A stretch of DNA of 64,000 nucleotides from assembly GCF_041415945.1 (NCBI RefSeq), contig NZ_JBGCUS010000001.1, positions 3,224,001-3,288,000 of the forward strand, in the 5' to 3' direction. Both the position numbers and the translations under genes were made by a program. The DNA is from Ancylobacter sp. IITR112 (lineage in GTDB: Bacteria; Pseudomonadota; Alphaproteobacteria; Rhizobiales; Xanthobacteraceae). The notes beneath the pieces are model-generated. The model made no database searches and was not told the DNA's origin. It saw only the letters and a program-made list of their open reading frames with translations. Position 1 is the stretch's first letter, and each line of letters starts with the position of its first letter. This document shows, piece after piece, positions 1-64,000 of this stretch.

Positions 1-2
1 TC

Positions 3-497
3 GCCGCCTATGTCCGCGTGACGGACAAGCTCTCGGACTATGTCGGCTATCTCGCCGCGTCGCTGATCTTCGCCATGGGCGGCGTCCTGATGTTCGATGC
101 GGTGACCCGCAACCTCATCAAGATGCCGGTGCACTGGGCGGTGGAACTGACCCAGTTCATGCTCGCCGCCTATTACTTCATGGGCGGCCCGTTCACGCTC
201 AAGAACAATGAGCATGTGCGGATGGACCTCTGGTATTCGACCCTGTCGGAGCGCGGCAAGGCGAAGATGGACCTCGCCACCGTCTGGTGCCTGATCTTCT
301 ATCTCGGCGTGCTGCTCGCCGGCTCCATTTCCAGCCTGCAATACGCCATCGCCACCAATGAGAAACGCTTCTCGATCTGGAATCCGTCGGTGATTCCGAT
401 CAAGGCGCTGCTCACCGTCTGCCTCGTCCTGATGCTGATGCAGGCCTTCGCGCTGGTCTTCAAGCACATCGCCACCCTGCGGGGGGAGAAGCTCTGA
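3..497 (+). CDS. dctQ: TRAP transporter small permease (DctQ), 5' end cut by window
   Basis: This is the small membrane subunit of a tripartite ATP-independent periplasmic transporter, which joins the substrate-binding protein cycle to the large permease in the inner membrane. The protein has about four hydrophobic segments and the DctQ-type signature around VELTQFMLAAYYFMGG. The frame is open to the window edge. GTG at 18 is the first possible start inside the window, but DctQ proteins normally begin some residues earlier, so the true start is probably outside. The stop codon overlaps the start of the next gene by one base (TGATG), which implies translational coupling. The substrate cannot be read from this subunit. 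Confidence 0.88.
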   Translation, partial: AAYVRVTDKLSDYVGYLAASLIFAMGGVLMFDAVTRNLIKMPVHWAVELTQFMLAAYYFMGGPFTLKNNEHVRMDLWYSTLSERGKAKMDLATVWCLIFYLGVLLAGSISSLQYAIATNEKRFSIWNPSVIPIKALLTVCLVLMLMQAFALVFKHIATLRGEKL

Positions 498-1834
498 TGA
501 CCTATGAGATGATCGCGCTGCTGATGTTCGCGTCGATGGTGCTGGCGCTGATCAGCGGCCAGTTGGTCTTCGCCGGCATCGGCTTCGTCGCCTCTGCCGC
601 CGCGCTGCTGCTCTACGGCCCCGGCGCGATGGACCTGCCGTTCAACCAGGTGTTCAAGCTGTTCAACTGGTACGCGATGCTGACCCTGCCCATGTTCATC
701 TATATGGGCTACATCCTCGCGGAATCCGGCATTGCGGAGGATCTGTACCGGGCACTGCATGTCTGGTTCGGGCGCTTCACCGGCGGCCTCGCCATCGGCA
801 CCATCTTCCTCATGGTCATCATCTCGGCGATGAACGGGCTGTCCGTCGCCGGCATGGCCATCGGCGCCACCATCGCTTTGCCGGAAATGATCCGCCGCGG
901 CTATGACAAGGTGCTGATTTCGGGCGTGGTGCAGGGCGGTTCCTCGCTCGGCATCCTCATCCCGCCCTCGGTCGTGCTGGTACTCTACGGCATGATTGCC
1001 CGCCAGCCGGTGTCGAAGCTGTGGTTCGCCGGCGTCGGGCCGGGCCTGCTGATGGCCGCGCTGTTCATTCTCTACATCTATGTCCGCGTGAAGCTGAACC
1101 CGAAGCTGGCGCCTGCGCTGACGGACGAAGAGCTGAACATGCCGCTGCGCGAGAAGCTCGCGCTGGCGCGGGCGGGCATCATTCCCTTCGCCATCTTCTT
1201 CTTCATGACCGGGCTGTTCGTCTTCGGCGTCACCAGCCTGGTGGAAAGCTCGGCGGTCGGCGCCACCACGGCGACGCTGGCGGCCCTCGCCAAGCGCCGG
1301 CTGAACTGGCCGGTGCTGCGCGACACCGCGCTGAAGACGCTGAACGTCTCCTGCATGTTCATGTGGTTGATCCTCGCCGCGCTCGCCTTCGGCACCGTGT
1401 TCGACGGGCTCGGCGCGGTGAAGGCGGTGGAGTTCCTGTTCGTCAAGCAGTGGGACCTCAACCCCTGGACCATCATCATCATGATGCAGCTCAGCTTCAT
1501 CATCATGGGGATGTTCCTCGACGACACGGCGATGCTGGTCATCGTCGCGCCGCTCTACATACCGCTGGTCAAGGCGCTCGATCTCGGCTTCGACAACCAG
1601 CTTATCTGGTACGGCATCCTCTACACCATCACCTGCCAGATCGCCTACATCACTCCGCCCTTCGGCTACAATCTGTTCCTGATGCGCTCGCTGGCGCCGA
1701 AGGAAATCACCCTGGTCGACATCTACAAGTCGATCTGGCCATTCGCCGCGATCATGCTTTTCACCATCGTCATGCTGATGATCTTCCCGCAGATCGCGCT
1801 TTGGCTGCCCGAACACATGAACGTCAAGGGCTGA
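497..1834 (+). CDS. dctM: TRAP transporter large permease (DctM)
   Basis: This is the large permease subunit, which forms the sodium-coupled translocation path in the inner membrane. It is 445 residues long, normal for the family, and hydrophobic throughout with about a dozen membrane segments. Typical motifs are the GLSVAGMAIGATIALPEM region and the GSSLGILIPPS loop (near residues 150-160), which is the conserved Gly/Pro-rich signature of DctM proteins. It overlaps dctQ by one base and is followed 39 bp later by the binding-protein gene, so dctQMP is one operon. The ligand is unknown. Confidence 0.93.
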   Translation: MTYEMIALLMFASMVLALISGQLVFAGIGFVASAAALLLYGPGAMDLPFNQVFKLFNWYAMLTLPMFIYMGYILAESGIAEDLYRALHVWFGRFTGGLAIGTIFLMVIISAMNGLSVAGMAIGATIALPEMIRRGYDKVLISGVVQGGSSLGILIPPSVVLVLYGMIARQPVSKLWFAGVGPGLLMAALFILYIYVRVKLNPKLAPALTDEELNMPLREKLALARAGIIPFAIFFFMTGLFVFGVTSLVESSAVGATTATLAALAKRRLNWPVLRDTALKTLNVSCMFMWLILAALAFGTVFDGLGAVKAVEFLFVKQWDLNPWTIIIMMQLSFIIMGMFLDDTAMLVIVAPLYIPLVKALDLGFDNQLIWYGILYTITCQIAYITPPFGYNLFLMRSLAPKEITLVDIYKSIWPFAAIMLFTIVMLMIFPQIALWLPEHMNVKG

Positions 1835-1873
1835 GCAACAGCCCGATACTTCCCCCTTCCAGAGGAGAACAGG

Positions 1874-2986
1874 ATGACCGACGACATCAAGAAGCCCGTC
1901 ACCAAGAAGATCGACCCCGCCGCCGACGCCATTCTCGCCACCCGCCGCAGCTTCCTCGGCAAGGCGGCGCTCGGCACCGGCGCGGCGCTCGCCGGCTCGA
2001 CGCTCGCCGCGCCCGCCGTCATCGCCCAGGCCGGCACCATCAAATGGCGGCTGCAGACCTATTCCGGCGCCCCGCTCGGCGCCCATGTGATCAAGCCGCA
2101 GATCGACGCCTTCAACGCCGCCGCCAATGGCGCGATGGAGATCGAGCTTTATTACGCCGACCAGCTCGTGCCGACCTCGGACCTGTTCCGCGCCCTGCAG
2201 AGCGGCACGCTCGACGCGGTGCAGTCGGACGAGGCGACCATGGCCTCGCCGGTCGATATCGCGGTCTTCGGCGGCTACTTCCCCTTCGCCACCCGCTACA
2301 GCCTCGATGTGCCGGCGCTGTTCCGCTATTACGGCCTCAAGGACATCTGGACGGAAGCCTATGCCGAGGTGCCGAACGTCACCTGGCTGTCCACCGGCGC
2401 CTGGGACCCGCTGCACATCTTCACCGTCGACAAGCCGATCAAGAGCCTCGCCGACATGGCCGGCCTGCGCGTGTTCGGCGTGCCGACCGCCGGCAAGTTC
2501 CTCTCCAAATACGGCCTCGTGCCAGTGACCATCCCGTGGGACAACGTCGAAGTCGCGCTGCAGACCGGCGAACTCGACGGCGTCGCCTGGTGCGGCTTCA
2601 CCGAAGCCTATGAAGTCGGCTGGGCCGATGTGTGCAATTACGCGCTGACCAACTCGGTCACCGGCGCGTGGTTCGGCAGCTACTTCGCCAACACGCCGAG
2701 CTGGGACAAGGTGCCGCCGCACCTGAAGGAACTGTTCCTGATGAGCATCGACCAGTCGCATTATTACCGCGACGTCTGGTACTGGGGCGGCGAGGCCAAG
2801 CTGCGCGTCGAGGGCCAGAAGATGGAGCTGACCTCGCTGCCGCCGGCCGAATGGGCGCAGGTGGTGGCCGATTCCAAGGGCTTCTGGGACGAAGTCGCCG
2901 CGTCGAGCCCGCGCGCGGGCAAGGTCGTCGCCGCCTTCAAGAAATATGACGAGACCATGCAGAAGGCCGGCTACCCCTATCGCTGA
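1874..2986 (+). CDS. dctP: TRAP transporter substrate-binding protein (DctP family), Tat-exported
   Basis: This periplasmic solute receptor delivers its ligand to DctQM. The 370-residue protein begins with a twin-arginine leader (RRSFLGK at residues 24-30, a hydrophobic stretch, then cleavage near AQA at 51-53). It therefore probably folds before export through Tat. The mature part shows the DctP fold, including the region around VFGVPTAGKFLSKYGLVPV. It resembles the TakP/SmoM-like branch, which in general binds oxo-acids or polyols, but I cannot assign a ligand. An SD-like AGAGGAGAA precedes ATG 1874. It is the third gene of the TRAP operon, and the flavoprotein genes begin 157 bp downstream. 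Confidence 0.92.
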   Translation: MTDDIKKPVTKKIDPAADAILATRRSFLGKAALGTGAALAGSTLAAPAVIAQAGTIKWRLQTYSGAPLGAHVIKPQIDAFNAAANGAMEIELYYADQLVPTSDLFRALQSGTLDAVQSDEATMASPVDIAVFGGYFPFATRYSLDVPALFRYYGLKDIWTEAYAEVPNVTWLSTGAWDPLHIFTVDKPIKSLADMAGLRVFGVPTAGKFLSKYGLVPVTIPWDNVEVALQTGELDGVAWCGFTEAYEVGWADVCNYALTNSVTGAWFGSYFANTPSWDKVPPHLKELFLMSIDQSHYYRDVWYWGGEAKLRVEGQKMELTSLPPAEWAQVVADSKGFWDEVAASSPRAGKVVAAFKKYDETMQKAGYPYR

Positions 2987-3034
2987 GCCGCCCGTCCGCG
3001 GCCAGTTGTCCGCGGGCCATTTGTTCGCCAACCG

Positions 3035-3058
3035 CCCCGCCATCCTGCGATGGCGGGG
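3035..3058 (+). terminator. GC-rich hairpin after dctP
   Basis: A perfect 10-bp stem with a 4-base loop (CCCCGCCATC / GATGGCGGGG) lies 48 bp after the dctP stop. Two more GC hairpins follow before the next gene. No T-tract is present, so it may stabilise or attenuate the transcript rather than terminate it cleanly. Confidence 0.5.
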
Positions 3059-3143
3059 CCCCGCGCGCCCTCCCGGCGCGCGCCGTGACCTGACGGCCGG
3101 CACCGCCGGCCCGCTTCGGCCGTGCCGATAGGAAAGGAGCGCC

Positions 3144-4559
3144 ATGCGCCCCGCCACCACCCCCCTCCCTCCAGCCACTCGCGAAACCTTCGATGTCGCC
3201 GTCATCGGCGCGGGCGTGGTCGGCTGCGCCGTGGTGCGCCGCCTCACCCTCGCCGGCGCCCGGGTGGTGCTGATCGAGAAGGGCAGCGACATCCTCTCCG
3301 GCGCCTCCAAGGCCAACAGCGCCATTCTGCACACCGGCTTCGACGCCCCGCCCGGCAGCCTGGAGCTGGAGCTGATCAAGGCCGGACGCGCCGAATATCT
3401 CGCCATCGCCGACACGCTCGGCCTCTCGCTGGTGAAGACCGGCGCGCTGGTCTGTGCCTGGAGCGCCGCCGAGGCGGACAAGCTGGAAGCCATCGCCGCG
3501 CAGGGCCGGGCCAATGGCATCGACGCGCTGACGCTGCTCTCCGGCCGAGAGGCCCGCGCCACCATGCCCGGCCTCTCCGATCGGCTGGTGGCGGCGATCG
3601 AGGTGGTGGACGAGCACATTATCGACCCCTGGACCGCGCCGCTCGCCTATCTGACCCAAGCGGTGAAGCTCGGCGCGCAGGTGCTGCGCCAGGCCGAGCT
3701 GATCGAAGGCCGCTATGCCGGCGACTGGCACCTGACCACAAGCGCCGGTGCCCTGCGCGCCCGCGCGGTGGTCAACACCGCCGGCCTTTATGGCGACATT
3801 GTCGATGCCCGGCTCGGCTTCGCCCCGCAATTCGAGATACGCCCGCGCAAGGGCCAGTTCGTAGTTCTGGACAAGGCGGCCGCTGCGCATGTGCCGCGCA
3901 TCGTGCTTCCCGTGCCGACCGAGATCACCAAGGGCGTGGTCGTCTGCCCCACCGCCTTCGGCAATGTACTGATCGGCCCCACCGCCGAGGAACAGGACGA
4001 CCGCGTGCGTGCCACTGTGGAAACCGCGACATTGGAGAGCCTGCTGGCGCGCGGGGCCGAGATCGTGCCGGCACTGGCCGGCATGCCGGTCACCGCCGTC
4101 TATGCCGGCCTGCGCCCGGCGAGCGAGAGCAAGGCCTACCGCATCTTCGCCCGGCCGGAGAGCCGCGCCGTCACGCTTGGCGGCATCCGCTCCACCGGGC
4201 TCAGCGCCGCGCTCGGCCTCGCCCGGCATGCGCTGGGGCTGATCGAAGGCTTCGGCCTCGGCCTCACGCCGGTCACCGCCGCCCCGCAGGTGCGCCTGCC
4301 CAACCTCACCGAGACGCTGCCGCGCGACTGGCAGCAGGCCGACCACGGCGAGATCGTCTGCCATTGCGAACTGGTGACCAAGCGCGAGATCGAGGCGGCG
4401 CTCGCCTCCGAGGTGCCGCCCGGCGATTTCGGCGGGCTGCGCCGACGCACCCGCGCCGGCATGGGCCGCTGCCAGGGCTTCTACTGCAATGCCCGCCTCG
4501 CCGACATGACCCAGGGCCGGCTGGCCGAACCGCTCGCCGTGGCGGGAGACCCCGCATGA
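3144..4559 (+). CDS. GlpA-like FAD-dependent oxidoreductase with C-terminal [2Fe-2S] (BFD-like) domain
   Basis: This is a glycerol-3-phosphate-dehydrogenase-like flavoprotein (DAO fold) of 471 residues. The N-terminus has the dinucleotide motif GAGVVG (22-27) followed by the VVLIEKG beta strand. The C-terminal region has four cysteines at 406, 408, 443 and 448 (CHC ... GRCQGFYC), the BFD-like [2Fe-2S] arrangement seen in GlpA. A strong SD (AGGAAAGGAG) precedes ATG 3144. It overlaps the next flavoprotein gene by 4 bp (ATGA), and a glycerol-type kinase follows. Oxidation of glycerol 3-phosphate or a related polyol phosphate is inferred from family and context. Related L-2-hydroxyacid oxidases share the fold, so the substrate is uncertain. 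Confidence 0.82.
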   Translation: MRPATTPLPPATRETFDVAVIGAGVVGCAVVRRLTLAGARVVLIEKGSDILSGASKANSAILHTGFDAPPGSLELELIKAGRAEYLAIADTLGLSLVKTGALVCAWSAAEADKLEAIAAQGRANGIDALTLLSGREARATMPGLSDRLVAAIEVVDEHIIDPWTAPLAYLTQAVKLGAQVLRQAELIEGRYAGDWHLTTSAGALRARAVVNTAGLYGDIVDARLGFAPQFEIRPRKGQFVVLDKAAAAHVPRIVLPVPTEITKGVVVCPTAFGNVLIGPTAEEQDDRVRATVETATLESLLARGAEIVPALAGMPVTAVYAGLRPASESKAYRIFARPESRAVTLGGIRSTGLSAALGLARHALGLIEGFGLGLTPVTAAPQVRLPNLTETLPRDWQQADHGEIVCHCELVTKREIEAALASEVPPGDFGGLRRRTRAGMGRCQGFYCNARLADMTQGRLAEPLAVAGDPA

Positions 4560-5782
4560 GCGCGGCCGATATCATCATCGTCGGCGGCGGGCCGGCCGGC
4601 GTCGCGGCGGCAGTGGAACTGCGCCGCCGGGGCGTCGGGCGCGTCCTTGTGCTGGAGCGCGAGCCGCATCTGGGCGGCGCCACCCGCCATTGCCGCCATT
4701 CCCCCTTCGGCATGCGTGAATTCGGCCGGGTCTATCTCGGCGCGGCCTATGGAAGGCGGCTGGAACGCGAGGCCGCGCGGGCCGGCGTCGAGGTCCGCAC
4801 CGGCCATTCCGTGGTGCGGATCGAGACCGGCGGGCGCGTGGTCGTCACCTGCCCACGCGGGGTGGAAACGCTTGCCGCCCGGCGCCTGCTGATCGCCACC
4901 GGCATTCGCGAGACGCCACGCTCCGCCCGCCTCATCTCCGGCGACCGGCCGGTCGGCGTGCTCACGACAGGCGCGCTGCAGGCCTATGTCGCCTTTCACC
5001 GGCTGATGCCGTTCACCCGCCCGCTGATCGTCGGCTCGGAACTGGTCAGCCTTTCCGCCGTGCTCACCTGCAGGAGCCACGGCGCCCGCCCGGTGGCGAT
5101 GATCGAGCCCGGCCCGCAGCCGCTGGTGCCGGCGCCGCTGATGGCGTTTCCGCGCCTGATGGGTGTGCCGTTCCATGCGGGCGCGGAGCTGGTCGATATT
5201 CGCGGCGGCGGCCGGGTGGAAGCGGCCAGTGTGCGGCTCGCCGACGGCACAATGCGCGATTATGCCTGCGACGGCGTGCTGTTCACCGGCCGCTTCACCC
5301 CGGAATCGGCGCTGCTGCGGCAATCGCCGATCGGCGTCGCCTTCGGCAGTTCCGGCCCGGCCGTCGATCCGTTCGGCCGCACCGCCGACCGCCACGTCTT
5401 TGCCGCCGGCAATCTGTTGCGGGCGGTGGAGACCGGCGGCTGGGCGTTCCGCGAGGGGCGCGCCGTCGGGCGGGCCATCGCCGAGGATCTCGCGCGCGAC
5501 GAGACGGGCGATTCCGTGCTGCTTCCCGTCACCTTCGATCCGCCGGTCAAGCTGGTGGTGCCCGGGCTTATCCGGCGCGGAGCGAGCGGCGTACTGGCAT
5601 TGCCGGATTTCCAGCTACGTTTTCTCCGCCGCGCGCGCGGGCGTCTGTCGCTGCTGGTCGACGGGCGCGAGATGTGGACGGCGAACCGGACATGGCTGCC
5701 CGAGCGGCGCATCCTCGTGCCGATCCCGCCCGCCGTGCTGACCGCCGCCGCCGTGCATTTCCGCTTTGAGGAGACGGCGTGA
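4556..5782 (+). CDS. NAD(P)/FAD-dependent oxidoreductase, partner of the GlpA-like protein
   Basis: This second flavoprotein has 408 residues. It has a Rossmann motif GGGPAG (10-15), a single-Cys region near HC at residues 45-46, and a second nucleotide-binding region before a FTGRFTPES motif. It resembles HcnB-type and NOX-type subunits that form heteromeric dehydrogenases with a GlpA-like subunit. ATG 4556 overlaps the previous stop. The C-terminal ~90 residues (after the FAD/NAD core) form a small extra domain I do not recognise. It probably passes electrons between the GlpA-like subunit and NAD or the quinone pool, which is inferred from neighbourhood. No GlpC-like membrane anchor and no DUF1667 subunit is encoded nearby. 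Confidence 0.78.
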   Translation: MSAADIIIVGGGPAGVAAAVELRRRGVGRVLVLEREPHLGGATRHCRHSPFGMREFGRVYLGAAYGRRLEREAARAGVEVRTGHSVVRIETGGRVVVTCPRGVETLAARRLLIATGIRETPRSARLISGDRPVGVLTTGALQAYVAFHRLMPFTRPLIVGSELVSLSAVLTCRSHGARPVAMIEPGPQPLVPAPLMAFPRLMGVPFHAGAELVDIRGGGRVEAASVRLADGTMRDYACDGVLFTGRFTPESALLRQSPIGVAFGSSGPAVDPFGRTADRHVFAAGNLLRAVETGGWAFREGRAVGRAIAEDLARDETGDSVLLPVTFDPPVKLVVPGLIRRGASGVLALPDFQLRFLRRARGRLSLLVDGREMWTANRTWLPERRILVPIPPAVLTAAAVHFRFEETA

Positions 5783-7176
5783 TGCGCGTCGCCGCCATCG
5801 ACCAGGGCACCACCTCCACCCGCTGCCTCGTTGTCGAGCCCGACGGCACGGCGCGGCTGGTTGCCAGCCTCGTTCACGCCCAGCACCACCCCGCGGCGGG
5901 GCGGGTGGAGCACGACCCGGCCGAACTGCTGCGCAACATCCGCAAGGTGCTGGCCGCCGCCGGCAAGGTGGACGCCATCGCCCTCGCCAATCAGGGCGAG
6001 AGCTGCCTCGCCTGGGACGCGGTGACCGGCGAGGCCCTCTCCCCGGTCATCGTCTGGCAGGATGCACGCACCGCCGATGCCCTCGCGGCCTGCCCGGCGA
6101 AAGAGGCGGATCGGTCGCGAGCGATTTGCGGCCTGCCGCTCGACCCTTATTTCTCCGGCTCCAAGCTTGCCTGGCTGATGGAGAACGTTCCCGCCGTCGC
6201 TACCGCGCAGGCGACCGGACGGCTGCGGCTCGGCACCACCGACGCCTATTTCCTCGACCGGCTGACCGGAACCTTCGCCACCGATCCCGCCACCGCCTCG
6301 CGCACCGGCCTGCTCGATCTCGCCACCGGACGGTGGAGCCAGGAATTGTGCGACCTGCACGGCGTGCCGCGCGATTTCCTGCCGCCCATCCGCGCCGTCG
6401 ACGCCGGCTTCGGCACGCTGGACGGCGTGCCGGTGCGGGTCTCCATCGTCGACCAGCAGGCGGCGCTGTACGGCCATGGCTGCCGGGCGCCGGGTGAGGC
6501 CAAGATCACCTTCGGCACCGGCGCCTTCCTGCTTGCCGTCGCGGGAGATGAACGCCCCGAGGCGGACGGCCTGCTCCCGACCATCGCCTGGCAGCGTGCC
6601 GGGGAGCGTCCGGTCTTCGCCGTCGAGGGCGGGGTCTATGATGCCGGCGCGGCGCTGGAATGGCTGCGGCGGCTTGGTCTCTACACCGACACCGCCGAAC
6701 TGGACGGGTTCACGGGGCCATCGGCGCTGAGCCGGGGACTGGTGTTCGTGCCGGCGCTGTCAGGTCTTGCCGCACCCTATTGGGACCGCAAGGCGGCACC
6801 GCTGTTCATCGGCATGGAGGCGGCGACCGGGCGGCACGACATGGTGCGGGCGGCGCTGGAAGGCATCGCCCTGCTCACGGTCGGGCTGATTGACGCCGCG
6901 GAGCGGGCCGGGGCGCCGATCCCCGCCCTTTCCATTGATGGCGGCCTGTCGCAAAGCGCCTATTTCGCCCGCTTCCTCGCCGCGGCGAGCGGGCGCACCG
7001 TCAATGTGCCGGCCATGCACGAAATGACCGCACTCGGCCTCGCCGCGCTGTGCGGCCGGGACTTCGCCGCCCTGCCCGTCGCGATGCGCCGCTTCGCGCC
7101 GGACGGCTCGGTCAGCGCCGAGGACCGCGCCCGCTTCGCCGCCGCCGTGGAGAAGAGCCGGGGCTGGCGGGCCTGA
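5782..7176 (+). CDS. glpK: FGGY-family carbohydrate kinase, glycerol kinase-like
   Basis: This is an ATP-dependent sugar or polyol kinase of 464 residues, a little shorter than typical GlpK (about 500). The N-terminus IDQGTTSTRCLV is the phosphate-1 motif of glycerol kinases, FGTGAFLL is the central glycine loop, and GGLSQSAYFARFLA is the adenosine-binding motif near the C-terminus. ATG 5782 shares its first base with the upstream stop (TGATG). GTG 5779, one codon earlier, is also possible. Together with the two flavoproteins it suggests phosphorylation followed by oxidation of glycerol or a close analogue imported by the TRAP system. Substrate specificity is inferred. Confidence 0.82.
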   Translation: MRVAAIDQGTTSTRCLVVEPDGTARLVASLVHAQHHPAAGRVEHDPAELLRNIRKVLAAAGKVDAIALANQGESCLAWDAVTGEALSPVIVWQDARTADALAACPAKEADRSRAICGLPLDPYFSGSKLAWLMENVPAVATAQATGRLRLGTTDAYFLDRLTGTFATDPATASRTGLLDLATGRWSQELCDLHGVPRDFLPPIRAVDAGFGTLDGVPVRVSIVDQQAALYGHGCRAPGEAKITFGTGAFLLAVAGDERPEADGLLPTIAWQRAGERPVFAVEGGVYDAGAALEWLRRLGLYTDTAELDGFTGPSALSRGLVFVPALSGLAAPYWDRKAAPLFIGMEAATGRHDMVRAALEGIALLTVGLIDAAERAGAPIPALSIDGGLSQSAYFARFLAAASGRTVNVPAMHEMTALGLAALCGRDFAALPVAMRRFAPDGSVSAEDRARFAAAVEKSRGWRA

Positions 7177-7194
7177 CTTGGGCGGGTACCGGGC

Positions 7195-7971
7195 TCAGAA
7201 CACGAAATCCACCGAGGTGAGCAGCCAGCAGCCGCGCGCCCATTCGATGCGGTTGCCGGCCGCGTCGGTGTTGATCGAGCTGGTGCGGAACACCGGCGTG
7301 CCGGGGGTCAGCGCCAGCAGGTTCGCCTCTTCCGGCGTGGCGAAGCCGCCGCTGATCCGGGTTTCGGCGCGGCGATATTTCTGGATGCCATGGGCGATGA
7401 ACACATCCGTCACCGACTGGCGCCGCGAATAGACGGTGGCGAAGTCCGGCAGCAGCGCGGCGGGAAACACCTTGGTGCTGATATAGATCGGCTGCCCGTC
7501 GGCGCTGCGCACGCGGCGCAGCCGCACCACCGGCGCGCCCAGCGCGAGGCATAGATGCTCGCCGGCGGCGGCATCGGCGAATTCCTCCTCCAGCACCATC
7601 GTGGTGGTGGTGACGGCCTTGCCGTCGGCGCGCAGGCTTTCGGCGAAGCGGCTGCCGTCGCGCACCACCAGGGCCGAGGGCAGGCTGCGCACGAACACCC
7701 CCACCCCCTTGCGCGAGGTCAGGTGCCCCTCCTGCTGCAATTGCTGCAGCGCACGGCGCAGGGTGATGCGGGTGACACCGAGCTTGTCCGCCAGATGCAC
7801 CTCGCCGGGCAATTGGCTGCCAGGCCGCAAATAGCCGCTGTCGATCAGCGAGAGAATATAGTCGTAGATCTGCTGCCAGATCGGCGCATCGCGGCGCGGG
7901 CGGAACACCAGCCCGTCAAAGCCGGAAACGCCGTTCGCCGCGCCGTCTTGCGCCTTCACGCTCCTGTTCAC
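7195..7971 (-). CDS. phnF: GntR-family regulator with UTRA domain (HutC/PhnF subfamily)
   Basis: This transcription factor of 258 residues has an N-terminal GntR winged helix (about 28-96, with LPGEVHLADKLGVTRITLRR as recognition region) and a C-terminal UTRA ligand-binding domain (about 110-258). GTG 7971 is chosen because the longer frame upstream is Arg/Trp-rich and lies inside phnM. It follows phnM by 4 bp and is probably co-transcribed with it. Two identical 12-bp sites in the phnM/phnD intergenic region have the TATAGAC core seen in PhnF/HutC operators, so autoregulation and control of the phosphonate genes is likely. It converges with glpK (18 bp gap), so control of the glycerol module is possible but no site is seen there. 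Confidence 0.8.
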   Translation of the reverse strand: MNRSVKAQDGAANGVSGFDGLVFRPRRDAPIWQQIYDYILSLIDSGYLRPGSQLPGEVHLADKLGVTRITLRRALQQLQQEGHLTSRKGVGVFVRSLPSALVVRDGSRFAESLRADGKAVTTTTMVLEEEFADAAAGEHLCLALGAPVVRLRRVRSADGQPIYISTKVFPAALLPDFATVYSRRQSVTDVFIAHGIQKYRRAETRISGGFATPEEANLLALTPGTPVFRTSSINTDAAGNRIEWARGCWLLTSVDFVF

Positions 7972-7975
7972 GTCC

Positions 7976-9148
7976 CTACTCCGCCGCCTGCGCCGGACGC
8001 GCCTGATGGTCGAGGCTCCGGCGAGCATAGACGATTCGCCCCGCCACCATCGTCGCCACCACTTCCGGATGCGCCATGTCGGACGCATCGACCAGCAGAA
8101 GGTCCGCGCGCGCCCCCGCTTCCAGCCGGCCGCGATCGGTGAGCCGCGCCACCCGCGCCGGATTGGCGGAGACGAGCGGCCAGTGGCGCGCCAGCGCGTC
8201 GGGGTCGCCCGCCGCGAGGGCGAAGGCAGCGTAGAGCGGAGAGGGGTAGTGATAATCGCTGGTCAGCACGGTGCAGCGCCCGGCGGCAATGGCCTCCGCC
8301 GCGCTCTGCGCGCCATTATGGCTGCCGCCGCGCACCACATTGGGCGCGCCGAGGATCACGTCCTCGCCGGCCTCGCGGGCGGCCTGCGCGGTTTCCGGGT
8401 TCATCGGAAATTCCGAGGCCACCGCGCCCAGCGCGCGGAAGCGGGCGCGCTCCTCCGGCGAGGTCTCGTCATGGGCGAGCAGCACATTGCCCTTGGCCCG
8501 CGCGCTGGCGGCGAGGCTCTCAATGGCGGCGGGTACCTCCTGTCGCGCGCCCCACACCCGGTCGAGCAGGGCGCGATACTCGTCCGGGCTCAGGCCGGAG
8601 CGCTCGGCCATCTGGCCGATCTTGCGGGCGATGCTGCCCTTGAGCACCGAGCCGGTGGTGTGGTCGTTGAAGGCGAGGATCGGCGCGGGCGCGAGGGCGA
8701 GCCAGCCGCGCACCTCCTCCAGCGCCTCCAGCGCGAAAGTCTCCCAGCGCAGATGCAGCCGGGTGTCGCAGGCCAGGCTCGGGCGCAACGCCATCAGGCG
8801 CGCCACGAAAGCCCGCGCGGCCTCCACCGAGCGCAGTCCCGGCTCCCAGGAAATGGTGACGCCGTGAAACGCGGTGGTGATGCCGTTCGCCACCAATTGC
8901 CGGTCGGTGTCGCGCAGCGCCAGCGTCATGTCGAAGCGCACGCCCGGGCGCGGCATGATCTGGCGCTCGAAAGCATCGCCATGGATGTCGACAATGCCCG
9001 GCAGCACCAGCAGCCCGCCCGCGTCGATCACCCGCGCCGGCTCGGCATGGGCTGCCTCTCCGGCCAGATGCGCCCCGCTCACCACCAGCGGCCGGTCGCT
9101 CCACCCGGCCGCGCCCAGCACCCGTCCATTCTCGATCCGTACGCTCAT
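7976..9148 (-). CDS. phnM: PhnM, alpha-D-ribose 1-methylphosphonate 5-triphosphate diphosphatase
   Basis: This amidohydrolase-superfamily enzyme of the C-P lyase pathway releases pyrophosphate from ribose 1-phosphonate 5-triphosphate. The 390-residue protein has the metal-binding DIHGDAFER motif and the GVTISWEPG segment typical of PhnM, followed by late His/Asp residues around LTSDYHYPSPL. ATG 9148 is preferred to GTG 9151, as a GGCGAGG sequence lies upstream. The rest of the C-P lyase core (phnGHIJKL) is not in the window. It is co-oriented with the GntR regulator and divergent from phnDCE. Confidence 0.9.
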   Translation of the reverse strand: MSVRIENGRVLGAAGWSDRPLVVSGAHLAGEAAHAEPARVIDAGGLLVLPGIVDIHGDAFERQIMPRPGVRFDMTLALRDTDRQLVANGITTAFHGVTISWEPGLRSVEAARAFVARLMALRPSLACDTRLHLRWETFALEALEEVRGWLALAPAPILAFNDHTTGSVLKGSIARKIGQMAERSGLSPDEYRALLDRVWGARQEVPAAIESLAASARAKGNVLLAHDETSPEERARFRALGAVASEFPMNPETAQAAREAGEDVILGAPNVVRGGSHNGAQSAAEAIAAGRCTVLTSDYHYPSPLYAAFALAAGDPDALARHWPLVSANPARVARLTDRGRLEAGARADLLLVDASDMAHPEVVATMVAGRIVYARRSLDHQARPAQAAE

Positions 9149-9193
9149 CACTGCCTCGCCGTCACCCGGTCGCTGTCACGTATGCGTCATACG

Positions 9194-9237
9194 CTGTCTA
9201 TACAGATAATCGTACTCCACAGTTCCTGTCTATACAG
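9194..9237. promoter_or_regulatory. Tandem operator candidates for the GntR/PhnF-like regulator
   Basis: Two identical copies of CTGTCTATACAG (9194-9205 and 9226-9237) sit 32 bp apart, which is three helical turns. They lie in the 104-bp region between phnM and phnD. The sequence contains the TATAGAC core (reverse strand) found in PhnF and HutC operators. The second copy ends 3 bp before ATG 9241, and occupancy would block both transcription and, in the RNA, the phnD leader. Confidence 0.78.
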
Positions 9238-9252
9238 CAAATGGGGCACAAA

Positions 9253-10110
9253 ATGTTTCGCAGGCTTGTTTCCGCACTCGCCATCACGGTTGTGACCGCG
9301 TTCGCCGCGAGCGCCGAACCCGTGCGTTTCGCCGTCACCGACATTGAGGGGCTGGAAGCCCTGCAGCAGGAATTCGGCGGCTTCCAGAAGGAACTGTCGA
9401 AGCTCACCGGGCTCGACATCGAGCTGATCCCGGTCAGCTCGCGCACCGCCGCCGTCGAGGCGATGAATTCCGGCCATGTCGAGCTGGTGCTGACCGGCCC
9501 GGCCGAATATGTCGTCATGAAGGAACTGAGCGATCCGCGCATCGTCGTCGCCTGGCAGCGCCCGGATTATTTCGCGCAGATCGCGGTGCTGGCCGATGGC
9601 CCGATCCGCTCCATCGACGACCTCAAGGGCAAGAAGGTCTCCTTCGGCTCGGTCGGCTCCACCTCGCAGCATCTCGGCCCGGCGCAGGTGCTGGCCGATT
9701 TCGGCATCATGTATGGCAAGGATTATGAGGGCGTCATCATCTCCCGCAACGTCGCGGCGGAAGCGCTGATCCGCGGCGACATCGCCGCCATCGGCCTCAA
9801 CTACGGCTACCTCAACTCCATCCGCAAGGCGTTCCCCAACGCCGCCTTCGCCGTCGTCGCCCGCGGCCGCGACTTGCCGAACGACATCCTCGTCGCCCGC
9901 AAGGACATTCCCGAGGAGGTGTTCGTGAAGGTGCGCGAGGCTTTCCTCAAGCATGGCAACGAGCTGATGGGCGCGGTGCTGCAGGGCGAGGACAATCAGA
10001 AGTTCAAGGGCGGCATCTTCATCACCGATGTGAAGGACAGCGACTACGACTATGTCCGCTCGATGTACCGCACGATCGGCATCGAGAATTTCGGCAGCTT
10101 CATCAACTGA
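9253..10110 (+). CDS. phnD: PhnD, phosphonate ABC transporter substrate-binding protein
   Basis: This periplasmic phosphate/phosphonate-binding protein of the PhnD/PtxB family has 285 residues. It has a Sec signal peptide (MFRRLVSALAITVV, cleavage near ASAEP) and the family motif GSTSQHLGPAQVL that binds the phosphonate group through serine and threonine. ATG 9253 is favoured over in-frame ATG 9241 because GGGG lies 6 bases before it. ATG 9241 abuts an operator repeat and has no ribosome site. It works with PhnC and PhnE downstream. A hairpin follows the stop, as often found after highly expressed binding-protein genes. Confidence 0.92.
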   Translation: MFRRLVSALAITVVTAFAASAEPVRFAVTDIEGLEALQQEFGGFQKELSKLTGLDIELIPVSSRTAAVEAMNSGHVELVLTGPAEYVVMKELSDPRIVVAWQRPDYFAQIAVLADGPIRSIDDLKGKKVSFGSVGSTSQHLGPAQVLADFGIMYGKDYEGVIISRNVAAEALIRGDIAAIGLNYGYLNSIRKAFPNAAFAVVARGRDLPNDILVARKDIPEEVFVKVREAFLKHGNELMGAVLQGEDNQKFKGGIFITDVKDSDYDYVRSMYRTIGIENFGSFIN

Positions 10111-10125
10111 TCCGCGCCATCCCGC

Positions 10126-10157
10126 GCGCCGGACGGGTTCCGCCCGTCCGGCGCTTT
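10126..10157 (+). terminator. Hairpin between phnD and phnC
   Basis: A perfect 12-bp stem (GCGCCGGACGGG / CCCGTCCGGCGC) with a 5-base loop is followed by TTT. It could act as a partial terminator or mRNA stabiliser that keeps phnD expression above phnCE. Confidence 0.6.
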
Positions 10158-10180
10158 CCCGTTTCGTGAAGGAGGCCGCC

Positions 10181-11050
10181 ATGGAGCACGCCCCGATCGA
10201 GCCCGTTCCCGCGCCGAAACTGGCCGGGCTCAACCTGGCCGGCGCCGCGGCCGCCCATCCGCCCATCGGCCCGCTGGTGAAGGCGCCCGCCCCGCCGCTC
10301 GCCGCGCAGATCATCGGCGCGCGCGGCCTGGCCAAGACCTATCCGAACGGGCAGAAAGTGTTCGCTGGCGTCGATCTCGACATACGCGCCGACCAGCGCG
10401 TGGCGCTGATCGGCTCCAATGGCGCGGGCAAGTCGACCCTGCTCAAATGCCTGATCGGCCTGCTGCCCTCCACGGCCGGCGAAATCACCACGCTGGGCGA
10501 GCGCTTCATGGCCGCGCCCAGCGGCGCGCAGCTCACAAGGTTGCGGCGGCAGATCGGCTTCGTATTCCAGAATCACGGGTTGGTCGGGCGGCAGAGCGTG
10601 CTCACAAACGTGATCCAGGGCAAGCTCGGCCTGCCCGGGAGCTGGCGCGCCTTCCACCACGCCCTCGCCCCGCAGGCCTGGCGCGAGGAGGCGATGGCGG
10701 TGCTGGCCGAGGTGCGGCTCGCCGACAAGGCCGGCGCGCGCGCCGACCAGCTTTCCGGCGGGCAGGCCCAGCGCGTCGCCATCGCCCGGGCGCTGATCCG
10801 CCGGCCGCGCCTGCTCATCGCCGATGAGCCCGCCGCCAGCCTCGACCCGGCGGTCGGGCGCGAGATCATGGGGATCTTCTCCGATCTCGCCCGCGATCAC
10901 GGCATCACGCTGGTCTACACCACGCACGACATGCAGCACGCGCTCGACTATTCCGACCGCATCGTCGCCCTGAAGAACGGCAAGGTGCATTTCGACCGGC
11001 CGACGGCGCGGGTGAATGGCCGCGACATGGAGGGCGTGTTCCATGGCTGA
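10181..11050 (+). CDS. phnC: PhnC, phosphonate ABC transporter ATP-binding protein
   Basis: This ATPase of the phosphonate importer has 289 residues. Walker A is GSNGAGKST, the signature motif is LSGGQAQRVAIARAL, Walker B is LLIADEPAASLD and the switch histidine is in TTHDM. ATG 10181 has a strong SD (AGGAGG) 6 bases upstream. About 45 residues precede the ABC core, making the protein slightly longer than most PhnC, and this N-terminal segment is Pro/Ala-rich. The gene ends 8 bp inside phnE, so the two are coupled. Confidence 0.92.
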   Translation: MEHAPIEPVPAPKLAGLNLAGAAAAHPPIGPLVKAPAPPLAAQIIGARGLAKTYPNGQKVFAGVDLDIRADQRVALIGSNGAGKSTLLKCLIGLLPSTAGEITTLGERFMAAPSGAQLTRLRRQIGFVFQNHGLVGRQSVLTNVIQGKLGLPGSWRAFHHALAPQAWREEAMAVLAEVRLADKAGARADQLSGGQAQRVAIARALIRRPRLLIADEPAASLDPAVGREIMGIFSDLARDHGITLVYTTHDMQHALDYSDRIVALKNGKVHFDRPTARVNGRDMEGVFHG

Positions 11051-11861
11051 CCTCGCTAGCGCGCCCCCCGCGCGCCCGCTTCCGCCCTCGCGGCTGCCCT
11101 CGGTCTCACCGCTCTCCTTCACGCTGATCGTTGTCGTCGCGGCGCTGTTCCTCGCCTCGCTGGGGCAGGTGGCGCCCTCGCCGGAAAAGCTCGCCAACGG
11201 CCTGCCGCGCATGGCCGACCTCGTCGGCCGCATGCTGCCGCCCAACACCGATCCCGGCTTTCTCCAGCGCATGGGCGGGCGCATTCTGGAGACGCTGCAG
11301 ATCGCTCTCGTCGGCACGGTGTTCGGCGTCATCTTGAGCCTGCCCATGGGCTGGCTGGCGGCGCGCGGCATCTCCCCGCTCGGCGCGCTGCGGCATTTCC
11401 CGCGCGCGCTGGTGTCGCTGTTCCGCACCGTGCCCGATCTCGTCTGGGCGCTGCTTTTCGTCTCGACGCTGGGCCTCGGCGCCGTGGCCGGCACCATGAC
11501 CATCGTCGTTGACACGATCGGCTTTTGCGGCCGCTTCTTCGCCGAGGCGATGGAAGAGGCCGACAAGAAGCCGCAGGAAGCGCTGCACGCCATCGGCGCC
11601 AACCGCGTCACCGTGCTGTGCGGGGCGATCCTGCCGGATGTGATGCCGACTTTGATCAACTCCTCGCTGTTCGCGCTGGAAAAGGCGGTGCGCTCCTCCG
11701 TGGTGCTCGGCCTCGTCGGCGCCGGGGGCATCGGGCAGGAACTCAAGGTGGCGTTCGACCTGTTCCAGTACCGCAACGCCTCGGCCATCATCCTCGCTAT
11801 CTTCGTCATCGTGCTGGCGATGGAATTCCTCACCGATCGGCTGCGGGCGAAATTCCAGTGA
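11043..11861 (+). CDS. phnE: PhnE, phosphonate ABC transporter permease
   Basis: This inner-membrane permease has 272 residues with about six membrane segments. The ABC-permease cytoplasmic loop is visible as EALHAIGANRVTVLCGAILP, followed by the conserved GLVGAGGIGQEL. ATG 11043 overlaps the phnC stop by 8 bp. A single permease gene is present, as in E. coli phnCDE, rather than the phnE1/phnE2 pair. The N-terminal 35 residues are Pro-rich and probably cytoplasmic. Confidence 0.91.
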   Translation: MADLASAPPARPLPPSRLPSVSPLSFTLIVVVAALFLASLGQVAPSPEKLANGLPRMADLVGRMLPPNTDPGFLQRMGGRILETLQIALVGTVFGVILSLPMGWLAARGISPLGALRHFPRALVSLFRTVPDLVWALLFVSTLGLGAVAGTMTIVVDTIGFCGRFFAEAMEEADKKPQEALHAIGANRVTVLCGAILPDVMPTLINSSLFALEKAVRSSVVLGLVGAGGIGQELKVAFDLFQYRNASAIILAIFVIVLAMEFLTDRLRAKFQ

Positions 11862-11929
11862 GGCGCGCCGCCCGGATGGAGGGTGCTTTCCGCCGGCGCA
11901 GCGGGTAAACCTCGCCGCGCAAGCGACAG

Positions 11930-12889
11930 GTGCCCCCCGTGACCGCCCTTCTTCTCCATATGCGCCCCATCTTCTTCGGCACGGTTCTCGGCCTTGGCGG
12001 CCTCGCCAATGGCTGGCGCGTGGCGAGCCGGCTGTGGGGCGCGCCGGTGCTGATCGGCGAGGCGCTGGCGGTGCTCGCTTTCGCCCTGTGGCTGCTGTGG
12101 AGCGTGCTCTACGCGCTGAAATGGCTGCTGCATCCCGCTGCGGCGGGCGAGGAACTGCGCCACCCCGCGCAGGGTCTGATCGCCGCGCTGGCGCCGGTCT
12201 CCACCCTTATCGCCGCCATCGCCATCGGCCCGCATGTGCCGCTGCTTGGCTGGGGCCTGTTCATCGCCGGGGCGGGCGGCGTCGCGCTTTATGCCGCGTG
12301 GAGCGTCGGCGGGCTATGGCAGGGCGGACGGGCGCCGCAGGAGGTGACGCCGATCCTCTATCTGCCGACCGTCGGCGGCGGGCTGGTGGCCGGCATCGCC
12401 TGCGCCACCTTCGGGCAAAACGCGCTGGGCTGGATGTTCTTCGGCATGGGGCTGTTCTCGTGGCTCTCCATGGAATCGGTGTTCCTCACCCGTCTGTTCC
12501 AGCACGGGCTGCCAGTCAATGTCCGCGCCAGCCTCGGCATGGAACTGGCGCCGCCGGCGGTGGCCTGCGTCGCCTATCTCTCGCTGGCGCCCGGCCCGGC
12601 GGACCGGGCGGCGCTCGCTCTGTTCGGCTATGGCTGCTTTCTCGCGCTGGTGATGCTGCGCCTCGTGCCCTGGCTGCGCCAGCAAGCCTTTGGCCCCGGC
12701 GCCTGGGGCTACACTTTCGGCGTGGCGAGCCTGCCGCTCGCCGCGCTGAAGCTGGTGGAACAGGGCGCCGGCGCGCCGGTGACGCAGATGGCGCTGGCGC
12801 TGTTCGTCGCCGGCAACGCAATCATCGGCTGGATCGCGCTGCGCAGCCTTGTCGGCGTCGCCCGCTTCTTCAGGAGCGAGGCCGGCTGA
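11930..12889 (+). CDS. TehA/SLAC1-family (TDT) channel or transporter
   Basis: This integral membrane protein of about 319 residues has some ten hydrophobic segments. The stretch around LYLPTVGGGLVAGIACATF, the later MGLFSWLSMESVFLTRLF and the LGMELAPPAVACVAYLS segment match the tellurite-resistance/dicarboxylate transporter family (TehA), which are anion channels or organic-acid carriers. GTG 11930 and GTG 11939 are both possible starts (the second has AGG at better spacing). It follows phnE by 68 bp on the same strand and may or may not be in that operon. A tellurite role should not be assumed. Confidence 0.78.
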   Translation: MPPVTALLLHMRPIFFGTVLGLGGLANGWRVASRLWGAPVLIGEALAVLAFALWLLWSVLYALKWLLHPAAAGEELRHPAQGLIAALAPVSTLIAAIAIGPHVPLLGWGLFIAGAGGVALYAAWSVGGLWQGGRAPQEVTPILYLPTVGGGLVAGIACATFGQNALGWMFFGMGLFSWLSMESVFLTRLFQHGLPVNVRASLGMELAPPAVACVAYLSLAPGPADRAALALFGYGCFLALVMLRLVPWLRQQAFGPGAWGYTFGVASLPLAALKLVEQGAGAPVTQMALALFVAGNAIIGWIALRSLVGVARFFRSEAG

Positions 12890-12896
12890 TCCGCGC

Positions 12897-15413
12897 TCAG
12901 CCCGCCGATCCGCGTTCCGCTATCAGGAATGGGGCCTCCGGGCCGAGCGCATCAAGCACCTGCCAGCCGGGCTCGATGAGTTCGCGCGGCACCGTGACCT
13001 CACCGGCCTCGGCCGGCAGACGGGTCGGCACCACGACGCGCACCGCTTCTTCGCCGCTCCAGCGCTCGAAGCCGAACCAGCCGACGCGGCCGGGCTCAAT
13101 GTCGAGCGGGCGGTAGTCTCCACCCGTCAGCGCGCCGTTGAGCCGGCGAAGGGCCAGCAGCGCGCGGGTGAGCCGGAAATACTCGGCATCGCCGCTCTCG
13201 GCCGGCTCTTCTCCCGCGAGCGCCGCCTGCCGCGCCGCCCAGTCCACCGGGCGGCGATTATCGGGGTCGACCAGCGAGAAATCGCGGAATTCCGTGCCCT
13301 GATAAAGATCCGGCGTGCCCGGCAGCGTGTGCTGAAGGATCAACTGGGTGAGGCCGACCAGCCGCCCGGCCGGGGCGATCTGCGCCACCAGCGCGTCGAG
13401 CCGCGTGCGGAACCCAGCCGCCTCGGGCGCCTCGATCAGCCCGGCGGCGAAGGAGAGGCAGGCTTCCTCATAGGCCGCGTTCGGCGTTTCCCAATTGCTG
13501 TGCCGCTTGGCCTCGCGCAGCGCCTTGGTGATGTAGCCCGCCATGCGCTCGGTATTGATCGGCCAGGCCGAGACCAGCGTCTCGACGATCATATGGGCGT
13601 CCAGCGGGTCCGGCATCGCCATCCCCGCTTCCTCGCGCAGCAGCGGGGCGACCAGGTCCCGCGCCTCCCCGGTGAAGGCGAGCCAGTGCTCGGGCTGGTG
13701 GCTGAGCGCGGCGAGGCGCGCGCGCGGGCCGGGGCCGCGCTTGGTGTCGTGGGTGGCGAGCGGGATGAGATCGCTCAGGCCCGTCTGAGCCCGCGCCGCA
13801 TATAGCGCGTGCATTTCCTCCGGTGTGCGCGAGGGATGGTCGAGACTGCCGCCCACCTCATTGGCGCAGAGCAGCACGGGCACACGGTAAAGCTCGGTGT
13901 CCTCGAACCCCTTGGCCATGGCCGGGCCGCTGAGCTGCTGGAAGCGCGAGCGGAACTCATGGTCGCTCGGCCGCTCGGGATGCTCCACCCGCTGTAGCAG
14001 CAACCGGGCGGCGGCGGTGGTGAGCGGGTTCTCATTGGCCTCGATGCGGGCGCGGATGTCTTCCCAGATGGCGACATCCTCGGGCGCATGGCCTTCGGGC
14101 GTCGCATAGGAGCGATAGACCGGGCAATGGGCGAGCAGCGCCACCACGGCGTCGCGGATCGCGGTGTCGGTGAGGTCGCCCGCCTGCATCGCCTCGTCCA
14201 GCCCCTCACGGGCCAGCGTCGCCAGAATGTCCACCTCGGCCTTCAGGCTTGCTTCCAGAACCTGCCGCTTGGCGCCGGCCAGCCGCTCCGGCAGCGCGCC
14301 GATGAGCAGATGGCGGGTCCGCAGGTCTTCCTCGAAGCGGCGATAACCCTCGGGGTCGACGCAGAGCGCGTTGATGTCGTTCAGCCGCTCATAGCCGGTG
14401 GTGCCCTCGATCGGCCACGGGCGCAGCACCTCGCCCGGCTCAAGAATCTTCTCGACCAGCAGCGGCACGTCCGCACCCACCGCTGCCCGCAGCCGGTCGC
14501 AATAGCCGGCCGGGTCGACCAGCCCGTCAATATGGTCGATGCGCAGGCCATGGACGAGGCCGCGCCGGATGAGGTCCAGCGGCAGGCGGTGGACGAGGTC
14601 GAACACCTCAGGGTCTTCCACCCGCACACCGGCGAGATCGGTGATGTTGAAGAAGCGGCGGTAATTCAGGTCATGCGCCGCCGTGCGCCACCAGGCGAGC
14701 CGCCAGTGCTGGGCCTCCAGCAGGGGGGCAAGCTCTGCCCCGGCGAGAACCGCGTCGAGCGCGGCGCGCGCGCTTTCGCCAAGGCCGGTGAACACCACCC
14801 GCGCCGCGCCGAGACCGGCATCGCTGGGCGAGGCTTCCACCCGCTCGAAGCCGGCCGCGGCCGCCTCAAGCCCCGCCGCGCGCAGCAGGCCCGCCACACT
14901 CGTTGCCCGCAGCGGGAAGCGGTGATTGGCATAGGCGACATTGATCCGCCCGAGCGCGTAATCGGCCTTCAGCGACAGGCTGCCGGCTTCCAGCGTCGCC
15001 TTGAGCGGATCGCCGAGCAGCGGCAGCAGCAGCCGGCCGCTCTCCCATTTCACATCGAACACACGGGCGGCGGGCGAGTCCGGCCCGCCTTCCAGCATGT
15101 CGTTCCAGTAGGGGTTGTGGCTGGAAGCGGCCATGTGGTTGGGCACGATGTCGAGCAGCACACCCATGCCGCGCGCGGCCAGTGCGCTGGCGAGGCGCGT
15201 GAACCCCTCCTCCCCGCCGAGTTCCGGGTTGATCCGGGTCGGGTCGGCCACGTCATAGCCATGGGTGGAGCCCGGCACCGCCAGGATGATGGGCGAGGCA
15301 TAGAGATGGCTGATGCCGAGTTCGCTGAGATAGGGCACCAGCGCTTCGGCATCGGCGAAGGTGAAGCCGCGATGGAACTGCAGGCGATAGGTGGCGCGAA
15401 GCGGCGGGATCAT
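12897..15413 (-). CDS. treY: TreY, maltooligosyl trehalose synthase
   Basis: This GH13 enzyme converts the reducing end of maltodextrins into a trehalosyl unit by intramolecular transglucosylation. It has 838 residues, slightly shorter than many TreY. The N-terminal TYRLQFHRGFTF motif is diagnostic. The catalytic-barrel segments DIVPNHMAAS, GLRIDHIDGL (nucleophile Asp) and LVEKILEPGE (acid/base Glu) are present. ATG 15413 overlaps the treZ stop by 4 bp (ATGA). It converges with the TehA-like gene, with 7 bp between stops. It is the last gene of glgX-treZ-treY. Confidence 0.95.
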   Translation of the reverse strand: MIPPLRATYRLQFHRGFTFADAEALVPYLSELGISHLYASPIILAVPGSTHGYDVADPTRINPELGGEEGFTRLASALAARGMGVLLDIVPNHMAASSHNPYWNDMLEGGPDSPAARVFDVKWESGRLLLPLLGDPLKATLEAGSLSLKADYALGRINVAYANHRFPLRATSVAGLLRAAGLEAAAAGFERVEASPSDAGLGAARVVFTGLGESARAALDAVLAGAELAPLLEAQHWRLAWWRTAAHDLNYRRFFNITDLAGVRVEDPEVFDLVHRLPLDLIRRGLVHGLRIDHIDGLVDPAGYCDRLRAAVGADVPLLVEKILEPGEVLRPWPIEGTTGYERLNDINALCVDPEGYRRFEEDLRTRHLLIGALPERLAGAKRQVLEASLKAEVDILATLAREGLDEAMQAGDLTDTAIRDAVVALLAHCPVYRSYATPEGHAPEDVAIWEDIRARIEANENPLTTAAARLLLQRVEHPERPSDHEFRSRFQQLSGPAMAKGFEDTELYRVPVLLCANEVGGSLDHPSRTPEEMHALYAARAQTGLSDLIPLATHDTKRGPGPRARLAALSHQPEHWLAFTGEARDLVAPLLREEAGMAMPDPLDAHMIVETLVSAWPINTERMAGYITKALREAKRHSNWETPNAAYEEACLSFAAGLIEAPEAAGFRTRLDALVAQIAPAGRLVGLTQLILQHTLPGTPDLYQGTEFRDFSLVDPDNRRPVDWAARQAALAGEEPAESGDAEYFRLTRALLALRRLNGALTGGDYRPLDIEPGRVGWFGFERWSGEEAVRVVVPTRLPAEAGEVTVPRELIEPGWQVLDALGPEAPFLIAERGSAG

Positions 15414-17185
15414 GCGGGCGCGAGGCTCCAGACGGCGGCGGCGAAGGGGCCGAGGGTGAGCTTGCCTTCCGCCTCATGCAGCACCCCGCCGGTGCTGGCC
15501 CCCACCGGCATGCCGGCAATGCCGGTCATCGGGTCGAGCGTCACCGGCGAATGGCCGCCATTCAGCACCATCACCAGCGTGCCTGAGGTGAAGTGCCAGG
15601 CGACGCGCAGCGCCTCGCCGGTGCGGCTGAGGTCACTGCCGCGATAGCCACTCGCCGCCAGCGGCCACACCAGCTTGCGGCGCTCGTCCGCCAGCCGGCG
15701 CAAGATGTCGAGTTCCGCCCGTGCCTGCGGCGTGCGCAGGTCTTCCGCCTTCAGCTTGGCGGAGATGAAGGTCGCCTCGCTCAGCGGATCGGGGAAGCTG
15801 TCGCCATGGGCGTCGAAGAAATCGGCGAATTCGCTGCGCCGGCCCTGCCGCACGGCCTCCGCCAGCTCGCCCTCGAAATCGCAAAAGAACGGGAAGGGCT
15901 GCGACAGCAGCGCCTCCTCGCCCTGGAACAGCAGTGGGATGGCGGGCGAAAGCATCAGCACGAAGCGCAGAAAGGCGAGCCGTTCCGGCGGCAGGCTCGC
16001 CGCCAGCCGGTCGCCGAGCGGGCGGTTGCCGATATGGTCGTGGTTCTGGGCGAAGGCGACGAAGGCGTCGGGCGCGAGTTCCGTACTCACCGTGCCGCGC
16101 GGATGCCCGCCCGCGCCGGGATAAGGCTCGCCCTGGAACACGAAGCCCTCGCTCAGCGCCCGGCCGGCGGCTGCGACGGCGTCATCCGCATAGGGCGCGT
16201 AATAGCCGGTGCGCTCGCCGCTCGCCAGCACATGGAAGGCATGGTGCCAGTCGTCATTCCACTGCGCGTCGTAGAGACGGTCGTCGCGGGTCATCCAGCC
16301 GGCGATGTTGTCGTGGTTTTCCAGCACGAGCCAGGCATCGGGCTTCACCGCCCGGCAGGCGGCCGCGATCTCGCGCAGGAAGGTCTCGGCGCCCTTGGTC
16401 GCCAGCGCATGCACCGCGTCGAAGCGCAGCCCGTCAAAGCCGAACTCGGCAATCCAATAGGCGGCGTTCTCGCTGAAGAAGGCCCGCACCACAGGGTTTT
16501 CCAGGTCGATCGCCGGGCCCCAGGGGGTGTCGATATCGTCCCGGAAGAACGACTTGGCGTAGAGCGGCAGGTAGTTCCCGCTCGGCCCGAAATGGTTGTA
16601 GACGACATCGAGCATCATGCCGAGGCCGCGTTCATGCGCGGCGTCGATCAGCGCGCGCAGATCGTCGGGCGTGCCATAGGCGGTATCGGGCGCGTAGAGC
16701 AGCACGCCGTCATAGCCCCAGTTGCGGCGACCGGCGAAATCGGCGACCGGCATCAGCTCGATCACGGTGAAGCCGGCGTCGCGGTAATGGTCCAGCCGGT
16801 CGATCAGCGCGCGGAACGTGCCCTCCGGCGTGGCGGTGCCGACATGCAGCTCGGCGATGATGGCCTCATGCCAGGGCCGCGACGGGCCGGGCACCTGCGG
16901 GCGCGCCGGCGCCGGTGTGAGGCTCCACCCGTCCGCATCCTCCGCCTGCCCGCGCGAGGCGGGATCGGGCACCGCCACCGCGCCCTCCCCCTCGCCGACG
17001 CGGAAGCGGTAGCGCGTGCCCGGCGCGATCGCGTCGAGCGCGGCGGTGAAGAAACCGTCCGCGCCCTTCACCATCGCCACCGGCGCGGCGCCGTCCATCT
17101 CCAGCGCGACATCGCCAGCCTCCGGCGCATAGAGGCGGAAGCGGGTCATATTCCCGTCGATCAGCGGTCCGAAAGTGGTGTTCAT
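15410..17185 (-). CDS. treZ: TreZ, malto-oligosyltrehalose trehalohydrolase
   Basis: This GH13 enzyme cleaves trehalose from the product of TreY. It has 591 residues. An N-terminal carbohydrate-binding (E-set) region is followed by the barrel with DVVYNHFGPSGNYL, GLRFDAVHAL (nucleophile), LVLENHDN (acid/base) and FAQNHDHIGNRPLGDRL. ATG 17185 is chosen because it overlaps the glgX stop (ATGA) and because the family N-terminus begins here. The longer frame upstream lies in glgX and is Arg-rich. The enzyme acts in the cytoplasm. Confidence 0.95.
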   Translation of the reverse strand: MNTTFGPLIDGNMTRFRLYAPEAGDVALEMDGAAPVAMVKGADGFFTAALDAIAPGTRYRFRVGEGEGAVAVPDPASRGQAEDADGWSLTPAPARPQVPGPSRPWHEAIIAELHVGTATPEGTFRALIDRLDHYRDAGFTVIELMPVADFAGRRNWGYDGVLLYAPDTAYGTPDDLRALIDAAHERGLGMMLDVVYNHFGPSGNYLPLYAKSFFRDDIDTPWGPAIDLENPVVRAFFSENAAYWIAEFGFDGLRFDAVHALATKGAETFLREIAAACRAVKPDAWLVLENHDNIAGWMTRDDRLYDAQWNDDWHHAFHVLASGERTGYYAPYADDAVAAAGRALSEGFVFQGEPYPGAGGHPRGTVSTELAPDAFVAFAQNHDHIGNRPLGDRLAASLPPERLAFLRFVLMLSPAIPLLFQGEEALLSQPFPFFCDFEGELAEAVRQGRRSEFADFFDAHGDSFPDPLSEATFISAKLKAEDLRTPQARAELDILRRLADERRKLVWPLAASGYRGSDLSRTGEALRVAWHFTSGTLVMVLNGGHSPVTLDPMTGIAGMPVGASTGGVLHEAEGKLTLGPFAAAVWSLAPA

Positions 17186-19245
17186 GCCCGCCATTCCCAC
17201 ACGATGAGGGTTCGGGCCGGCACGCCGAACGTGCCGCCGCCATCGAGGCTCGCCCCTTCGAGATCGTCGCCGGTGGCGAGGATCGCCTCCCAATGGCCGG
17301 ACTGCACCGGCGGGGCGACGAAATCGACATCGACATGCGAGGCGTTGAGCATGATCACCAGCGAGGGCTCCTCCGGCAGCACCGGCGCAAGACGCAGGGT
17401 GATGCATTTGGAGTGCGGATCGGACCAGTTCTCCTCGGTCATCCGCGTGCCGCCATTGTTGAACCAGGCGACATCGGGCTGGCCCATCTCATTGCGCGAG
17501 CCGGTGAGGAATTCCGGCCGCGAGAGGCAGGAATGGACCTTGCGCAGCTCGGCGAGGCGGGCGACGAACTCCGGCAGTTCCGGGTCGTCGTCGGACCAGT
17601 CGACCCAGCCGATCTGATTGTCCTGGCAATAGGCGTTGTTATTGCCGCCCTGCGAGTTGGAACGCTCGTCACCGGCGAGCAGCATCGGCACGCCCTGGCT
17701 GAGGAAGAGGGTCGCGATCAGGTTGCGCTTCTGCCGGCGGCGCAGCGCGTTGATCGCGGGGTCGTCGGTCTCGCCCTCGACGCCGCAGTTCCAGCTCTTG
17801 TTGTCGTCATGGCCGTCGCGATTATCCTCGCCATTGGCCTCATTGTGCTTGTCGTTATAGGTGACGAGGTCGTGCAGGGTGAAGCCGTCATGCGCGGTGA
17901 TGAAGTTGAGGCTCGACCACGGCCGGCGCCGCCCTTCCGAGAAAATGTCCTGCGAGGCGGCGAAGCGGGTGGCGAAGCTCGGCAGCAGCCCTTCCGAGCC
18001 GCACCAGAACTCGCGCACCTTGTCGCGATAATCGCCGTTCCACTCGGAGAAGCCGGGCGGGAACGCGCCGAGCTGGTAGCCGCCCGGGCCGACATCCCAC
18101 GGCTCGGCGATCAGCTTAAGCCCGCCCAGCGTCGGGTCCTGAAGGATGGCGTTGAAGAAGGCGTGGCCGGGATCGAACCCGTCCGGGCGGCGGCCGAGCG
18201 TGGTGGCGAGATCGAAGCGGAACCCGTCAATGCCGTAGATCGACGCCCACATGCGAAGCGAGTCCATCACCATTTGCAGCACGCGCGGATGGTCGGTGTT
18301 GACCGAGTTCCCGCAGCCGGTGAGGTCGTCATAATAGCGGCCATTGCCGGGCAGCAGCCGGTAATAGGAGGCGTTGTCGATGCCCTTGAAGGACAGCGTC
18401 GGCCCGAGATGATTGCCCTCGCAGGTGTGGTTGTAGACCACGTCGAGAATGATCTCGATGCCGGCCTGGTGCAGCCGGTCCACCGCCTCGCCAATGGCGT
18501 CGAGCCCGTCCTCGCCGAGATAGCGCGGCTCCGGGGCGAAGAAGTTCAGCGTGTTGTAGCCCCAGTAATTGGCGAGCCCCCGGTCGATGAGGTGCCGGTC
18601 CTGGGTGAAGGCGTGGACGGGGAGCAGTTCCAGCGCGGTGACGCCGAGCTTGGCGATATAGTCGATGAATTCCGGCTGGCCGAGCGCGGTGAAGGTGCCG
18701 CGAATGGATTCAGGGATCAGCGGGTGGCGCATGGTCAGCCCGCGCACATGCCCCTCATAGATCACCGTCTTGGCCCACGAGATGCGCGGATGCTGGGTCG
18801 CCGCCATCGGCGTGCCGGCGACGACGCGGGCCTTCGGCATGAAGGCGGCGCTGTCGCGCTCGTCCATGATCAGGTCGGCATCGTCGCCAGCGCCGATCGT
18901 GTAGCCATAGAGCGCGTCGTCCCATTCGATGTTGCCCACCAGCATCCGGGCATAGGGATCGAGCAGCAGCTTGTTCGGGTTGAAGCGATGGCCGGCCTCC
19001 GGCGCCCATGGGCCGTGCACGCGCCAGCCATAGACCTGCCCGCGCCCGACCCCTGGCAGATAGCAGTGCCAGACGCCATTGGTGCATTCATGCAGGTCGA
19101 TCCGCTCCAGTTCGGTCTCGCCATAGCGGTCGAACAGGCACAGCGTCACCCCGGAGGCATTGTCGGAGAAGAGCGCAAAATTGGTTCCTCTCCCGTCGAC
19201 CGTCACGCCGAGCGGAAAGGCAGAGCCGGGCAGTATCTTGCGCAT
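17182..19245 (-). CDS. glgX: GlgX, glycogen debranching enzyme
   Basis: This isoamylase-type GH13 enzyme hydrolyses alpha-1,6 branches of glycogen and releases maltodextrins that TreY and TreZ turn into trehalose. It has about 687 residues. The N-terminus PGSAFPLGVTVDGRGTNFAL is the conserved GlgX start region, which places the start at ATG 19245 rather than further upstream. Catalytic segments are DGFRFDLATTLGR (Asp), LIAEPWDVG (Glu) and FITAHDGFTLHDLV (Asp). No clear SD precedes the start. It leads the coupled glgX-treZ-treY set. Confidence 0.93.
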   Translation of the reverse strand: MRKILPGSAFPLGVTVDGRGTNFALFSDNASGVTLCLFDRYGETELERIDLHECTNGVWHCYLPGVGRGQVYGWRVHGPWAPEAGHRFNPNKLLLDPYARMLVGNIEWDDALYGYTIGAGDDADLIMDERDSAAFMPKARVVAGTPMAATQHPRISWAKTVIYEGHVRGLTMRHPLIPESIRGTFTALGQPEFIDYIAKLGVTALELLPVHAFTQDRHLIDRGLANYWGYNTLNFFAPEPRYLGEDGLDAIGEAVDRLHQAGIEIILDVVYNHTCEGNHLGPTLSFKGIDNASYYRLLPGNGRYYDDLTGCGNSVNTDHPRVLQMVMDSLRMWASIYGIDGFRFDLATTLGRRPDGFDPGHAFFNAILQDPTLGGLKLIAEPWDVGPGGYQLGAFPPGFSEWNGDYRDKVREFWCGSEGLLPSFATRFAASQDIFSEGRRRPWSSLNFITAHDGFTLHDLVTYNDKHNEANGEDNRDGHDDNKSWNCGVEGETDDPAINALRRRQKRNLIATLFLSQGVPMLLAGDERSNSQGGNNNAYCQDNQIGWVDWSDDDPELPEFVARLAELRKVHSCLSRPEFLTGSRNEMGQPDVAWFNNGGTRMTEENWSDPHSKCITLRLAPVLPEEPSLVIMLNASHVDVDFVAPPVQSGHWEAILATGDDLEGASLDGGGTFGVPARTLIVWEWRA

Positions 19246-19330
19246 GATGGGGTCACCAGAAGGAGGAAGAACGGCGCGTTGAAAAAAGGTCAGGCAACCC
19301 GGCCGAGGCGTGAGCCCCAGCCCCGAAGCG

Positions 19331-19591
19331 TCAGCCCCAGCCCCAATGATTGGCGCGCATGAGGCGCACCGTGCGCTCGCGGGCACGGCTGCAGTCCAGC
19401 GGCTGGCCGCTGCGCGCAGCGGCGGCGAGCGCGCCGAGCGTGGTCTTCACCACGGGATGGCCGGGGCAGGCACTGCGGTTGCCGACAAATTCATACGCCT
19501 CGCGCAGCGTGCGCAGGCGGCGGCCCTCCCGCGTGCGCAGCGGGCGGTCGAGATCGGCGTCCCAATAGCACTCGGACATGGAAGCTCTCAT
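19331..19591 (-). CDS. Small hypothetical protein upstream of glgX
   Basis: This short frame (86 residues from ATG 19591; an internal ATG at 19579 is also possible) lies 85 bp upstream of glgX on the same strand. The sequence is soluble and charged, with a CYWDADLDRPLRTREGRRLR segment, then a predicted helical Ala-rich region, and it ends NHWGWG. No known domain was recognised. The well-defined Trp and Cys positions argue for a real gene, but no SD is evident. Confidence 0.5.
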   Translation of the reverse strand: MRASMSECYWDADLDRPLRTREGRRLRTLREAYEFVGNRSACPGHPVVKTTLGALAAAARSGQPLDCSRARERTVRLMRANHWGWG

Positions 19592-19667
19592 GTGGCGGAT
19601 CGAGCATGAAACGCGCCGTCCTGATGAAAGTTCCGCCTGCCGCTGGTCGCCCCGGCACGCCGGCATG

Positions 19668-19693
19668 AAAAAAGGGCCGGCGTGAGCCGGCCC
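19668..19693 (-). terminator. Rho-independent terminator after the chemoreceptor gene
   Basis: On the minus strand, the 8-bp stem GGGCCGGC / GCCGGCCC with a 4-base loop is followed by six T residues. It lies 51 bp after the stop of the methyl-accepting protein gene and separates it from the small gene and glgX. Confidence 0.88.
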
Positions 19694-19744
19694 GCGAAGG
19701 GTGCAGGAATGGGAGGTTTCGCGGGTGCCCGGCCCGCCCGTCGC

Positions 19745-21220
19745 TCAGGCGGTGAGCACCTTCACTTCCTCGCGCAGCCGCCCGCCAAGGGCGGAGACCG
19801 CGTCGGAGACCTGCTCGATCTGGCCGGCCGTTCCGCGGATCTGGCCGGAGACACGCGAGACGCCATTAATGCTCTGCGTCACCGATTCATTGGTGACGGT
19901 CTGTTCCTCGACCGCGGCGGAGAGGCTGGCGAACACATCGCGCAGCGTGGACACACTCTGGGTGATCTCGCTCACCGCCCGCGCCGCGTCATTGCTGGCC
20001 TGCTGCACCGCGCCCACCTGGGTGGTGATCTCCTTGGTGGCATTGGCGGTCTGGAAGGCGAGTTCCTTCACCTCGGAGGCGACCACGGCGAAGCCCTTGC
20101 CGGCCTCGCCGACGCGGGCCGCCTCAATGGCGGCATTGAGCGCGAGGAGATTGGTCTGCGAGGCGATGCGCTCGATCATCGCGGAGATGTTGCCGATGCG
20201 CTCGATGCTCTCCACCAGGCCCCCGACCAGCCCGTCGGCCGAGGTGGCGCGTTCGGCCGCCTGCGCGGTCATGGTGGTGGCGGTATGGATCTGCTTGCTG
20301 ACCTCGCCGAAGGACACCGACATCTCGACCGCCGCCGCGGCGACGGAGGCGGACATGTCCTCGCTCTGGCGGGTCAGCTCGTCGAGCTCCGCGCTCGCCG
20401 CCTCCATCGCCGTCGAGGACTGGTTCATGTCCTCGATCACCGAGGTCACGCTGGCGGCGACCTTCACCGTATCCGTCACCAGCGCCCAGGTCAGCATCGG
20501 CCCGTCATAGCGACCTTCCGGAGTCATCAGTGCCGAGACGCTGAGATTAAGGGTTTCCGGGCCGACCTTGATGCGCGCCGTGTGTGGCAGGCGCGAGGCG
20601 TCCGCCAGCATGTGGCGCTGCATTTCCGGCTTCTTGTGGAACACGTCGATGGAGGAGCCGATCAGTTCCGACGCCTTGATCGGCAGATGCTGTTCGATGC
20701 GCTTGAGCGTGTCGAGGCTGGTGCGGTTGGCGTAGTCGATGATGAAGCCGTCAAGCGAGCAGGTCATCACATTGATCGGCATCTGGTCGACCATCTGCAT
20801 CAGCCGCCGGGTCTTGGCCTCGGCGATCTGCGCCGCCGTCTCCACGCTCCACATCACCTGGAGATGGACGCACGCGCCGCGCGGATTGCGCAGCGGCGTA
20901 AGCGCGAAGCGCAGCACCTCGCCGCCGATCCGGACATCGGTCTGGAACGGCTGGAGATTCCCGCGCGCCGAGCGGGCGTCGCCCGAACCGAGGGTGAGCG
21001 TGAACAGGGCGAGCGAGGCGCCGACGAGTTCCTCGGGCGCCTTGGGCAGCGCCGGCCGGATCGTCGCGTAGAGCGCCCGCGAGCGCGCATTGGCGTAGTC
21101 GATCGCCCCGGTCTCGGGGTCGCACATCAGGATCGCGGCCGGAAGGTCGTCCAGCAAGGCGGGGTCGAAGGCGCGCGCCGTGGAACGACGCTTGAGGGAA
21201 TAGAGCGAGGCAGGGCTCAT
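19745..21220 (-). CDS. Cytoplasmic methyl-accepting chemotaxis protein with two PAS-like domains
   Basis: This soluble chemoreceptor has 491 residues and no membrane segment. Residues from about 20-130 and 150-250 form two PAS-like modules, each with an IDYAN-type motif ([20 protein letters not shown]). The C-terminal signalling domain carries the hairpin tip [20 protein letters not shown] and long heptad helices. ATG 21220 is preferred because GGAG lies 6 bases upstream, and ATG 21241 lacks one. It lies 56 bp downstream of a histidine kinase gene on the same strand. It probably senses an intracellular signal such as redox state or a cofactor, which is inferred from the PAS domains. Confidence 0.88.
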
Positions 21221-21276
21221 GCCGATCTCCGGTCGGGACATTAGGCCGGTCCGGCACCATCGGACGGCGCTTCTTG

Positions 21277-23457
21277 CTAGCCGCCGGAGCTTGCCTCAGG
21301 CTCGCTCGGAGCCTCGGACCGGGCGCCCTCGGCCGGGGCTTCCGGCGGCACTTCCGGCAGGGTGATGGTGAACAGCGCCCCTTCCCCCGCATTGGCGACG
21401 CTGAGCGTGCCGCCATATTCGCGAATGATGCCGAAGCTGACGGAAAGGCCGAGGCCGGTGCCCTGCCCCGACGGCTTGGCGGTGAAGAAGGGCTGGAAGA
21501 TCTTGCCGATGACGCCAGCGGGAATGCCGCCGCCATTGTCGCTCACGGTGACGATAACCCAGCGCTGCCCCTCCGCCTCGCGCCGTCCGGTGACGATGGC
21601 GATGCGTCCGCCAAGGTCCGGCTCCTCCTGCCGCCGCGCGCGGATGGCGTCGCGCGCATTGAGCACGAGATTGATCAGCACCTGTTCAAGCTGCTCCTGC
21701 CGGCAGGGCACCCGCGCCGCGCCGGCACCGGCGGTAAAGCTGAGCTCGATCCCGTCGAGCCGGATTTCGGTGCCGAGCACCTGCAGCGTGCCTTCGACCG
21801 CCGTCTCCGCGGTGGAAGGGTCGATGGTGAGCGCGTCCTTGCGGCCGAAAATCCGCATATGGTCGATGATCGCCTTCATGCGCTCGACCTGCCGCACGAT
21901 GCGGGCGAGCTTTTCGCCGGTGTGCTCGGCCGGCAGGCCGTTGCGCAGGCCCATGATGGCATTGCTCGCCGCCAGCCGGATGACGCCGAGCGGCTGGTTG
22001 ATCTCATGGGCAAGACCCGTGACCAGTTCACCCAAAGCGGCCATTTTCGACATCTGGTAGAGCTTGTTCTCCTCCATCCGCTTGGCGGTTTCGTCCAGCG
22101 CGAACACCACGGCCGGCGCGGTGGCCGCACTGCCGCGCCCCTCGCCGCTGGGACGCAGGCGGGTCAGCACCAGCCCCACCTCGAAGGTCTCGCCCTCGCC
22201 GGAGAAATGCTCCATGGCGACGGAGGAGTCGGTGTCGTCCTGCAGCCGGGCGAGGAAATCGGGCGCTTCCACCCGCTCGGCGATCAGCCGGGGCAGCAGC
22301 TCGTCGGTCGGTTCGCCGATGCGCATCGCCCGGCCGTTCTCGACATGAAGGACATGAATGCCCGGCACCCGGCTGATCGCCTGCAGCACCTGCGCCTCGC
22401 GCTGCTGGGCGTCGGCCTTCAGTTCACGCTCGCGATAGGCACGCTCCAGCCGCGAATGGCGCACGGCGAACAAGGCCAGCGCCGCGAGGGTGAAGCCGAG
22501 CCCGCCGCCAATGCCCCAGATCGCCGTGTGGAAATCGTGCGACTCGTCGAGGATCGCACTGCGGTCGGCCGCCACCACCACCAGAAAGGGATAGCGCTCC
22601 GAATGCATGGAATAGCCGATCCGGTGCACATCGTCCCAGGCGATGCCCTCATAGGGACCGTCCATGTGGTCGGCCAGGATGGCGAGGCCGGGAAGCAGCG
22701 TGGCCGCGTCCATCCCATCCATCTGCCGTGCCGCCGGCACGCTCGCCCGCACCACCCCGTCAAAGCCGATCAGGGCGATCAGCCCCTCCCCCTCGGGCAG
22801 CAGCTTCTCGTAGAACTCGATGAAATCGGAAATCTGGTAGGAGGCGGCGATGATGCCGCGCAGTTTGCCGTCCGGTGCGCGGATGGCGCGGGTGAACTGG
22901 ATCGACCATTTCCCGCTGATCCGCCCCTTCACCGGCCTGCTGACGAAGATGTCGCGCTCGGTGGGGTCGTCGTTCAGATGCACGCGAATATGTTCGCGGT
23001 CGGCCAGCGACACGCTATTGCCCGGTGGCAGGAGATTGCTCGCCACCACGTCGCCTTTCGGGTCGACATAGGTGATCTGGATCACCGAGGCCGGCAGCCG
23101 CGCGGTCAGCAGGCGGTGGTAGATTTCGTCCGGCGAGGTGGCATCGGGCAGATCGGAAAAACCGTCGAGAAAGGACTCGATCGATTCCACCGTGCGGTCG
23201 AGATGCGAGGTCAGCGCCAGTGCCAGCTTGCGCGAGGCGGCCACCGCCACCTCGTCCTCATGCTGCTCGTGCAGCTTGATGGTCAGGAACGCCACCGAGC
23301 CCGGCACCAGCAGCGCCAGCAGCAGCAGCAAGAGGAACAGCAGCCGCGTGGACGCCCCCTTCCATAACGGCGCGGCGGCGGGTTTGGGCGCCGGATCGGC
23401 GGAAGCCTCGGGCGGCGGCGCCATCGGTGCCGCCTGCGTTGTGGAATCTGACGTCAT
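21277..23457 (-). CDS. Membrane sensor histidine kinase with periplasmic Cache-type domain and PAS
   Basis: This kinase has 726 residues. An acidic, Pro/Ala-rich cytoplasmic leader is followed by membrane segment 1 (about 38-60), a periplasmic double-Cache-like domain (65-310, with the [12 protein letters not shown] and [12 protein letters not shown] motifs), membrane segment 2 (312-333) and a PAS-like region. The HisKA motif [10 protein letters not shown] carries phospho-acceptor H484. The ATPase domain has the N box NLVLNARDA (N600), DNGGGIP and GTGLGLS. The layout resembles DctB/FixL-type kinases. No response regulator is adjacent; the chemoreceptor gene follows on the same strand. A small-molecule ligand such as an organic acid is inferred from the Cache domain. 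Confidence 0.9.
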
Positions 23458-23852
23458 CGCCGCCGTATCGAAAAGGGCATGATCGCCGCCGCCTCATTCC
23501 GGGCCGATGTCCGTGAGGGCAGGCACGCGGCACCTCGACGCTCATGGCCGTTCATTATGTCGTAGTCTCGCTGATCCATGGATGCAATCAAGCGCAGGAA
23601 TTGCCGCCCGCCGCTACCGCTGCGGGCGTAGAGGACTGCAGACCCTCACGAATTCGCTCCGCGCCAGCGGATTTCCCGGCGAGACGGCAGCTTTCCAGCG
23701 CAATTCGGTCCAAAATGGAGCGATCTTCGCCCTTTCGCCGCCGAAATGGCAGTAATTGGACAGGCTTGGTGCCGGGGCGCATGCAATCCTGAGGGTACCC
23801 GCTGCGGGCGCGCGGACGCGGCTTCCGAGCACTGTTTCCATTGGAGCGAATG
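23458..23852. other. 395-bp divergent intergenic region
   Basis: This region separates the two histidine kinase units and must hold promoters in both directions. I see two near-identical copies of the motif TACC(C)GCTGCGGGCG (around 23617-23630 and 23797-23811) and a palindrome ATCCATGGAT near 23575. No convincing gene, tRNA or terminator was found. Short frames here have no ribosome site and no family resemblance. Confidence 0.5.
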
Positions 23853-24344
23853 ATGGTGATCAGATTGGTCGGCGCACTGCTACTGGCGCTGGTGGCCTGG
23901 ACGGCGCCGGACTCCGCGCGCGCGCAGGATCTGACGCTGCGCTGGCTCGGCAGCGACGGCAAGGTGGCGCTGGAGAAGACGTTAAACCTGGCCCAGCTCG
24001 ACGCGCTCCCCCAGGTGACCATCGACACCGGGACGCCGTGGACCCAGAACGTGCAGCGTTTCACCGGCCCGTCGCTCGGCGTGCTGGCCGCTCTGGGCGG
24101 GCGGCCGGTGCGCGAGGCCAAGGTCATGGCGCTGAACGACTATGTCGCTCCCATCCCCGCCGAGGACTGGAAGGAGCATGGCGCCATCCTGACCACGCGG
24201 ATCGACGGCCAGACCATGCGGATACGCGAGAAAGGTCCGTTCTGGGTCATGTACCCCATCGATTCCGACCCGGTCCTGCGCCAGCAATATTACCAGTCGC
24301 GCATGGTCTGGCAGGTGAAATCCATTGATTTCATCGCGCAATAG
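23853..24344 (+). CDS. Periplasmic sulfite-oxidase-fold (molybdopterin-binding-like) protein without cysteine
   Basis: This small exported protein has 163 residues, with a signal peptide (residues 1-25, ending SARAQ). The mature part has the motifs FTGPSLGVLAALGG, ALNDYVAPIPAEDW and KGPFWVMYPID, which match the small family of oxidoreductase molybdopterin-binding-domain proteins. There is no cysteine, so the usual molybdenum ligand is absent and catalysis is unlikely. ATG 23853 has GGAG 6 bases upstream. Its end overlaps the following kinase gene by 20 bp, which suggests it is a sensory partner of that kinase. This role is inferred from gene coupling. Confidence 0.75.
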   Translation: MVIRLVGALLLALVAWTAPDSARAQDLTLRWLGSDGKVALEKTLNLAQLDALPQVTIDTGTPWTQNVQRFTGPSLGVLAALGGRPVREAKVMALNDYVAPIPAEDWKEHGAILTTRIDGQTMRIREKGPFWVMYPIDSDPVLRQQYYQSRMVWQVKSIDFIAQ

Positions 24345-26115
24345 AGGAACTCTCGGCTTTCTCAAGCTGGGCCTCGTCGCCGCCTCGGTCGCGCTCTTTC
24401 TCGCGACCGCGCTGGTTTATGTCTCGCAGACTCGCCAGTACGCCTTTCTCACCGCGACGATCCGCTCCTCCGGCTGGGTGGCCTATCAGGCGCAACTGGA
24501 ATTCGTGAAGACGCAGGCCGAATTCGCCAAGCTCGCCATCGTGCCGAGCGCTCTGGGTATGGACAAGCTGATGCTGCGGCTGGAACTCCTGCGCTCGCGC
24601 CTGCCGCTCCTCTACGATTCCGACGAGGGGCGTGTGCTCAGCGATATCGTCGACACGCGCGGGCCGACGCAGATCTTCGAAGCCCGGCTCGACCACATCA
24701 TCGAGGCGGTGGAAAAGCTCGACCCCGAAGACGGCGGGACCGCCCGAGTCCTGAAGAAGCTGAGCGACGAGCTGGAGCCGCTGGGCGAAGCGCTGCAGAC
24801 CATCCTGATGCAGTCGGTGGCCTATAATCAGGAAGTCTTCCAGCGCGAACGGGCGCTGGCGCAGCGGCCGGGGGCGCTGCCGCTGACCATGCTGTTCGTC
24901 AGCGGCGCCTGCCTTGCCGCCGTGCTGATCCTGCAGTCCCGCCGCGACCGGCTCCGGCTCAACGAGGTGCGGGAGGCGCAGGCGGGGATGGCGGCGATGG
25001 AGGAGAATCTGCGCGCCGTCATTCAGGCGGTGCCGGCCTGCGTGGTGGTGATCGACCCCGACACCGACCATGTCAATTTCTGCAACCCGTCCGCCGCCGC
25101 CCTCGTCTCGCAATCCCTCGACGATCCCGCCTGGCCGCGCTTCGTCAAGGCGGTGCGCGAGGCGGCCGGGGAACCCAGCACCCGCCGCTGGGGCGCGCTG
25201 AGCATGGGCTATGCCCGTGCTCCGGGCGATATCATTTCGCTGCGCGGGCAGGTCGGCACCGTGCTGTGGGAGCGGCGCCAGCAGCAGCTCATCGTGCTCG
25301 TCGACACCTCGCAGGTGCGCAATGCGGAACTGCAGGTCATGCAGGCGGCCAAGCTGGCGACGCTGGGCGAGATGGCGACCGCCATCGCCCATGAGCTGAA
25401 CCAGCCTCTGGCGGTGATCAAGATGGCGGTGACCAATGCCCGCCGCCTTCTCGACCCGCTGCCCGGGGGCGAGCCGGTGGTCGCCAAGCTGGAGCGCATT
25501 TCCGCCCAGGTCGACCGCGCCAAGCGCATCACCGATCAGGTCCGGCGCTATGGCCGCATGCCGACCGAGCAGCTTCTGCCCTTCTCGCTGCGCCACGCCG
25601 TGGAACTCGCCGCCGGCTTTGTCGCCGAGCAGTTCCGCGCCGCCAATGTAAGGCTCTCCGTCGAGGCGGACGTTCCGGCCGAACTGCTGGTCTATGGCGA
25701 GCAGACCATGTTCGAGCAGGTCATCGTCAATATACTGGTCAACGCCCGCGACGCCTTCGAGGAGCGCGAGGAGCGCGAGTCGGCGCCGGCCCGCGCGGCG
25801 AGGGAGGATGGCGGTCCCGGCCCCGAACCCGGCCATCGCGCCGTTCAGGTGTCGATCGGGCTGGAAAAGGATCATGCGGTGGTCTCGGTGCAGGATAATG
25901 CGGGCGGCGTGCCTGCCGACATGCTGGAACGCCTGTTCGAGCCCTTCGCCACCAACAAGTCGACCGAAAAGGGGACCGGCCTCGGCCTGTCGCTCGCCCG
26001 CAGCGTGGTCCGCGACATGAACGGCAGCATCGTGGCCGAGAATGTGGGCGCCGGCGCGCGCTTCACCATCACCGTGCCGGCCTCGCTCTCCAAGACCGCG
26101 CGGGATGCGGCATGA
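24325..26115 (+). CDS. Membrane sensor histidine kinase coupled to the SUOX-fold protein
   Basis: This kinase has 596 residues starting at TTG 24325, inside the previous gene. Membrane segments lie at about 12-34 and 186-204. Between them is a mostly helical periplasmic domain of about 150 residues. A PAS-like domain (about 228-330) precedes the HisKA motif AIAHELNQPLAV with H356. The ATPase domain shows NILVNARDAF, DNAGGVP and GTGLGLSLA. It overlaps the downstream receiver gene by 4 bp (ATGA), making a sensor-partner, kinase and receiver operon. Confidence 0.9.
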   Translation: MISSRNRGTLGFLKLGLVAASVALFLATALVYVSQTRQYAFLTATIRSSGWVAYQAQLEFVKTQAEFAKLAIVPSALGMDKLMLRLELLRSRLPLLYDSDEGRVLSDIVDTRGPTQIFEARLDHIIEAVEKLDPEDGGTARVLKKLSDELEPLGEALQTILMQSVAYNQEVFQRERALAQRPGALPLTMLFVSGACLAAVLILQSRRDRLRLNEVREAQAGMAAMEENLRAVIQAVPACVVVIDPDTDHVNFCNPSAAALVSQSLDDPAWPRFVKAVREAAGEPSTRRWGALSMGYARAPGDIISLRGQVGTVLWERRQQQLIVLVDTSQVRNAELQVMQAAKLATLGEMATAIAHELNQPLAVIKMAVTNARRLLDPLPGGEPVVAKLERISAQVDRAKRITDQVRRYGRMPTEQLLPFSLRHAVELAAGFVAEQFRAANVRLSVEADVPAELLVYGEQTMFEQVIVNILVNARDAFEEREERESAPARAAREDGGPGPEPGHRAVQVSIGLEKDHAVVSVQDNAGGVPADMLERLFEPFATNKSTEKGTGLGLSLARSVVRDMNGSIVAENVGAGARFTITVPASLSKTARDAA

Positions 26116-26525
26116 ACCCGGCGCGCACCCTGCTGATCTGCGATGACGAGGAAGAGCTGGCGCATGAGCTCGGCGAGTTTTTCGCCTCGCTCGGCTGGTG
26201 CGTCGAGCTGTCGGTCACGGCGGAGGACGCCATCGCGCATCTGCGCTGCGGATTGGCGCCGCAGGTGCTGATCACCGATCTGCGCATCGGCGCCATTGAC
26301 GGGCGGCAGGTCGTGGCCGAGGCGCGCGCCCTGCCGGCGGCGATCCGCCCGGCGCTGGTCATCATCATCACCGGCCATGTCATGCACAATGTGACGGCGG
26401 CCGACTTCGACAGCGACTTCCTTTACGTCAAGCCCATCGACCCGAACGACCTGCTGGACGATATCAACAGTTTCCTCGCCCGTCGGGCGGTGCTCCCGTC
26501 GCAGGGACAGCATCCGCCGGATTAA
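26112..26525 (+). CDS. Single-domain response regulator
   Basis: This receiver-only protein has 137 residues. The acidic pocket is D11-D12, the phospho-acceptor is D56 (ITDLRIG), the switch threonine is T87 (IIITGH) and the conserved lysine is K107 (YVKPID). It is coupled to the upstream kinase by ATGA overlap, so it is the likely phosphotransfer partner. No output domain is present. The signal may pass through a phosphorelay or to the next regulator. Confidence 0.88.
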   Translation: MNPARTLLICDDEEELAHELGEFFASLGWCVELSVTAEDAIAHLRCGLAPQVLITDLRIGAIDGRQVVAEARALPAAIRPALVIIITGHVMHNVTAADFDSDFLYVKPIDPNDLLDDINSFLARRAVLPSQGQHPPD

Positions 26526-26670
26526 GGCGTTTAGATACCGGACTTGTTTACCTGAGTACCTGCACGGGGATTTGTCATTTCCCAAAGACGGGCCGGCATC
26601 GCTATCTTATGGGTTGCGGTGGTGGCTGGGCGTGACATTCTTTCGCCTTGATCCGACTTGTGGCGGTGTG

Positions 26671-27477
26671 ATGGTGGGTGAAACTGGGGTGGAGTCGGAA
26701 CTGCCGCGCGTCCTGCTCGTCGATGACGATCCCGACGTGCTGATCGAGCTGAGCGAAGGGCTGGCGATGCTCGGCCTGCCGAGCCTCACCGCCAACACGC
26801 CGGTGGAAGCGATTGACCTCGTGCAGCGCCACGAACAGTTGCAGGTGGTGGTGACCGACCTGCAAATGCCGCGCATCGACGGCATCGAGCTGCTGCAGAA
26901 GCTCGCCCTGATGGGCCGCAAACGGCCGCTGGCGACCATCATCATCACCGGCCATGCCTCGCTGGACCGGGCGGTGGGCGCGCTACGCCTCAATGCGGTG
27001 GATTTCCTGCAGAAGCCGCTGCTGCCGGAAGAAGTGGCGCAGGCGGTGCGGCGGGCCTTCTCGCTGGTCGAGGACAGCACGCGCCCGGCGAACGGGCCGG
27101 TGGCGGCCCCGGGGGCGGAGAAGCCGGTCGCCCGCCCGAACTACCTCAAGACGCTGGTCGCCGCCCGCGCCGACCGCGACGCGATCTTCCAGTCCGACCT
27201 GTTCTCGGACCCGGCCTGGGACATGCTGCTGGACCTCGCGGTGGCGGAAGCGTCCGGCCGGCCGATTTCCGTGACCAGCCTGTGCATCGCCTCCGGCGCG
27301 CCGACGACGACGGCACTGCGGCGGATCGACGAATTGCGCGAGGCGGGGCTGATCGAGCGCCGCCCGGACCCGGCCGATCGCCGGCGGATCATCGTCGAAT
27401 TGACCGAGAGCGGGCGCCAGCGGATGGAAACCTTCGTCAAGCGCCAGGCGGAACGGCTAGGGCTGCCGCTCGACTGA
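26671..27477 (+). CDS. Response regulator with MarR-type winged-helix output
   Basis: This regulator has 268 residues from ATG 26671. The receiver domain covers about 12-130, with the acidic D18-D20, phospho-acceptor D63 (VTDLQMPRIDG), T93-type switch (IIITGHAS) and K115. A Pro/Ala linker follows. The C-terminal ~80 residues (about 185-262) form a MarR-like winged helix: SVTSLCIASGAPTTTALRRI is the recognition region, and RRPDPADRRRIIVELTESG is the wing. Receiver plus MarR-type output is uncommon compared with OmpR, NarL or NtrC outputs. It sits 145 bp after the single-domain receiver. In-frame upstream starts exist, but GGCGG precedes ATG 26671. Confidence 0.83.
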   Translation: MVGETGVESELPRVLLVDDDPDVLIELSEGLAMLGLPSLTANTPVEAIDLVQRHEQLQVVVTDLQMPRIDGIELLQKLALMGRKRPLATIIITGHASLDRAVGALRLNAVDFLQKPLLPEEVAQAVRRAFSLVEDSTRPANGPVAAPGAEKPVARPNYLKTLVAARADRDAIFQSDLFSDPAWDMLLDLAVAEASGRPISVTSLCIASGAPTTTALRRIDELREAGLIERRPDPADRRRIIVELTESGRQRMETFVKRQAERLGLPLD

Positions 27478-27541
27478 GCCGGCAGCCCGCTGGCGCCGGT
27501 ATCGGCCGCCAGTATTCGGTGGTGCGTGGTCGCGCCGGGCT

Positions 27542-28216
27542 TCAGCCGACGAACTGGTAGCCGAGATAGCGCTTGGCGTCGATCACGTCATAGCCGAGCT
27601 TCATGCGCAGCTTCTTGCGCAGCTTGCTCATATGGCCCTCGACCACGCTTTCGTCGACATCGTCGTTGAAGATGCCGTAAATGGTGTTGAAGATCTGGGT
27701 CTTCGTCACCCGCCGGCGGGCGTTCTTGACCAGATATTCCAGCATATGGCGCTCGCGGCGCGGCAGCGGCAGCGGGGCGCCGTCGATTTCGGGATCGCGG
27801 CCGTCAAAAAACACCTTGAGCCGGTCCTCGCGGGCAGCGGCCGGGGCCGCATTGGCGTTGACGCGGCGCCAGATGGCATCGGTGCGCGCCACGATCTCGC
27901 GGACATGCACGGGCTTGCGCACCACATCGTCAATGCCGGCGGTGAACAGTTCCAGCGTCTGCGCCAGGCTCTTCTGGTCGCTCAGCGCCAGGATCGGCGC
28001 GGTGCTGTGCGAGCGGATCATTTCGGGATAGGTCGGGCGGCGGTCGAAATCGCCGAGCAGAAAGCCCTCCACTGCCGCGATATCATTGTCCGACGCGCTC
28101 TCGATCCAGCCCTTGAACTCGTCTTCAGTGACGCCAAAGCTGGAGAAACCCTCACGCGAAAAGCTGGAAACATAACTGTCGGCAACAACAGACCGATCAT
28201 CGACGATGACATACAT
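27542..28216 (-). CDS. ftcR: FtcR/Rem-type flagellar response regulator (OmpR family)
   Basis: This two-domain regulator has 224 residues. The receiver-like domain begins MYVIVDDRSVV. The position of the usual phospho-acceptor appears to be glutamate (E50, AAVEGFL), so activity may not depend on phosphorylation. TAGIDDVVRKPVHVREI carries the conserved lysine. The C-terminal OmpR-type winged helix has LPRRERHMLEYLVKNARRRV, TKTQIFNTIYGIF and SKLRKKLRMKLGYDVIDAKR, which match FtcR of Brucella and Rem of Sinorhizobium. These are known activators of flagellar genes. SD GGGGAG lies 7 bases before ATG 28216. It is the probable binder of the direct-repeat sites described upstream of motility operons here. 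Confidence 0.92.
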   Translation of the reverse strand: MYVIVDDRSVVADSYVSSFSREGFSSFGVTEDEFKGWIESASDNDIAAVEGFLLGDFDRRPTYPEMIRSHSTAPILALSDQKSLAQTLELFTAGIDDVVRKPVHVREIVARTDAIWRRVNANAAPAAAREDRLKVFFDGRDPEIDGAPLPLPRRERHMLEYLVKNARRRVTKTQIFNTIYGIFNDDVDESVVEGHMSKLRKKLRMKLGYDVIDAKRYLGYQFVG

Positions 28217-28468
28217 GATTCAACTCCCCTGACCTTGAACCTGCAGTCATGCAACGAGTTTATTGCTGCCTGCGCGTGTCCTTGGTCAAAGGACTATTTT
28301 GGTAAATAACTCCGCTCAAGCCGAGTTGCTTCAGGGTTGGAGGGTGTTTCACTCCATTCTGGCGGGTAGTTCCCGCGCGCCGGCGCAGCGGGCAACGGCA
28401 AAGGCGCCCCCCGGGAGACCCGAGGAGCGCGGAATGGGCCGGTTGTGCAGGCGCCAGCCGGCGACCGC

Positions 28469-28852
28469 TCAGCCTTCGAACACCGTCTCGATCTTGCTCT
28501 TCAGCGTCTGGGCGTTGAAGGGCTTGACGATGTAATTGTTCACCCCGGCCTTCTTGGCGGCGATGACGTTTTCCGACTTCGCCTCGGCCGTGACCATGAT
28601 GAAGGGCAGCGCGTTGAGGTCGCTGTCGTCGCGCACCTGCTTCAGCAGTTCGTAGCCCGTCATCGGTTCCATGTTCCAGTCGGAGATGACAAGCCCGTAT
28701 TGCCGCTCCTTCAGCTTGGAGAGGGCTTCGACGCCATCGGAGGCCTCGTCCACGTCCTCAAAGCCGATCTGCTTCAGCAGGTTGCGAATGATGCGGACCA
28801 TGGTCTTGTAATCGTCGACTACAAGAACCGGCATCGACAAATCCACGGCCAT
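28469..28852 (-). CDS. cheY: CheY chemotaxis response regulator
   Basis: This single-domain receiver of 127 residues carries the chemotaxis signal from CheA to the flagellar switch. Residues D13-D14 form the acidic pocket, D58 (ISDWNMEPMTG) is the phospho-acceptor, T88 (MVTAEA) is the switch residue and K110 (YIVKPF) is conserved. The WNM motif after the Asp is typical of true CheY. It is divergent from cheZ, sharing a 185-bp control region. No cheA, cheW, cheR or cheB is in the window. Confidence 0.94.
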   Translation of the reverse strand: MAVDLSMPVLVVDDYKTMVRIIRNLLKQIGFEDVDEASDGVEALSKLKERQYGLVISDWNMEPMTGYELLKQVRDDSDLNALPFIMVTAEAKSENVIAAKKAGVNNYIVKPFNAQTLKSKIETVFEG

Positions 28853-28934
28853 AAAGCGCTCCGTCCCTCAGCTAGTAAGATCCACGGGACAGCCACGCGC
28901 CGCCCTTTCCTAGGCTCATGTTCTGAATTGCAAT

Positions 28935-28951
28935 GCTTGCGCGAAGCTTGC
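28935..28951 (+). promoter_or_regulatory. FtcR-box candidate, cheY/cheZ control region
   Basis: GCTTGC-GCGAA-GCTTGC is a perfect direct repeat with an 11-bp period. It lies 82 bp upstream of the cheY start and 86 bp before the cheZ start, and it reads opposite to cheY. The same element occurs in the fliF, flagellin, motA/DUF1217 and flgE control regions. Confidence 0.68.
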
Positions 28952-28953
28952 AG

Positions 28954-28987
28954 AGCCAAACCTAGGGTTATTCTCAGAAGTTTGGCT
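28954..28987. promoter_or_regulatory. Inverted repeat upstream of cheZ
   Basis: AGCCAAAC and its exact complement GTTTGGCT are separated by 18 bases, 50 bp before the cheZ start and immediately next to the direct-repeat site. It could be a second regulator site or an RNA leader stem. The function is unknown. Confidence 0.4.
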
Positions 28988-29037
28988 TTGAACTATAAGA
29001 AAACATCGAACACTTGCGAGAGCATTGGAGATTATAC

Positions 29038-29760
29038 ATGTCGTCAGCGCGGCGGCCGTTCCGGATTGAAGCCAATGAACGACACCAGGGGACTGGTGAG
29101 AAGCAGACCACCGGCGCGGCGACGATGCAGGGTTCCGTCTCCGCCCAGATCGGCCGCGTGCTCGAAGAACTGCACGAGTTGCGCGGCGTGATCGCGCGCT
29201 TCGACCGCCGCTGCCCGGAGGCGGACCCCGAATGCTCCCGCCATGCCATGCTCATGGATGTGGAAACCATCCGCCAGGCGATCGACAACACCAAGAACGA
29301 ACTCGCCACGCTGCAGGCGGGCGGCGCCAAGGGCGCCCGCTTCAACCGTGCCACCGACGAGCTCGACGCTGTCGTCGCCGACACCGAGGCGGCGACCGAG
29401 GACATCCTGCAGATGGCCGAGAATATCGACGGCGCGGCGATCTCGCTGGTCGCCGAGCTGGAAGGCAGCCACAAGATGCTGGCGCAGGCGATCCACAGCT
29501 ACGCCACCCGCATCTTCGAGGCCTGCAATTTCCAGGACATTAGCGGCCAGCGCATCCGCAAGGTGGTCGACCTTATGGTGTTCATCGAGGAACGGGTCGA
29601 GCGCATGTCCAACATCTGGGGCGGGCAGGAAGAAGTGGCGCGTATCGCCGAAACCATCGCCCCCGAGCGCACCGGCGACGAGGCCCTGCTCAACGGGCCG
29701 GCGCTCGCCGACGACGCAAACGTCGTCTCGCAGGACGATATCGACTCGCTCTTCGCCTGA
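29038..29760 (+). CDS. cheZ: CheZ, CheY-P phosphatase
   Basis: This phosphatase ends the chemotaxis signal by removing phosphate from CheY. It has 240 residues and is mostly helical. The catalytic helix segment NFQDISGQRIRKVV contains D167 and Q171, equivalent to the conserved Asp and catalytic Gln of CheZ. The last residues VSQDDIDSLFA match the CheY-binding tail of CheZ. ATG 29038 has GGAG 7 bases upstream, so the longer frame is rejected. It converges with the lytic transglycosylase gene, with 2 bp between stops. CheZ is absent from several model rhizobia, which use a CheY phosphate sink instead. Confidence 0.92.
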   Translation: MSSARRPFRIEANERHQGTGEKQTTGAATMQGSVSAQIGRVLEELHELRGVIARFDRRCPEADPECSRHAMLMDVETIRQAIDNTKNELATLQAGGAKGARFNRATDELDAVVADTEAATEDILQMAENIDGAAISLVAELEGSHKMLAQAIHSYATRIFEACNFQDISGQRIRKVVDLMVFIEERVERMSNIWGGQEEVARIAETIAPERTGDEALLNGPALADDANVVSQDDIDSLFA

Positions 29761-29762
29761 GA

Positions 29763-30383
29763 TCAGGCGCAGAAGGCCCGCGACTGGGCGGTCCAGCTCC
29801 CGAAGCCGGACCGCACCAGATTGCGGATGACGGCGCAGACATAGCGTTTCTGCGCCGGATCATTGTTCGGCCCGGCATTGTAGCGGGCCGCCGCCATCGT
29901 CCAGTTGCCATGGCGCTGCCGCAGCTCTGCGAGAAAGCGGGCGGCATAGTCGACATTCCGCTCGGGATCGAACATCTCCGCTACCGAGCCGAACTGGTCG
30001 CCATGCCAGCGATGATTGATCTGCATGCAGCCGAGATCGACCAGCGTCACGCCCCGCGCGTTGAACTCCGCCAGCTTGCGCGCGCCATCGGCGACGCTGG
30101 TGGCGACGAGGCTCTTGCCCGCCGCATTCATCGCCAGAGGCTGAAGCGTTCCGCCGCCGCCGGTTTCGGTCATCCCCACCGCGTAGAGAATGGCCAGCGG
30201 CACGCCGTGCCTGGCCGAGGCGCGCGCCATCGCCGCCTCGCAGACGCCGAGCCGCGCACCCGCCGTCTGGGCGGCAGCCTTCGGGCCGGTAGCCTCCGGG
30301 GCCGCGCCGTTCGAAGCGGCGGCGAGGTCAGAGGCGCTGATCAGCAGCGCCGCCATCAGCAGCGCCAAATGCCGCTTCGTCAT
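29763..30383 (-). CDS. Lytic transglycosylase (SLT domain), motility-associated
   Basis: This periplasmic peptidoglycan lyase has 206 residues, with a signal peptide (1-23). The SLT fold has the catalytic glutamate E73 in AVGMTETGGGG, then DLGCMQINHRWHG and AARYNAGPN, all typical of the family. ATG 30383 has AAGGAG 8 bases upstream. It overlaps the 3' end of fliK by 56 bp in another frame. As the last gene of the fliF-motB-motC-fliK unit, it probably opens the peptidoglycan for the flagellar rod or stator. This replaces the muramidase domain missing from FlgJ further on. The role is inferred from context. Confidence 0.88.
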   Translation of the reverse strand: MTKRHLALLMAALLISASDLAAASNGAAPEATGPKAAAQTAGARLGVCEAAMARASARHGVPLAILYAVGMTETGGGGTLQPLAMNAAGKSLVATSVADGARKLAEFNARGVTLVDLGCMQINHRWHGDQFGSVAEMFDPERNVDYAARFLAELRQRHGNWTMAAARYNAGPNNDPAQKRYVCAVIRNLVRSGFGSWTAQSRAFCA

Positions 30384-32490
30384 CCTGTCGTCTCCTTCTG
30401 CGCGGATCGGAACCGCCCGGATTGCCGTCGCGGGATCCCTCCCCATCCCGGCGCTCCCATTCGGCGGGCGCAAAGCTGTCGTCACCGGTGAGCCGTGCCG
30501 GCTGGCCGGTCTGGCTGATGGTGAGGTCGAGCGGGCCAGCATCGGCCTCGGCCAGCGTGGCGAGAAGACCGGCGCGGTCCTGCTCCAGCAGCCGCGCCGT
30601 CTCCGCCCGCGCGGCATGAACATGGATCTCCAACCCGTTACGCCCGGTGCGCAGGCGCACCGTGACCAGGCCGAGTTCCAGCGGGCGCAACTGGATTTCC
30701 AGCACCCGCACCGGACCGCGCGCCGGCGCAACATCGCCGGCCATGCCCGCCGCCGGCGCACCCTGCGCCCGCACGGCTTCCGCGAGGGCGGCGCCGAGCT
30801 GTACGGCGGGGGACGGAGCGGCGCCCGGCAGCGACGGCGCCATGAGGGGAACCGCAGGTGCGGGCGTGGCGGGCGGGGCGATCGCGGTGTCGGCTGTCGC
30901 CGGCGCCGCCTCGCGGACCTCCATCCGCGCTCTCGCGGGTGCCGCCACCGGGAACGCAGCGCGGTCTCTAGGGAGGGGCGCCTCCTCGCTCGGCACCGCA
31001 CGCTCCGCCAGGTGCGGACGGGGCGGGACGGCCGGCGCCGCGCGCGGCGTCTCGCGCAGAGGCGGCAGGGGAGCGCCGAGAGTGACGGGAGCGTCGGGCG
31101 CCGCGCTCTGCATCGGGACCGCTGCCGCCTCGGTGCCCGCGTCGGTCCCCGGCCCGGCTGTCGCAACCGCCGGCGCAGCCGGCACCGGCGCCGCAGCGGC
31201 GCGGGCGGCAGAGGGCGGCGTGGGGCCCGCCGCCGCGACCTCCCGGTCAAGGACCGGCGCGAAATGCGTCTCGCACAGCACGACCTTGGCGGCGAGCGGC
31301 GTATCGTCAGCCACCGCGTCGTCCGGCATCGCCGCCAAAGCGAGAGGTGTTGCCGGGTGCTCCGCCTCTTCCGGAATGTCCGACGGCGCGGACATCGGGG
31401 CGGGGGGCGGCGTCAGCGGCGCCAGCAAGGCCGACGGCAGCGCGGCCGGCAGCGGTGCCGGCGTGCCGGGTGCCACCTCCGGTTCCGGCGCCGCCGGATC
31501 GGCCTTGTCGGTCTCATGAGATGTTTCGTGGCGGGGCCATGTCTGCACCACCGGGGGCGTCTGCACCACCGGGGGCGTCTGCACCACCGGGGGCGTCTGC
31601 ACCCCCGGCAGCGGCTCCGCCTGCATCGGTGTCTTGCCCGGAAGTCCCGAGGTCGCGGCAGCGGCGCCCTGGCTGGCCGACGCCGGCACGGAAGCGGCAG
31701 CCGGCGACCGGGGCGCCGCCCGCTCCGGCACCACCGGACCGGCCGGCATGGCACCCGCCCTGCCCGCGTCGACGGGAGGCTGTTCGGAGGCAGCCTGGTC
31801 CGGCGCGACAGACGCCGCCTCCCTGTTGTCAGTCGATGCCGGCCGCGCGGCGACGGGCGCGGGAGCCGCCGTCCCGGCGTCCGCGAGGGCGGCGCGCGCC
31901 GCTATCGGTAGCCCGGCGGTGGTGGGGCGGGAGGTTGGCGCGGCAACCGGCATCGGCCCGGCCGGCATGTCCGGGCCGTCACCGGCCGGGTGAACCGCCG
32001 CCGTGTGCGCGGGCCGCGCCTCGCCCTCCGGCATCGCCGCCGCGAGCCTGGTCGGCACGGGCGTCAGGGCCGTCGTCGGCGCCGGCAACGGCGACGGAAC
32101 GGGGGCGGGCGAACGGGCGGCCACCGGCGCCGTCTCCGCCGCCGGGCGCAGCGAGCGGGCGAGCAGGGCGTCAAGGTCCAGCGCGCCCGGCGCCTGTTCC
32201 GGTTCGGCGGCGGCATGGGTCACGGCCGGCATCGCTTCGTCGGCCGGCGGCGCCTCCGTCGGGGCCGGTCCCGCCGGCACGGTGAGGGGACGCGCCGGAC
32301 CGGCTTCCGGGGCCTCGGCGGTGCCGGCTGTGCCGGCGGAAGGCGGGATGCCCTCTGCGGGCGGCCGGCCGTCCAGCTCGGCGAGAAGGGCGGTGAACGC
32401 CGCGCCGTCGCCGCCGCGTTCGGAACGGCCAGGCAATTCCTCGCCGGCGCCGAGGGGGGAGCGGGAGGCGTTGAGGGGAAAAGGGATCAT
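30328..32490 (-). CDS. fliK: FliK, flagellar hook-length control protein (rhizobial MotD)
   Basis: This secreted molecular ruler switches the export gate from hook to filament substrates. It has 720 residues, very long for the family. About the first 590 residues are Pro/Ala-rich and low in complexity, including a tandem PPVVQT repeat. The C-terminal hook-length domain has VLEIQLRPLELGLVTVRLR and IHVHAARAETARLL, the conserved FliK_C region, followed by a short basic tail. Its start overlaps the motC stop by 4 bp (ATGA). In Sinorhizobium the equivalent gene was first called motD and lies in the same place after motC. Confidence 0.88.
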   Translation of the reverse strand: MIPFPLNASRSPLGAGEELPGRSERGGDGAAFTALLAELDGRPPAEGIPPSAGTAGTAEAPEAGPARPLTVPAGPAPTEAPPADEAMPAVTHAAAEPEQAPGALDLDALLARSLRPAAETAPVAARSPAPVPSPLPAPTTALTPVPTRLAAAMPEGEARPAHTAAVHPAGDGPDMPAGPMPVAAPTSRPTTAGLPIAARAALADAGTAAPAPVAARPASTDNREAASVAPDQAASEQPPVDAGRAGAMPAGPVVPERAAPRSPAAASVPASASQGAAAATSGLPGKTPMQAEPLPGVQTPPVVQTPPVVQTPPVVQTWPRHETSHETDKADPAAPEPEVAPGTPAPLPAALPSALLAPLTPPPAPMSAPSDIPEEAEHPATPLALAAMPDDAVADDTPLAAKVVLCETHFAPVLDREVAAAGPTPPSAARAAAAPVPAAPAVATAGPGTDAGTEAAAVPMQSAAPDAPVTLGAPLPPLRETPRAAPAVPPRPHLAERAVPSEEAPLPRDRAAFPVAAPARARMEVREAAPATADTAIAPPATPAPAVPLMAPSLPGAAPSPAVQLGAALAEAVRAQGAPAAGMAGDVAPARGPVRVLEIQLRPLELGLVTVRLRTGRNGLEIHVHAARAETARLLEQDRAGLLATLAEADAGPLDLTISQTGQPARLTGDDSFAPAEWERRDGEGSRDGNPGGSDPRRRRRQDDEAAFGAADGGAADQRL
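31541..31608 (+). repeat. 18-bp tandem repeat inside fliK
   Basis: There are three perfect 18-bp copies (31541-31558, 31559-31576, 31577-31594) plus a partial fourth copy to about 31608. They encode a repeated six-residue unit of the type PPVVQT in FliK. Slippage would alter ruler length without a frameshift. Confidence 0.9.
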
Positions 32491-34565
32491 AGCGGCGCCT
32501 CTCCCAGCGCTTTGTCGGCGGCGTCAAGCGCGGCGCGGGCGGTGGCGAGAATGGCGGGGGGAGGCGCGTCCTTGCCGCCCTGACCCACAGCCGGGGGCGC
32601 GGCGGCGTCGGCATCGGGCGACTCGGCATCGGGCGGCGCGGCATCGGGGGGCGCGGCCGCTTCTTCCGGCGGTACATTGACGGCATCGTCGATCGAGGTG
32701 GCGACCGCCTCCGCCGCCCCCAGCAGCCGCGCATCCTCGCTGCCGAAACGCTCGCGGGCGACGCTTGCGAGTTCCGCCCGCGCCTCGTCGAAGCGGCCGG
32801 GCGTGGCCACCGTCGCCGCGGCGCGGTAGAGCGTGGCGCGGTCGGCTTCCAGGCTGCCGATCACCGCGCCCTTGAGCACCAGTTCGGCCGCCAGCGACGC
32901 CGCCGTGGTCTTGCCCTGCGCCAGCGCCGCCTGCGCGATCAGCAGCGCGACTTGCCGGCGGCTCTCCGGTTCGAGCGGGGCCAGCAGGGCGTGGACATGG
33001 TGAAAATCCTCGGCACTGTCGATGAAGCTCATCCGTGTCAGCGCGGCGGCGAAACGCTGGCGGAAATTGCCGGCATAGACGGAATGACGGTAGCGGGCGA
33101 GATAGGTCGCGGTGAGCCGCTCGAACGTGTCGAGTTCGTTGGCCTGAGCGGCGATGAAGATCTCGCGGCGCAGTGCCGCCTCCTCCACCAGCGTGCCCGG
33201 CGCCATCAGCCGCGCACGCCCCAGCAGCACCGCCGCCCGGGCGGGATCGCGGCGCACCCACAGCGCCGCCTGCGCCAATGCCACCTGGCCGGCGAGGCTG
33301 TCGGGCAGGTCGCGCGCCTCGATTTCGCCGAGCTGCTTCAGTGCCTCCGGTTCACGGCCTTCGAGATAGGCCAGCGTGCCGCGCAGCAGCCTTTCGTCGA
33401 TGGCGGGCGTGGCGCCCTTGCCGAGCACCGCGCGCAGCCCGCCCGGCCCGCCGCCGCTCAGCGCGAAGATGATCAGCGCCCGGGCATTTTGCGGGTCGTT
33501 CCAGGCCGAGGCATCGGCGGCGCGGAACGCGGCGTCGATCCGGGCGATCAGCGCATTCTGCGCCGCCAGGGCATCGGGCTCGCCGGTCGCCATCCGGTCC
33601 TGCAGCCGCTGGAGGTCGCGCACATCGCGAAAGAGCGGCGGCGCCGGCGGGGCGGCGGGCTCGCTCGCAGCAGCCGGCTCGTCCTTGGCGGCGCCCCCCG
33701 GCGCGCTCACCTCCGAGGCCTGCGCCGAGGAGAATACCGCCGGCAGACGCAGCAGGCCGGGCGCTTCGGGGATGGCTTCCGCGAGGAGCGGCTCGGTCGC
33801 CTCGGCCGAAGGCTCGTCACCAGCATCTGTGGAGCCGGCGGTCTGCGCCGGTTCGGCAGCGACCGACGGCTCGGCGATGTCGGAGGACGCGACCTTCCCG
33901 GTTGCCTCTGCAACGGCCGATGCCGGCGCCGCGCGCACGGGCGCGGGCGCCGCGCCCAGCGCCGGTGGCGCCGCGCGCATGGAAGCCGGCAGGGCCGGCC
34001 CTTCCGTCGCGGCGGCGCCGGCAAAGACGTTGGCGGCGAAGCTCTCCGGCACGAAGGCGAGCGCGAAGCTCGCCCGCGTGAAACTCTCGCCGGCCAGATT
34101 TTCCGGCGCGAATTGATCCGGCGCGAAGGCGGGCGGGGCGAGATGCACCGGCAGCGGCGCCTCCGGCGCGGCTTCCGGGGGGGCGGCCGGCATCGGCCCG
34201 GCGGCGGCGGGACTGACTGGCGCCGCAGAAACGGGCGCGGCAACGGGTGCAGGGGCGGCTGCCGGCACGGCGAGCGCGGAAGCCGCCAGTGCCGCGCCGG
34301 GGGCGAGCGGCCGGGCCGGCGGCAGCGGCACCCGCACGGTCGTCACCCGCACCACGGGCGGAGGTGCCGGGCGCGACGGCGGCAGCGGCACCGCCATGGC
34401 ACCGGGTGCGACGGCGGGCGAAGCCCCGGGCACCGTGTCGGGAATCGCCGCCGCCGAGGCGTCGGCGTCGACGCCGCGCACCTCGTCCCACGGATCGCCC
34501 GCCGCCATGTGGGGCGCAAGCAGAAGGACGGCCAGAAACGTAGCCGGCAACATGATACGATTCAT
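32487..34565 (-). CDS. motC: MotC, periplasmic motility protein
   Basis: This rhizobial motor protein binds the periplasmic part of MotB and is needed for stator function. It has 692 residues, about 250 more than the ~430 of Sinorhizobium MotC. A signal peptide (1-22) is followed by a Pro/Ala/Val-rich segment to about residue 310. That segment contains two VPLPPxRP copies and a run with Phe or Leu every fifth residue (147-181). The conserved MotC core starts near RDVRDLQRLQDRM and includes DERLLRGTLAYLEGREPEAL and VYAGNFRQRFAAAL. It overlaps motB and fliK by 4 bp each. Confidence 0.88.
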   Translation of the reverse strand: MNRIMLPATFLAVLLLAPHMAAGDPWDEVRGVDADASAAAIPDTVPGASPAVAPGAMAVPLPPSRPAPPPVVRVTTVRVPLPPARPLAPGAALAASALAVPAAAPAPVAAPVSAAPVSPAAAGPMPAAPPEAAPEAPLPVHLAPPAFAPDQFAPENLAGESFTRASFALAFVPESFAANVFAGAAATEGPALPASMRAAPPALGAAPAPVRAAPASAVAEATGKVASSDIAEPSVAAEPAQTAGSTDAGDEPSAEATEPLLAEAIPEAPGLLRLPAVFSSAQASEVSAPGGAAKDEPAAASEPAAPPAPPLFRDVRDLQRLQDRMATGEPDALAAQNALIARIDAAFRAADASAWNDPQNARALIIFALSGGGPGGLRAVLGKGATPAIDERLLRGTLAYLEGREPEALKQLGEIEARDLPDSLAGQVALAQAALWVRRDPARAAVLLGRARLMAPGTLVEEAALRREIFIAAQANELDTFERLTATYLARYRHSVYAGNFRQRFAAALTRMSFIDSAEDFHHVHALLAPLEPESRRQVALLIAQAALAQGKTTAASLAAELVLKGAVIGSLEADRATLYRAAATVATPGRFDEARAELASVARERFGSEDARLLGAAEAVATSIDDAVNVPPEEAAAPPDAAPPDAESPDADAAAPPAVGQGGKDAPPPAILATARAALDAADKALGEAPL

Positions 34566-35815
34566 CGGGCGGGCTCCTGCAGCACGATCTCGATGCGCCG
34601 GTTCTCCGGCGCGTTCGGGTCCGCCGGGTTCCTCAGATTGCGATCGGCAAAGCCGGCTATCTGCTTGATGCGCCCCTCATCCAGCCCGCCGCGCACCAGC
34701 ATGTAATGGGTGATGTTGGCGCGGGCGGCGGAGAGCTGCCAATTGTCATAGGTCGAGGAGCGGAAGGGGCGCCCGTCCGTATAGCCGCGGATCACCACAT
34801 CGCCCGGCCGGTCCTTGAGTGTCTGGGCGATCCGCGCCATGGCGGCGACGATCCGCGCATCCGGCACCGCCGAGCCGATGGGGAACATGGCGAAGTCGAT
34901 ATCGTCGGTCAGGCTGATCACCGTGCCGTCGCCGGTCTTGCGCACCGTGACCTCCGGGCCGGTGGCGCCGCCCATGGCGGCGGCGAGATCGGCCTTGATC
35001 TGCTGTTCCAGCGCTTCCATCGGCTTCTGGGCGCCCTCGGGGGCGGCCGGTCCACCGGCGGCGACCGGCTTCGCGCTGGCGCCATCGGCGGTCGCGGGCG
35101 CCGCACGGGTGGCGGCGGACACGCCGCCGGCACGGGCGGAATCGGGCGTCGGGCCGCCGGCGGGCGAGCCATCGACACCCTCGACGGCCGGGTTCGGGGT
35201 GTCACGCCTGGCCCCCGCATCAGGTCGCTTGCCCTGCGGCGCGCCAATGCCGGCGGTTCCCGGGGCGGTCGCCTGCGCCTTGCGGGTGGAAGTCATCTGC
35301 CAATAGACCGGGTCGAACGGGTCGCGCGTGGCGTCGCCGCTGCCCGTGCCGGGCTCGCTGTTGACGCCGATCGGCGCATCGAGCGAGGTCGGCGTGCCCG
35401 GGGGCGCATCGGCGATGATCTCGGCAAGCACCGCATAAGGATCCTGGAACAGCGCCGCCTCGCGCGGGCCCTGCTGCACCTCCTCGCCCTTGCCCATGTT
35501 CTCGCCGACCGTGTCCTTGAGCGCGGACATCTGCTCGCCATCGTCCGAGGTGCCGACATCCTTGATATCCTCGGGGTCGTTCAGTCCTTTGCGCTCGGTC
35601 ACGCTGTCGGCGAGGTTCACCGGGTTGAAGTAATTGGCGATCGCCTTGCGCACATCCTTGTCGGTGACGTTGATCAGCCACATGATCAGGAAGAACGCCA
35701 TCATCGCCGTCATGAAGTCGGCATGGGCGACCTTCCAGGCGCTGGAATGATGCTCGTGCTCCTCGTCATCATGGCGCTTGATGATGATCAGTTCTTGATG
35801 CTCGGGGCCCGCCAT
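34562..35815 (-). CDS. motB: MotB, flagellar stator protein
   Basis: This stator component couples ion flow to rotation and anchors MotA to peptidoglycan. It has 417 residues. The single membrane helix is at about 34-51 and starts with the essential aspartate D33 (HADFMTAMMAFFLIMWL). A long variable, Pro/Ala-rich periplasmic linker follows. The OmpA-like peptidoglycan-binding domain is at about 290-410 (IRGYTDGRPF, NWQLSAARA, FADRNLR). MotA is encoded separately at 50707-51591, as is common in rhizobia. Confidence 0.94.
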   Translation of the reverse strand: MAGPEHQELIIIKRHDDEEHEHHSSAWKVAHADFMTAMMAFFLIMWLINVTDKDVRKAIANYFNPVNLADSVTERKGLNDPEDIKDVGTSDDGEQMSALKDTVGENMGKGEEVQQGPREAALFQDPYAVLAEIIADAPPGTPTSLDAPIGVNSEPGTGSGDATRDPFDPVYWQMTSTRKAQATAPGTAGIGAPQGKRPDAGARRDTPNPAVEGVDGSPAGGPTPDSARAGGVSAATRAAPATADGASAKPVAAGGPAAPEGAQKPMEALEQQIKADLAAAMGGATGPEVTVRKTGDGTVISLTDDIDFAMFPIGSAVPDARIVAAMARIAQTLKDRPGDVVIRGYTDGRPFRSSTYDNWQLSAARANITHYMLVRGGLDEGRIKQIAGFADRNLRNPADPNAPENRRIEIVLQEPAR

Positions 35816-35821
35816 GGCTGA

Positions 35822-36493
35822 TTACTCCTGCGCCAGGGCGAGGCGCGCGGCCCAGGCCTGCATCTGCGTCTCGAACGTGGTGGCGCCGGCGACGGCGACG
35901 AGCTCGCCGCCCGCGCCGGCCTCGAAGCAGACGGGGACGCGCGGATCGAGACGCGCCTGCAGGCTCTCCAGCAGGTCGGCCGGGCCGCTCACGCGCAGCA
36001 GCGGCGTCGTGCCATCGGCGAGGGCGCGGGTGATCGCGCTCGCCATGTCGGCAAGCACCCGCTCGCGCAGCGCGGCGGCGAGGAAGGGCGCGATCACCCG
36101 GCCGAGGCGGGTGGCGAGATCCTCGCCCAGCCGTTCGAAGCCCTCGGCGAGCGCCTGCGCCAGCGTCGCGCTCTCCGCGTCGGTCCAGGCGCGGCGCGCC
36201 TGCGTCAATTGCTCCTGCGCCCGGGCCGCGTCCTCCGCCCGCTGAAGCTCGTAGCGCTCGCGCGCCGCGGCTTCGCCCGCCGCGCGGCCGGCGGCCTCCG
36301 CCTCCTGCAGCAGCGCGGAGAGGTCCGGCGCGGGCGGAGCGGCGGGGGCGATCGGCGCGCGGGGGGCGGCCGGCGCGGCGGTGGCAGGCGGCGCGAGGGC
36401 GGGCGCCGGCTCGTTCGGGCGGGCCGCCGGCGAGGCCGCCGGGCGCGGCGCCAGGCTGGAATAATCGGGAAGATGGTCGATCAGCGCCCGCAT
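35822..36493 (-). CDS. fliH: FliH-like flagellar export protein
   Basis: This probable stator or regulator of the FliI ATPase has 223 residues. A Pro/Ala-rich N-terminus is followed by a heptad-rich helical segment with the small-residue pattern EAEAAGRAAGEAAARE, typical of FliH GxxxG-like repeats. The C-terminal domain has LRVSGPADLLESLQARL and a short acidic-binding fold, as in FliH/YscL. Identity is inferred from pattern and position between fliF and motB, not from strong similarity. ATG 36493 shares one base with the fliF stop (TGATG). A start 9 codons earlier is possible but lies in fliF. Confidence 0.68.
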   Translation of the reverse strand: MRALIDHLPDYSSLAPRPAASPAARPNEPAPALAPPATAAPAAPRAPIAPAAPPAPDLSALLQEAEAAGRAAGEAAARERYELQRAEDAARAQEQLTQARRAWTDAESATLAQALAEGFERLGEDLATRLGRVIAPFLAAALRERVLADMASAITRALADGTTPLLRVSGPADLLESLQARLDPRVPVCFEAGAGGELVAVAGATTFETQMQAWAARLALAQE

Positions 36494-38139
36494 CAGACGC
36501 GCGCCTCCTGCTGCAGCCACTGCCGCAGGATGGCGGCGGCCTGCTCCTCATCGAAGTCGATGATCTGCTCCAGCCGCTTCTGCGGCGAACGGTTCATCTT
36601 GCTGGTCAGATCCTCGATCAGGCTGACCGGCTCCACCACGCCGGGAGGCATCACCGCCCCGTCCGGCGCCGGCAATTCGCCAAGCGTGCCGGCGGCACCG
36701 GCCAGCATCGCGGTCTCGATCATCTCCGCATCCTCCGGCCGGGCGACGATGGCGCGGACGGCGGGGCGCAGGCCGAACCAGATCAGCAGGACGGCGACGA
36801 TGAGAATGGTGGCGGCGTTCACCAGCGTGCCGGCCTGGCGCATCAGCACTTCCGACCAGGGAAGCGCCGGCACCGGGTCGAGCTCTCCATTGCCCTCGGC
36901 GAAGCCGACGGCGGAAACCTTCAGCTTGTCGCCGCGCGCCTTGTCGAAGCCGGAAGCGGCGGCGGCGAGCTGCTCGATCTCATAGATCTGCGTCTCCAGA
37001 GGCACGGCGCCCTCGCCCGCCCCCTCCGCCGGCGCCAGCCGGGCCCGGTTCACCAGAATGGCGATGGACAGGTTCTGCACGGTGAAGCCCTCGCGCACCG
37101 TCTCGGTGCTGCGCGAGGAAATCTCGAAATTGGTCAGTTCCTCGCGCCGGTTGGTTTCCTCGTTGGAATTGCTGCCGGCATCGCCGCCGCCATTCTGGCC
37201 GGGCATGTTCTGCTGCACCGAGGCGGCCGCGTCCTTGGAGCGGTTCTGCGAGGTGCCGGTCTCCTTGACCACGCGCACCGAGCGCTCGGTCTTGGAGGCC
37301 GGGTCATAGGTGGTCTCGTTGGTGGTGACGCGGTCGATGTCGAGCCGCGAGGTCACGCTGATCTGGAAATTGTCGATGCCGAGATAGGGGGTGAGCGCGC
37401 GGCGGATTTTGGCCTCGGTGTCGCGGTTCATCTGTTCCTGCAGCATCGCCTTCTTGCCGGAGGAGGCATTGGCCGGGTCGTCGCCGGAGGCGAGAATGGC
37501 GCCCTCGGTATTGAGCACCGTCACCGCGTCGATCTTCATTCCCGGCAGAGCGGCGGCGACGAGATGGCGGATCGCCTCGGCGGAGGACACGCCCTCGGCA
37601 TTCTCGGTGCGGATCACCACCGAGGCGGAAGCGTTCTGCTGTTCCTTGCGGAAGGAGGCGCGGTCCGGCAGCACGATATGCACCCGCGCCGCCTTCACCC
37701 CCTTCATGGTCTGGATGGTGCGGGCGAGCTCGCCTTCGAGCGCGCGCACCTTCGTCACCTCCTGCATGAAGGAGGTGAGGCCGAGCGAGTTCACGTCGTT
37801 GAACAGCTCGTAGCCCGAGCTTGAACTCTGCGGCAGGCCCTTTTCCGCCAGTTGCATGCGCGCGCGCGCCGTGTCGCCCGGGGCGACCAGCACGGCGGTG
37901 CCGTCGGCGTTCACGTCGAAGGAGATGCCGCTATCCTTCAGCGCCGCGCCGATGCGGGTCACATCCTCGCGGCTGAGATTGGCATAGAGCGTCTCGGTGG
38001 CGGGGCGGCTGAGGTAATAGGCGCCAAGGCCGATGGCCGCGAGCACGGCCAGCCCGATCATGGCGAGCGCGAACAGGCGGCGGGCGCCGAGCTGCCGCAG
38101 ATTGCTCAGAAGCATGTCGAGCTGCTGGCGTGCGAACAT
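36493..38139 (-). CDS. fliF: FliF, flagellar MS-ring protein
   Basis: This inner-membrane ring protein is the assembly base for the export gate and the C-ring. It has 548 residues, with membrane helices near 25-45 and 435-455. Motifs include ETLYANLSREDV, GYELFNDVNSLG and RVHIVLPDRASFRKEQQNASASV from the YscJ-like ring-building domain. The C-terminal tail RLEQIIDFDEEQAAAILRQW is the FliG-binding region. SD GGGAG lies 5 bases before ATG 38139. It is the first gene of the fliF-fliH-motB-motC-fliK unit, with a direct-repeat site 103 bp upstream. Confidence 0.95.
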   Translation of the reverse strand: MFARQQLDMLLSNLRQLGARRLFALAMIGLAVLAAIGLGAYYLSRPATETLYANLSREDVTRIGAALKDSGISFDVNADGTAVLVAPGDTARARMQLAEKGLPQSSSSGYELFNDVNSLGLTSFMQEVTKVRALEGELARTIQTMKGVKAARVHIVLPDRASFRKEQQNASASVVIRTENAEGVSSAEAIRHLVAAALPGMKIDAVTVLNTEGAILASGDDPANASSGKKAMLQEQMNRDTEAKIRRALTPYLGIDNFQISVTSRLDIDRVTTNETTYDPASKTERSVRVVKETGTSQNRSKDAAASVQQNMPGQNGGGDAGSNSNEETNRREELTNFEISSRSTETVREGFTVQNLSIAILVNRARLAPAEGAGEGAVPLETQIYEIEQLAAAASGFDKARGDKLKVSAVGFAEGNGELDPVPALPWSEVLMRQAGTLVNAATILIVAVLLIWFGLRPAVRAIVARPEDAEMIETAMLAGAAGTLGELPAPDGAVMPPGVVEPVSLIEDLTSKMNRSPQKRLEQIIDFDEEQAAAILRQWLQQEARV

Positions 38140-38242
38140 CTGCTCTCCCGCTCCCTAGATGATGCGACGGGCCCATGGCGCGGGCCGCGCGGGCCCCGCC
38201 TCCAAGCAGGGCCGTTCCGTCGAGGGGAGAGTGCGTCGGCGA

Positions 38243-38259
38243 GCTTGCCTGAGCGTTGC
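38243..38259 (+). promoter_or_regulatory. FtcR-box candidate upstream of fliF
   Basis: GCTTGC-CTGAG-CGTTGC matches the direct-repeat element (11-bp period between TTGC cores). It lies 103 bp upstream of the fliF start and reads opposite to fliF. Confidence 0.58.
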
Positions 38260-38272
38260 GCGCGGCGGCGCG

Positions 38273-38311
38273 AAAAAAGAAGGCCACGCTTCCGGGAGGA
38301 AAAGCGTGGCC
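38273..38311 (-). terminator. Rho-independent terminator of the flagellin gene
   Basis: On the minus strand, a perfect 10-bp stem (GGCCACGCTT / AAGCGTGGCC) with a 10-base loop is followed by TTCTTTTTT. It lies 60 bp after the flagellin stop, so the flagellin gene is transcribed separately from fliF. Confidence 0.92.
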
Positions 38312-38370
38312 AAGGCGCGCCGTGGAACACGGCGGCGGGGTCGGGGAAACCGGGCCGAAGCCCGGGAGCA

Positions 38371-39624
38371 TCAACCGCGGAACAGGCTGAGCACGCTCTG
38401 CGAGCTGGAATTGGCGATGCCGAGCGACTGAACGGCGAGCTGCTGCTGGGTCTGCAGCGCCTTCAGGCGGGTCGACTCTTCTTCCATGTTCGCATCGACG
38501 AGCGAGCCGATGGCGCGGTTGTTGGCGTCCTGCAACGCCTGGACGAAGTTGGTCTGCGACTCGATACGGCTGGCCGTGGAGCCGAGGCTCGTGGACGCAT
38601 CCGTAAGGTCGGTCAGGGCGGCATCGACGATCGAGGTGTAGTTCGCGATCTGGTCGAGGTCGCTCTGGCTCGAAGTCAGCTTGGAAATGTCGATATCCAT
38701 GATCGAGCTGACCGTCGCCTTGCCGTTCGACGTGGCGGCCACGCGGGACTTGTCGAGGATACCGAGGTCATCGGTGCCCGAGGAAGCCAGCGAGTTCTTC
38801 AGCGCGAGAACCGCGCCGTCGAGAGCCGTTTTCTTCGTCGTTTCGGCAGTGGTGTAGGCACCATCGCGGGTGTTCTTGGCCGTCGCATAGGCGGTGTCAC
38901 GGGCGGCAACAGCCGCGGCGTCCATGGCGCTGCCGGCGAAGGTCGTGTCGGCCGTCGAGATGGCGGTATCGTAGGCGGTATCCGCCGTGGTCTTGGCGGT
39001 GTCGTAGGCAGTGGCGGCCGTGGTGGCGGCGGTGGAGTAGGTCGCCGACGCCGTGGTCACGGCGGAGTCGACCGCGGAGTGGACGGTGGTGTTCGAATCC
39101 AGCAGCTTGAACTTGCTGGTGTCGATGTTGATCGTGTCCACCTGCACCGTGTCGCCGGTGCGGGAGAACGAGGCAACCACCGCCTTGTTGGCATTGTAGT
39201 TGGCTTCGCTCGAGTCGACCGACAGCCAGTTGCTGCCGGAAATGACCGTGCTCTTGGCGTTGTTCTTCACCTCTTCGAGCAGGCTGCCGATTTCGGTCTG
39301 CAGCTTGGCGCGATCGGCGTCCGGGGACGCGGCGGTGATGAGCTTTTCCTTCACCTTCTGCAGCGCGTTGCGCACGGTATCGAGACCGGTGTTGACGGTA
39401 TCGACCGAGGACTTGGCGAGGCCGAGCGAGTCCTTCACCGCGCCGAGCGCACCGTTGTCGGAGCGGGTCGTGGTGGCGATGGACCAGTAGGCGGCGTTGT
39501 CCGAGGCGGAGTTGACGCGCAGGCCGGTGGAGACGCGGTTGTTCGTCTCGTCGAGCGAAGAGTTGATGGTCCGCAGGGTCTGCAGGGCGACCATGGAGGA
39601 CGTGTTGGTCATCAGGCTGGTCAT
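38371..39624 (-). CDS. Flagellin
   Basis: This is the filament subunit, of 417 residues, and the only flagellin in the window. The conserved N-terminal domain (1-140; ALQTLRTINSSLDETNNRVS, GLRVNSASDNAAYWSIA) and C-terminal domain (about 310-417; RIESQTNFVQALQDANNRAI, ending SVLSLFRG) are typical of rhizobial flagellins. The middle carries seven 11-residue repeats (about 184-272) with Tyr or another large residue at fixed spacing, an unusual insert. AGGG precedes ATG 39624. Expression is probably post-transcriptionally controlled by FlbT and FlaF, which are encoded downstream in the window. Confidence 0.96.
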   Translation of the reverse strand: MTSLMTNTSSMVALQTLRTINSSLDETNNRVSTGLRVNSASDNAAYWSIATTTRSDNGALGAVKDSLGLAKSSVDTVNTGLDTVRNALQKVKEKLITAASPDADRAKLQTEIGSLLEEVKNNAKSTVISGSNWLSVDSSEANYNANKAVVASFSRTGDTVQVDTINIDTSKFKLLDSNTTVHSAVDSAVTTASATYSTAATTAATAYDTAKTTADTAYDTAISTADTTFAGSAMDAAAVAARDTAYATAKNTRDGAYTTAETTKKTALDGAVLALKNSLASSGTDDLGILDKSRVAATSNGKATVSSIMDIDISKLTSSQSDLDQIANYTSIVDAALTDLTDASTSLGSTASRIESQTNFVQALQDANNRAIGSLVDANMEEESTRLKALQTQQQLAVQSLGIANSSSQSVLSLFRG

Positions 39625-39774
39625 AGGAATGTCCCTTGAGTTGATGTGAGTTTTTCACGGGACATACCGGGCTTACACCGGCATGGCAGAGGCGGCATCA
39701 TGCCTTTGACGATCGGGCTCGGGAGCGCGATCCGAGAGCCGGCCCTGAACGGACCGGCCATCAATCTGCCATGG

Positions 39775-39810
39775 CGCCACCCTCGCACGGCAAGCTTGCG
39801 CGGGGCTTGC
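39775..39810 (-). promoter_or_regulatory. FtcR-box candidate and extended element upstream of flagellin
   Basis: GCTTGC-GCGGG-GCTTGC (39794-39810, plus strand) is a perfect direct repeat with an 11-bp period. In the gene direction the 36-bp segment starting here is identical at 32 positions to the segment at 51670-51705 before the DUF1217 gene. It lies 169 bp upstream of the flagellin start, leaving room for a long leader. Confidence 0.7.
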
Positions 39811-39864
39811 ATCCGGCGCGGGGAGCCGGGCCGGGGAACACGGCGGGCCGGCGGAAACGCAGGC

Positions 39865-39892
39865 GGGGCGGCCCGCTCGCGCGCACCGCCCC
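39865..39892 (-). terminator. Hairpin after fliP
   Basis: The 7-bp stem GGGGCGG / CCGCCCC with a 14-base loop lies 23 bp after the fliP stop, at the end of the long motA-fliP unit. There is no T-tract, so termination would be weak or Rho-assisted. Confidence 0.45.
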
Positions 39893-39915
39893 GCAAGGTC
39901 TTCAGGGGAGCCGTC

Positions 39916-40692
39916 TCAGTAGAAGGAGCGCACCAGCCCGCCCACCAGAAGATTCCAGCCGTCGATCAGGATGAAGAACAGGATCTTGAACGGCAGCGCG
40001 ATCACCGCCGGCGGCATCATCATCATGCCCATCGACATGACCAGCGTCGCCACGATCATGTCGATGATGAGGAAGGGCAGCATGATGAGGAAGCCGATCT
40101 CGAAGCCGCGCCGCAGTTCGGAAATCATGAAGGCGGGGATGAGGATGCGCAGCGGCACCTTGTCGTCCTCCGCCGCCGGCGCCTGGCCATTGGCGGCGGC
40201 GAGGTCGGCGAAGGTCTGCAGGTCCTTGGGGCGCACCTGCGACATCATGAAGTCGTGGAACGGCGCCGCAACCCGCGTCAGCGCCTCCTGCTCGCTGATC
40301 TGGCCCTCGGTCAGCGGCTGGATGCCCTGCTGCCAGGCCCGGTCGAAGGTGGGGCCCATGACATAGAAGGTCATGAACAGCGACAGCGAGATCAGCACCA
40401 GATTGGCCGGCGTCGATTGCAGGCCAAGCCCCGAGCGCAGGAAGGACAGGGCGATGACCAGCCGGGTGAAGCTGGTCACGGTGATGAGCAGCCCGGGCGC
40501 CACCGACAGCACGGTGAGCAGGGCGATCATCTGCACGATGCGCCCGCTCGCCGCCCCGCCGCCGGAACTCTGCAACAGGTCGGTCAGGGCCGGCACGGAC
40601 TGGGCGAAGGCCGGCGCGGCGAGAAGGCCGCTGGCGAGCAGGCCGCCGACGGCGAGGCCGGCGACAGCAAGGCGACGGGCGAACACGCTCAT
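39916..40692 (-). CDS. fliP: FliP, flagellar export gate protein
   Basis: This core component of the type III export gate has 258 residues. It has a signal peptide (cleavage near AFAQ, about 31) and four membrane helices. Motifs include SFTRLVIALSFLRSGLGLQ, FMTFYVMGPTFDRAW and FMISELRRGFEIGFLIMLPF, the two FliP signatures. It overlaps fliL by 4 bp (ATGA) and is the last gene of the long minus-strand flagellar unit. Confidence 0.96.
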   Translation of the reverse strand: MSVFARRLAVAGLAVGGLLASGLLAAPAFAQSVPALTDLLQSSGGGAASGRIVQMIALLTVLSVAPGLLITVTSFTRLVIALSFLRSGLGLQSTPANLVLISLSLFMTFYVMGPTFDRAWQQGIQPLTEGQISEQEALTRVAAPFHDFMMSQVRPKDLQTFADLAAANGQAPAAEDDKVPLRILIPAFMISELRRGFEIGFLIMLPFLIIDMIVATLVMSMGMMMMPPAVIALPFKILFFILIDGWNLLVGGLVRSFY

Positions 40693-41195
40693 TGCACCAC
40701 CATCGTCTCGATGATGAGTTCGTCCACCTTGCCCTCGGTGCGCAGCTTGGCGCGCTCGTTCAGATCCTCGCGCAGATGCAGCAGCCCGCTCGGCCCTTCA
40801 AGCTGGCTGAGCGAGAGGGTGCGCAGATAGCCCATGATGTCGTCGCGAATCTGCGCGACGGCGATCTTCGGATCGGCCAGCGCATCCTTCTTGAAGATGA
40901 TCGCCGCCTCGATGCGCACGAAGGTCTGCGAGGGCGCGGCGAGATTGGAGACGATCGCCTTCATCGGCTCCATCACCACATCGGTGCCGGCATATTTCAA
41001 CGGCGGCGCGTCCGGCTCGGGCGGCTTTTCCTTCGCCTTCTCGCTCACCGTCTTCTCGACGCTGGAGGCGAGTTGCATGCCGAGACCTGCCCCGCCGCCG
41101 GCGGCGAGCAAAGTGAGGATGGCGAGCGGCACGATCAGCCCGCCGCCGCTCTTCTTGTCGTCGCCCTTGCCGGCGGGCGCTGCTTTGGAAGCCAT
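40689..41195 (-). CDS. fliL: FliL, stator-associated membrane protein
   Basis: This protein supports stator function at the basal body. It has 168 residues with a short cytoplasmic leader, one membrane helix (about 19-41) and a periplasmic FliL domain (NLAAPSQTFVRIEAAIIF, DIMGYLRTLSLSQLEG and the C-terminal GKVDELIIETMVVQ). ATG 41195 fits the conserved N-terminus, and the longer frame runs into flgH and is not conserved in pattern. A GA-rich GAGGGGG lies upstream. Confidence 0.92.
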   Translation of the reverse strand: MASKAAPAGKGDDKKSGGGLIVPLAILTLLAAGGGAGLGMQLASSVEKTVSEKAKEKPPEPDAPPLKYAGTDVVMEPMKAIVSNLAAPSQTFVRIEAAIIFKKDALADPKIAVAQIRDDIMGYLRTLSLSQLEGPSGLLHLREDLNERAKLRTEGKVDELIIETMVVQ

Positions 41196-41205
41196 GGCCG
41201 CCCCC

Positions 41206-41943
41206 TCAGAACGGCGCCACGACATCATAGATGCGCTGGCCCCAGGCGGGCTGCTGCACATCCATGAGCCGGCCGCGTCCGCCATAGGAGATGCGGGCCT
41301 CGGCGATCTTGTCGTAGGAGATGAGGTTGCGGCCGGAAATATCGAGCGGGTTGACCATGCCGGCGACGTTGAGCACCCGCACCTCGTAATTGACGAGGAT
41401 TTCCTGCGAGCCGCTGATCATCAGATTGCCATTGGGCAGCACATCGGTGACGACGGCCGCGACCTGGACCTGCAGCCTTTCGGAGCGGTCGATCGAGCCC
41501 TTGCCCTTGGCGGCGGTGTCGGAATTCATGGTGAGACTACCCGTGGCGGAGCCATAGGCGCCGCTCCAGCCATAGCCCTCGGCGCCAGCGTCGATATCGA
41601 GCCCGGCCTGCTGCGCCGATTTGCGCGACCGGTCGGTCTGGTTGTCGAACTGCGCCATGTCGTTCATGGCGATGCTCACCGTCACCACGTCGCCGACCTT
41701 GCTGGCGCGGATGCTGCGATAGATGCTCTGCGTGCCCTGGTCCCAGGTCGAGGCGAAGCTGCGCTTCGGCGGCGCCGGGAAGGTCATCGGGATCGGGTCG
41801 GTCGGCTGGTTGATGCCATAGCCGACCGGGGTGAGGCTGGGCCCGAAGGCCAGGCTGTCATAGGTCTTCTGGCAGCCCCCCAGGGCCAGCGCGAACAGCG
41901 GCGCCATGAGCGGCAGGGTCAGGCGGGTGCGGGTGCGTGTCAC
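41206..41943 (-). CDS. flgH: FlgH, flagellar L-ring lipoprotein
   Basis: This outer-membrane ring protein has 245 residues. The lipoprotein signal ends in the lipobox LALGGC. Conserved FlgH segments follow: SLFRDQ-type region replaced by STWDQGTQSIYRSIRASKVGD, then NLMISGSQEILVNYE and GMVNPLDISGRNLISYDKIAEARISYGGRG. GTG 41943 overlaps the upstream motE-like stop (GTGA). An earlier start is excluded because it lies within that gene. Confidence 0.94.
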   Translation of the reverse strand: MTRTRTRLTLPLMAPLFALALGGCQKTYDSLAFGPSLTPVGYGINQPTDPIPMTFPAPPKRSFASTWDQGTQSIYRSIRASKVGDVVTVSIAMNDMAQFDNQTDRSRKSAQQAGLDIDAGAEGYGWSGAYGSATGSLTMNSDTAAKGKGSIDRSERLQVQVAAVVTDVLPNGNLMISGSQEILVNYEVRVLNVAGMVNPLDISGRNLISYDKIAEARISYGGRGRLMDVQQPAWGQRIYDVVAPF

Positions 41944-42686
41944 GATGATTTTCCATCCGCGGGCGGCGGGCGCTTGGCGATTCCGACCATCACGCCGGTG
42001 AGACGGGCGGCGCGGGCCGGCTCCATCTCGTTGAGGATGGCGCTGGCGACGCGGGGGTTGAGCTTGGCGAGGATGGCGGCGGCGGGGTCGTCGCCCATGA
42101 TGGTGAGCTGCGCGGCGGCGGCATCCGGGCGCATCTGCGAGATCACCGCGATCACCGCCGCATCCGCCTTGTTGAGGAAATCCTCGCGCCGGGTCAGCCA
42201 TTGCTCGAATTCGGCGCGCTTGGCTTCCAGCTTGGCGATACGCCCTTCGATCTCCTTCTCCAGCGCGTCGAGCGCCGCCTTCTGGCGGGCGAAGCGGGCA
42301 TCGCGCACCGCATCCACCATCGCCTCGCAATACTGGTCGGCATTGTCGCCCTTGGGCGCGGGCGGAGCGGGGCGCGAGGCCATCGGGGCCGCGGCGGTCG
42401 GGTCAGGGGCGGGAGCCGTTTCGGCGCGAAGGCTCAGCGCGCCGAGAAAGCTGGTGCCGAGGGCGAGCGCGACGATGACGAAGGCCTTGACCGTGCCGGC
42501 GTCCCGGTCGCGGCGGGGCGCTGGCAGGTGGCGGCGGGGCGCCGGCCAGCCATCCTCGTCTTCAGTGTCCTCCTCCCTGTCCCGCTCGCTGTCGCGGGCG
42601 GCGAAGCAGAGGGCGGCGGAAAGCAGGCCGAGCAGCCCCCCCACCACCAGGGCGGCCAGATGCGAGAGGACCAGTATCATGCTCAT
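41940..42686 (-). CDS. motE: MotE-like protein with an extra N-terminal membrane segment
   Basis: In Sinorhizobium, MotE is a periplasmic chaperone for MotC and its gene lies between flgI and flgH, as here. This protein has 248 residues, about 70 more than that MotE. Residues 5-30 form one membrane helix, 31-64 are charged (Arg/Asp/Glu), 65-88 form a second helix or signal anchor, and the periplasmic part has a coiled coil (ALDALEKEIEGRIAKLEAKR). It ends with an MgtE-N-like domain (AILAKLNPRVASAILNEMEP). No ATG, GTG or TTG is available near the second helix, so the extension is likely real. The gene overlaps flgH by 4 bp. Confidence 0.82.
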   Translation of the reverse strand: MSMILVLSHLAALVVGGLLGLLSAALCFAARDSERDREEDTEDEDGWPAPRRHLPAPRRDRDAGTVKAFVIVALALGTSFLGALSLRAETAPAPDPTAAAPMASRPAPPAPKGDNADQYCEAMVDAVRDARFARQKAALDALEKEIEGRIAKLEAKRAEFEQWLTRREDFLNKADAAVIAVISQMRPDAAAAQLTIMGDDPAAAILAKLNPRVASAILNEMEPARAARLTGVMVGIAKRPPPADGKSS

Positions 42687-42719
42687 GCGGGAACTCCCGG
42701 CCGATGCGCCCTGCGGCGC

Positions 42720-43889
42720 TTACTGGATGACCAGCTCGGCTTGCAGGGCGCCGGCTGTCTTGATCGCCTGAAGGACGGAGATGATGTCCGTCGGCCTCAT
42801 TCCCATACGGTTCAGACCTTGCACGAGGGTGTCGAGATCGGGCCCCCGCACCACGCTGAGATAGCCGCCATCCTGCTCGACCTGGACCTCGGTGTTCGGC
42901 ACCACCACCGTCTCGCCATAGGAGAAGGGCGCGGGCTGCGAGACCTGCGGCGTCTCGGTGACGCGGACGGTGAGATTTCCCTGGGTGACGGCGACGGTGG
43001 AGATCTTCACGTTGCGCCCGATCACCACCGTGCCGGAGCGCTGGTCGATGACGACGCGGGCGGGCGCGTCCGTCTGCACCGCGAGATCGCCGACCATGGC
43101 GAGGAATCGGGCGGCACCGATGCGCGGCGGCCGCTGCACCACCACGGAGCGCTGGTCGCGCGCCATCGCGGTCGGGCGGACCGGGCCGCCGATCTTGCCA
43201 TTGTCCGTCACCTGGGTGCCGAAGCGCGCATTGATGGCGTCGGCCACACGCGCGGCGGTGGAGAAATCGGGATTGTTCAGTTCCAGCACGAAGTGCGGCA
43301 GGTCGGCCAGTTCCCCCGGCGCCGGCTTTTCCACCAGCGCGCCATTGGGGATGCGCGCGGCGGTGGGCACGCCCTGGGTCACGCTTTCCGCCTCGCCGGC
43401 GGCGACATAGCCGGTGACGGCGAGCTGGCCCTGCGCCACCGCATAGGTCTGGCCGTCGGCGCTGTTCAGCGGCGTGATCAGCAGCGTGCCGCCCTTGAGC
43501 GAGGTCGCGTCGCCGAGCGAGGCGACATTCACGTCGATCCGTCCGCCGACCCCGGCGAAGGAGGGCAGATTGGCGGTCACCGCCACCGCCGCGACATTGC
43601 GCGAGCGCAGCGGCACGCCGCGCGTGCTGATGCCCAGCCGGTCGAGCATGGACTGCATCGCCTGCTCGGTGAAGGGCGAGTTGCGCAGCGTGTCGCCCGT
43701 GCCCTGCAGTCCGATGACGAGGCCATAGCCGATGAGCTGGTTGTCGCGCACTCCCTGCACGCTGGTGATGTCCTTGATGCGGGTCGCCGCCTCGCCCGCC
43801 GGCGCGAATGCCAGCAGCAGCAGGAGCGCGCAGAGCCCGCGCCCGGCCCGCAGGCGCCGTGTCCAGCCGGTCATGGAACGGCACATCAT
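42720..43889 (-). CDS. flgI: FlgI, flagellar P-ring protein
   Basis: This periplasmic ring protein around the rod has 389 residues, with a signal peptide (cleavage near GEAAT). Conserved segments include RIKDITSVQGVRDNQLIGYG, GVPLRSRNVAAVAVTANLP, GGTLLITPL and VVRGPDLDTLVQGLNRMGM, ending QAELVIQ. ATG 43889 overlaps the flgA stop (ATGA). A later ATG (43874) could also be used. Confidence 0.96.
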   Translation of the reverse strand: MMCRSMTGWTRRLRAGRGLCALLLLLAFAPAGEAATRIKDITSVQGVRDNQLIGYGLVIGLQGTGDTLRNSPFTEQAMQSMLDRLGISTRGVPLRSRNVAAVAVTANLPSFAGVGGRIDVNVASLGDATSLKGGTLLITPLNSADGQTYAVAQGQLAVTGYVAAGEAESVTQGVPTAARIPNGALVEKPAPGELADLPHFVLELNNPDFSTAARVADAINARFGTQVTDNGKIGGPVRPTAMARDQRSVVVQRPPRIGAARFLAMVGDLAVQTDAPARVVIDQRSGTVVIGRNVKISTVAVTQGNLTVRVTETPQVSQPAPFSYGETVVVPNTEVQVEQDGGYLSVVRGPDLDTLVQGLNRMGMRPTDIISVLQAIKTAGALQAELVIQ

Positions 43890-44470
43890 GGCGCGCTCAC
43901 CTTCACCGAGCCGTCGGCCTGCACGATGCCGGCGACGACCTTGCCGCTGTCGGCATTCTTCAGCTTCACCATGGCGCCGAGCGAGCCGGATTCCAGCGGC
44001 ACGCCGAGCGCGCGGATGCTGAGCCCGTCCTGTTCGAAGCGCAGTTCGGTGGCGACGCCGCGCGTCACCAGTTGCGCCTCGGCCACCGCCGCGACCGGGA
44101 TGGCGTTGCCGGCGGCAAGCGGGCGGCGCGCCACCTTGCCGACGAGCTGGCCATGATTGACCGCTAGCGGGTACTGGTTGGCCATGCTGGCAGGAAAAGC
44201 CTTCTCCGCCAGCATGGCGGCGGTGATGGTCTCGCCCGGCGCGATATTGGTCGCGGCGACGGGCAGGCTGATCTGCGACGCCACGGGAGCCGCCGGCGCG
44301 GCCGGCACCGGAGCCGGGGCCGGCGCGGGAGGCATGTCCATGCCCGACACCGTGTCGGCGATCGGCCGCTGGCGGGCGGCGGCGCTCTGCGCCAGAGCGG
44401 GCGCGACGGCCGGCATCAGGGCGCAGGAAAGGGCGAGGGCAAGCAGCCCCCCCGGCAGCAGCCGTGTCAT
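43886..44470 (-). CDS. flgA: FlgA, P-ring assembly chaperone
   Basis: This periplasmic chaperone for FlgI has 194 residues. A signal peptide (1-27, ending ALAQ) is followed by a Pro/Ala linker of about 30 residues and the SAF domain (ISLPVAATNIAPGETITAAM, GQLVGKVARRPLAAGNAI). The C-terminal part KNADSGKVVAGIVQADGSV is the conserved FlgA end. It follows flgG by 15 bp and overlaps flgI. Confidence 0.92.
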   Translation of the reverse strand: MTRLLPGGLLALALSCALMPAVAPALAQSAAARQRPIADTVSGMDMPPAPAPAPVPAAPAAPVASQISLPVAATNIAPGETITAAMLAEKAFPASMANQYPLAVNHGQLVGKVARRPLAAGNAIPVAAVAEAQLVTRGVATELRFEQDGLSIRALGVPLESGSLGAMVKLKNADSGKVVAGIVQADGSVKVSAP

Positions 44471-44485
44471 GGAAGCCGTCCTTCT

Positions 44486-45274
44486 TTAGCGGATGCCCTT
44501 GGCCACCGTCGCCGCCATCTCGTCGGCGGCCTGGATCACCTTGGAGTTCATCTCATAGGCGCGCTGCGCGGTGATGAGTTCGGTGATTTCCTTCACCGGA
44601 TCGACATTCGAGCCTTCGAGATAGCCCTGGTGGATCTTGCCGAAGCCGGCATCGCCCGCCACGCCGGTGACCGGCTGGCCCGAGGCCGCCGTCTCGCGGT
44701 AGAGATTGTTGCCGATCGGCTCCATGCCGCCATCATTGGCGAAATTGGCGAGGCTGAGCTGGCCGAGCAGTTGCGGGTCGGCCTGCCCGGCGGTCTTGGC
44801 GTAGATGTTGCCGGTCTCGTTGATGACGATCTCGGTGGTCTCGGCGGGAAAGGTGATGGCCGGCTGCACGACATAGCCGTCATTGGTGACGAGTTCGCCG
44901 GCCGGTCCCTTGCTGAAGGAGCCGGCGCGCGTGTACAGCGTCTCGCCGGTCGGGCCGGTGATCTGGAACCAGCCCCGCCCGTTGATCGCCATGTCGAGCG
45001 GATTGCCGGTCTGGGCGAGCGGGCCCTGCTGGTGCAGGTTGCGCACGCCGAGCGTGCGCACGCCGAGGCCGATCAGTGCCCCCTCCGGAATGGGCAGCCC
45101 GCCATCGGCATTGGGCACGCCCTGGGCGCGCTCGGCCTGGTAGAGCAGATCGGAGAACTCCGCCCGCGCGCGCTTGAAGCCGGTGGTATTGATGTTCGCG
45201 ATATTGTTCGCGATCACCTCGACATTGGTCTGCTGCGCGCTCATGCCGGTGGCGGCGATGGCCAGTGCTTTCAT
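44486..45274 (-). CDS. flgG: FlgG, distal rod protein
   Basis: This protein, the major part of the distal rod, has 262 residues, the usual length. The N-terminal rod signature is [19 protein letters not shown], and the C-terminal domain has [42 protein letters not shown] is characteristic of FlgG and FlgF. It lies 91 bp after fliE on the same strand, in the flgB-flgC-fliE-flgG order. Confidence 0.97.
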
Positions 45275-45365
45275 GTCACAGTCCTCGGGCCCTCCCGGCC
45301 GACAAGGCGGGAGCGCGTGGAAACGGGGGTTCAGGAACGTGCGGGAGCGGGGTCCGGCCCGGGGG

Positions 45366-45683
45366 CTAGATCGCCATCCGCGAGATTTCCTGATAGGCGG
45401 CGACCACCTTGTCGCGGACCGCCAGCGCGGTCTGCAGCGTGGTCTCGGCCGCCATGATGGTCTGCACGACGTGCTGCACGGAGGCTTTGCCCTGCAGCCC
45501 GGTGATGGCGGCGGCTTCCGCCCCCTGCAGCGAGCCCACCGCCTGGCCGGAGATGTCGGCCAGCATGTCGGCGAAGCCGGTGGCCCCGGTGGCGCGGACG
45601 CCCGAGGCGGCGGCGGTGGCGCCGGTGGAAGCGGTGGCGCCGGCCCCGCGCAGGGCGGAGATCGAATTGAGCGCGTCCATCAT
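45366..45683 (-). CDS. fliE: FliE, MS-ring/rod junction protein
   Basis: This small adaptor links the MS ring and export gate to the rod. It has 105 residues. The Gly/Ala/Thr-rich middle is followed by the conserved helical C-terminus ([33 protein letters not shown]). Its first base overlaps the flgC stop. Two consecutive ATGs at the start make the exact first codon uncertain by one residue. Confidence 0.95.
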
Positions 45684-46102
45684 CAGCCGGCCCTCAACAG
45701 GTCGATGGTCATGGAAATCATCGAGCGTGCCTGCTTCATCATCTGGAGGTTGGCGGAATAGGAGCGGCCGGCCTCTCGCAGGTCGGCCATCTCCATGAGC
45801 ACGTTGACATTGGGCAGCTTCACATTGCCGTCGGCATCGGCGGCCGGATTGCCGGGATCGTGCTCGATGGTGAACGGCGTGGTGTCGTCGGTGCCGATGG
45901 CGTGGATGGCGACGCCGGGCCCGGCGCCGATGCCTTCCGGCGCGCCCATATGCACCGTCTTGCGCCGATAGGGGTCGGCGCCCGGCGTGGTGCCGGTGGA
46001 ATGGGCATTGGCGATGTTCTCGGACACCACCCGCATGCGGGTGGACTGCGCCTGCATGCCGGAACTGGCGATGCTGGAGATGGATTTCAGGGAATCGATC
46101 AT
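45683..46102 (-). CDS. flgC: FlgC, proximal rod protein
   Basis: This rod subunit has 139 residues. The N-terminus has [20 protein letters not shown] with the rod-type SENIANA motif, and the C-terminus has [20 protein letters not shown], ending in a helical tail. It shares one base with both flgB and fliE (TGATG junctions), so the three are translationally coupled. Confidence 0.96.
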
Positions 46103-46485
46103 CAGGCGTTCCTCACACTGGCGAGCACCATGCGGTGGAAGGCGCGCACCACGCTCGTGTTCAAGGTAAAGGCCCCGTTGGTTTCGGCGGCCTTCACCAT
46201 CTGCTGGTCGAGGCTCACCGTGTTGCCGGATTCGGAGACTTCCCAGCTCTCGGCCGGCTTCACCTCGGCGCGCATCGCCTCGGCGCCGGTCGGCGAGAGA
46301 TGACCCGCCGAGGTGCGGGCCTGGGTGAGGTGGGTGCTGTCGAGCACCGCTGCGAACGGTTCGACATCCGCCGCCTTGTAGGCCGGCGTATTGGCATTGG
46401 CGATGTTCGCGGCGATCGTCGCCTGCCGCACCGACGCCCAGTCGGCGTGGCGGGAGGCGAGATCGAACAGGAAGATCTTGTCCAC
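46102..46485 (-). CDS. flgB: FlgB, proximal rod protein
   Basis: This rod subunit has 127 residues. It begins at GTG 46485, which has GGAG 6 bases upstream. The N-terminus matches FlgB ([38 protein letters not shown]). The C-terminus has [20 protein letters not shown]. The much longer open frame upstream is Arg/Gly-rich and covers other coding sequence, so it is not part of the gene. Confidence 0.93.
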
Positions 46486-46547
46486 GGCGGTCTCCGCATT
46501 CCTACGCGCGGACCGTAGGACCAGAACCTTGCACGAGGCTGGAGCCC

Positions 46548-47006
46548 TCAGTGCTCGCTGAGCCGGGCCGCCGCCAGCGCCGCCTCGAAGCGGCGGAGGT
46601 TTTCGCTCTCCGATCCGAGCGGGCTGGCGAACTCGACGGCGTCGATGTGCACGCCGACCGAATTTTCGTCGAACACCACATGGAACGCGGCGGTCATCGT
46701 CGACTGGCGGAAGTTGAGCGCGATGGACACATGCGGCGGCGCGCCCCAGTCGCTCTCGATCACCGCATGGCGCGCGTAGCAAAGCTGGCCCGGCTTGAGG
46801 AAAAGCTCGGCCGAGGAGGCGATGAGATCGTCGATATTGCTGTCCTGGCCGCCATTTATATAGGCCATCACCACCCCGGCATTGGTCAGGCACAGTTCAG
46901 TCAGGAACCCGCGCAACGCCTCGGCCAGCCGCTTTTCATAGGTGAGCAGCGCCAGCTCCGGCAGGCTGGCGATGTCGAGACGGCAAGGCCCCTCATTTCC
47001 GCGCAT
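46548..47006 (-). CDS. Hypothetical protein between flhB and flgB
   Basis: This soluble protein has 152 residues and no domain that I recognise. It starts at ATG 47006, inside the last codons of flhB (14-bp overlap), and ends 62 bp before flgB, so it is translated with the flagellar unit. Sequence features are an N-terminal helix (ALLTYEKRLAEALRGFLTE), a beta-rich middle (GQLCYARHAVIESDWG, VSIALNFRQSTMTAAFHVVF) and an acidic C-terminal helix. The mixed alpha/beta pattern with a C-terminal helix suggests a chaperone-like or regulatory role, but nothing shows function. Confidence 0.7.
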   Translation of the reverse strand: MRGNEGPCRLDIASLPELALLTYEKRLAEALRGFLTELCLTNAGVVMAYINGGQDSNIDDLIASSAELFLKPGQLCYARHAVIESDWGAPPHVSIALNFRQSTMTAAFHVVFDENSVGVHIDAVEFASPLGSESENLRRFEAALAAARLSEH

Positions 47007-48069
47007 TCTGGCCTCGCGAGTAGATGAAGAAGAGAATCTTGGCGACCGGACGGTAGAACTCCGCCGGAATCCACTGGTCGACCTCCACCGCCTCATAGAG
47101 CGCCCGCGCCAGCGCGCGGTCCTCCACGACGGGCACGCCGGAACTCTCGGCGATGGAGCGTATCTTCAGGGCGATCAGGTCCGCCCCCTTGGCGAGCACC
47201 AGCGGCGCCCCACCCTTCACCCGGTCATAATGCAGCGCGATGGCGTAGTGGGTCGGGTTGGCGATGACCAGCGAGGCACGCGGCACGGCGCTCATCATGC
47301 GGTGGCGGGCGCGTTCCTTGGCCAGCGAGCGCAGCCGCGCCTTGACCAGCGGGTCGCCCTCGGCCTGCTTGAACTCCTCCTTCACCTCCTGCTTGGTCAT
47401 GCGCAGCTCGGCGCGCCAGCTCAGCCGCGACCAGACGAGGTCGATGCACACCAGCGCGATGGTCGCCACGCACACCGCCGAGACCAGCCGCACGGCGAGG
47501 CCGAGCAGCATGGAGGGAACGAGCGTCGGGTCGCTCGACATCGCGCCCATGATGCTGTCCTTCGCCGACAGCAAGAGCATGACGCAGATCGCCGAGACGG
47601 CACCGAACTTGAACAGCGATTTCAGGAACTCGACCTGCCCGTGCCGGCCGAAGATGCGGGTGAAGCCCGAGGCCGGCGACACGCGCGACCATTGCGGGCG
47701 GATGCGCTCGCCGACGAAGCGCGGCATGTTCTGCGCCAGCGAGGCGACGAGGCCGAAGGCGGCGAGAACGAGCACGACCGGCAGCAGGAAGCGCGCGGCC
47801 AGCCCGAAAGCCAGCCAGAACAGGTCGATTGCGTCCTCGCCGCTGGCGATGCGGAAGCCGCCGGGATTGTCGATCAGCCGCGTCAGCCCCTGGGTGAGCA
47901 GCGCCGTCTGCGGGCCGGCGAAAAACGACAGGCTGACGAGTATGCCCAGCAGCGAGGCGAAGAGCGGCGCCTCGCGCGAGAACGGCACCTTGCCCTTCTC
48001 CAGCGCGTCGGCGATCTTCTTCTCGCTCGCTTCCTCGGTTTTGCTCTCCTTGTCATTATCCTCGGACAT
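46993..48069 (-). CDS. flhB: FlhB, export gate and specificity-switch protein
   Basis: This membrane protein controls the order of export and has 358 residues. It has a charged cytoplasmic N-terminus (TEEASEKKIADALEKGKVPF), four membrane helices and a C-terminal cytoplasmic domain. The self-cleavage motif NPTH is at 271-274. EEFKQAEGDPLVKARLRSLA is the conserved linker. Cleavage at Asn271 allows the switch from rod/hook to filament export, together with FliK. Confidence 0.96.
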   Translation of the reverse strand: MSEDNDKESKTEEASEKKIADALEKGKVPFSREAPLFASLLGILVSLSFFAGPQTALLTQGLTRLIDNPGGFRIASGEDAIDLFWLAFGLAARFLLPVVLVLAAFGLVASLAQNMPRFVGERIRPQWSRVSPASGFTRIFGRHGQVEFLKSLFKFGAVSAICVMLLLSAKDSIMGAMSSDPTLVPSMLLGLAVRLVSAVCVATIALVCIDLVWSRLSWRAELRMTKQEVKEEFKQAEGDPLVKARLRSLAKERARHRMMSAVPRASLVIANPTHYAIALHYDRVKGGAPLVLAKGADLIALKIRSIAESSGVPVVEDRALARALYEAVEVDQWIPAEFYRPVAKILFFIYSRGQNARK

Positions 48070-48092
48070 GGCGGCCCCCGGGGTGGCCTGAC

Positions 48093-49115
48093 CTAGCGCA
48101 CATAGGCTTCGTCCTCGCCGCCGGCATTGAGCTCGATCTCGCCGCGTCCCGCCATTTCCAGCGCCATGTCGGTGATGGCGCGCCGCGCCTCGTGCACGTC
48201 GCGGTGCGAGGCCGGCTCGCTGCTCATCAGCTCCTGCTCGACCATGCGCCGCACGCGCGAGCCGAGCGACTGCAGGATGACCTCGCGGAACTGGGCATCG
48301 GTGCCCTTCAGCGCCATCACCGTGCGGTCGTTCGGCACCTGGTCGAACAGCGCCGTGCGGGCGCGGGGCGGCAGGTTGATGATGTCGTCGAAGGTGAACA
48401 GCAGCCCCTTGAGGATTTCCGCCGACTTCGGCCGCGTGGTGGCGAGGCTGGAAAGCACGTTCTCCATGTCGTCGCGCTCCATCTTGTTGATGATGTCGGC
48501 GATGCGGGCATGGGTGTCGGCGCCCGCATTGCGGGCGAGGTTCACCATGAAGTCCTCATGGATGGTGTTCTCGATGATCCGCATCGTTTCGTCGACGATC
48601 GGCTTGAAGCCGAGCATGCGGCGCATCACGGCGTTGCGCATCGCCTCCGGCAGATGGCCGAGCACCTTGGCGGCGCAGGACGGCTTGACCCGCGAGAGGA
48701 TCAGCGCCGCGATCTGCGGATGTTCCTTGATCACATAGGCGGCGATGGTGCCCTCCGAGACCCCGGAGATGCGGTCCCAGATGCTGTGATTGGTCGAGCC
48801 GAGAATGTCGGTCATGATGGCGGAGATCTGCTCGGGAGGCAGAACCCCGTCGAGCAGGCGCTCGACATCGCTGGGCGAGCCGACAACATTGGCCCCGGCG
48901 ACGAACTGGGTGGCGAATTCCTCGATAGCGAGTTCGACCTGCGCGGTCGACACCGGGCGCATCTCCGCGATGGCGCGGGTGATCGCCTTGATCTCTTCCG
49001 GCTGGAAATGCTTCATCAGCCGCGCCGCCACCGGCCGGCCCATGGTCATGAGCAGCGCGGCGACGCGGTCGGACCCCTGCAGCGGGCGGGCCACTCTGGC
49101 GGTTACGGCGGACAT
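48093..49115 (-). CDS. fliG: FliG, flagellar motor switch protein
   Basis: This C-ring protein contacts the stator and has 340 residues. The N-terminal domain binds FliF (SDRVAALLMTMGRPVAARL). The middle domain has the EHPQ motif (KEHPQIAALILSRVKP). The C-terminal domain carries the charged torque helix (FTFDDIINLPPRARTALFDQ). It lies between fliN and flhB in the motA unit. Confidence 0.96.
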   Translation of the reverse strand: MSAVTARVARPLQGSDRVAALLMTMGRPVAARLMKHFQPEEIKAITRAIAEMRPVSTAQVELAIEEFATQFVAGANVVGSPSDVERLLDGVLPPEQISAIMTDILGSTNHSIWDRISGVSEGTIAAYVIKEHPQIAALILSRVKPSCAAKVLGHLPEAMRNAVMRRMLGFKPIVDETMRIIENTIHEDFMVNLARNAGADTHARIADIINKMERDDMENVLSSLATTRPKSAEILKGLLFTFDDIINLPPRARTALFDQVPNDRTVMALKGTDAQFREVILQSLGSRVRRMVEQELMSSEPASHRDVHEARRAITDMALEMAGRGEIELNAGGEDEAYVR

Positions 49116-49130
49116 GCGCCTTCAACCGCG

Positions 49131-49463
49131 TCAGCGCGAGATTTCGGCGCCGGACGTGCCGACGATCTCGGTCAGCGACACGCCGAAGCGGGAATTGTCC
49201 TCGTCCACCACAACCACTTCGCCACGGGCGATGATGCGGCCATTGACGACGATGTCGACCGGCTCGCCGACGCGGCGGTCGAGCGGCACGATGGCGCCGC
49301 GCCCGAGCTTCATCAGTTGCGCCACCGGCAGATTGGCCGAGCCGAGAACGACCTGCAGCGTGACCGGCACCCGCAGCAGCGATTCGAGGCCGCGGCCGCC
49401 GAAGCTTTCCTCAACCGTGCCCGTGCTGGCGAGCACTTCCGGAGAGAAGGTTTCGTGGCTCAT
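49131..49463 (-). CDS. fliN: FliN, flagellar motor switch protein
   Basis: This C-ring subunit has 110 residues. The SpoA domain is clear: VPVTLQVVLGSANLPVAQLM, LGRGAIVPLDRRVGEPVDI and ARGEVVVVDEDNSRFGVSLT. It overlaps the upstream small gene by 4 bp. The N-terminal extension is short, as in many alphaproteobacteria. Confidence 0.95.
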   Translation of the reverse strand: MSHETFSPEVLASTGTVEESFGGRGLESLLRVPVTLQVVLGSANLPVAQLMKLGRGAIVPLDRRVGEPVDIVVNGRIIARGEVVVVDEDNSRFGVSLTEIVGTSGAEISR

Positions 49464-49777
49464 CCGCGCAGATCCTTGTTCACGGGGGTCGGAAGAATGG
49501 CCGCGGCCTCGGCGCGGGCGCGGTCGAGCCGGGCGACCAGCGCCTCCGCCTCGCCGATGCGCACGCAGAGCGCGGCGATGAGCTCGCGGCTGTCGTCATT
49601 GAGCAGGGCGACGGCATCGCGCGCCTCGCCGAGCGCGGCGGCGCTGTCATGCAGCGCCAGCCGGTAGTGGCGCCCAACGGTCGAGAGCTCGTTGAGCTTG
49701 CGATACATCAGCACCACGCAGCCGCTCGTCACCACGAGCGCCACGAACAGCACCGCCTCAGCGGGGGAGAATGTCAT
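49460..49777 (-). CDS. Small single-pass membrane protein with coiled coil, between fliM and fliN
   Basis: This protein has 105 residues. Residues 6-25 form one membrane helix (AEAVLFVALVVTSGCVVLMY), followed by about 70 residues of Ala/Leu/Glu-rich helix likely to form a coiled coil. It starts at ATG 49777, inside fliM (20-bp overlap), and overlaps fliN by 4 bp, so it is tied to C-ring synthesis. I do not recognise a characterised family. By topology it could be an accessory to the switch complex or stator, which is inference. Confidence 0.72.
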   Translation of the reverse strand: MTFSPAEAVLFVALVVTSGCVVLMYRKLNELSTVGRHYRLALHDSAAALGEARDAVALLNDDSRELIAALCVRIGEAEALVARLDRARAEAAAILPTPVNKDLRG

Positions 49778-50702
49778 CAATGAACTCCTGATCGAGATCG
49801 ACCGCCTCTTCGATACGCAGCACATAAGACCCGTCAGCTTGCCCGAGGCTGCACCAGAACAGCGGCTGCTCGACGCTCTCCAGCTTGACGCGGCTGCGCG
49901 GCGTCGCCTGCAGCGGCAATATCTGCCCGACTTCCAGCTGCGCGGCGTCGCCGAGGGTGATCTCGCGCTCTTCCAGCACCGCGCGCAGCCGCACCTCGGT
50001 GCGCTGCACCTCGCCGCGAATGTGCTTGGTCCAGATCGGGTCGCGCGGCGATGATTCGCCGGCCGTGGTGCTGGCGAGCTGCTGGCGCAGCGGGGTGAGC
50101 GCGCCCTGCGGGATCAGCACGAACATCTCGCCGCCGCGATTGAGCGCCTGCAGCAGGAATTTGGCGCAGATGGCGAGGTTGTTGCGCCGCCCCACCACCG
50201 CGAAGTCCATGCGGGTTTCCTGCCGCTGGAACTTGAAGCTGACCTGGCTCACCAGCGCGAAGCTGCCCTGCAGCGCCTTGGCCATCTGCTCGAACAGGGC
50301 GATGGCGATGCGCAGCTCGATATTGGAGAAGGAGCGCTCGTCATCCACCGGCGGCTCGGAGCCGTCGGCGCCGAACAGCACCTCCACCATGCTGAACACG
50401 AAATCGCGGTCGAAGCCGACAATGACGTGGCTGTCCCATTCGGGCGAGTGGAACACGCCGACGATCGCCATGCCTTCATAGGTGTCGAGCACGTCGCCGA
50501 TGCGCCCGCTCTCCACCTGGCTCAGCGAGTAATAGGCCTGCGAGGAGGCGAGCTGGCGCAGGCTTTCCGCGCACAGCGTCGCCATCCGGTCGAAGATGAC
50601 GTGCAGCATCGGCAGCTTGTCGAGCGAAAGCCCGGCGGCGTCGAGCAGCAGGTCGCGAATGTCGGCCGGCGTGCCGGCGGAGGGGGTGGCGCGCATGTTC
50701 AT
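49758..50702 (-). CDS. fliM: FliM, flagellar motor switch protein
   Basis: This C-ring protein transmits the CheY signal and has 314 residues. The CheC-like middle domain has SYSLSQVESGRIGD-type and FVFSMVEVLFGADG segments, and NIELRIAIALFEQMAKALQG is conserved. The C-terminal SpoA domain is present (LRAVLEEREITLGDAAQLEV). The usual N-terminal CheY-binding motif LSQxEIDALL is not visible; instead the N-terminus reads TPADIRDLLLDAAG. It follows motA by 4 bp. Confidence 0.92.
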   Translation of the reverse strand: MNMRATPSAGTPADIRDLLLDAAGLSLDKLPMLHVIFDRMATLCAESLRQLASSQAYYSLSQVESGRIGDVLDTYEGMAIVGVFHSPEWDSHVIVGFDRDFVFSMVEVLFGADGSEPPVDDERSFSNIELRIAIALFEQMAKALQGSFALVSQVSFKFQRQETRMDFAVVGRRNNLAICAKFLLQALNRGGEMFVLIPQGALTPLRQQLASTTAGESSPRDPIWTKHIRGEVQRTEVRLRAVLEEREITLGDAAQLEVGQILPLQATPRSRVKLESVEQPLFWCSLGQADGSYVLRIEEAVDLDQEFIDDILPR

Positions 50703-50706
50703 TCGA

Positions 50707-51591
50707 TCAGGCTGCCTGTGCCACGGCCGAAAGGTTGGGCACGTTGGAGATGGCTTCCGCCTCGACCTCGTCGATGGTCGGCCGCTCGGAGGAGGAGATG
50801 GTCTTGCGCCCGTGTTCGAGCGCGATCTGCGGCAGCGCGCCGTTCATGTAGGCGATCAGCGACTGCTTCACGATGATGAAGGGCTGGACCTGCTTCTCGC
50901 GCATGATCTTGATGTAATGCGCCATCGGCCCGAGGATCGCGTAGGAGGTGTAGATGCCGATGAGGGTGCCGACGAGCGCCGAGGCGATGTAGTGGCCGAG
51001 GATTTCCGGCGACTGGTCGATGGCGCCCATCGCCTTGACGATGCCGAGCACCGCCGCGCAGATGCCGATCGCCGGCATGCCTTCGGCCACCGTGCTCAGC
51101 GCCCCGGCCGGCTTGGTCTTGTATTTCTTGATGGTCGAGATTTCCTGTTCCATCAGCCCCTCGATCTCGTGCGAGCGGGCATTGCCGATGACGATGAGCC
51201 GCGCATAGTCGCAGATGAACTGCGTCAGCTCCTTGTCCTTCAGAATGTTCGGGAAGTGCTGGAACAGCGCGGAATTGGCGGGGTCGTCGATGTGACCTTC
51301 GACCTCGTTGCGCGGGCGGGTGCGCAATTCGCGCATCAGCGCATAGAGCAGGCCGAGCAGGCCGAGGAAATCCTTGCGCTTGGGCGCCTTGCCGGAAAAG
51401 GCCTGGCCCAGCGCCTTGCCGGTGTCCTTGACCGTCGACATCGGGTTGGCGATGAGGAAGGTGGCGAAGGCGATGCCGAAAATGATGACATATTCAAAGG
51501 GTTGCCAGATCACTTCGAGATGGCCGCCCATGGCGACGAAGCCACCTCCGATGGAGGCGAACCCCAGGACAATGCCGATCAGAATGAACAA
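50707..51591 (-). CDS. motA: MotA, flagellar stator ion channel
   Basis: This stator protein with four membrane helices has 294 residues. It starts at TTG 51591, chosen because the family N-terminus (FILIGIVLGFASIGGGF) begins there and GGAGGGG lies upstream. No ATG fits. The cytoplasmic loop has NARSHEIEGLMEQEI, and helices 3-4 contain the conserved prolines (GMPAIGICAAVLGIVKAMG, SYAILGPMA). It is the first gene of the 12-kb unit ending with fliP. A direct-repeat site lies 41 bp upstream, and the gene is divergent from DUF1217. Confidence 0.93.
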   Translation of the reverse strand: MFILIGIVLGFASIGGGFVAMGGHLEVIWQPFEYVIIFGIAFATFLIANPMSTVKDTGKALGQAFSGKAPKRKDFLGLLGLLYALMRELRTRPRNEVEGHIDDPANSALFQHFPNILKDKELTQFICDYARLIVIGNARSHEIEGLMEQEISTIKKYKTKPAGALSTVAEGMPAIGICAAVLGIVKAMGAIDQSPEILGHYIASALVGTLIGIYTSYAILGPMAHYIKIMREKQVQPFIIVKQSLIAYMNGALPQIALEHGRKTISSSERPTIDEVEAEAISNVPNLSAVAQAA

Positions 51592-51632
51592 TGCCGACCC
51601 CTCCGTTGTTGGTTGAGGGTCTAGGCAAGCAA

Positions 51633-51705
51633 GATTGCGCGAGGCTGGCCCTTTCCAGCCGGACGGCACGGAAGCCCGGCGCAAGCTTGCCGCGCCAGGG
51701 TGGCG
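51633..51705. promoter_or_regulatory. Two oppositely oriented FtcR-box candidates between motA and DUF1217
   Basis: Site A (51633-51649, plus strand) is GATTGC-GCGAG-GCTGGC, 41 bp from the motA start. Site B (51670-51686, minus strand) is GCTTGC-GCCGG-GCTTCC, 43 bp from the DUF1217 start. Each reads opposite to the gene it would serve. The segment 51670-51705 matches the flagellin element at 32 of 36 positions. Confidence 0.7.
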
Positions 51706-51729
51706 GCCGGACCGGAGCCGGGAACCGCC

Positions 51730-52494
51730 ATGACCACCACCTTCGCGACCTTTCAGTCGCTCACGCGCAACATGACCCGCACGCTGGCGCTGAAGGCCGC
51801 CGAGCCCTCGGTGGCGCTGGAGACGAAGTACTTTCTCGCGAACATCCCGAAGATCAAGACGATCGACGCCTTCCTCAAGAATACCCGCGTCTTCAACTAT
51901 GCGATGAACGCCTTCGGCCTCGGCGACATGGCCTATGCCAAGGGCTATATGCGCAAGGTGCTGACCGAAGGCATCGTCGAGCCGAAATCCTTCGCCAACC
52001 GTCTCAATGACGAGCGCTTCACCGCCTTCGCCAAGGCGTTCAATTTCGAGAGCTACGGCCCGCTGACCACCTCCCGCCCGGCGGCGCAGAAGGACGTGGT
52101 CGACGCCTATATCCGCCAGACGCTGGAAGTGGACGCCGGCGCGGAGAATGAAGGCGTGCGCCTCGCGCTCTATTTCCAGCGCGAGGCGCCGAAGGTGAAA
52201 TCGGCCTATGGGCTGCTCGCCGATCCGGCGCTGTGGAAGGTGCTGAAGACGGTCTACGGCTTTCCCACCGCCATGGCCTCGGCCGATATCGAGAAGCAGG
52301 CCTCGGCCGTCACCCAGCGGCTGAAGCTCGCCGACCTGCAGGACCCGACCAAGCTCGACCGGCTGATCCGCCGCTTCACCGCGCGCTGGGACGCCGACCA
52401 GGGCGTCGCCTCGCCGACCCTCGCGCTGTTTCGCACCAGCGGGGTCGGGACGGGCACCGGCATGGCGCTGCTGAACCTCAAATATGGAGGCTGA
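51730..52494 (+). CDS. DUF1217 family flagellar-cluster protein
   Basis: This protein has 254 residues, and the DUF1217 region makes up nearly all of it. Conserved parts are the helical TIDAFLKNTRVFNYAMNAFG and YGPLTTSRPAAQ segments and the C-terminal LDRLIRRFTARWDADQG. There is no signal peptide or membrane helix. It is the first gene of the DUF1217-flgF-fliI unit and is known from other rhizobial flagellar clusters, where its exact role is not established. Helical content and position suggest a rod, chaperone or basal-body role, which is inference. Confidence 0.85.
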   Translation: MTTTFATFQSLTRNMTRTLALKAAEPSVALETKYFLANIPKIKTIDAFLKNTRVFNYAMNAFGLGDMAYAKGYMRKVLTEGIVEPKSFANRLNDERFTAFAKAFNFESYGPLTTSRPAAQKDVVDAYIRQTLEVDAGAENEGVRLALYFQREAPKVKSAYGLLADPALWKVLKTVYGFPTAMASADIEKQASAVTQRLKLADLQDPTKLDRLIRRFTARWDADQGVASPTLALFRTSGVGTGTGMALLNLKYGG

Positions 52495-52497
52495 CGA

Positions 52498-53214
52498 ATG
52501 CCGAGCCTTTACGTCCCGCTGGCGGCGCAGGTCGCCACCGAGCGACGCATGGCGACCATCGCCAACAACATCGCCAATATGAGCACGCCCGGTTTCCGGG
52601 CGGAGGAGATCAAGTTCGAAAATCTCCTCTCCACCGTCGGCAAGGACGAGGTCGCTTTCGTCTCCGAGGGCGAGAGCTACACCTCACTGGTCGCTGGCCC
52701 GGCCATCTATACCGGCAATCCGCTGGATGTCGCCGTGCAGGGCGATAGCTGGTTCGCGGTGCAGACGCCGGCGGGGCGCGCCTATACGCGCGACGGGCGC
52801 CTGCACATCGCCCCGACAGGCGAGGTGCTCACCGTCGATAACCTGCCCGTGCTCGATTCCGGCGGCACCGCGCTGCTCATCGACCCCGCCGGCGGCGAGA
52901 TCAAGATCGGCGCCGATGGCGCGCTGACCCAGGGCGCGAACCGGGTCGGCACGCTCGGCCTGTTCACCCTGCCCGCCGGCGCGAAGCTGACGCGCCAGGG
53001 CAATGCGGTGATCCCCGACCAGGCCGCCCAGCCGGTGCAGGACTTTTCCATCTTCGGCGTACGCCAGGGCTATATCGAGGGCGCGAATGTCGATCCGATC
53101 ATGGAAATGACCCGGCTCATCGCCGTGCAGCGCACCTTCGAGATGGCGGCGCAGGCGGTGCAGCAGAGCGAGGACCAGACCTCGGAAACCATCCGCACGC
53201 TGGGGCCGTCCTGA
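52498..53214 (+). CDS. flgF: FlgF, proximal rod protein
   Basis: This rod subunit has 238 residues. The N-terminal signature is ATIANNIANMSTPGFRAEEI, the middle has LDVAVQGDSWFAVQTPAG, and the C-terminus has GYIEGANVDPIMEMTRLIAV. SD GGAGG lies before ATG 52498. It lies 1 bp before fliI. Confidence 0.95.
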   Translation: MPSLYVPLAAQVATERRMATIANNIANMSTPGFRAEEIKFENLLSTVGKDEVAFVSEGESYTSLVAGPAIYTGNPLDVAVQGDSWFAVQTPAGRAYTRDGRLHIAPTGEVLTVDNLPVLDSGGTALLIDPAGGEIKIGADGALTQGANRVGTLGLFTLPAGAKLTRQGNAVIPDQAAQPVQDFSIFGVRQGYIEGANVDPIMEMTRLIAVQRTFEMAAQAVQQSEDQTSETIRTLGPS

Positions 53215-53215
53215 G

Positions 53216-54538
53216 ATGAACACGCTGGCACGGCTGGAAGCGGCGGTTCAATCGGGCCTCGACGATCTGCCCTTCGTGCGCGTCTCCGGCGTGGTGCGCG
53301 AGGTGACGCCGACGCATTTCCGCGTGTCGGGCCTGTCCTCGCATCTCACGCTCGGCGCCTGCGTCGCGGTGGAGGGGGGCGGGCGCAACCTGATTGGCGA
53401 GGTGGTGCGGCTCGATGAGGGCGGCGCCACGGTGAAGCCGTTCGACGAGCGGATCGCCATCGGCCTCGGCGCGCCGGCGCATCTCGCCCGCGACCTCGCC
53501 TTCCGCCCGCATGAGGAATGGAAGGGCCGGGTGATCGGCGCGCTCGGCCAGCCGCTGGACGGGCTCGGCCCGCTCCCCCTCGGCGATGAGGCGCGCGCGC
53601 TCGAAGCCGACCCGCCGGAGGCGATGAGCCGGGCGCGCATCCACAAGCCGCTGCGCACCGGCGTGCGGGTGATCGACCTGTTCACCCCGCTCTGCGAGGG
53701 CCAGCGCATCGGCATCTTCGCCGGCTCGGGCGTCGGCAAGTCGACCCTGCTCGCCATGCTCGCCCGCTGCGAGGGCTTCGACACCATCGTCGTCGCGCTG
53801 GTCGGCGAGCGCGGGCGCGAGGTGCGCGAATTTCTCGAAGGCCCGCTGGCGCCCAACCGCCACCGCTCGGTCGTGGTGGTCGCCACCAGCGACGAGAGCG
53901 CGATGATGCGCCGCCTCGCGCCGCGCGCCGGCTTCGCGGTGGCGGAATATTTCCGCGACCGTGGTGAGCAGGTGCTGCTGATCATCGACAGCGTCACCCG
54001 CTACGCCCATGCCGCGCGCGATGTGGCGCTGGCGGCGGGCGAGCCGGCGGTGGCGCGCGGCTACGCGCCGAGCGTGTTCAGCACCCTGCCCCGCCTGCTG
54101 GAACGCGCCGGCCCCGGCCCGGAGGGCGCGGGGGCGATCTCCGCCATCTTCTCGGTGCTGGTGGATGGCGACGACCATAATGACCCGGTGGCCGACGCGG
54201 TGCGCGGCACGCTGGACGGCCATATCGTGCTCGACCGGGCGATCGGTGACCAGGGCCGCTTTCCCGCCGTGAACGTGCTGCGCTCGGTCTCGCGCCTCGC
54301 CGATCTCGTCTGGAGCCCGGAGGAGCGCGACCTGATCCGCCGCCTGCGCAGCCTCATCGCCCGCTTCGAGGACACGCGCGACCTCAGGCTGATGGGCGGC
54401 TACCACCCCGGCGCCGACCCCGAGCTCGACCAGGCGGTGAAGGTGGTGCCGCGCATCTATGAGGCGCTGTCGCAATATGCCGACGCCCCGCCGAGCCGCG
54501 AACCCTTCGCCGAACTCGCCCAAGCCATACGCGGCTAG
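53216..54538 (+). CDS. fliI: FliI, flagellar export ATPase
   Basis: This ATPase of the type III export apparatus has 440 residues. Walker A is GSGVGKST (170-177), Walker B-type strand is VLLIIDSVTRYAHA, and the signature PSVFSTLPRLLERAG is the F1/FliI-type motif. It forms a hexamer in the cytoplasm with FliH. The gene ends in a 14-bp tandem repeat that covers its stop codon. Confidence 0.96.
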   Translation: MNTLARLEAAVQSGLDDLPFVRVSGVVREVTPTHFRVSGLSSHLTLGACVAVEGGGRNLIGEVVRLDEGGATVKPFDERIAIGLGAPAHLARDLAFRPHEEWKGRVIGALGQPLDGLGPLPLGDEARALEADPPEAMSRARIHKPLRTGVRVIDLFTPLCEGQRIGIFAGSGVGKSTLLAMLARCEGFDTIVVALVGERGREVREFLEGPLAPNRHRSVVVVATSDESAMMRRLAPRAGFAVAEYFRDRGEQVLLIIDSVTRYAHAARDVALAAGEPAVARGYAPSVFSTLPRLLERAGPGPEGAGAISAIFSVLVDGDDHNDPVADAVRGTLDGHIVLDRAIGDQGRFPAVNVLRSVSRLADLVWSPEERDLIRRLRSLIARFEDTRDLRLMGGYHPGADPELDQAVKVVPRIYEALSQYADAPPSREPFAELAQAIRG

Positions 54539-54564
54539 CCATACGCGGCCAGCGATACGCCGCC
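54523..54564 (+). repeat. 14-bp tandem repeat across the fliI stop codon
   Basis: There are three copies of an AGCCATACGCGGC(T/C) unit (54523-54536, 54537-54550, 54551-54564, the last with two changes). The first contains the last codons and the first base of the stop. A second tandem pair, 16 bp each (54574-54605), follows in the same gap. Confidence 0.85.
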
Positions 54565-54598
54565 GCGCCAAAGACCGCCCACGCCTAGCACCGCCCAC

Positions 54599-54615
54599 GC
54601 CAGTCTCGCACAAGC
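54599..54615 (-). promoter_or_regulatory. FtcR-box candidate upstream of flgE
   Basis: On the minus strand this reads GCTTGT-GCGAG-ACTGGC. It is the weakest match of the family on its own but agrees with motA site A at 14 of 17 positions. It lies 42 bp before the flgE start and reads opposite to flgE, as at the other sites. Confidence 0.5.
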
Positions 54616-54657
54616 CTGACCGGCTCAACTGCGGCAACGACACCGAGGAGTGATGAA

Positions 54658-55914
54658 ATGAGCCTCTATGGCATGATGCGGACCGGCGTGTCCGGCATGG
54701 CGGCGCAGTCCAACAAGCTGGGCACCATCGGCGACAACATCGCCAATTCGGGCACCACCGGCTACAAGCGCGCCTCCACCGAATTCTCCAGCCTGCTGCT
54801 GCAGAGCGGGCCGGGCGAGTATAATTCTGGCGCCGTCAACACCAGCGTGCGCTATGCGGTGAGCCAGCAGGGCGCGTTCAACTATTCCACCTCGGCGACC
54901 GATCTCGGCATCCAGGGCAACGGCTTCTTCCTCGTCTCCGACGCCACCGGCACCTCCTATCTCTCGCGCGCCGGCTCCTTCACCGTGGATGCCTCCTCCG
55001 GCAATCTGGTGAACACCGCCGGCTTCACCCTGATGGGCTACGACATCACCAATGGTGATCCCAATGTGGTGCTGAACGGCGCGGGCGGGCTGAAGCCGGT
55101 GCGCGTCGCCGATGTGCGGCTCGCCGCCAACCCCTCGCGTGACGGCGCCTTCGCCGCCAACCTGCCGGCCGCCGACGAGGTGGTGACCGGCAGCACTCCG
55201 GCCGCCAATGTCGCCGGCTCGACCTACTCGCAGAAATCCTCGCTGGTGACCTTCGACAATCTCGGCAGCGAGGTCACGCTCGACATCTACCTCACCAAGA
55301 CCAGCGACAGCCCGATCGCCTGGGAAATGACCGCCTTCGACCGCGCCGACGCGGCGACCGGCGGCGGCTTCCCCTATTCCAGCGCCCCGCTCGCCACCCA
55401 GACGCTCGATTTCGACGGGCTCGGCAATCTCACCTCCACCCCCTCCATGGCGCTGAACGTCCCGGGCGGGCAGACGCTCACCCTCGACCTCACCGGTATG
55501 ACCCAGCTCGCCGACCGCTACACCCCGCTCAACGCCACGGTGGACGGCAACGCGCCCAGCTCGGTGTCGAGCGTCACCATCGACAAGGACGGCGTCGTCT
55601 CCGCCGTCGATCTCAACGGGCGCAAATCGCCGCTCTACAAGATCCCGCTCGCCTTCGTCACCAGCCCGGACAATCTGGCGCCGAAGGCCGGCAATGTGTT
55701 CGAGACGACGCGCGAATCCGGCGGGCTGCAGATCGGCTTCGCCAATGAGGGCGGGCTCGGCACCATGGTGTCCGGCGCCACCGAACGCTCGAATGTGGAT
55801 ATGGCGTCCGAACTCACCGAGATGATCAGCGCCCAGCGCGACTACACCGCCAACTCCAAGGTGTTCCAGACCGGCTCCGAACTGCTCGACGTGCTGATGA
55901 GCCTGAAGCGGTGA
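54658..55914 (+). CDS. flgE: FlgE, flagellar hook protein
   Basis: This hook subunit has 418 residues. The N-terminus GDNIANSGTTGYKRASTEF and the C-terminus with the MVSGATERSNVDMASELTEM helix are the conserved hook/rod modules. The central domain holds Gly/Ala/Thr-rich variable sequence. SD GAGGAG precedes ATG 54658. It is the first gene of the flgE-flgK-flgL-flaF-flbT-flgD unit. Confidence 0.95.
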   Translation: MSLYGMMRTGVSGMAAQSNKLGTIGDNIANSGTTGYKRASTEFSSLLLQSGPGEYNSGAVNTSVRYAVSQQGAFNYSTSATDLGIQGNGFFLVSDATGTSYLSRAGSFTVDASSGNLVNTAGFTLMGYDITNGDPNVVLNGAGGLKPVRVADVRLAANPSRDGAFAANLPAADEVVTGSTPAANVAGSTYSQKSSLVTFDNLGSEVTLDIYLTKTSDSPIAWEMTAFDRADAATGGGFPYSSAPLATQTLDFDGLGNLTSTPSMALNVPGGQTLTLDLTGMTQLADRYTPLNATVDGNAPSSVSSVTIDKDGVVSAVDLNGRKSPLYKIPLAFVTSPDNLAPKAGNVFETTRESGGLQIGFANEGGLGTMVSGATERSNVDMASELTEMISAQRDYTANSKVFQTGSELLDVLMSLKR

Positions 55915-55921
55915 TACGCCG

Positions 55922-57373
55922 ATGAGCCTGTCGCTCGCCCTCAACACCGCCCGGTCCTCGCTCGCGGCGACCTCGACCCAGATCGAGACCACCGCGCGCA
56001 ACATCGCCAATGCGGGCCAGCCGGGCTCCTCGCGCAAGATCGCCGTCACCACCACGGAGGCTTCCGGCGGGGCGACGGTGGTCACGGTCTCGCGGGCGAG
56101 CGACGGGCCGCTCTATACGCGCATGCTCGGGGCGACCTCCAACGCCGCCGACCGGCAGGCGGTGCTCGACGGGCTGGACCGCCTGCGCACCGGGCTTGGC
56201 GAGGCCACCGGGGAGACTGCGCCCGCCGCGCGCCTCGGCGCGCTGAGCGACGCCGTCACCCAGTTCGCCAATGCGCCGGACGATCCCGCCCTCGGCGCCG
56301 AATTGGTGACGAAGGCGCAGGATCTCGCCAGCACGCTCAGTTCCGCCGCCGCGACCGTGCGCGCCGTCCGCACCGATGCGGATGCCGGCATGGCGCGCTC
56401 GGTGGCGCGGGTCAATGATCTGCTCCGGCAGTTCGCCACCGAGAACGACACGGTGGTGCGGGGAACCGGCGCCGGCCGCGATGTCAGCGACGCGATGGAC
56501 CGGCGCGACACGCTGCTCGCCGGCATCGCCGAGGAAATGGGCGTCACCGCCGTCTCGCGCGGCAATAATGATCTGGTGCTCTACACCGATGGCGGCGCCA
56601 CCCTGTTCGAGACGACGCCGCGCAGCGTCAGCTTCACCACCACGCCGGTGCTCACCGCCGGCATGAGCGGCCAGGCGGTGATGGTGGATGGCGTCAGCGT
56701 CACCGGGGCGGACGCCACCATGCCGCTGCGCTCCGGCCGCCTCGCCGGCCTCGCCGAGCTGCGCGACCAGACCGCCGTGACGCTGGAGACGCAGCTTGAT
56801 TCCATGGCGTTCGCCGTGGTGCAGGCTTTCGCCGAAACGGACCAGAGCGGCGGCGGGGCGCCGGACGCGCCCGGCCTGTTCACCGATGGCTCGGCGAACC
56901 TGCCGACGCAGGCGACCGGGCTGGCGGCAAAGCTCACCGTCAATCCCGCCGTCGATCCCGCACAGGGCGGCACGCCCAGCCTGCTGCGCGACGGCGGCAT
57001 CAATGGCGCCGCCTATGTCGCCAATGCCGGCCCGGCGAGCTTCGCCGATGCGCTACAGGGCCGCAGCGCCGCTCTGGCCGAGGTGCGCAGTTTCGACCCC
57101 GCCTCGGGCATCCCCGCCCAGTCGACGCTGGCCGATTACGCCGCCGCCTCCACCGGCTGGCTGGAGGGCCAGCGCCAGCTCGCCGCCAACGCGGCGGAAA
57201 GCGAAACCGCCCTGCTCGCCCATGCCTCCTCGGCGCTCTCCAATGCCACCGGCATCAATATGGACGAGGAATATGCCCGCCAGCTCGACCTCGAACGCAG
57301 CTACCAGGCCTCGGCGAAGCTCATCGCCGTGGTCAACAGCCTGTTCGACGCGCTGTTCCAGGCCGTGAGGTAA
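55922..57373 (+). CDS. flgK: FlgK, hook-filament junction protein 1
   Basis: This junction protein has 483 residues. It has the N-terminal rod/hook signature (ARNIANAGQPGSSRKIAV), a heptad-rich middle (DGLDRLRTGLGEATG), and the C-terminal MDEEYARQLDLERSYQASAK motif of FlgK, ending in a helix. It lies 7 bp after flgE and 3 bp before flgL. Confidence 0.95.
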   Translation: MSLSLALNTARSSLAATSTQIETTARNIANAGQPGSSRKIAVTTTEASGGATVVTVSRASDGPLYTRMLGATSNAADRQAVLDGLDRLRTGLGEATGETAPAARLGALSDAVTQFANAPDDPALGAELVTKAQDLASTLSSAAATVRAVRTDADAGMARSVARVNDLLRQFATENDTVVRGTGAGRDVSDAMDRRDTLLAGIAEEMGVTAVSRGNNDLVLYTDGGATLFETTPRSVSFTTTPVLTAGMSGQAVMVDGVSVTGADATMPLRSGRLAGLAELRDQTAVTLETQLDSMAFAVVQAFAETDQSGGGAPDAPGLFTDGSANLPTQATGLAAKLTVNPAVDPAQGGTPSLLRDGGINGAAYVANAGPASFADALQGRSAALAEVRSFDPASGIPAQSTLADYAAASTGWLEGQRQLAANAAESETALLAHASSALSNATGINMDEEYARQLDLERSYQASAKLIAVVNSLFDALFQAVR

Positions 57374-57376
57374 GCC

Positions 57377-58426
57377 ATGCATTCCAGCTTCATCTCGACG
57401 CTGACGCTCAACAACTCCCCCCGCGCCGCGCTGCCGCGGCTGCAGAGCGAGCTTGCCAAGGCGAGCCAGGAACTGACCACCGGCCGGCGGGCCGATATCG
57501 GCCGCGATCTCGGCGTCGGCATCGGCGAGAACCTCACTTTGCGCCGCGACCAGACCTCGCTGCAGAGCCTGATCGACGGTAATGCCGCCACCGAGGCGTC
57601 GCTGGACCGCACCCAGACCGCGCTCGACGACATTCGCGGCCAGGCCGACAGCTTCCTCGCCGCCATGGTCGGCATCTCCGACGCCAATAGCGGCGCCCGG
57701 GTGCTCGGCGCGCAGGGCCGCGCCGCCCTCGACGCCCTCACCTCGACGCTCAACCTCACCGATGGCCGGCGCTATCTTTTCGGCGGGCTGAACAGCGGCA
57801 CGAAGCCGATGAACGGCTTCGACGAAGGCCCGCAGGCGGCCCTCGCCGGCGCCTTCGCCACCCGCTTCGGGCTCGATCCGGCCGACCCGTGGAAAGACCC
57901 GGCGGTGGCGCAGATTTCCGCCACCGATCTCGCCGATTTCATCGACACCACCCTCGCCGCCGCGTTCGAGGAGCCGGGCTGGAGCGCGACCTGGTCGGAC
58001 GCCGACAGCGAGAATCGCAGCGCCGCCATCTCCACCACCGCCCGCGTCGAGGTCGGGGCGAACGCCAACGAGCCAGCCATGCGCAAGCTCGCCATGGCAT
58101 ACACCATGATGGCGACGCTCGGGGGCACCGACATCAAGGGCGACGCGCTGAACATGGTGCTGGACCGCACGCGATCGCTGCTCGGCAGCGCCATTTCAGG
58201 CGTCACCGACATCTCGACCCGCATCGGTTCCGCCCAGAGCCGCATCGCGGCCGCCGACACGCTGATGCGTGGCGCCATCGACGCCACGGATCGCCGCCTC
58301 AATGCGCTCGAAGGCATCGACCCCGCCGAGGCCAAGACGCGCTTCGACACCATGACCACCCAGATCGAGATGTCCTATTCGCTGACCTCTCGAATACTGA
58401 AACTTTCCATCATGGATTACGTCTAG
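57377..58426 (+). CDS. flgL: FlgL, hook-filament junction protein 3
   Basis: This junction protein has 349 residues and is flagellin-like. The N-terminus has LQSELAKASQELTTGRRADI, and the C-terminal helix has ISGVTDISTRIGSAQSRIA and LTSRILKLSIMDYV. It lies downstream of flgK and before flaF. The end is close to the flaF start (16 bp). Confidence 0.94.
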   Translation: MHSSFISTLTLNNSPRAALPRLQSELAKASQELTTGRRADIGRDLGVGIGENLTLRRDQTSLQSLIDGNAATEASLDRTQTALDDIRGQADSFLAAMVGISDANSGARVLGAQGRAALDALTSTLNLTDGRRYLFGGLNSGTKPMNGFDEGPQAALAGAFATRFGLDPADPWKDPAVAQISATDLADFIDTTLAAAFEEPGWSATWSDADSENRSAAISTTARVEVGANANEPAMRKLAMAYTMMATLGGTDIKGDALNMVLDRTRSLLGSAISGVTDISTRIGSAQSRIAAADTLMRGAIDATDRRLNALEGIDPAEAKTRFDTMTTQIEMSYSLTSRILKLSIMDYV

Positions 58427-58442
58427 GACGAAAGGTCTAAAG

Positions 58443-58790
58443 ATGTACCGCTTCTCCTATGCCGAGATACTCGGCGATTCCGCCGCCGAAGGGCGCGACG
58501 AAGAGCGCCTCGCGCTCGACCGCGCCATCGACATGCTGACGCGCGCGCAGACGAACGGCCCGTCCTCGCCGGAGGCGGCCGAAGCGGTGCTCTATCTGCA
58601 GAAGCTCTGGGGCTTCCTCATTCGCGATCTCAGCGACCCGCACAACGAGCTGGCCGAACAACTGCGCGGCAACCTGATCTCCATCGGCCTGTGGGTCATC
58701 AAGGAGGCGGACCAGATCGTGCAGGAGCGCTCCTCCAATTTCGCCGGCCTGATCGAGGTCAACCGCTCCATCCGCGACGGGCTGATGTGA
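58443..58790 (+). CDS. flaF: FlaF, flagellin synthesis/secretion regulator
   Basis: This small cytoplasmic protein has 115 residues. It is needed for flagellin synthesis or secretion in alphaproteobacteria and acts together with FlbT. The conserved segments are YAEILGDSAAEGRDEERLAL and LQKLWGFLIRDLSDPHNELA. It lies between flgL and flbT, the usual place. Confidence 0.95.
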   Translation: MYRFSYAEILGDSAAEGRDEERLALDRAIDMLTRAQTNGPSSPEAAEAVLYLQKLWGFLIRDLSDPHNELAEQLRGNLISIGLWVIKEADQIVQERSSNFAGLIEVNRSIRDGLM

Positions 58791-58799
58791 GGCGATGCG

Positions 58800-59198
58800 A
58801 TGCAGATTTCCCTCAAGCCGGGTGAACGGCTGTTCCTCAACGGAGCGGTCATCCGCGTCGACCGGCGGGTGACGGTCGAACTGATGAACGACGTGGCCTT
58901 CCTGCTGGAGAGCCATGTGCTGCAGGTGGAAGACACCACCACGCCGCTGCGCCAGCTCTATTTCGTCGTGCAGATGATGCTGATCGAGCCGCACCGGCAG
59001 GCGCAGGCCCAGCGCCTGTTCCGCGAGCAGCTTGCCGCGCTCGTCGTCTCGTTCAGCACCGAATCGATGATCGCCGCGCTGACGCAGATCGGCGAACTCG
59101 TCGATGGCGGCCGTTATTTCGACGCGCTGCGCGCCATCCGCCGGCTGTTCCTCATCGAGGAAACCATTCTCGGCTGCGACGCCCCCCGCGCCGCCTAG
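58800..59198 (+). CDS. flbT: FlbT, flagellin translation regulator
   Basis: This protein of 132 residues binds the flagellin mRNA leader and represses or stimulates its translation, depending on species. Motifs are KPGERLFLNGAVIRVDRRVT and LRQLYFVVQMMLIEPHRQ. ATG 58800 follows flaF by 9 bp. Its stop lies at the edge of a palindromic repeat element. In this window the flagellin leader is about 170 bp when measured from the direct-repeat site. Confidence 0.95.
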   Translation: MQISLKPGERLFLNGAVIRVDRRVTVELMNDVAFLLESHVLQVEDTTTPLRQLYFVVQMMLIEPHRQAQAQRLFREQLAALVVSFSTESMIAALTQIGELVDGGRYFDALRAIRRLFLIEETILGCDAPRAA

Positions 59199-59287
59199 AG
59201 CGCGATCCGATCAGATTGAATCAATCTGATCGGTAAATCGCCCTCTAACTCTAAGATAGAGAACGCGTTATCCGCGTGCTCTAGAGC
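59195..59287. repeat. Palindromic REP-like element between flbT and flgD
   Basis: This 93-bp element is bounded by CTAGAGC at 59195-59201 and 59281-59287 (near-inverted arms with GCGCG/CGCGTG). It contains a perfect 12-bp inverted repeat (CCGATCAGATTG / CAATCTGATCGG, 59207-59233, 3-base loop) and a second CTCTA/TAGAG stem. Five T residues follow the right arm. Similar TAGAGC-GATC-type palindromes occur in many copies in rhizobial genomes, so this looks like a dispersed repeat that may also terminate or stabilise flbT RNA. Confidence 0.72.
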
Positions 59288-59364
59288 TTTTTCCGCGCCG
59301 CACCACCGCCGCCGCCGACGCCGCCGCTGACGCTTCTTGCGCGCGGCCCCAAGGGAGTTCCGCC

Positions 59365-59760
59365 ATGACCAGCATCAACGCCCTCGGTGGCAGCACGAGC
59401 GCGGCCGCGCCGGCCAAGTCGTCCGGCGACACGCTCGACTACAGCGCCTTCCTGCAGCTTCTCGTCGCCCAGATGAAGATGCAGGACCCGACCAAGCCGA
59501 TGGACAGCGCCCAGTATCTGGGCCAACTCGCCTCCTTCTCGCAGGTGGAGCAGAGCGTCTCGGCCAATGCCAAGCTCGACAGGCTGCTGACCTCCTCCGC
59601 GCTGCAGATCGCCGACGCCGCGGTCGGGCGCACCGTCACCAGCGCCGATGGCAGCGTGACCGGGCAGGTGGCCTCGGTGCGCATCACCTCGGAGGCGCCG
59701 GTCGCCACCCTCACCGACGGCCGGGAACTCACCCTCGGCGCCGGCATCCGGATCGCCTGA
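59365..59760 (+). CDS. flgD: FlgD, hook cap/assembly protein
   Basis: This hook scaffolding protein has 131 residues, short compared with the ~220 of enterics but usual in alphaproteobacteria. The signature LDYSAFLQLLVAQMKMQDPT is the FlgD N-terminal domain, followed by QYLGQLASFSQVEQ. AAGGGAG precedes ATG 59365. The Ig-like hook cap part is reduced to a short beta domain. Confidence 0.93.
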   Translation: MTSINALGGSTSAAAPAKSSGDTLDYSAFLQLLVAQMKMQDPTKPMDSAQYLGQLASFSQVEQSVSANAKLDRLLTSSALQIADAAVGRTVTSADGSVTGQVASVRITSEAPVATLTDGRELTLGAGIRIA

Positions 59761-59763
59761 GCG

Positions 59764-60030
59764 ATGAACGAGGCAGACGCCCTCGACATCGTCCAGGCCG
59801 CCATCTGGACCATCATCATCGCCTCCGGCCCCGCCGTCGCGGCGGCGATGCTGGTCGGCATCGGGGTGGCGCTGTTCCAGGCGCTCACCCAGGTGCAGGA
59901 AGTCACCCTCACCTTCATTCCGAAGATCATCGCGGTGCTCGTCGTCACCGCCCTCACCGCCACTTTCGTCGGCCAGCAGATCCTCGCCTTCACCCAGGAA
60001 ATCTACGGCCGCATCGGCACCGGATTCTGA
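59764..60030 (+). CDS. fliQ: FliQ, flagellar export gate protein
   Basis: This small two-helix membrane protein of 88 residues belongs to the export gate. It has the GIGVALFQALTQVQEVTLTF segment characteristic of FliQ. It lies 3 bp after flgD and 6 bp before flhA. Confidence 0.96.
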   Translation: MNEADALDIVQAAIWTIIIASGPAVAAAMLVGIGVALFQALTQVQEVTLTFIPKIIAVLVVTALTATFVGQQILAFTQEIYGRIGTGF

Positions 60031-60036
60031 AGCCCC

Positions 60037-62121
60037 ATGAGCGCCTTGACCGCCGCCCCCGCCTCCGAGCGCGCCTCACGGCGCGACATCGGCTTTGCGG
60101 CCGGCATCGTCGCCATCCTCACCGTCCTGTTCCTGCCCATACCCGCCCCCCTCATCGACTTCGGGCTGGCGCTCTCCATCGCGCTGTCGGTCTTGATCCT
60201 GATGGTGGCGCTGTGGATTCAGAAGCCGCTGGAATTCAGCGCCTTTCCCACCGTGCTGCTGATCGCGACCGTGCTGCGCCTCGCGCTCGGCATCGGCACG
60301 ACGCGGCTCATCCTGGCGGAGGGCGGCGAGGGCGTTCACGCCGCCGGCCACATCATCAGCGGCTTCTCGCAACTGGTGATGAGCGGCGATTTCGTCATCG
60401 GCATCATCGTCTTCGTCATCCTCATCACCGTCAATTTCCTCGTCATCACCAAGGGCGCCACCCGTATCGCCGAGGTCGGCGCGCGCTTCACCCTCGACGC
60501 CATCCCCGGCAAGCAGATGGCGATCGACGCCGATCTCAATGCCGGCCTCATCGACGACAAGGAAGCCCAGCAACGGCGCAGCGAGCTGGAGGAGGAAAGC
60601 TCCTTCTTCGGCTCGATGGACGGCGCCTCGAAATTCGTGCGCGGCGAGGCGGTCGCCAGCCTCATCATCATCGCCGTCAATATTTTCGGCGGCATCATCA
60701 TCGGCGTCACCCGCCACGGCATGGCGCTGCACGAGGCGGCGGACATCTTCACCCGCCTCTCGGTGGGCGACGGCCTTGTCTCGCAGATCCCCGCGCTCAT
60801 CGTCTCGCTCGCCGCCGGTCTTCTGGTGTCGAAGGGCGGCACGCGCGGCGCCACCGAAAAGGCGGTGCTCGGCCAGCTCGGCGCCTATCCGCGCGCGCTC
60901 TATGTCGCCGCCGCCCTGCTGTTCTGCCTCGCTCTGGTGCCGGGGCTGCCGCTCATTCCCTTCGCGGCGCTGGGCGGGGTCCTGGCCTTTGTCGGCTACA
61001 AGGTGCCGCAGCACCTCGCCCGCCAGAAGGAGGCGGAACAGGCCCGCGAGAAGGAAGCGCAGCAGCAGGCCGCGGCCGAAGCCAAGGATTCGGTCAAGGA
61101 ATCGCTGCGCACCGCCGAGGTCGAGGTGGTGGTGGGCAAGCAGCTCGCCACCATCGTGCTGCGCAATCCGGCGGAACTGGCCCACCGCATCGGCAAGATG
61201 CGGCGCAAATTCGCCGAGCGCTACGGCTTCGTCGTGCCGGACATCAAGGTGTCGGAAGGGCTCGGCCTGCCGGCCAAGAACTACCAGATCCGGCTGCACG
61301 GCACCGCCATCACCGGCCATGAGATGCGCATCGGCGAGGCCCTCGTCGTGGTGGGCGAAGGCCCGCGCCCGGACGTTCCCGGCGACGAGACGCGCGAGCC
61401 GGCCTTCGGCATGAAGGCGCTGTGGGTGTCGGACGCCTATGCGGCAGAGGTCAAGCGCGAGGGCTTCGTGCCCATCGACGCGCTGTCCATCATGCTCACC
61501 CATGTGAGCGAGGTGGTGTCGAACAATCTCGCCCAGCTTCTGTCCTACAAGGACATGCGGGCGCTGCTCGACCGGCTCGATCCTGAATATAAGCGGCTGA
61601 TCGAGGATATGTGCCCCTCGCAGATTTCCTATTCCGGGCTCCAGGCGGTGCTGAAGCTGCTGCTGGCCGAGCGCGTCTCGGTCCGCAACCTGCACCTCAT
61701 CCTCGAAGCCATCGCCGAAATCGTGCCGCATGCCCGGCGCTCCGAGCAGGTGGTGGAGCATGTGCGGATGCGGATGGCGCAGCAGATCTGCGGCGACCTC
61801 TCCGAAGGCGGCGTGCTGAAGGTGCTGCGTCTCGGCGGCAAATGGGACCTCACCTTCCATGAAAGCCTGAAGCGCGACGCCAAGGGCGAGGTGGTGGAGT
61901 TCGACATCGACCCGCGCCTGGTCGAACAGTTCGGCACGGAAGCCTCCGTCGCCATTCGCGAGCGCATGCGCAGCGCCGGCAGCTTCGCCCTGGTCACTGC
62001 ACCCGACGCTCGACCCTATGTGCGGATGATCATCGAGCGCATGTTCCCCGCCCTGCCGGTGCTCTCGCATGTGGAGATCGCGCGCGGGGTGGAAATCTCC
62101 TCGCTCGGGGCGATCGCGTGA
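60037..62121 (+). CDS. flhA: FlhA, flagellar export gate protein
   Basis: This main export-gate protein has 694 residues. The N-terminal half holds about eight membrane helices with the FHIPEP-family region [13 protein letters not shown] and the loop motif [14 protein letters not shown]. The cytoplasmic C-terminal half ends with conserved FlhA_C segments ([40 protein letters not shown]). The gene is intact and overlaps the fliR start by 4 bp (GTGA). Confidence 0.97.
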
Positions 62122-62874
62122 ACGGCCCGGCCGAGGCGCCGCTGGTGGCGGCGTTCCTCATTTTCTGCCGCATCGGTGCCTGCTTCATGCTGATGCCGGC
62201 CTTCTCCAGCAGCCGGCTGCCGGCCAAGATCCGGCTGTTCCTGGCGCTGGGCATTTCCTATGCCTTCACCCCCCTGCTCGGCGACGAGATCGCCCGCACC
62301 GTGGCGGGCCTGTCGCAGATGCAGCTCCTGCTGGCGATTGGCGGCGAACTCGCCACCGGCGGCGTCATCGGCCTGCTGGCGCGCATTTTCTTTCTCGCCT
62401 TGCAGACGCTGATGACGGCGGCGGCGCAGACTGTCGGCCTCGCCACTCCTTCCAGCATGATGGCCGAGGATGACGGCCAGATGCCGGAGATCGCCACGCT
62501 GATGGGGCTGTCGGCCATCCGCGCTGCTGTTCGCCACGGAACAGCACTGGGAGATTTTGCGGGCGCTGGTCGAATCCTATGCCCGCCTGCCGCCGGCCGG
62601 CACCTTCCAGGCCGGGGCCTCGCTCGGCCTCGTCGTTGACCGGCTGAGCGACACGTTTCTGCTCGGCCTTCGGCTGGCGAGCCCGTTCCTGATCTATTCC
62701 GTGGTGGTGAATCTGGCCGTCGGCCTGATCAACAAGCTGACCCCGCAGATCCCGGTCTATTTCATCGCCATGCCGATCGTCACCGCCGGCGGGCTGCTGC
62801 TGCTCTATGTGACGGTGGACGATGTGCTGCGCATCTTCATGGAGGCGTTCGCCTCCTGGCTGGTGAAAGGCTGA
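62118..62874 (+). pseudogene. fliR: FliR, flagellar export gate protein, frameshifted
   Basis: This gate component is split by one extra base. It starts at GTG 62118. The first frame matches FliR to MAEDDGQMPEIATLMGLSAI, ending at 62519. The rest (ALLFATEQHWEILRALVESY to the C-terminus FMEAFASWLVKG) is in the next frame from 62521. Between them is a CC at 62519-62520. Deleting one C restores a continuous 251-residue protein, the usual FliR length. The 757-bp span is one more than a multiple of three. The cause may be a real mutation or a sequencing/assembly error, and no slippery motif supports programmed shifting. Confidence 0.88.
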
Positions 62875-62877
62875 ACC

Positions 62878-63279
62878 ATGCTCGCTCCCCTGCGCAAGGC
62901 GCGCCGGATCGAAGCCCTGCAGGGGCAGATGCACCAGCGGGCGGAAAGCGCGCTGGCCCAGTTGGAGCGGGCGCTGGCCGGGGTCGAGCGGGAACGGCGC
63001 GAGGTTCTCGCTGTTCTCAACAACGAGGCGATCCCGTCCTTCGTCATCGCCCTCGCCGCCCCGCGCCTGCGCGCGCTCGACGCCGAGATCGCCCGGCTGC
63101 AGCGGGAAGTGGCGCGCCAGCGGGCCGTCGCGCTTGAAGCGGCGATGCGGCTGAAGCGCGCCGAGCGGATGACCGGCAAGGCCGCCGAGCACGCCCATGC
63201 CGCGCAGGAACGCGCCGATCTCGACGACGCGCTGGAAGCCTTCATCGCCCGGAGTGGCGCAAGCTTCCCGCCAGCCTGA
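62878..63279 (+). CDS. Coiled-coil protein, FliJ-like
   Basis: This helical protein has 133 residues, nearly all Ala/Arg/Glu/Leu heptads with no membrane segment. It sits directly after fliR and before flgJ. Length, coiled coil and position would suit FliJ, the general chaperone that links FliI to FlhA, and no other fliJ is in the window. Assignment is inference, since sequence identity to FliJ is not visible. Confidence 0.6.
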   Translation: MLAPLRKARRIEALQGQMHQRAESALAQLERALAGVERERREVLAVLNNEAIPSFVIALAAPRLRALDAEIARLQREVARQRAVALEAAMRLKRAERMTGKAAEHAHAAQERADLDDALEAFIARSGASFPPA

Positions 63280-63319
63280 CCTGCGAGGCTGCACCGGTCA
63301 AAATGTAACGGTGCAGCCG

Positions 63320-63829
63320 ATGAGCATCCAGCCTCCGTCCGATATCCTTCTCGACGTGGTGAAGGCCGCCGATCCGCACAAGGCGCAGGCCATGGCGGCG
63401 CGCCTGCGCGAGGCTGCGTCAACCTCGGCGAGCGCGCTGGCCGAGGCCGCCGGCGTCGAGGGCGCGGGCTTCGAGGGCGCGGGCTTCGACGACGCCCTCG
63501 CCGATCAGGGCGCCCGCGCGGCCGCGCTGGGCGAGGGGATGAGCCCGCTCGGCACCTTCTCCGCCCGCACCCTTTCCAATGCCACCGCCCTGTCCTCCCG
63601 CCGCGATGACGGCGCCGCCTCTCCCTATCGCCGTTTCGAGGCGATGGTGCTGAGCGGCTTTGTCGAACAATTGCTGCCGAAGTCCAGCGCCACCCTGTTC
63701 GGCGCCGGCACTGCCGGGCAGGTCTGGCGCTCCATGCTGGCCGAGCGCATCGCCGATGAGGTGGCCAAGTCCGGCGGCATCGGCATCGCACAGCACCTCG
63801 CCGCGGCGCGGGGTGGGCAGCAAACATGA
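63320..63829 (+). CDS. flgJ: FlgJ-type rod-binding protein
   Basis: This rod scaffold has 169 residues and consists of only the N-terminal rod-binding part of FlgJ, without the peptidoglycan hydrolase domain. The conserved segment is SPYRRFEAMVLSGFVEQLLP and GQVWRSMLAERIADEVAKSG. A low-complexity Gly/Ala/Glu region (about 50-65) precedes it. ATG 63320 fits, and GTG 63311 is also possible. The hydrolase role may be filled by the separate lytic transglycosylase at 29763-30383. Confidence 0.85.
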   Translation: MSIQPPSDILLDVVKAADPHKAQAMAARLREAASTSASALAEAAGVEGAGFEGAGFDDALADQGARAAALGEGMSPLGTFSARTLSNATALSSRRDDGAASPYRRFEAMVLSGFVEQLLPKSSATLFGAGTAGQVWRSMLAERIADEVAKSGGIGIAQHLAAARGGQQT

Positions 63830-64000
63830 TGACCGCCAACCCCGCCTTGTTGACGCTGAACGGCCTGCTCGACCGGCTGGAAGAGGCGGTCGACGAGGAG
63901 ACGAGCGCGCTCGCCCGGCGCCGCCCGCTCGATTTCGAGGAGATCAACCGCCGCAAGAGCCGCAGCCTGCTGGAACTTACCCGCGCCATCCGCTCGCTGC
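63826..64000 (+). CDS. FlgN-like protein, 3' end outside window
   Basis: The start of a gene overlaps the flgJ stop (ATGA). The first 58 residues are visible: an Asn/Leu-rich start, a helix with LLDRLEEAVDEETSALARR, then FEEINRRKSRSLLELTRAI. The E..AL...D...INRRK...LL.L pattern resembles FlgN, the chaperone of FlgK and FlgL. The call is tentative because the gene is truncated by the window. Confidence 0.55.
   Translation, partial: MMTANPALLTLNGLLDRLEEAVDEETSALARRRPLDFEEINRRKSRSLLELTRAIRSL

What the first reader, a model, noticed from the sequence alone, without database searches (positions are those of the whole stretch)
28935..54615. A shared direct-repeat element in five motility control regions (candidate FtcR box)
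Seen directly: the same two half-sites with an 11-bp period, GCTTGC-N5-GCTTGC, occur at 28935-28951 (cheY/cheZ), 38243-38259 (fliF), 39794-39810 (flagellin), 51633-51649 and 51670-51686 (motA/DUF1217) and 54599-54615 (flgE). Two are perfect; the others differ at one to three half-site positions. Every copy reads opposite to the gene it would control, and motA/DUF1217 has one site per direction. Distances to the start codon are 41, 43 and 42 bp for motA, DUF1217 and flgE, and 82, 103 and 169 bp for cheY, fliF and flagellin. Known: OmpR-family proteins bind direct repeats one helical turn apart, and CtrA uses TTAA-N7-TTAA, the same geometry as TTGC-N7-TTGC. FtcR/Rem is such a regulator, known to activate flagellar genes, and is encoded here. 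Inference: this is the FtcR site. It could instead be a core promoter element of an unusual sigma factor.
Basis: partly seen in the sequence, partly recalled or inferred. Interest (0 to 1): 0.87.

Follow-up and report, generated by a model that had tools for sequence, protein, structure and literature searches.

The report
Master switch site for flagellar genes
The repeated 17-base signal is real, lies at a fixed place in front of most flagellar operons of this soil bacterium and of many related bacteria, and is most likely where the flagellar master regulator FtcR binds to switch these genes on.

Summary
Observation confirmed and extended. All six copies lie where stated, at the stated distances. 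Loose pattern matching alone is at chance (131 matches at up to 3 mismatches, 150 expected), but the six promoters together beat all 2,000 shuffles. On the gene's strand the element reads about GC(A/C)AGCCTCGCGCAAGC and is kept at these promoters in nine related genomes. Three further copies were missed: flgB, a rod-binding gene and, more weakly supported, a chemoreceptor gene. A -10-like hexamer follows at fixed spacing: A at position 28 in 93% (weighted) of 129 sites. Across the order, 33 of 46 fliF promoters of the FtcR-linked flagellar type beat the best of 31 of the other type. With a model trained on other genomes, the seven best hits in the whole own genome are motility promoters of this window. 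No FliA sigma factor passes its cut-off; the neighbouring response regulator is missing from 16 of 25 genomes examined. Best reading: an FtcR/Rem/LafR box in place of the -35 element. Binding is not shown, and a published Brucella FtcR motif differs.

The parts
28935..28951 (-). box before cheY; -10-like CAGAAC at 28920-28925
   Evidence: 0 mismatches; kept in nine relatives; position
38243..38259 (-). box before fliF; -10-like CACTCT at 38228-38233
   Evidence: 2 mismatches; kept in nine relatives and before fliF in other families
39794..39810 (-). box before flagellin; -10-like GAGGGT at 39779-39784; inferred start 39772
   Evidence: 0 mismatches; kept in nine relatives; best own-genome hit
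   Evidence: kept in nine of nine relatives at 41-43 bp from the start; fourth own-genome hit
51633..51649 (-). box before motA (start TTG 51591); -10-like TAGACC at 51618-51623
   Evidence: 2 mismatches; kept in nine relatives; motA 18 of 18 in other genera
51670..51686 (+). box before DUF1217; -10-like CAGGGT at 51696-51701
   Evidence: 1 mismatch; kept in nine relatives, in three of them as a variant
54599..54615 (+). box before flgE; -10-like TCAACT at 54625-54630 (its A is one base later than elsewhere)
   Evidence: 3 mismatches, not significant alone, but kept in nine relatives and fifth own-genome hit
   Evidence: kept in nine of nine relatives at 43-45 bp; sixth own-genome hit; rod-binding domain
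   Evidence: a site before the orthologue in seven named loci, A at position 28 in all; MCPsignal domain; against: overlaps the 3' end of the upstream kinase gene and is not among the hits
27542..28216 (-). ftcR, the proposed binder
   Evidence: OmpR-type DNA-binding domain; Glu in place of the phospho-acceptor Asp (position judged by eye)
39625..39772 (-). inferred 5' leader of flagellin mRNA
   Evidence: begins at the inferred start; first block present in all ten genomes; folds with the ribosome-binding site partly paired

Best explanation
The element is the DNA box of the flagellar master regulator FtcR (Rem/LafR/ActR family). Two FtcR subunits bind head to tail on two half-sites 11 bp apart that take the place of a -35 element. 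The box ends 10 bp before the key A of a sigma70-type -10 hexamer, so the inferred start lies 22 bp after the box (box at -38 to -22). FtcR, whose receiver here has Glu for the phospho-acceptor Asp, would recruit housekeeping RNA polymerase there and switch on most flagellar and some chemotaxis operons. Shown: the element, its conservation, fixed polarity and spacing, its tie to the FtcR-type flagellar system, its rank in the genome. Inferred: binding by FtcR, activation, the start sites.
For: Footprints in nine relatives. In 71 named FtcR loci outside the matrix's genus: motA 18 of 18, fliF 17 of 23, flhA 7 of 7, cheY 6 of 34, all in gene orientation, and 0 before operon-internal flhB, fliG, motB, flgC. 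fliF of the FtcR-linked type 33 of 46 above the best of 31 controls, family tested always held out. -10 at fixed spacing. Seven best own-genome hits of a held-out model are motility promoters. FtcR is OmpR-type with a strongly conserved C-terminal helix in 21 sequences. Rival regulator missing from 16 of 25 genomes. [quoted passage not shown] LafR controls the lateral but not the polar flagellum, and two same-family genomes with both FliF types have the box only before the FtcR-linked one.
Against: No binding or transcript data. The published Brucella FtcR motif differs. ftcR itself has no box (1 of 71 and 1 of 21, both on the wrong strand), although autoregulation is reported in Brucella. Flagellin 0 of 12 and flgE 0 of 7 in other genera. 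13 of 46 FtcR-linked fliF promoters do not beat the best control. Of 10 intergenic out-of-cluster hits inspected, seven are not beside motility genes. FtcR is part of the cluster it would control, so co-occurrence alone cannot single it out.
Confidence: 0.82

Rival explanations
1. Another regulator tied to this flagellar cluster binds the box, and FtcR acts through it or not at all.
For: FtcR and the FtcR-linked FliF type go together (46 of 52 against 0 of 28), so any cluster-bound regulator would show the same pattern.
Against: The one other DNA-binding regulator found beside ftcR (26572-27477) has an orthologue in only 9 of 25 genomes examined. VisNR is reported absent from Azorhizobium and B. 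diazoefficiens (PMC8429497, passages). A polar 11-bp direct repeat fits an OmpR-type dimer. No CtrA full site in the window.
Confidence: 0.08
2. The element is a core promoter element read by an unusual sigma factor.
For: It sits at a fixed distance from the -10 and inferred start. A sigma54-like match with 2 mismatches overlaps the cheY and flagellin boxes on the other strand.
Against: No FliA over the cut-off; only three weaker sigma70-family matches, one region-3 sigma. The box covers about -38 to -22 and is followed by a sigma70-type -10. Sigma54-like matches are fewer than chance (3 against 10.8) and lack the GG. ECF factors and sigma54 were not searched for.
Confidence: 0.05
3. Chance repeats in GC-rich DNA.
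For: The pattern with up to 3 mismatches is at chance in the window; the strict pattern is only mildly enriched genome-wide (43 against 29 for the reversed control).
Confidence: 0.01

Closest known systems
HP1043 (HsrA) box of Helicobacter pylori (PMC5253667, passages)
   Same: OmpR-family orphan regulator whose receiver cannot be phosphorylated; two hexamers TTTAAG separated by 5 bp, centres 11 bp apart, i.e. the same hexamer-5-hexamer layout
   Different: AT-rich half-sites; there the first repeat is the conserved one, here the second; not a flagellar regulon
CtrA full site TTAA-N7-TTAA (PMC6180460, passages)
   Same: OmpR-family, 11-bp period, near -35 when activating, controls flagella in some alphaproteobacteria
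   Different: Different half-site; no such site in the window
PhoB box (recalled, no call)
   Same: Direct repeat that replaces the -35 element, about 10 bp before the -10
   Different: Different sequence; needs phosphorylation
Rem of Sinorhizobium, LafR of Bradyrhizobium, ActR of Azorhizobium
   Same: Orthologous or homologous regulators that activate flagellar genes
   Different: No box sequence seen in the passages read; founding papers not held
Brucella FtcR ChIP-seq motif TGTGGGCA (PMC9456535, passages)
   Same: Claimed for the orthologous regulator; fliF is a target there too
   Different: 8-mer without repeat, in 118 of 363 peaks; at best 2 mismatches in these promoters

Membership tests
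OmpR/PhoB-type activator box | Direct repeat with about 11-bp period and fixed polarity | tested here: met
OmpR/PhoB-type activator box | Placed over the -35 region at fixed distance from a sigma70 -10 | tested here: met
   A at position 28 in 93% (weighted) of 129 sites chosen on the 17 bp alone; starts are inferred, not mapped
OmpR/PhoB-type activator box | Bound by an OmpR-family protein | not testable with these tools
   Needs EMSA or ChIP
FtcR/Rem/LafR regulator (the protein) | OmpR-type DNA-binding domain | tested here: met
   Trans_reg_C 2.6e-13
FtcR/Rem/LafR regulator (the protein) | Aspartate-less receiver | tested here: met
   Glu at the acceptor position, acidic pair and Lys kept (position judged by eye). 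Not universal: Gln, Arg and once Asp in relatives
FtcR/Rem/LafR regulator (the protein) | Needed for flagella | not testable with these tools
   Shown for relatives in papers
CtrA box | TTAA-N7-TTAA | tested here: not met
   0 in the window
sigma28 promoter | FliA present | tested here: not met
   No match over the cut-off in the own genome
sigma54 promoter | GG at -24 and GC at -12 | tested here: not met
   3 matches at up to 2 mismatches against 10.8 expected; the two on boxes lack GG
Published Brucella FtcR motif | TGTGGGCA in target promoters | tested here: not met
   2-3 mismatches at best in each of nine regions; 27 at up to 1 mismatch in the window against 48.7 expected

The most novel reading that the evidence does not exclude
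A one-tier flagellar regulon: in Ancylobacter one activator box and one promoter layout directly drive early (motA, fliF, flgB, flgE) and late (flagellin, cheY, chemoreceptor) genes alike, with no FliA and no second transcriptional class. The order of assembly would be kept after transcription; the flagellin mRNA has a conserved leader that partly pairs its ribosome-binding site.
Probability: 0.45. Interest if true: 0.75.

Novelty: new member of a known kind. Interest (0 to 1): 0.6.

Why it matters
FtcR/Rem/LafR governs flagella in many Hyphomicrobiales (an orthologue in 54 of 199 genomes sampled), yet in the passages I could read its binding site is given only once, as an 8-mer unlike an OmpR-family site. 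A base-level box with a fixed -10 spacing lets the regulon be read from sequence, fits the genetic finding that LafR controls only one of two flagellar systems, and makes the published motif directly testable.

Tried and rejected
Loose pattern counts: at chance, dropped as evidence. Strict pattern over the own genome: 43 matches against 29 for the reversed control; replaced by trained models. Neighbouring response regulator as binder: rejected. Autoregulation through the box: not supported. Co-variation of box and recognition helix: not informative, because the helix hardly varies. The conserved match at 49837-49853 lies in fliM coding sequence 11 bp before the next start and was left out, as were 23226 and 58072 (coding). 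No Rfam match.

Limits: the tool scored 150 of about 1,900-3,600 first-look candidates per genome. The 17-mer matrix was built on one genus; its scores for the window's own six sites are circular. Searches test other families, held-out genomes. In one search three of the four FtcR genomes had sites in the training set; the own genome had none. Whether the FtcR-less congeners have flagella was not tested. Nine of 80 named loci (L084-L092) were left out. One FliF fragment (G222:C167) was left out of the fliF counts. In one search, 18 out-of-cluster hits of FtcR genomes (not all of them) and 5 of the 13 hits of FtcR-less genomes were inspected.

Papers: searches (listings) showed me no box like this one, but the founding papers on Rem (2006) and Brucella FtcR (2007) are not held, and the 2017 LafR paper was not seen. 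So I do not claim that the box is unpublished.
Full report
What was checked. As a bare pattern with up to three mismatches they do not stand out in 64 kb (131 found, 149.6 expected). The two perfect copies do (0 in 20 shuffles), and the six promoters together carry 8 mismatches while the best of 2,000 shuffles carried 18.

The window. Pfam places FtcR's domains at 27542-28216 (-) and CheY, CheZ, FliK, MotB, FliF, flagellin, FliP, FliL, FlgH, FlgI, FlgA, FlgG, FliE, FlgC, FlhB, FliG, FliN, FliM, MotA, DUF1217, FlgF, FliI, FlgE, FlgK, FlaF, FlbT, FlgD, FlhA and a rod-binding protein in the cluster. The name FtcR rests on the domain make-up, on the place next to cheY/cheZ as described for ActR, and on the orthologues; NCBIfam has no FtcR model over its cut-off. 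The nearest named relatives are Ancylobacter species.

Conservation. FtcR orthologues (E below 1e-100) occur in 10 of 24 congeners. The cluster was fetched from nine (the tenth contig ended). In alignments of the upstream regions the element stays while the flanks diverge, at all six promoters. At DUF1217 of one genome (G014) the aligner misplaced it; the site is there as TCCAGCCCGGCGCAAGG and was left out of the matrix. On the gene's strand the consensus is GC(A/C)AGC(C/T)(T/C)C(G/A)CGCAAGC; the promoter-proximal half is the more constant.

More copies. flgB (46527-46543) and the rod-binding gene (63259-63275) carry it in all nine relatives, 41-45 bp from the start. A chemoreceptor gene (19745-21241) has a site at 21289-21305, and so have its orthologues in seven named loci; this copy is not among the hits of the two whole-genome models and is the weakest. 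Outside the window a second chemoreceptor gene of the same genome has one at G000:C1:3919793 (MCPsignal 2.3e-31), as has the similar HAMP-domain gene of G013; neither was checked for a start site, and in the own genome the A at position 28 is missing. A third chemoreceptor type has one in G018, G009 and G002 (MCPsignal tested in G018 only).

Other families. A matrix built only from the genus was applied to 71 of 80 named FtcR loci, the nine nearest left out. At 12 bits or more within 300 bp: motA 18 of 18, fliF 17 of 23, flhA 7 of 7, cheY 6 of 34, all in gene orientation (cheZ 6 of 11 are sites seen from the other side). None before flhB (23), fliG (23), motB (19), flgC (12), fliP (12), fliE (9), flgG, flgI, fliL, flgD, flgF (7 each), flbT (6) or flaF (3). 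Also negative: flagellin 0 of 12, flgE 0 of 7; ftcR 1 of 71, on the wrong strand. Column-permuted matrices gave at most 0.53 hits per gene on average, though a single permutation reached up to 8.

FtcR-linked against other flagella. Of 199 genomes of the order, 54 hold an FtcR orthologue (E below 1e-50). In 80 chosen genomes (52 with FtcR, 28 without) FliF falls in two groups. One, with E below 1e-108, is in 46 of the 52 and 0 of the 28. The other, with E from 2e-77 to 7e-63, is in 21 of the 28 and in 10 of the 52, nine times as a second system. Five FtcR genomes showed no FliF and one only the second type. The best 17-mer before fliF reaches 12 bits in 24 of 46 of the first group, all in gene orientation, and in 1 of 31 of the second, on the wrong strand; permuted matrices gave 0.73 (at most 6) and 0.4 (at most 3). 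With a 32-bp profile including the -10, always built without the family tested, 33 of 46 beat the best of the 31 controls, all 33 in gene orientation; 20 permuted profiles gave 0.4 on average, 5 at most. Misses: five genomes of one genus (g58) show only a weak look-alike and three of another (g31) a variant; the other five (four of g60, and G025) have no convincing site. In two genomes of the window's family (G058, G155) with both systems, the box is before the FtcR-linked fliF only.

Promoter layout. Stacking 129 sites chosen on the 17 bp alone shows T at 18 (60%) and 19 (71%), A at 28 (93%), A at 30 (59%) and T at 32 (42%), weighted values. Positions 28, 30 and 32 match -11, -9 and -7 of a sigma70 -10 element (recalled consensus). 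The start then falls at position 39 and the box covers -38 to -22. At flagellin the predicted start is the first base of a leader block present in all ten genomes, an independent check. flgE deviates: its A is at position 29.

Whole genomes. Model R1 (38 sites, none from the own genome): the four best of 15 own hits, and six of the best nine, are motility promoters of the window. FtcR genomes had 13-22 hits, three FtcR-less congeners 2-6. Model R2 (63 sites; own genome and three others held out): the seven best of 23 own hits (27.5 to 16.6 bits) are flagellin, DUF1217, motA, flgB, flgE, the rod-binding gene and cheY; fliF scores only 12.7, below several non-motility places. FtcR genomes had 21-26 hits; six FtcR-less congeners had 5-14, the best 16.3 bits. 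Specificity is not perfect: of 10 intergenic out-of-cluster R1 hits inspected, three precede chemoreceptor-type genes and seven do not, among them the strongest (before a PEP carboxylase gene in G001). The eighth own R2 hit (3088842) is near no motility gene seen.

Which protein. FtcR has an OmpR-type DNA-binding domain, a receiver with Glu for Asp and a strongly conserved C-terminal helix in 21 sequences, in keeping with a nearly constant half-site. The other response regulator beside it is missing from 16 of 25 genomes examined. No FliA passes its cut-off; sigma54 and CtrA sites do not fit. Published genetics agree: ActR (section read), LafR (passages). The Brucella FtcR motif TGTGGGCA (passages) disagrees. 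I cannot resolve that: either the 8-mer is not the main specificity, or Brucella FtcR has diverged. In S. meliloti a CtrA-type motif lies before rem but CtrA was not found bound there (passages). Rem is described as aspartate-less and active without phosphorylation (passages) and as inhibited by MirA (passages).

Verdict. Real, and conserved in every way I could test; most likely the FtcR box. It is ordinary in mechanism (an OmpR-family site over the -35) and new in identity as far as the papers held here show.

Noticed in passing
39613-39772 (-): The flagellin leader folds into conserved hairpins in ten genomes; its first bases pair with a later invariant block, and the ribosome-binding site is partly paired (UGUCCC with GGGACA in 10 of 10). 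Most pairs are invariant, so covariation support is thin. A possible target of FlbT/FlaF control.
   Followed up: partly
59205-59274: A palindromic intergenic repeat sits between flbT and flgD in this genome and not in nine relatives; further copies of 63-70 bp at 90-100% identity lie at five other places of the genome.
   Followed up: partly
28217-28468: The ftcR promoter has no box but its own conserved stretch (about GAAGCAACTC-GCTTGAGTGGATATATTT), so something else should switch ftcR on.
   Followed up: no
24325-27477 (+): A histidine kinase, a lone receiver and a response regulator with a MarR-like domain lie beside ftcR; the last has an orthologue in 9 of 25 genomes and could feed signals into motility.
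   Followed up: partly
G053:C12:785317-786921, G151:C1:2790481-2792085, G197:C32:6270-7874: fliF of three genomes of one genus has one in-frame TGA.
   Followed up: no
G104:C1:2871716-2872381, G068:C1:968632-969297: Two genomes of one family hold a second, more distant FtcR copy beside the MarR-like regulator.
   Followed up: no
49837-49853 (-): A box-like sequence in the 3' end of fliM, 11 bp before the next start, is found in nine relatives, but there it is coding sequence.
   Followed up: partly
L176, L177, L178, L181, L183 (fliF upstream regions): Five genomes of one genus carry a look-alike, about GCAAG-N7-ACAGG, with a -10-like hexamer 94-107 bp before fliF; perhaps a variant box.
   Followed up: no
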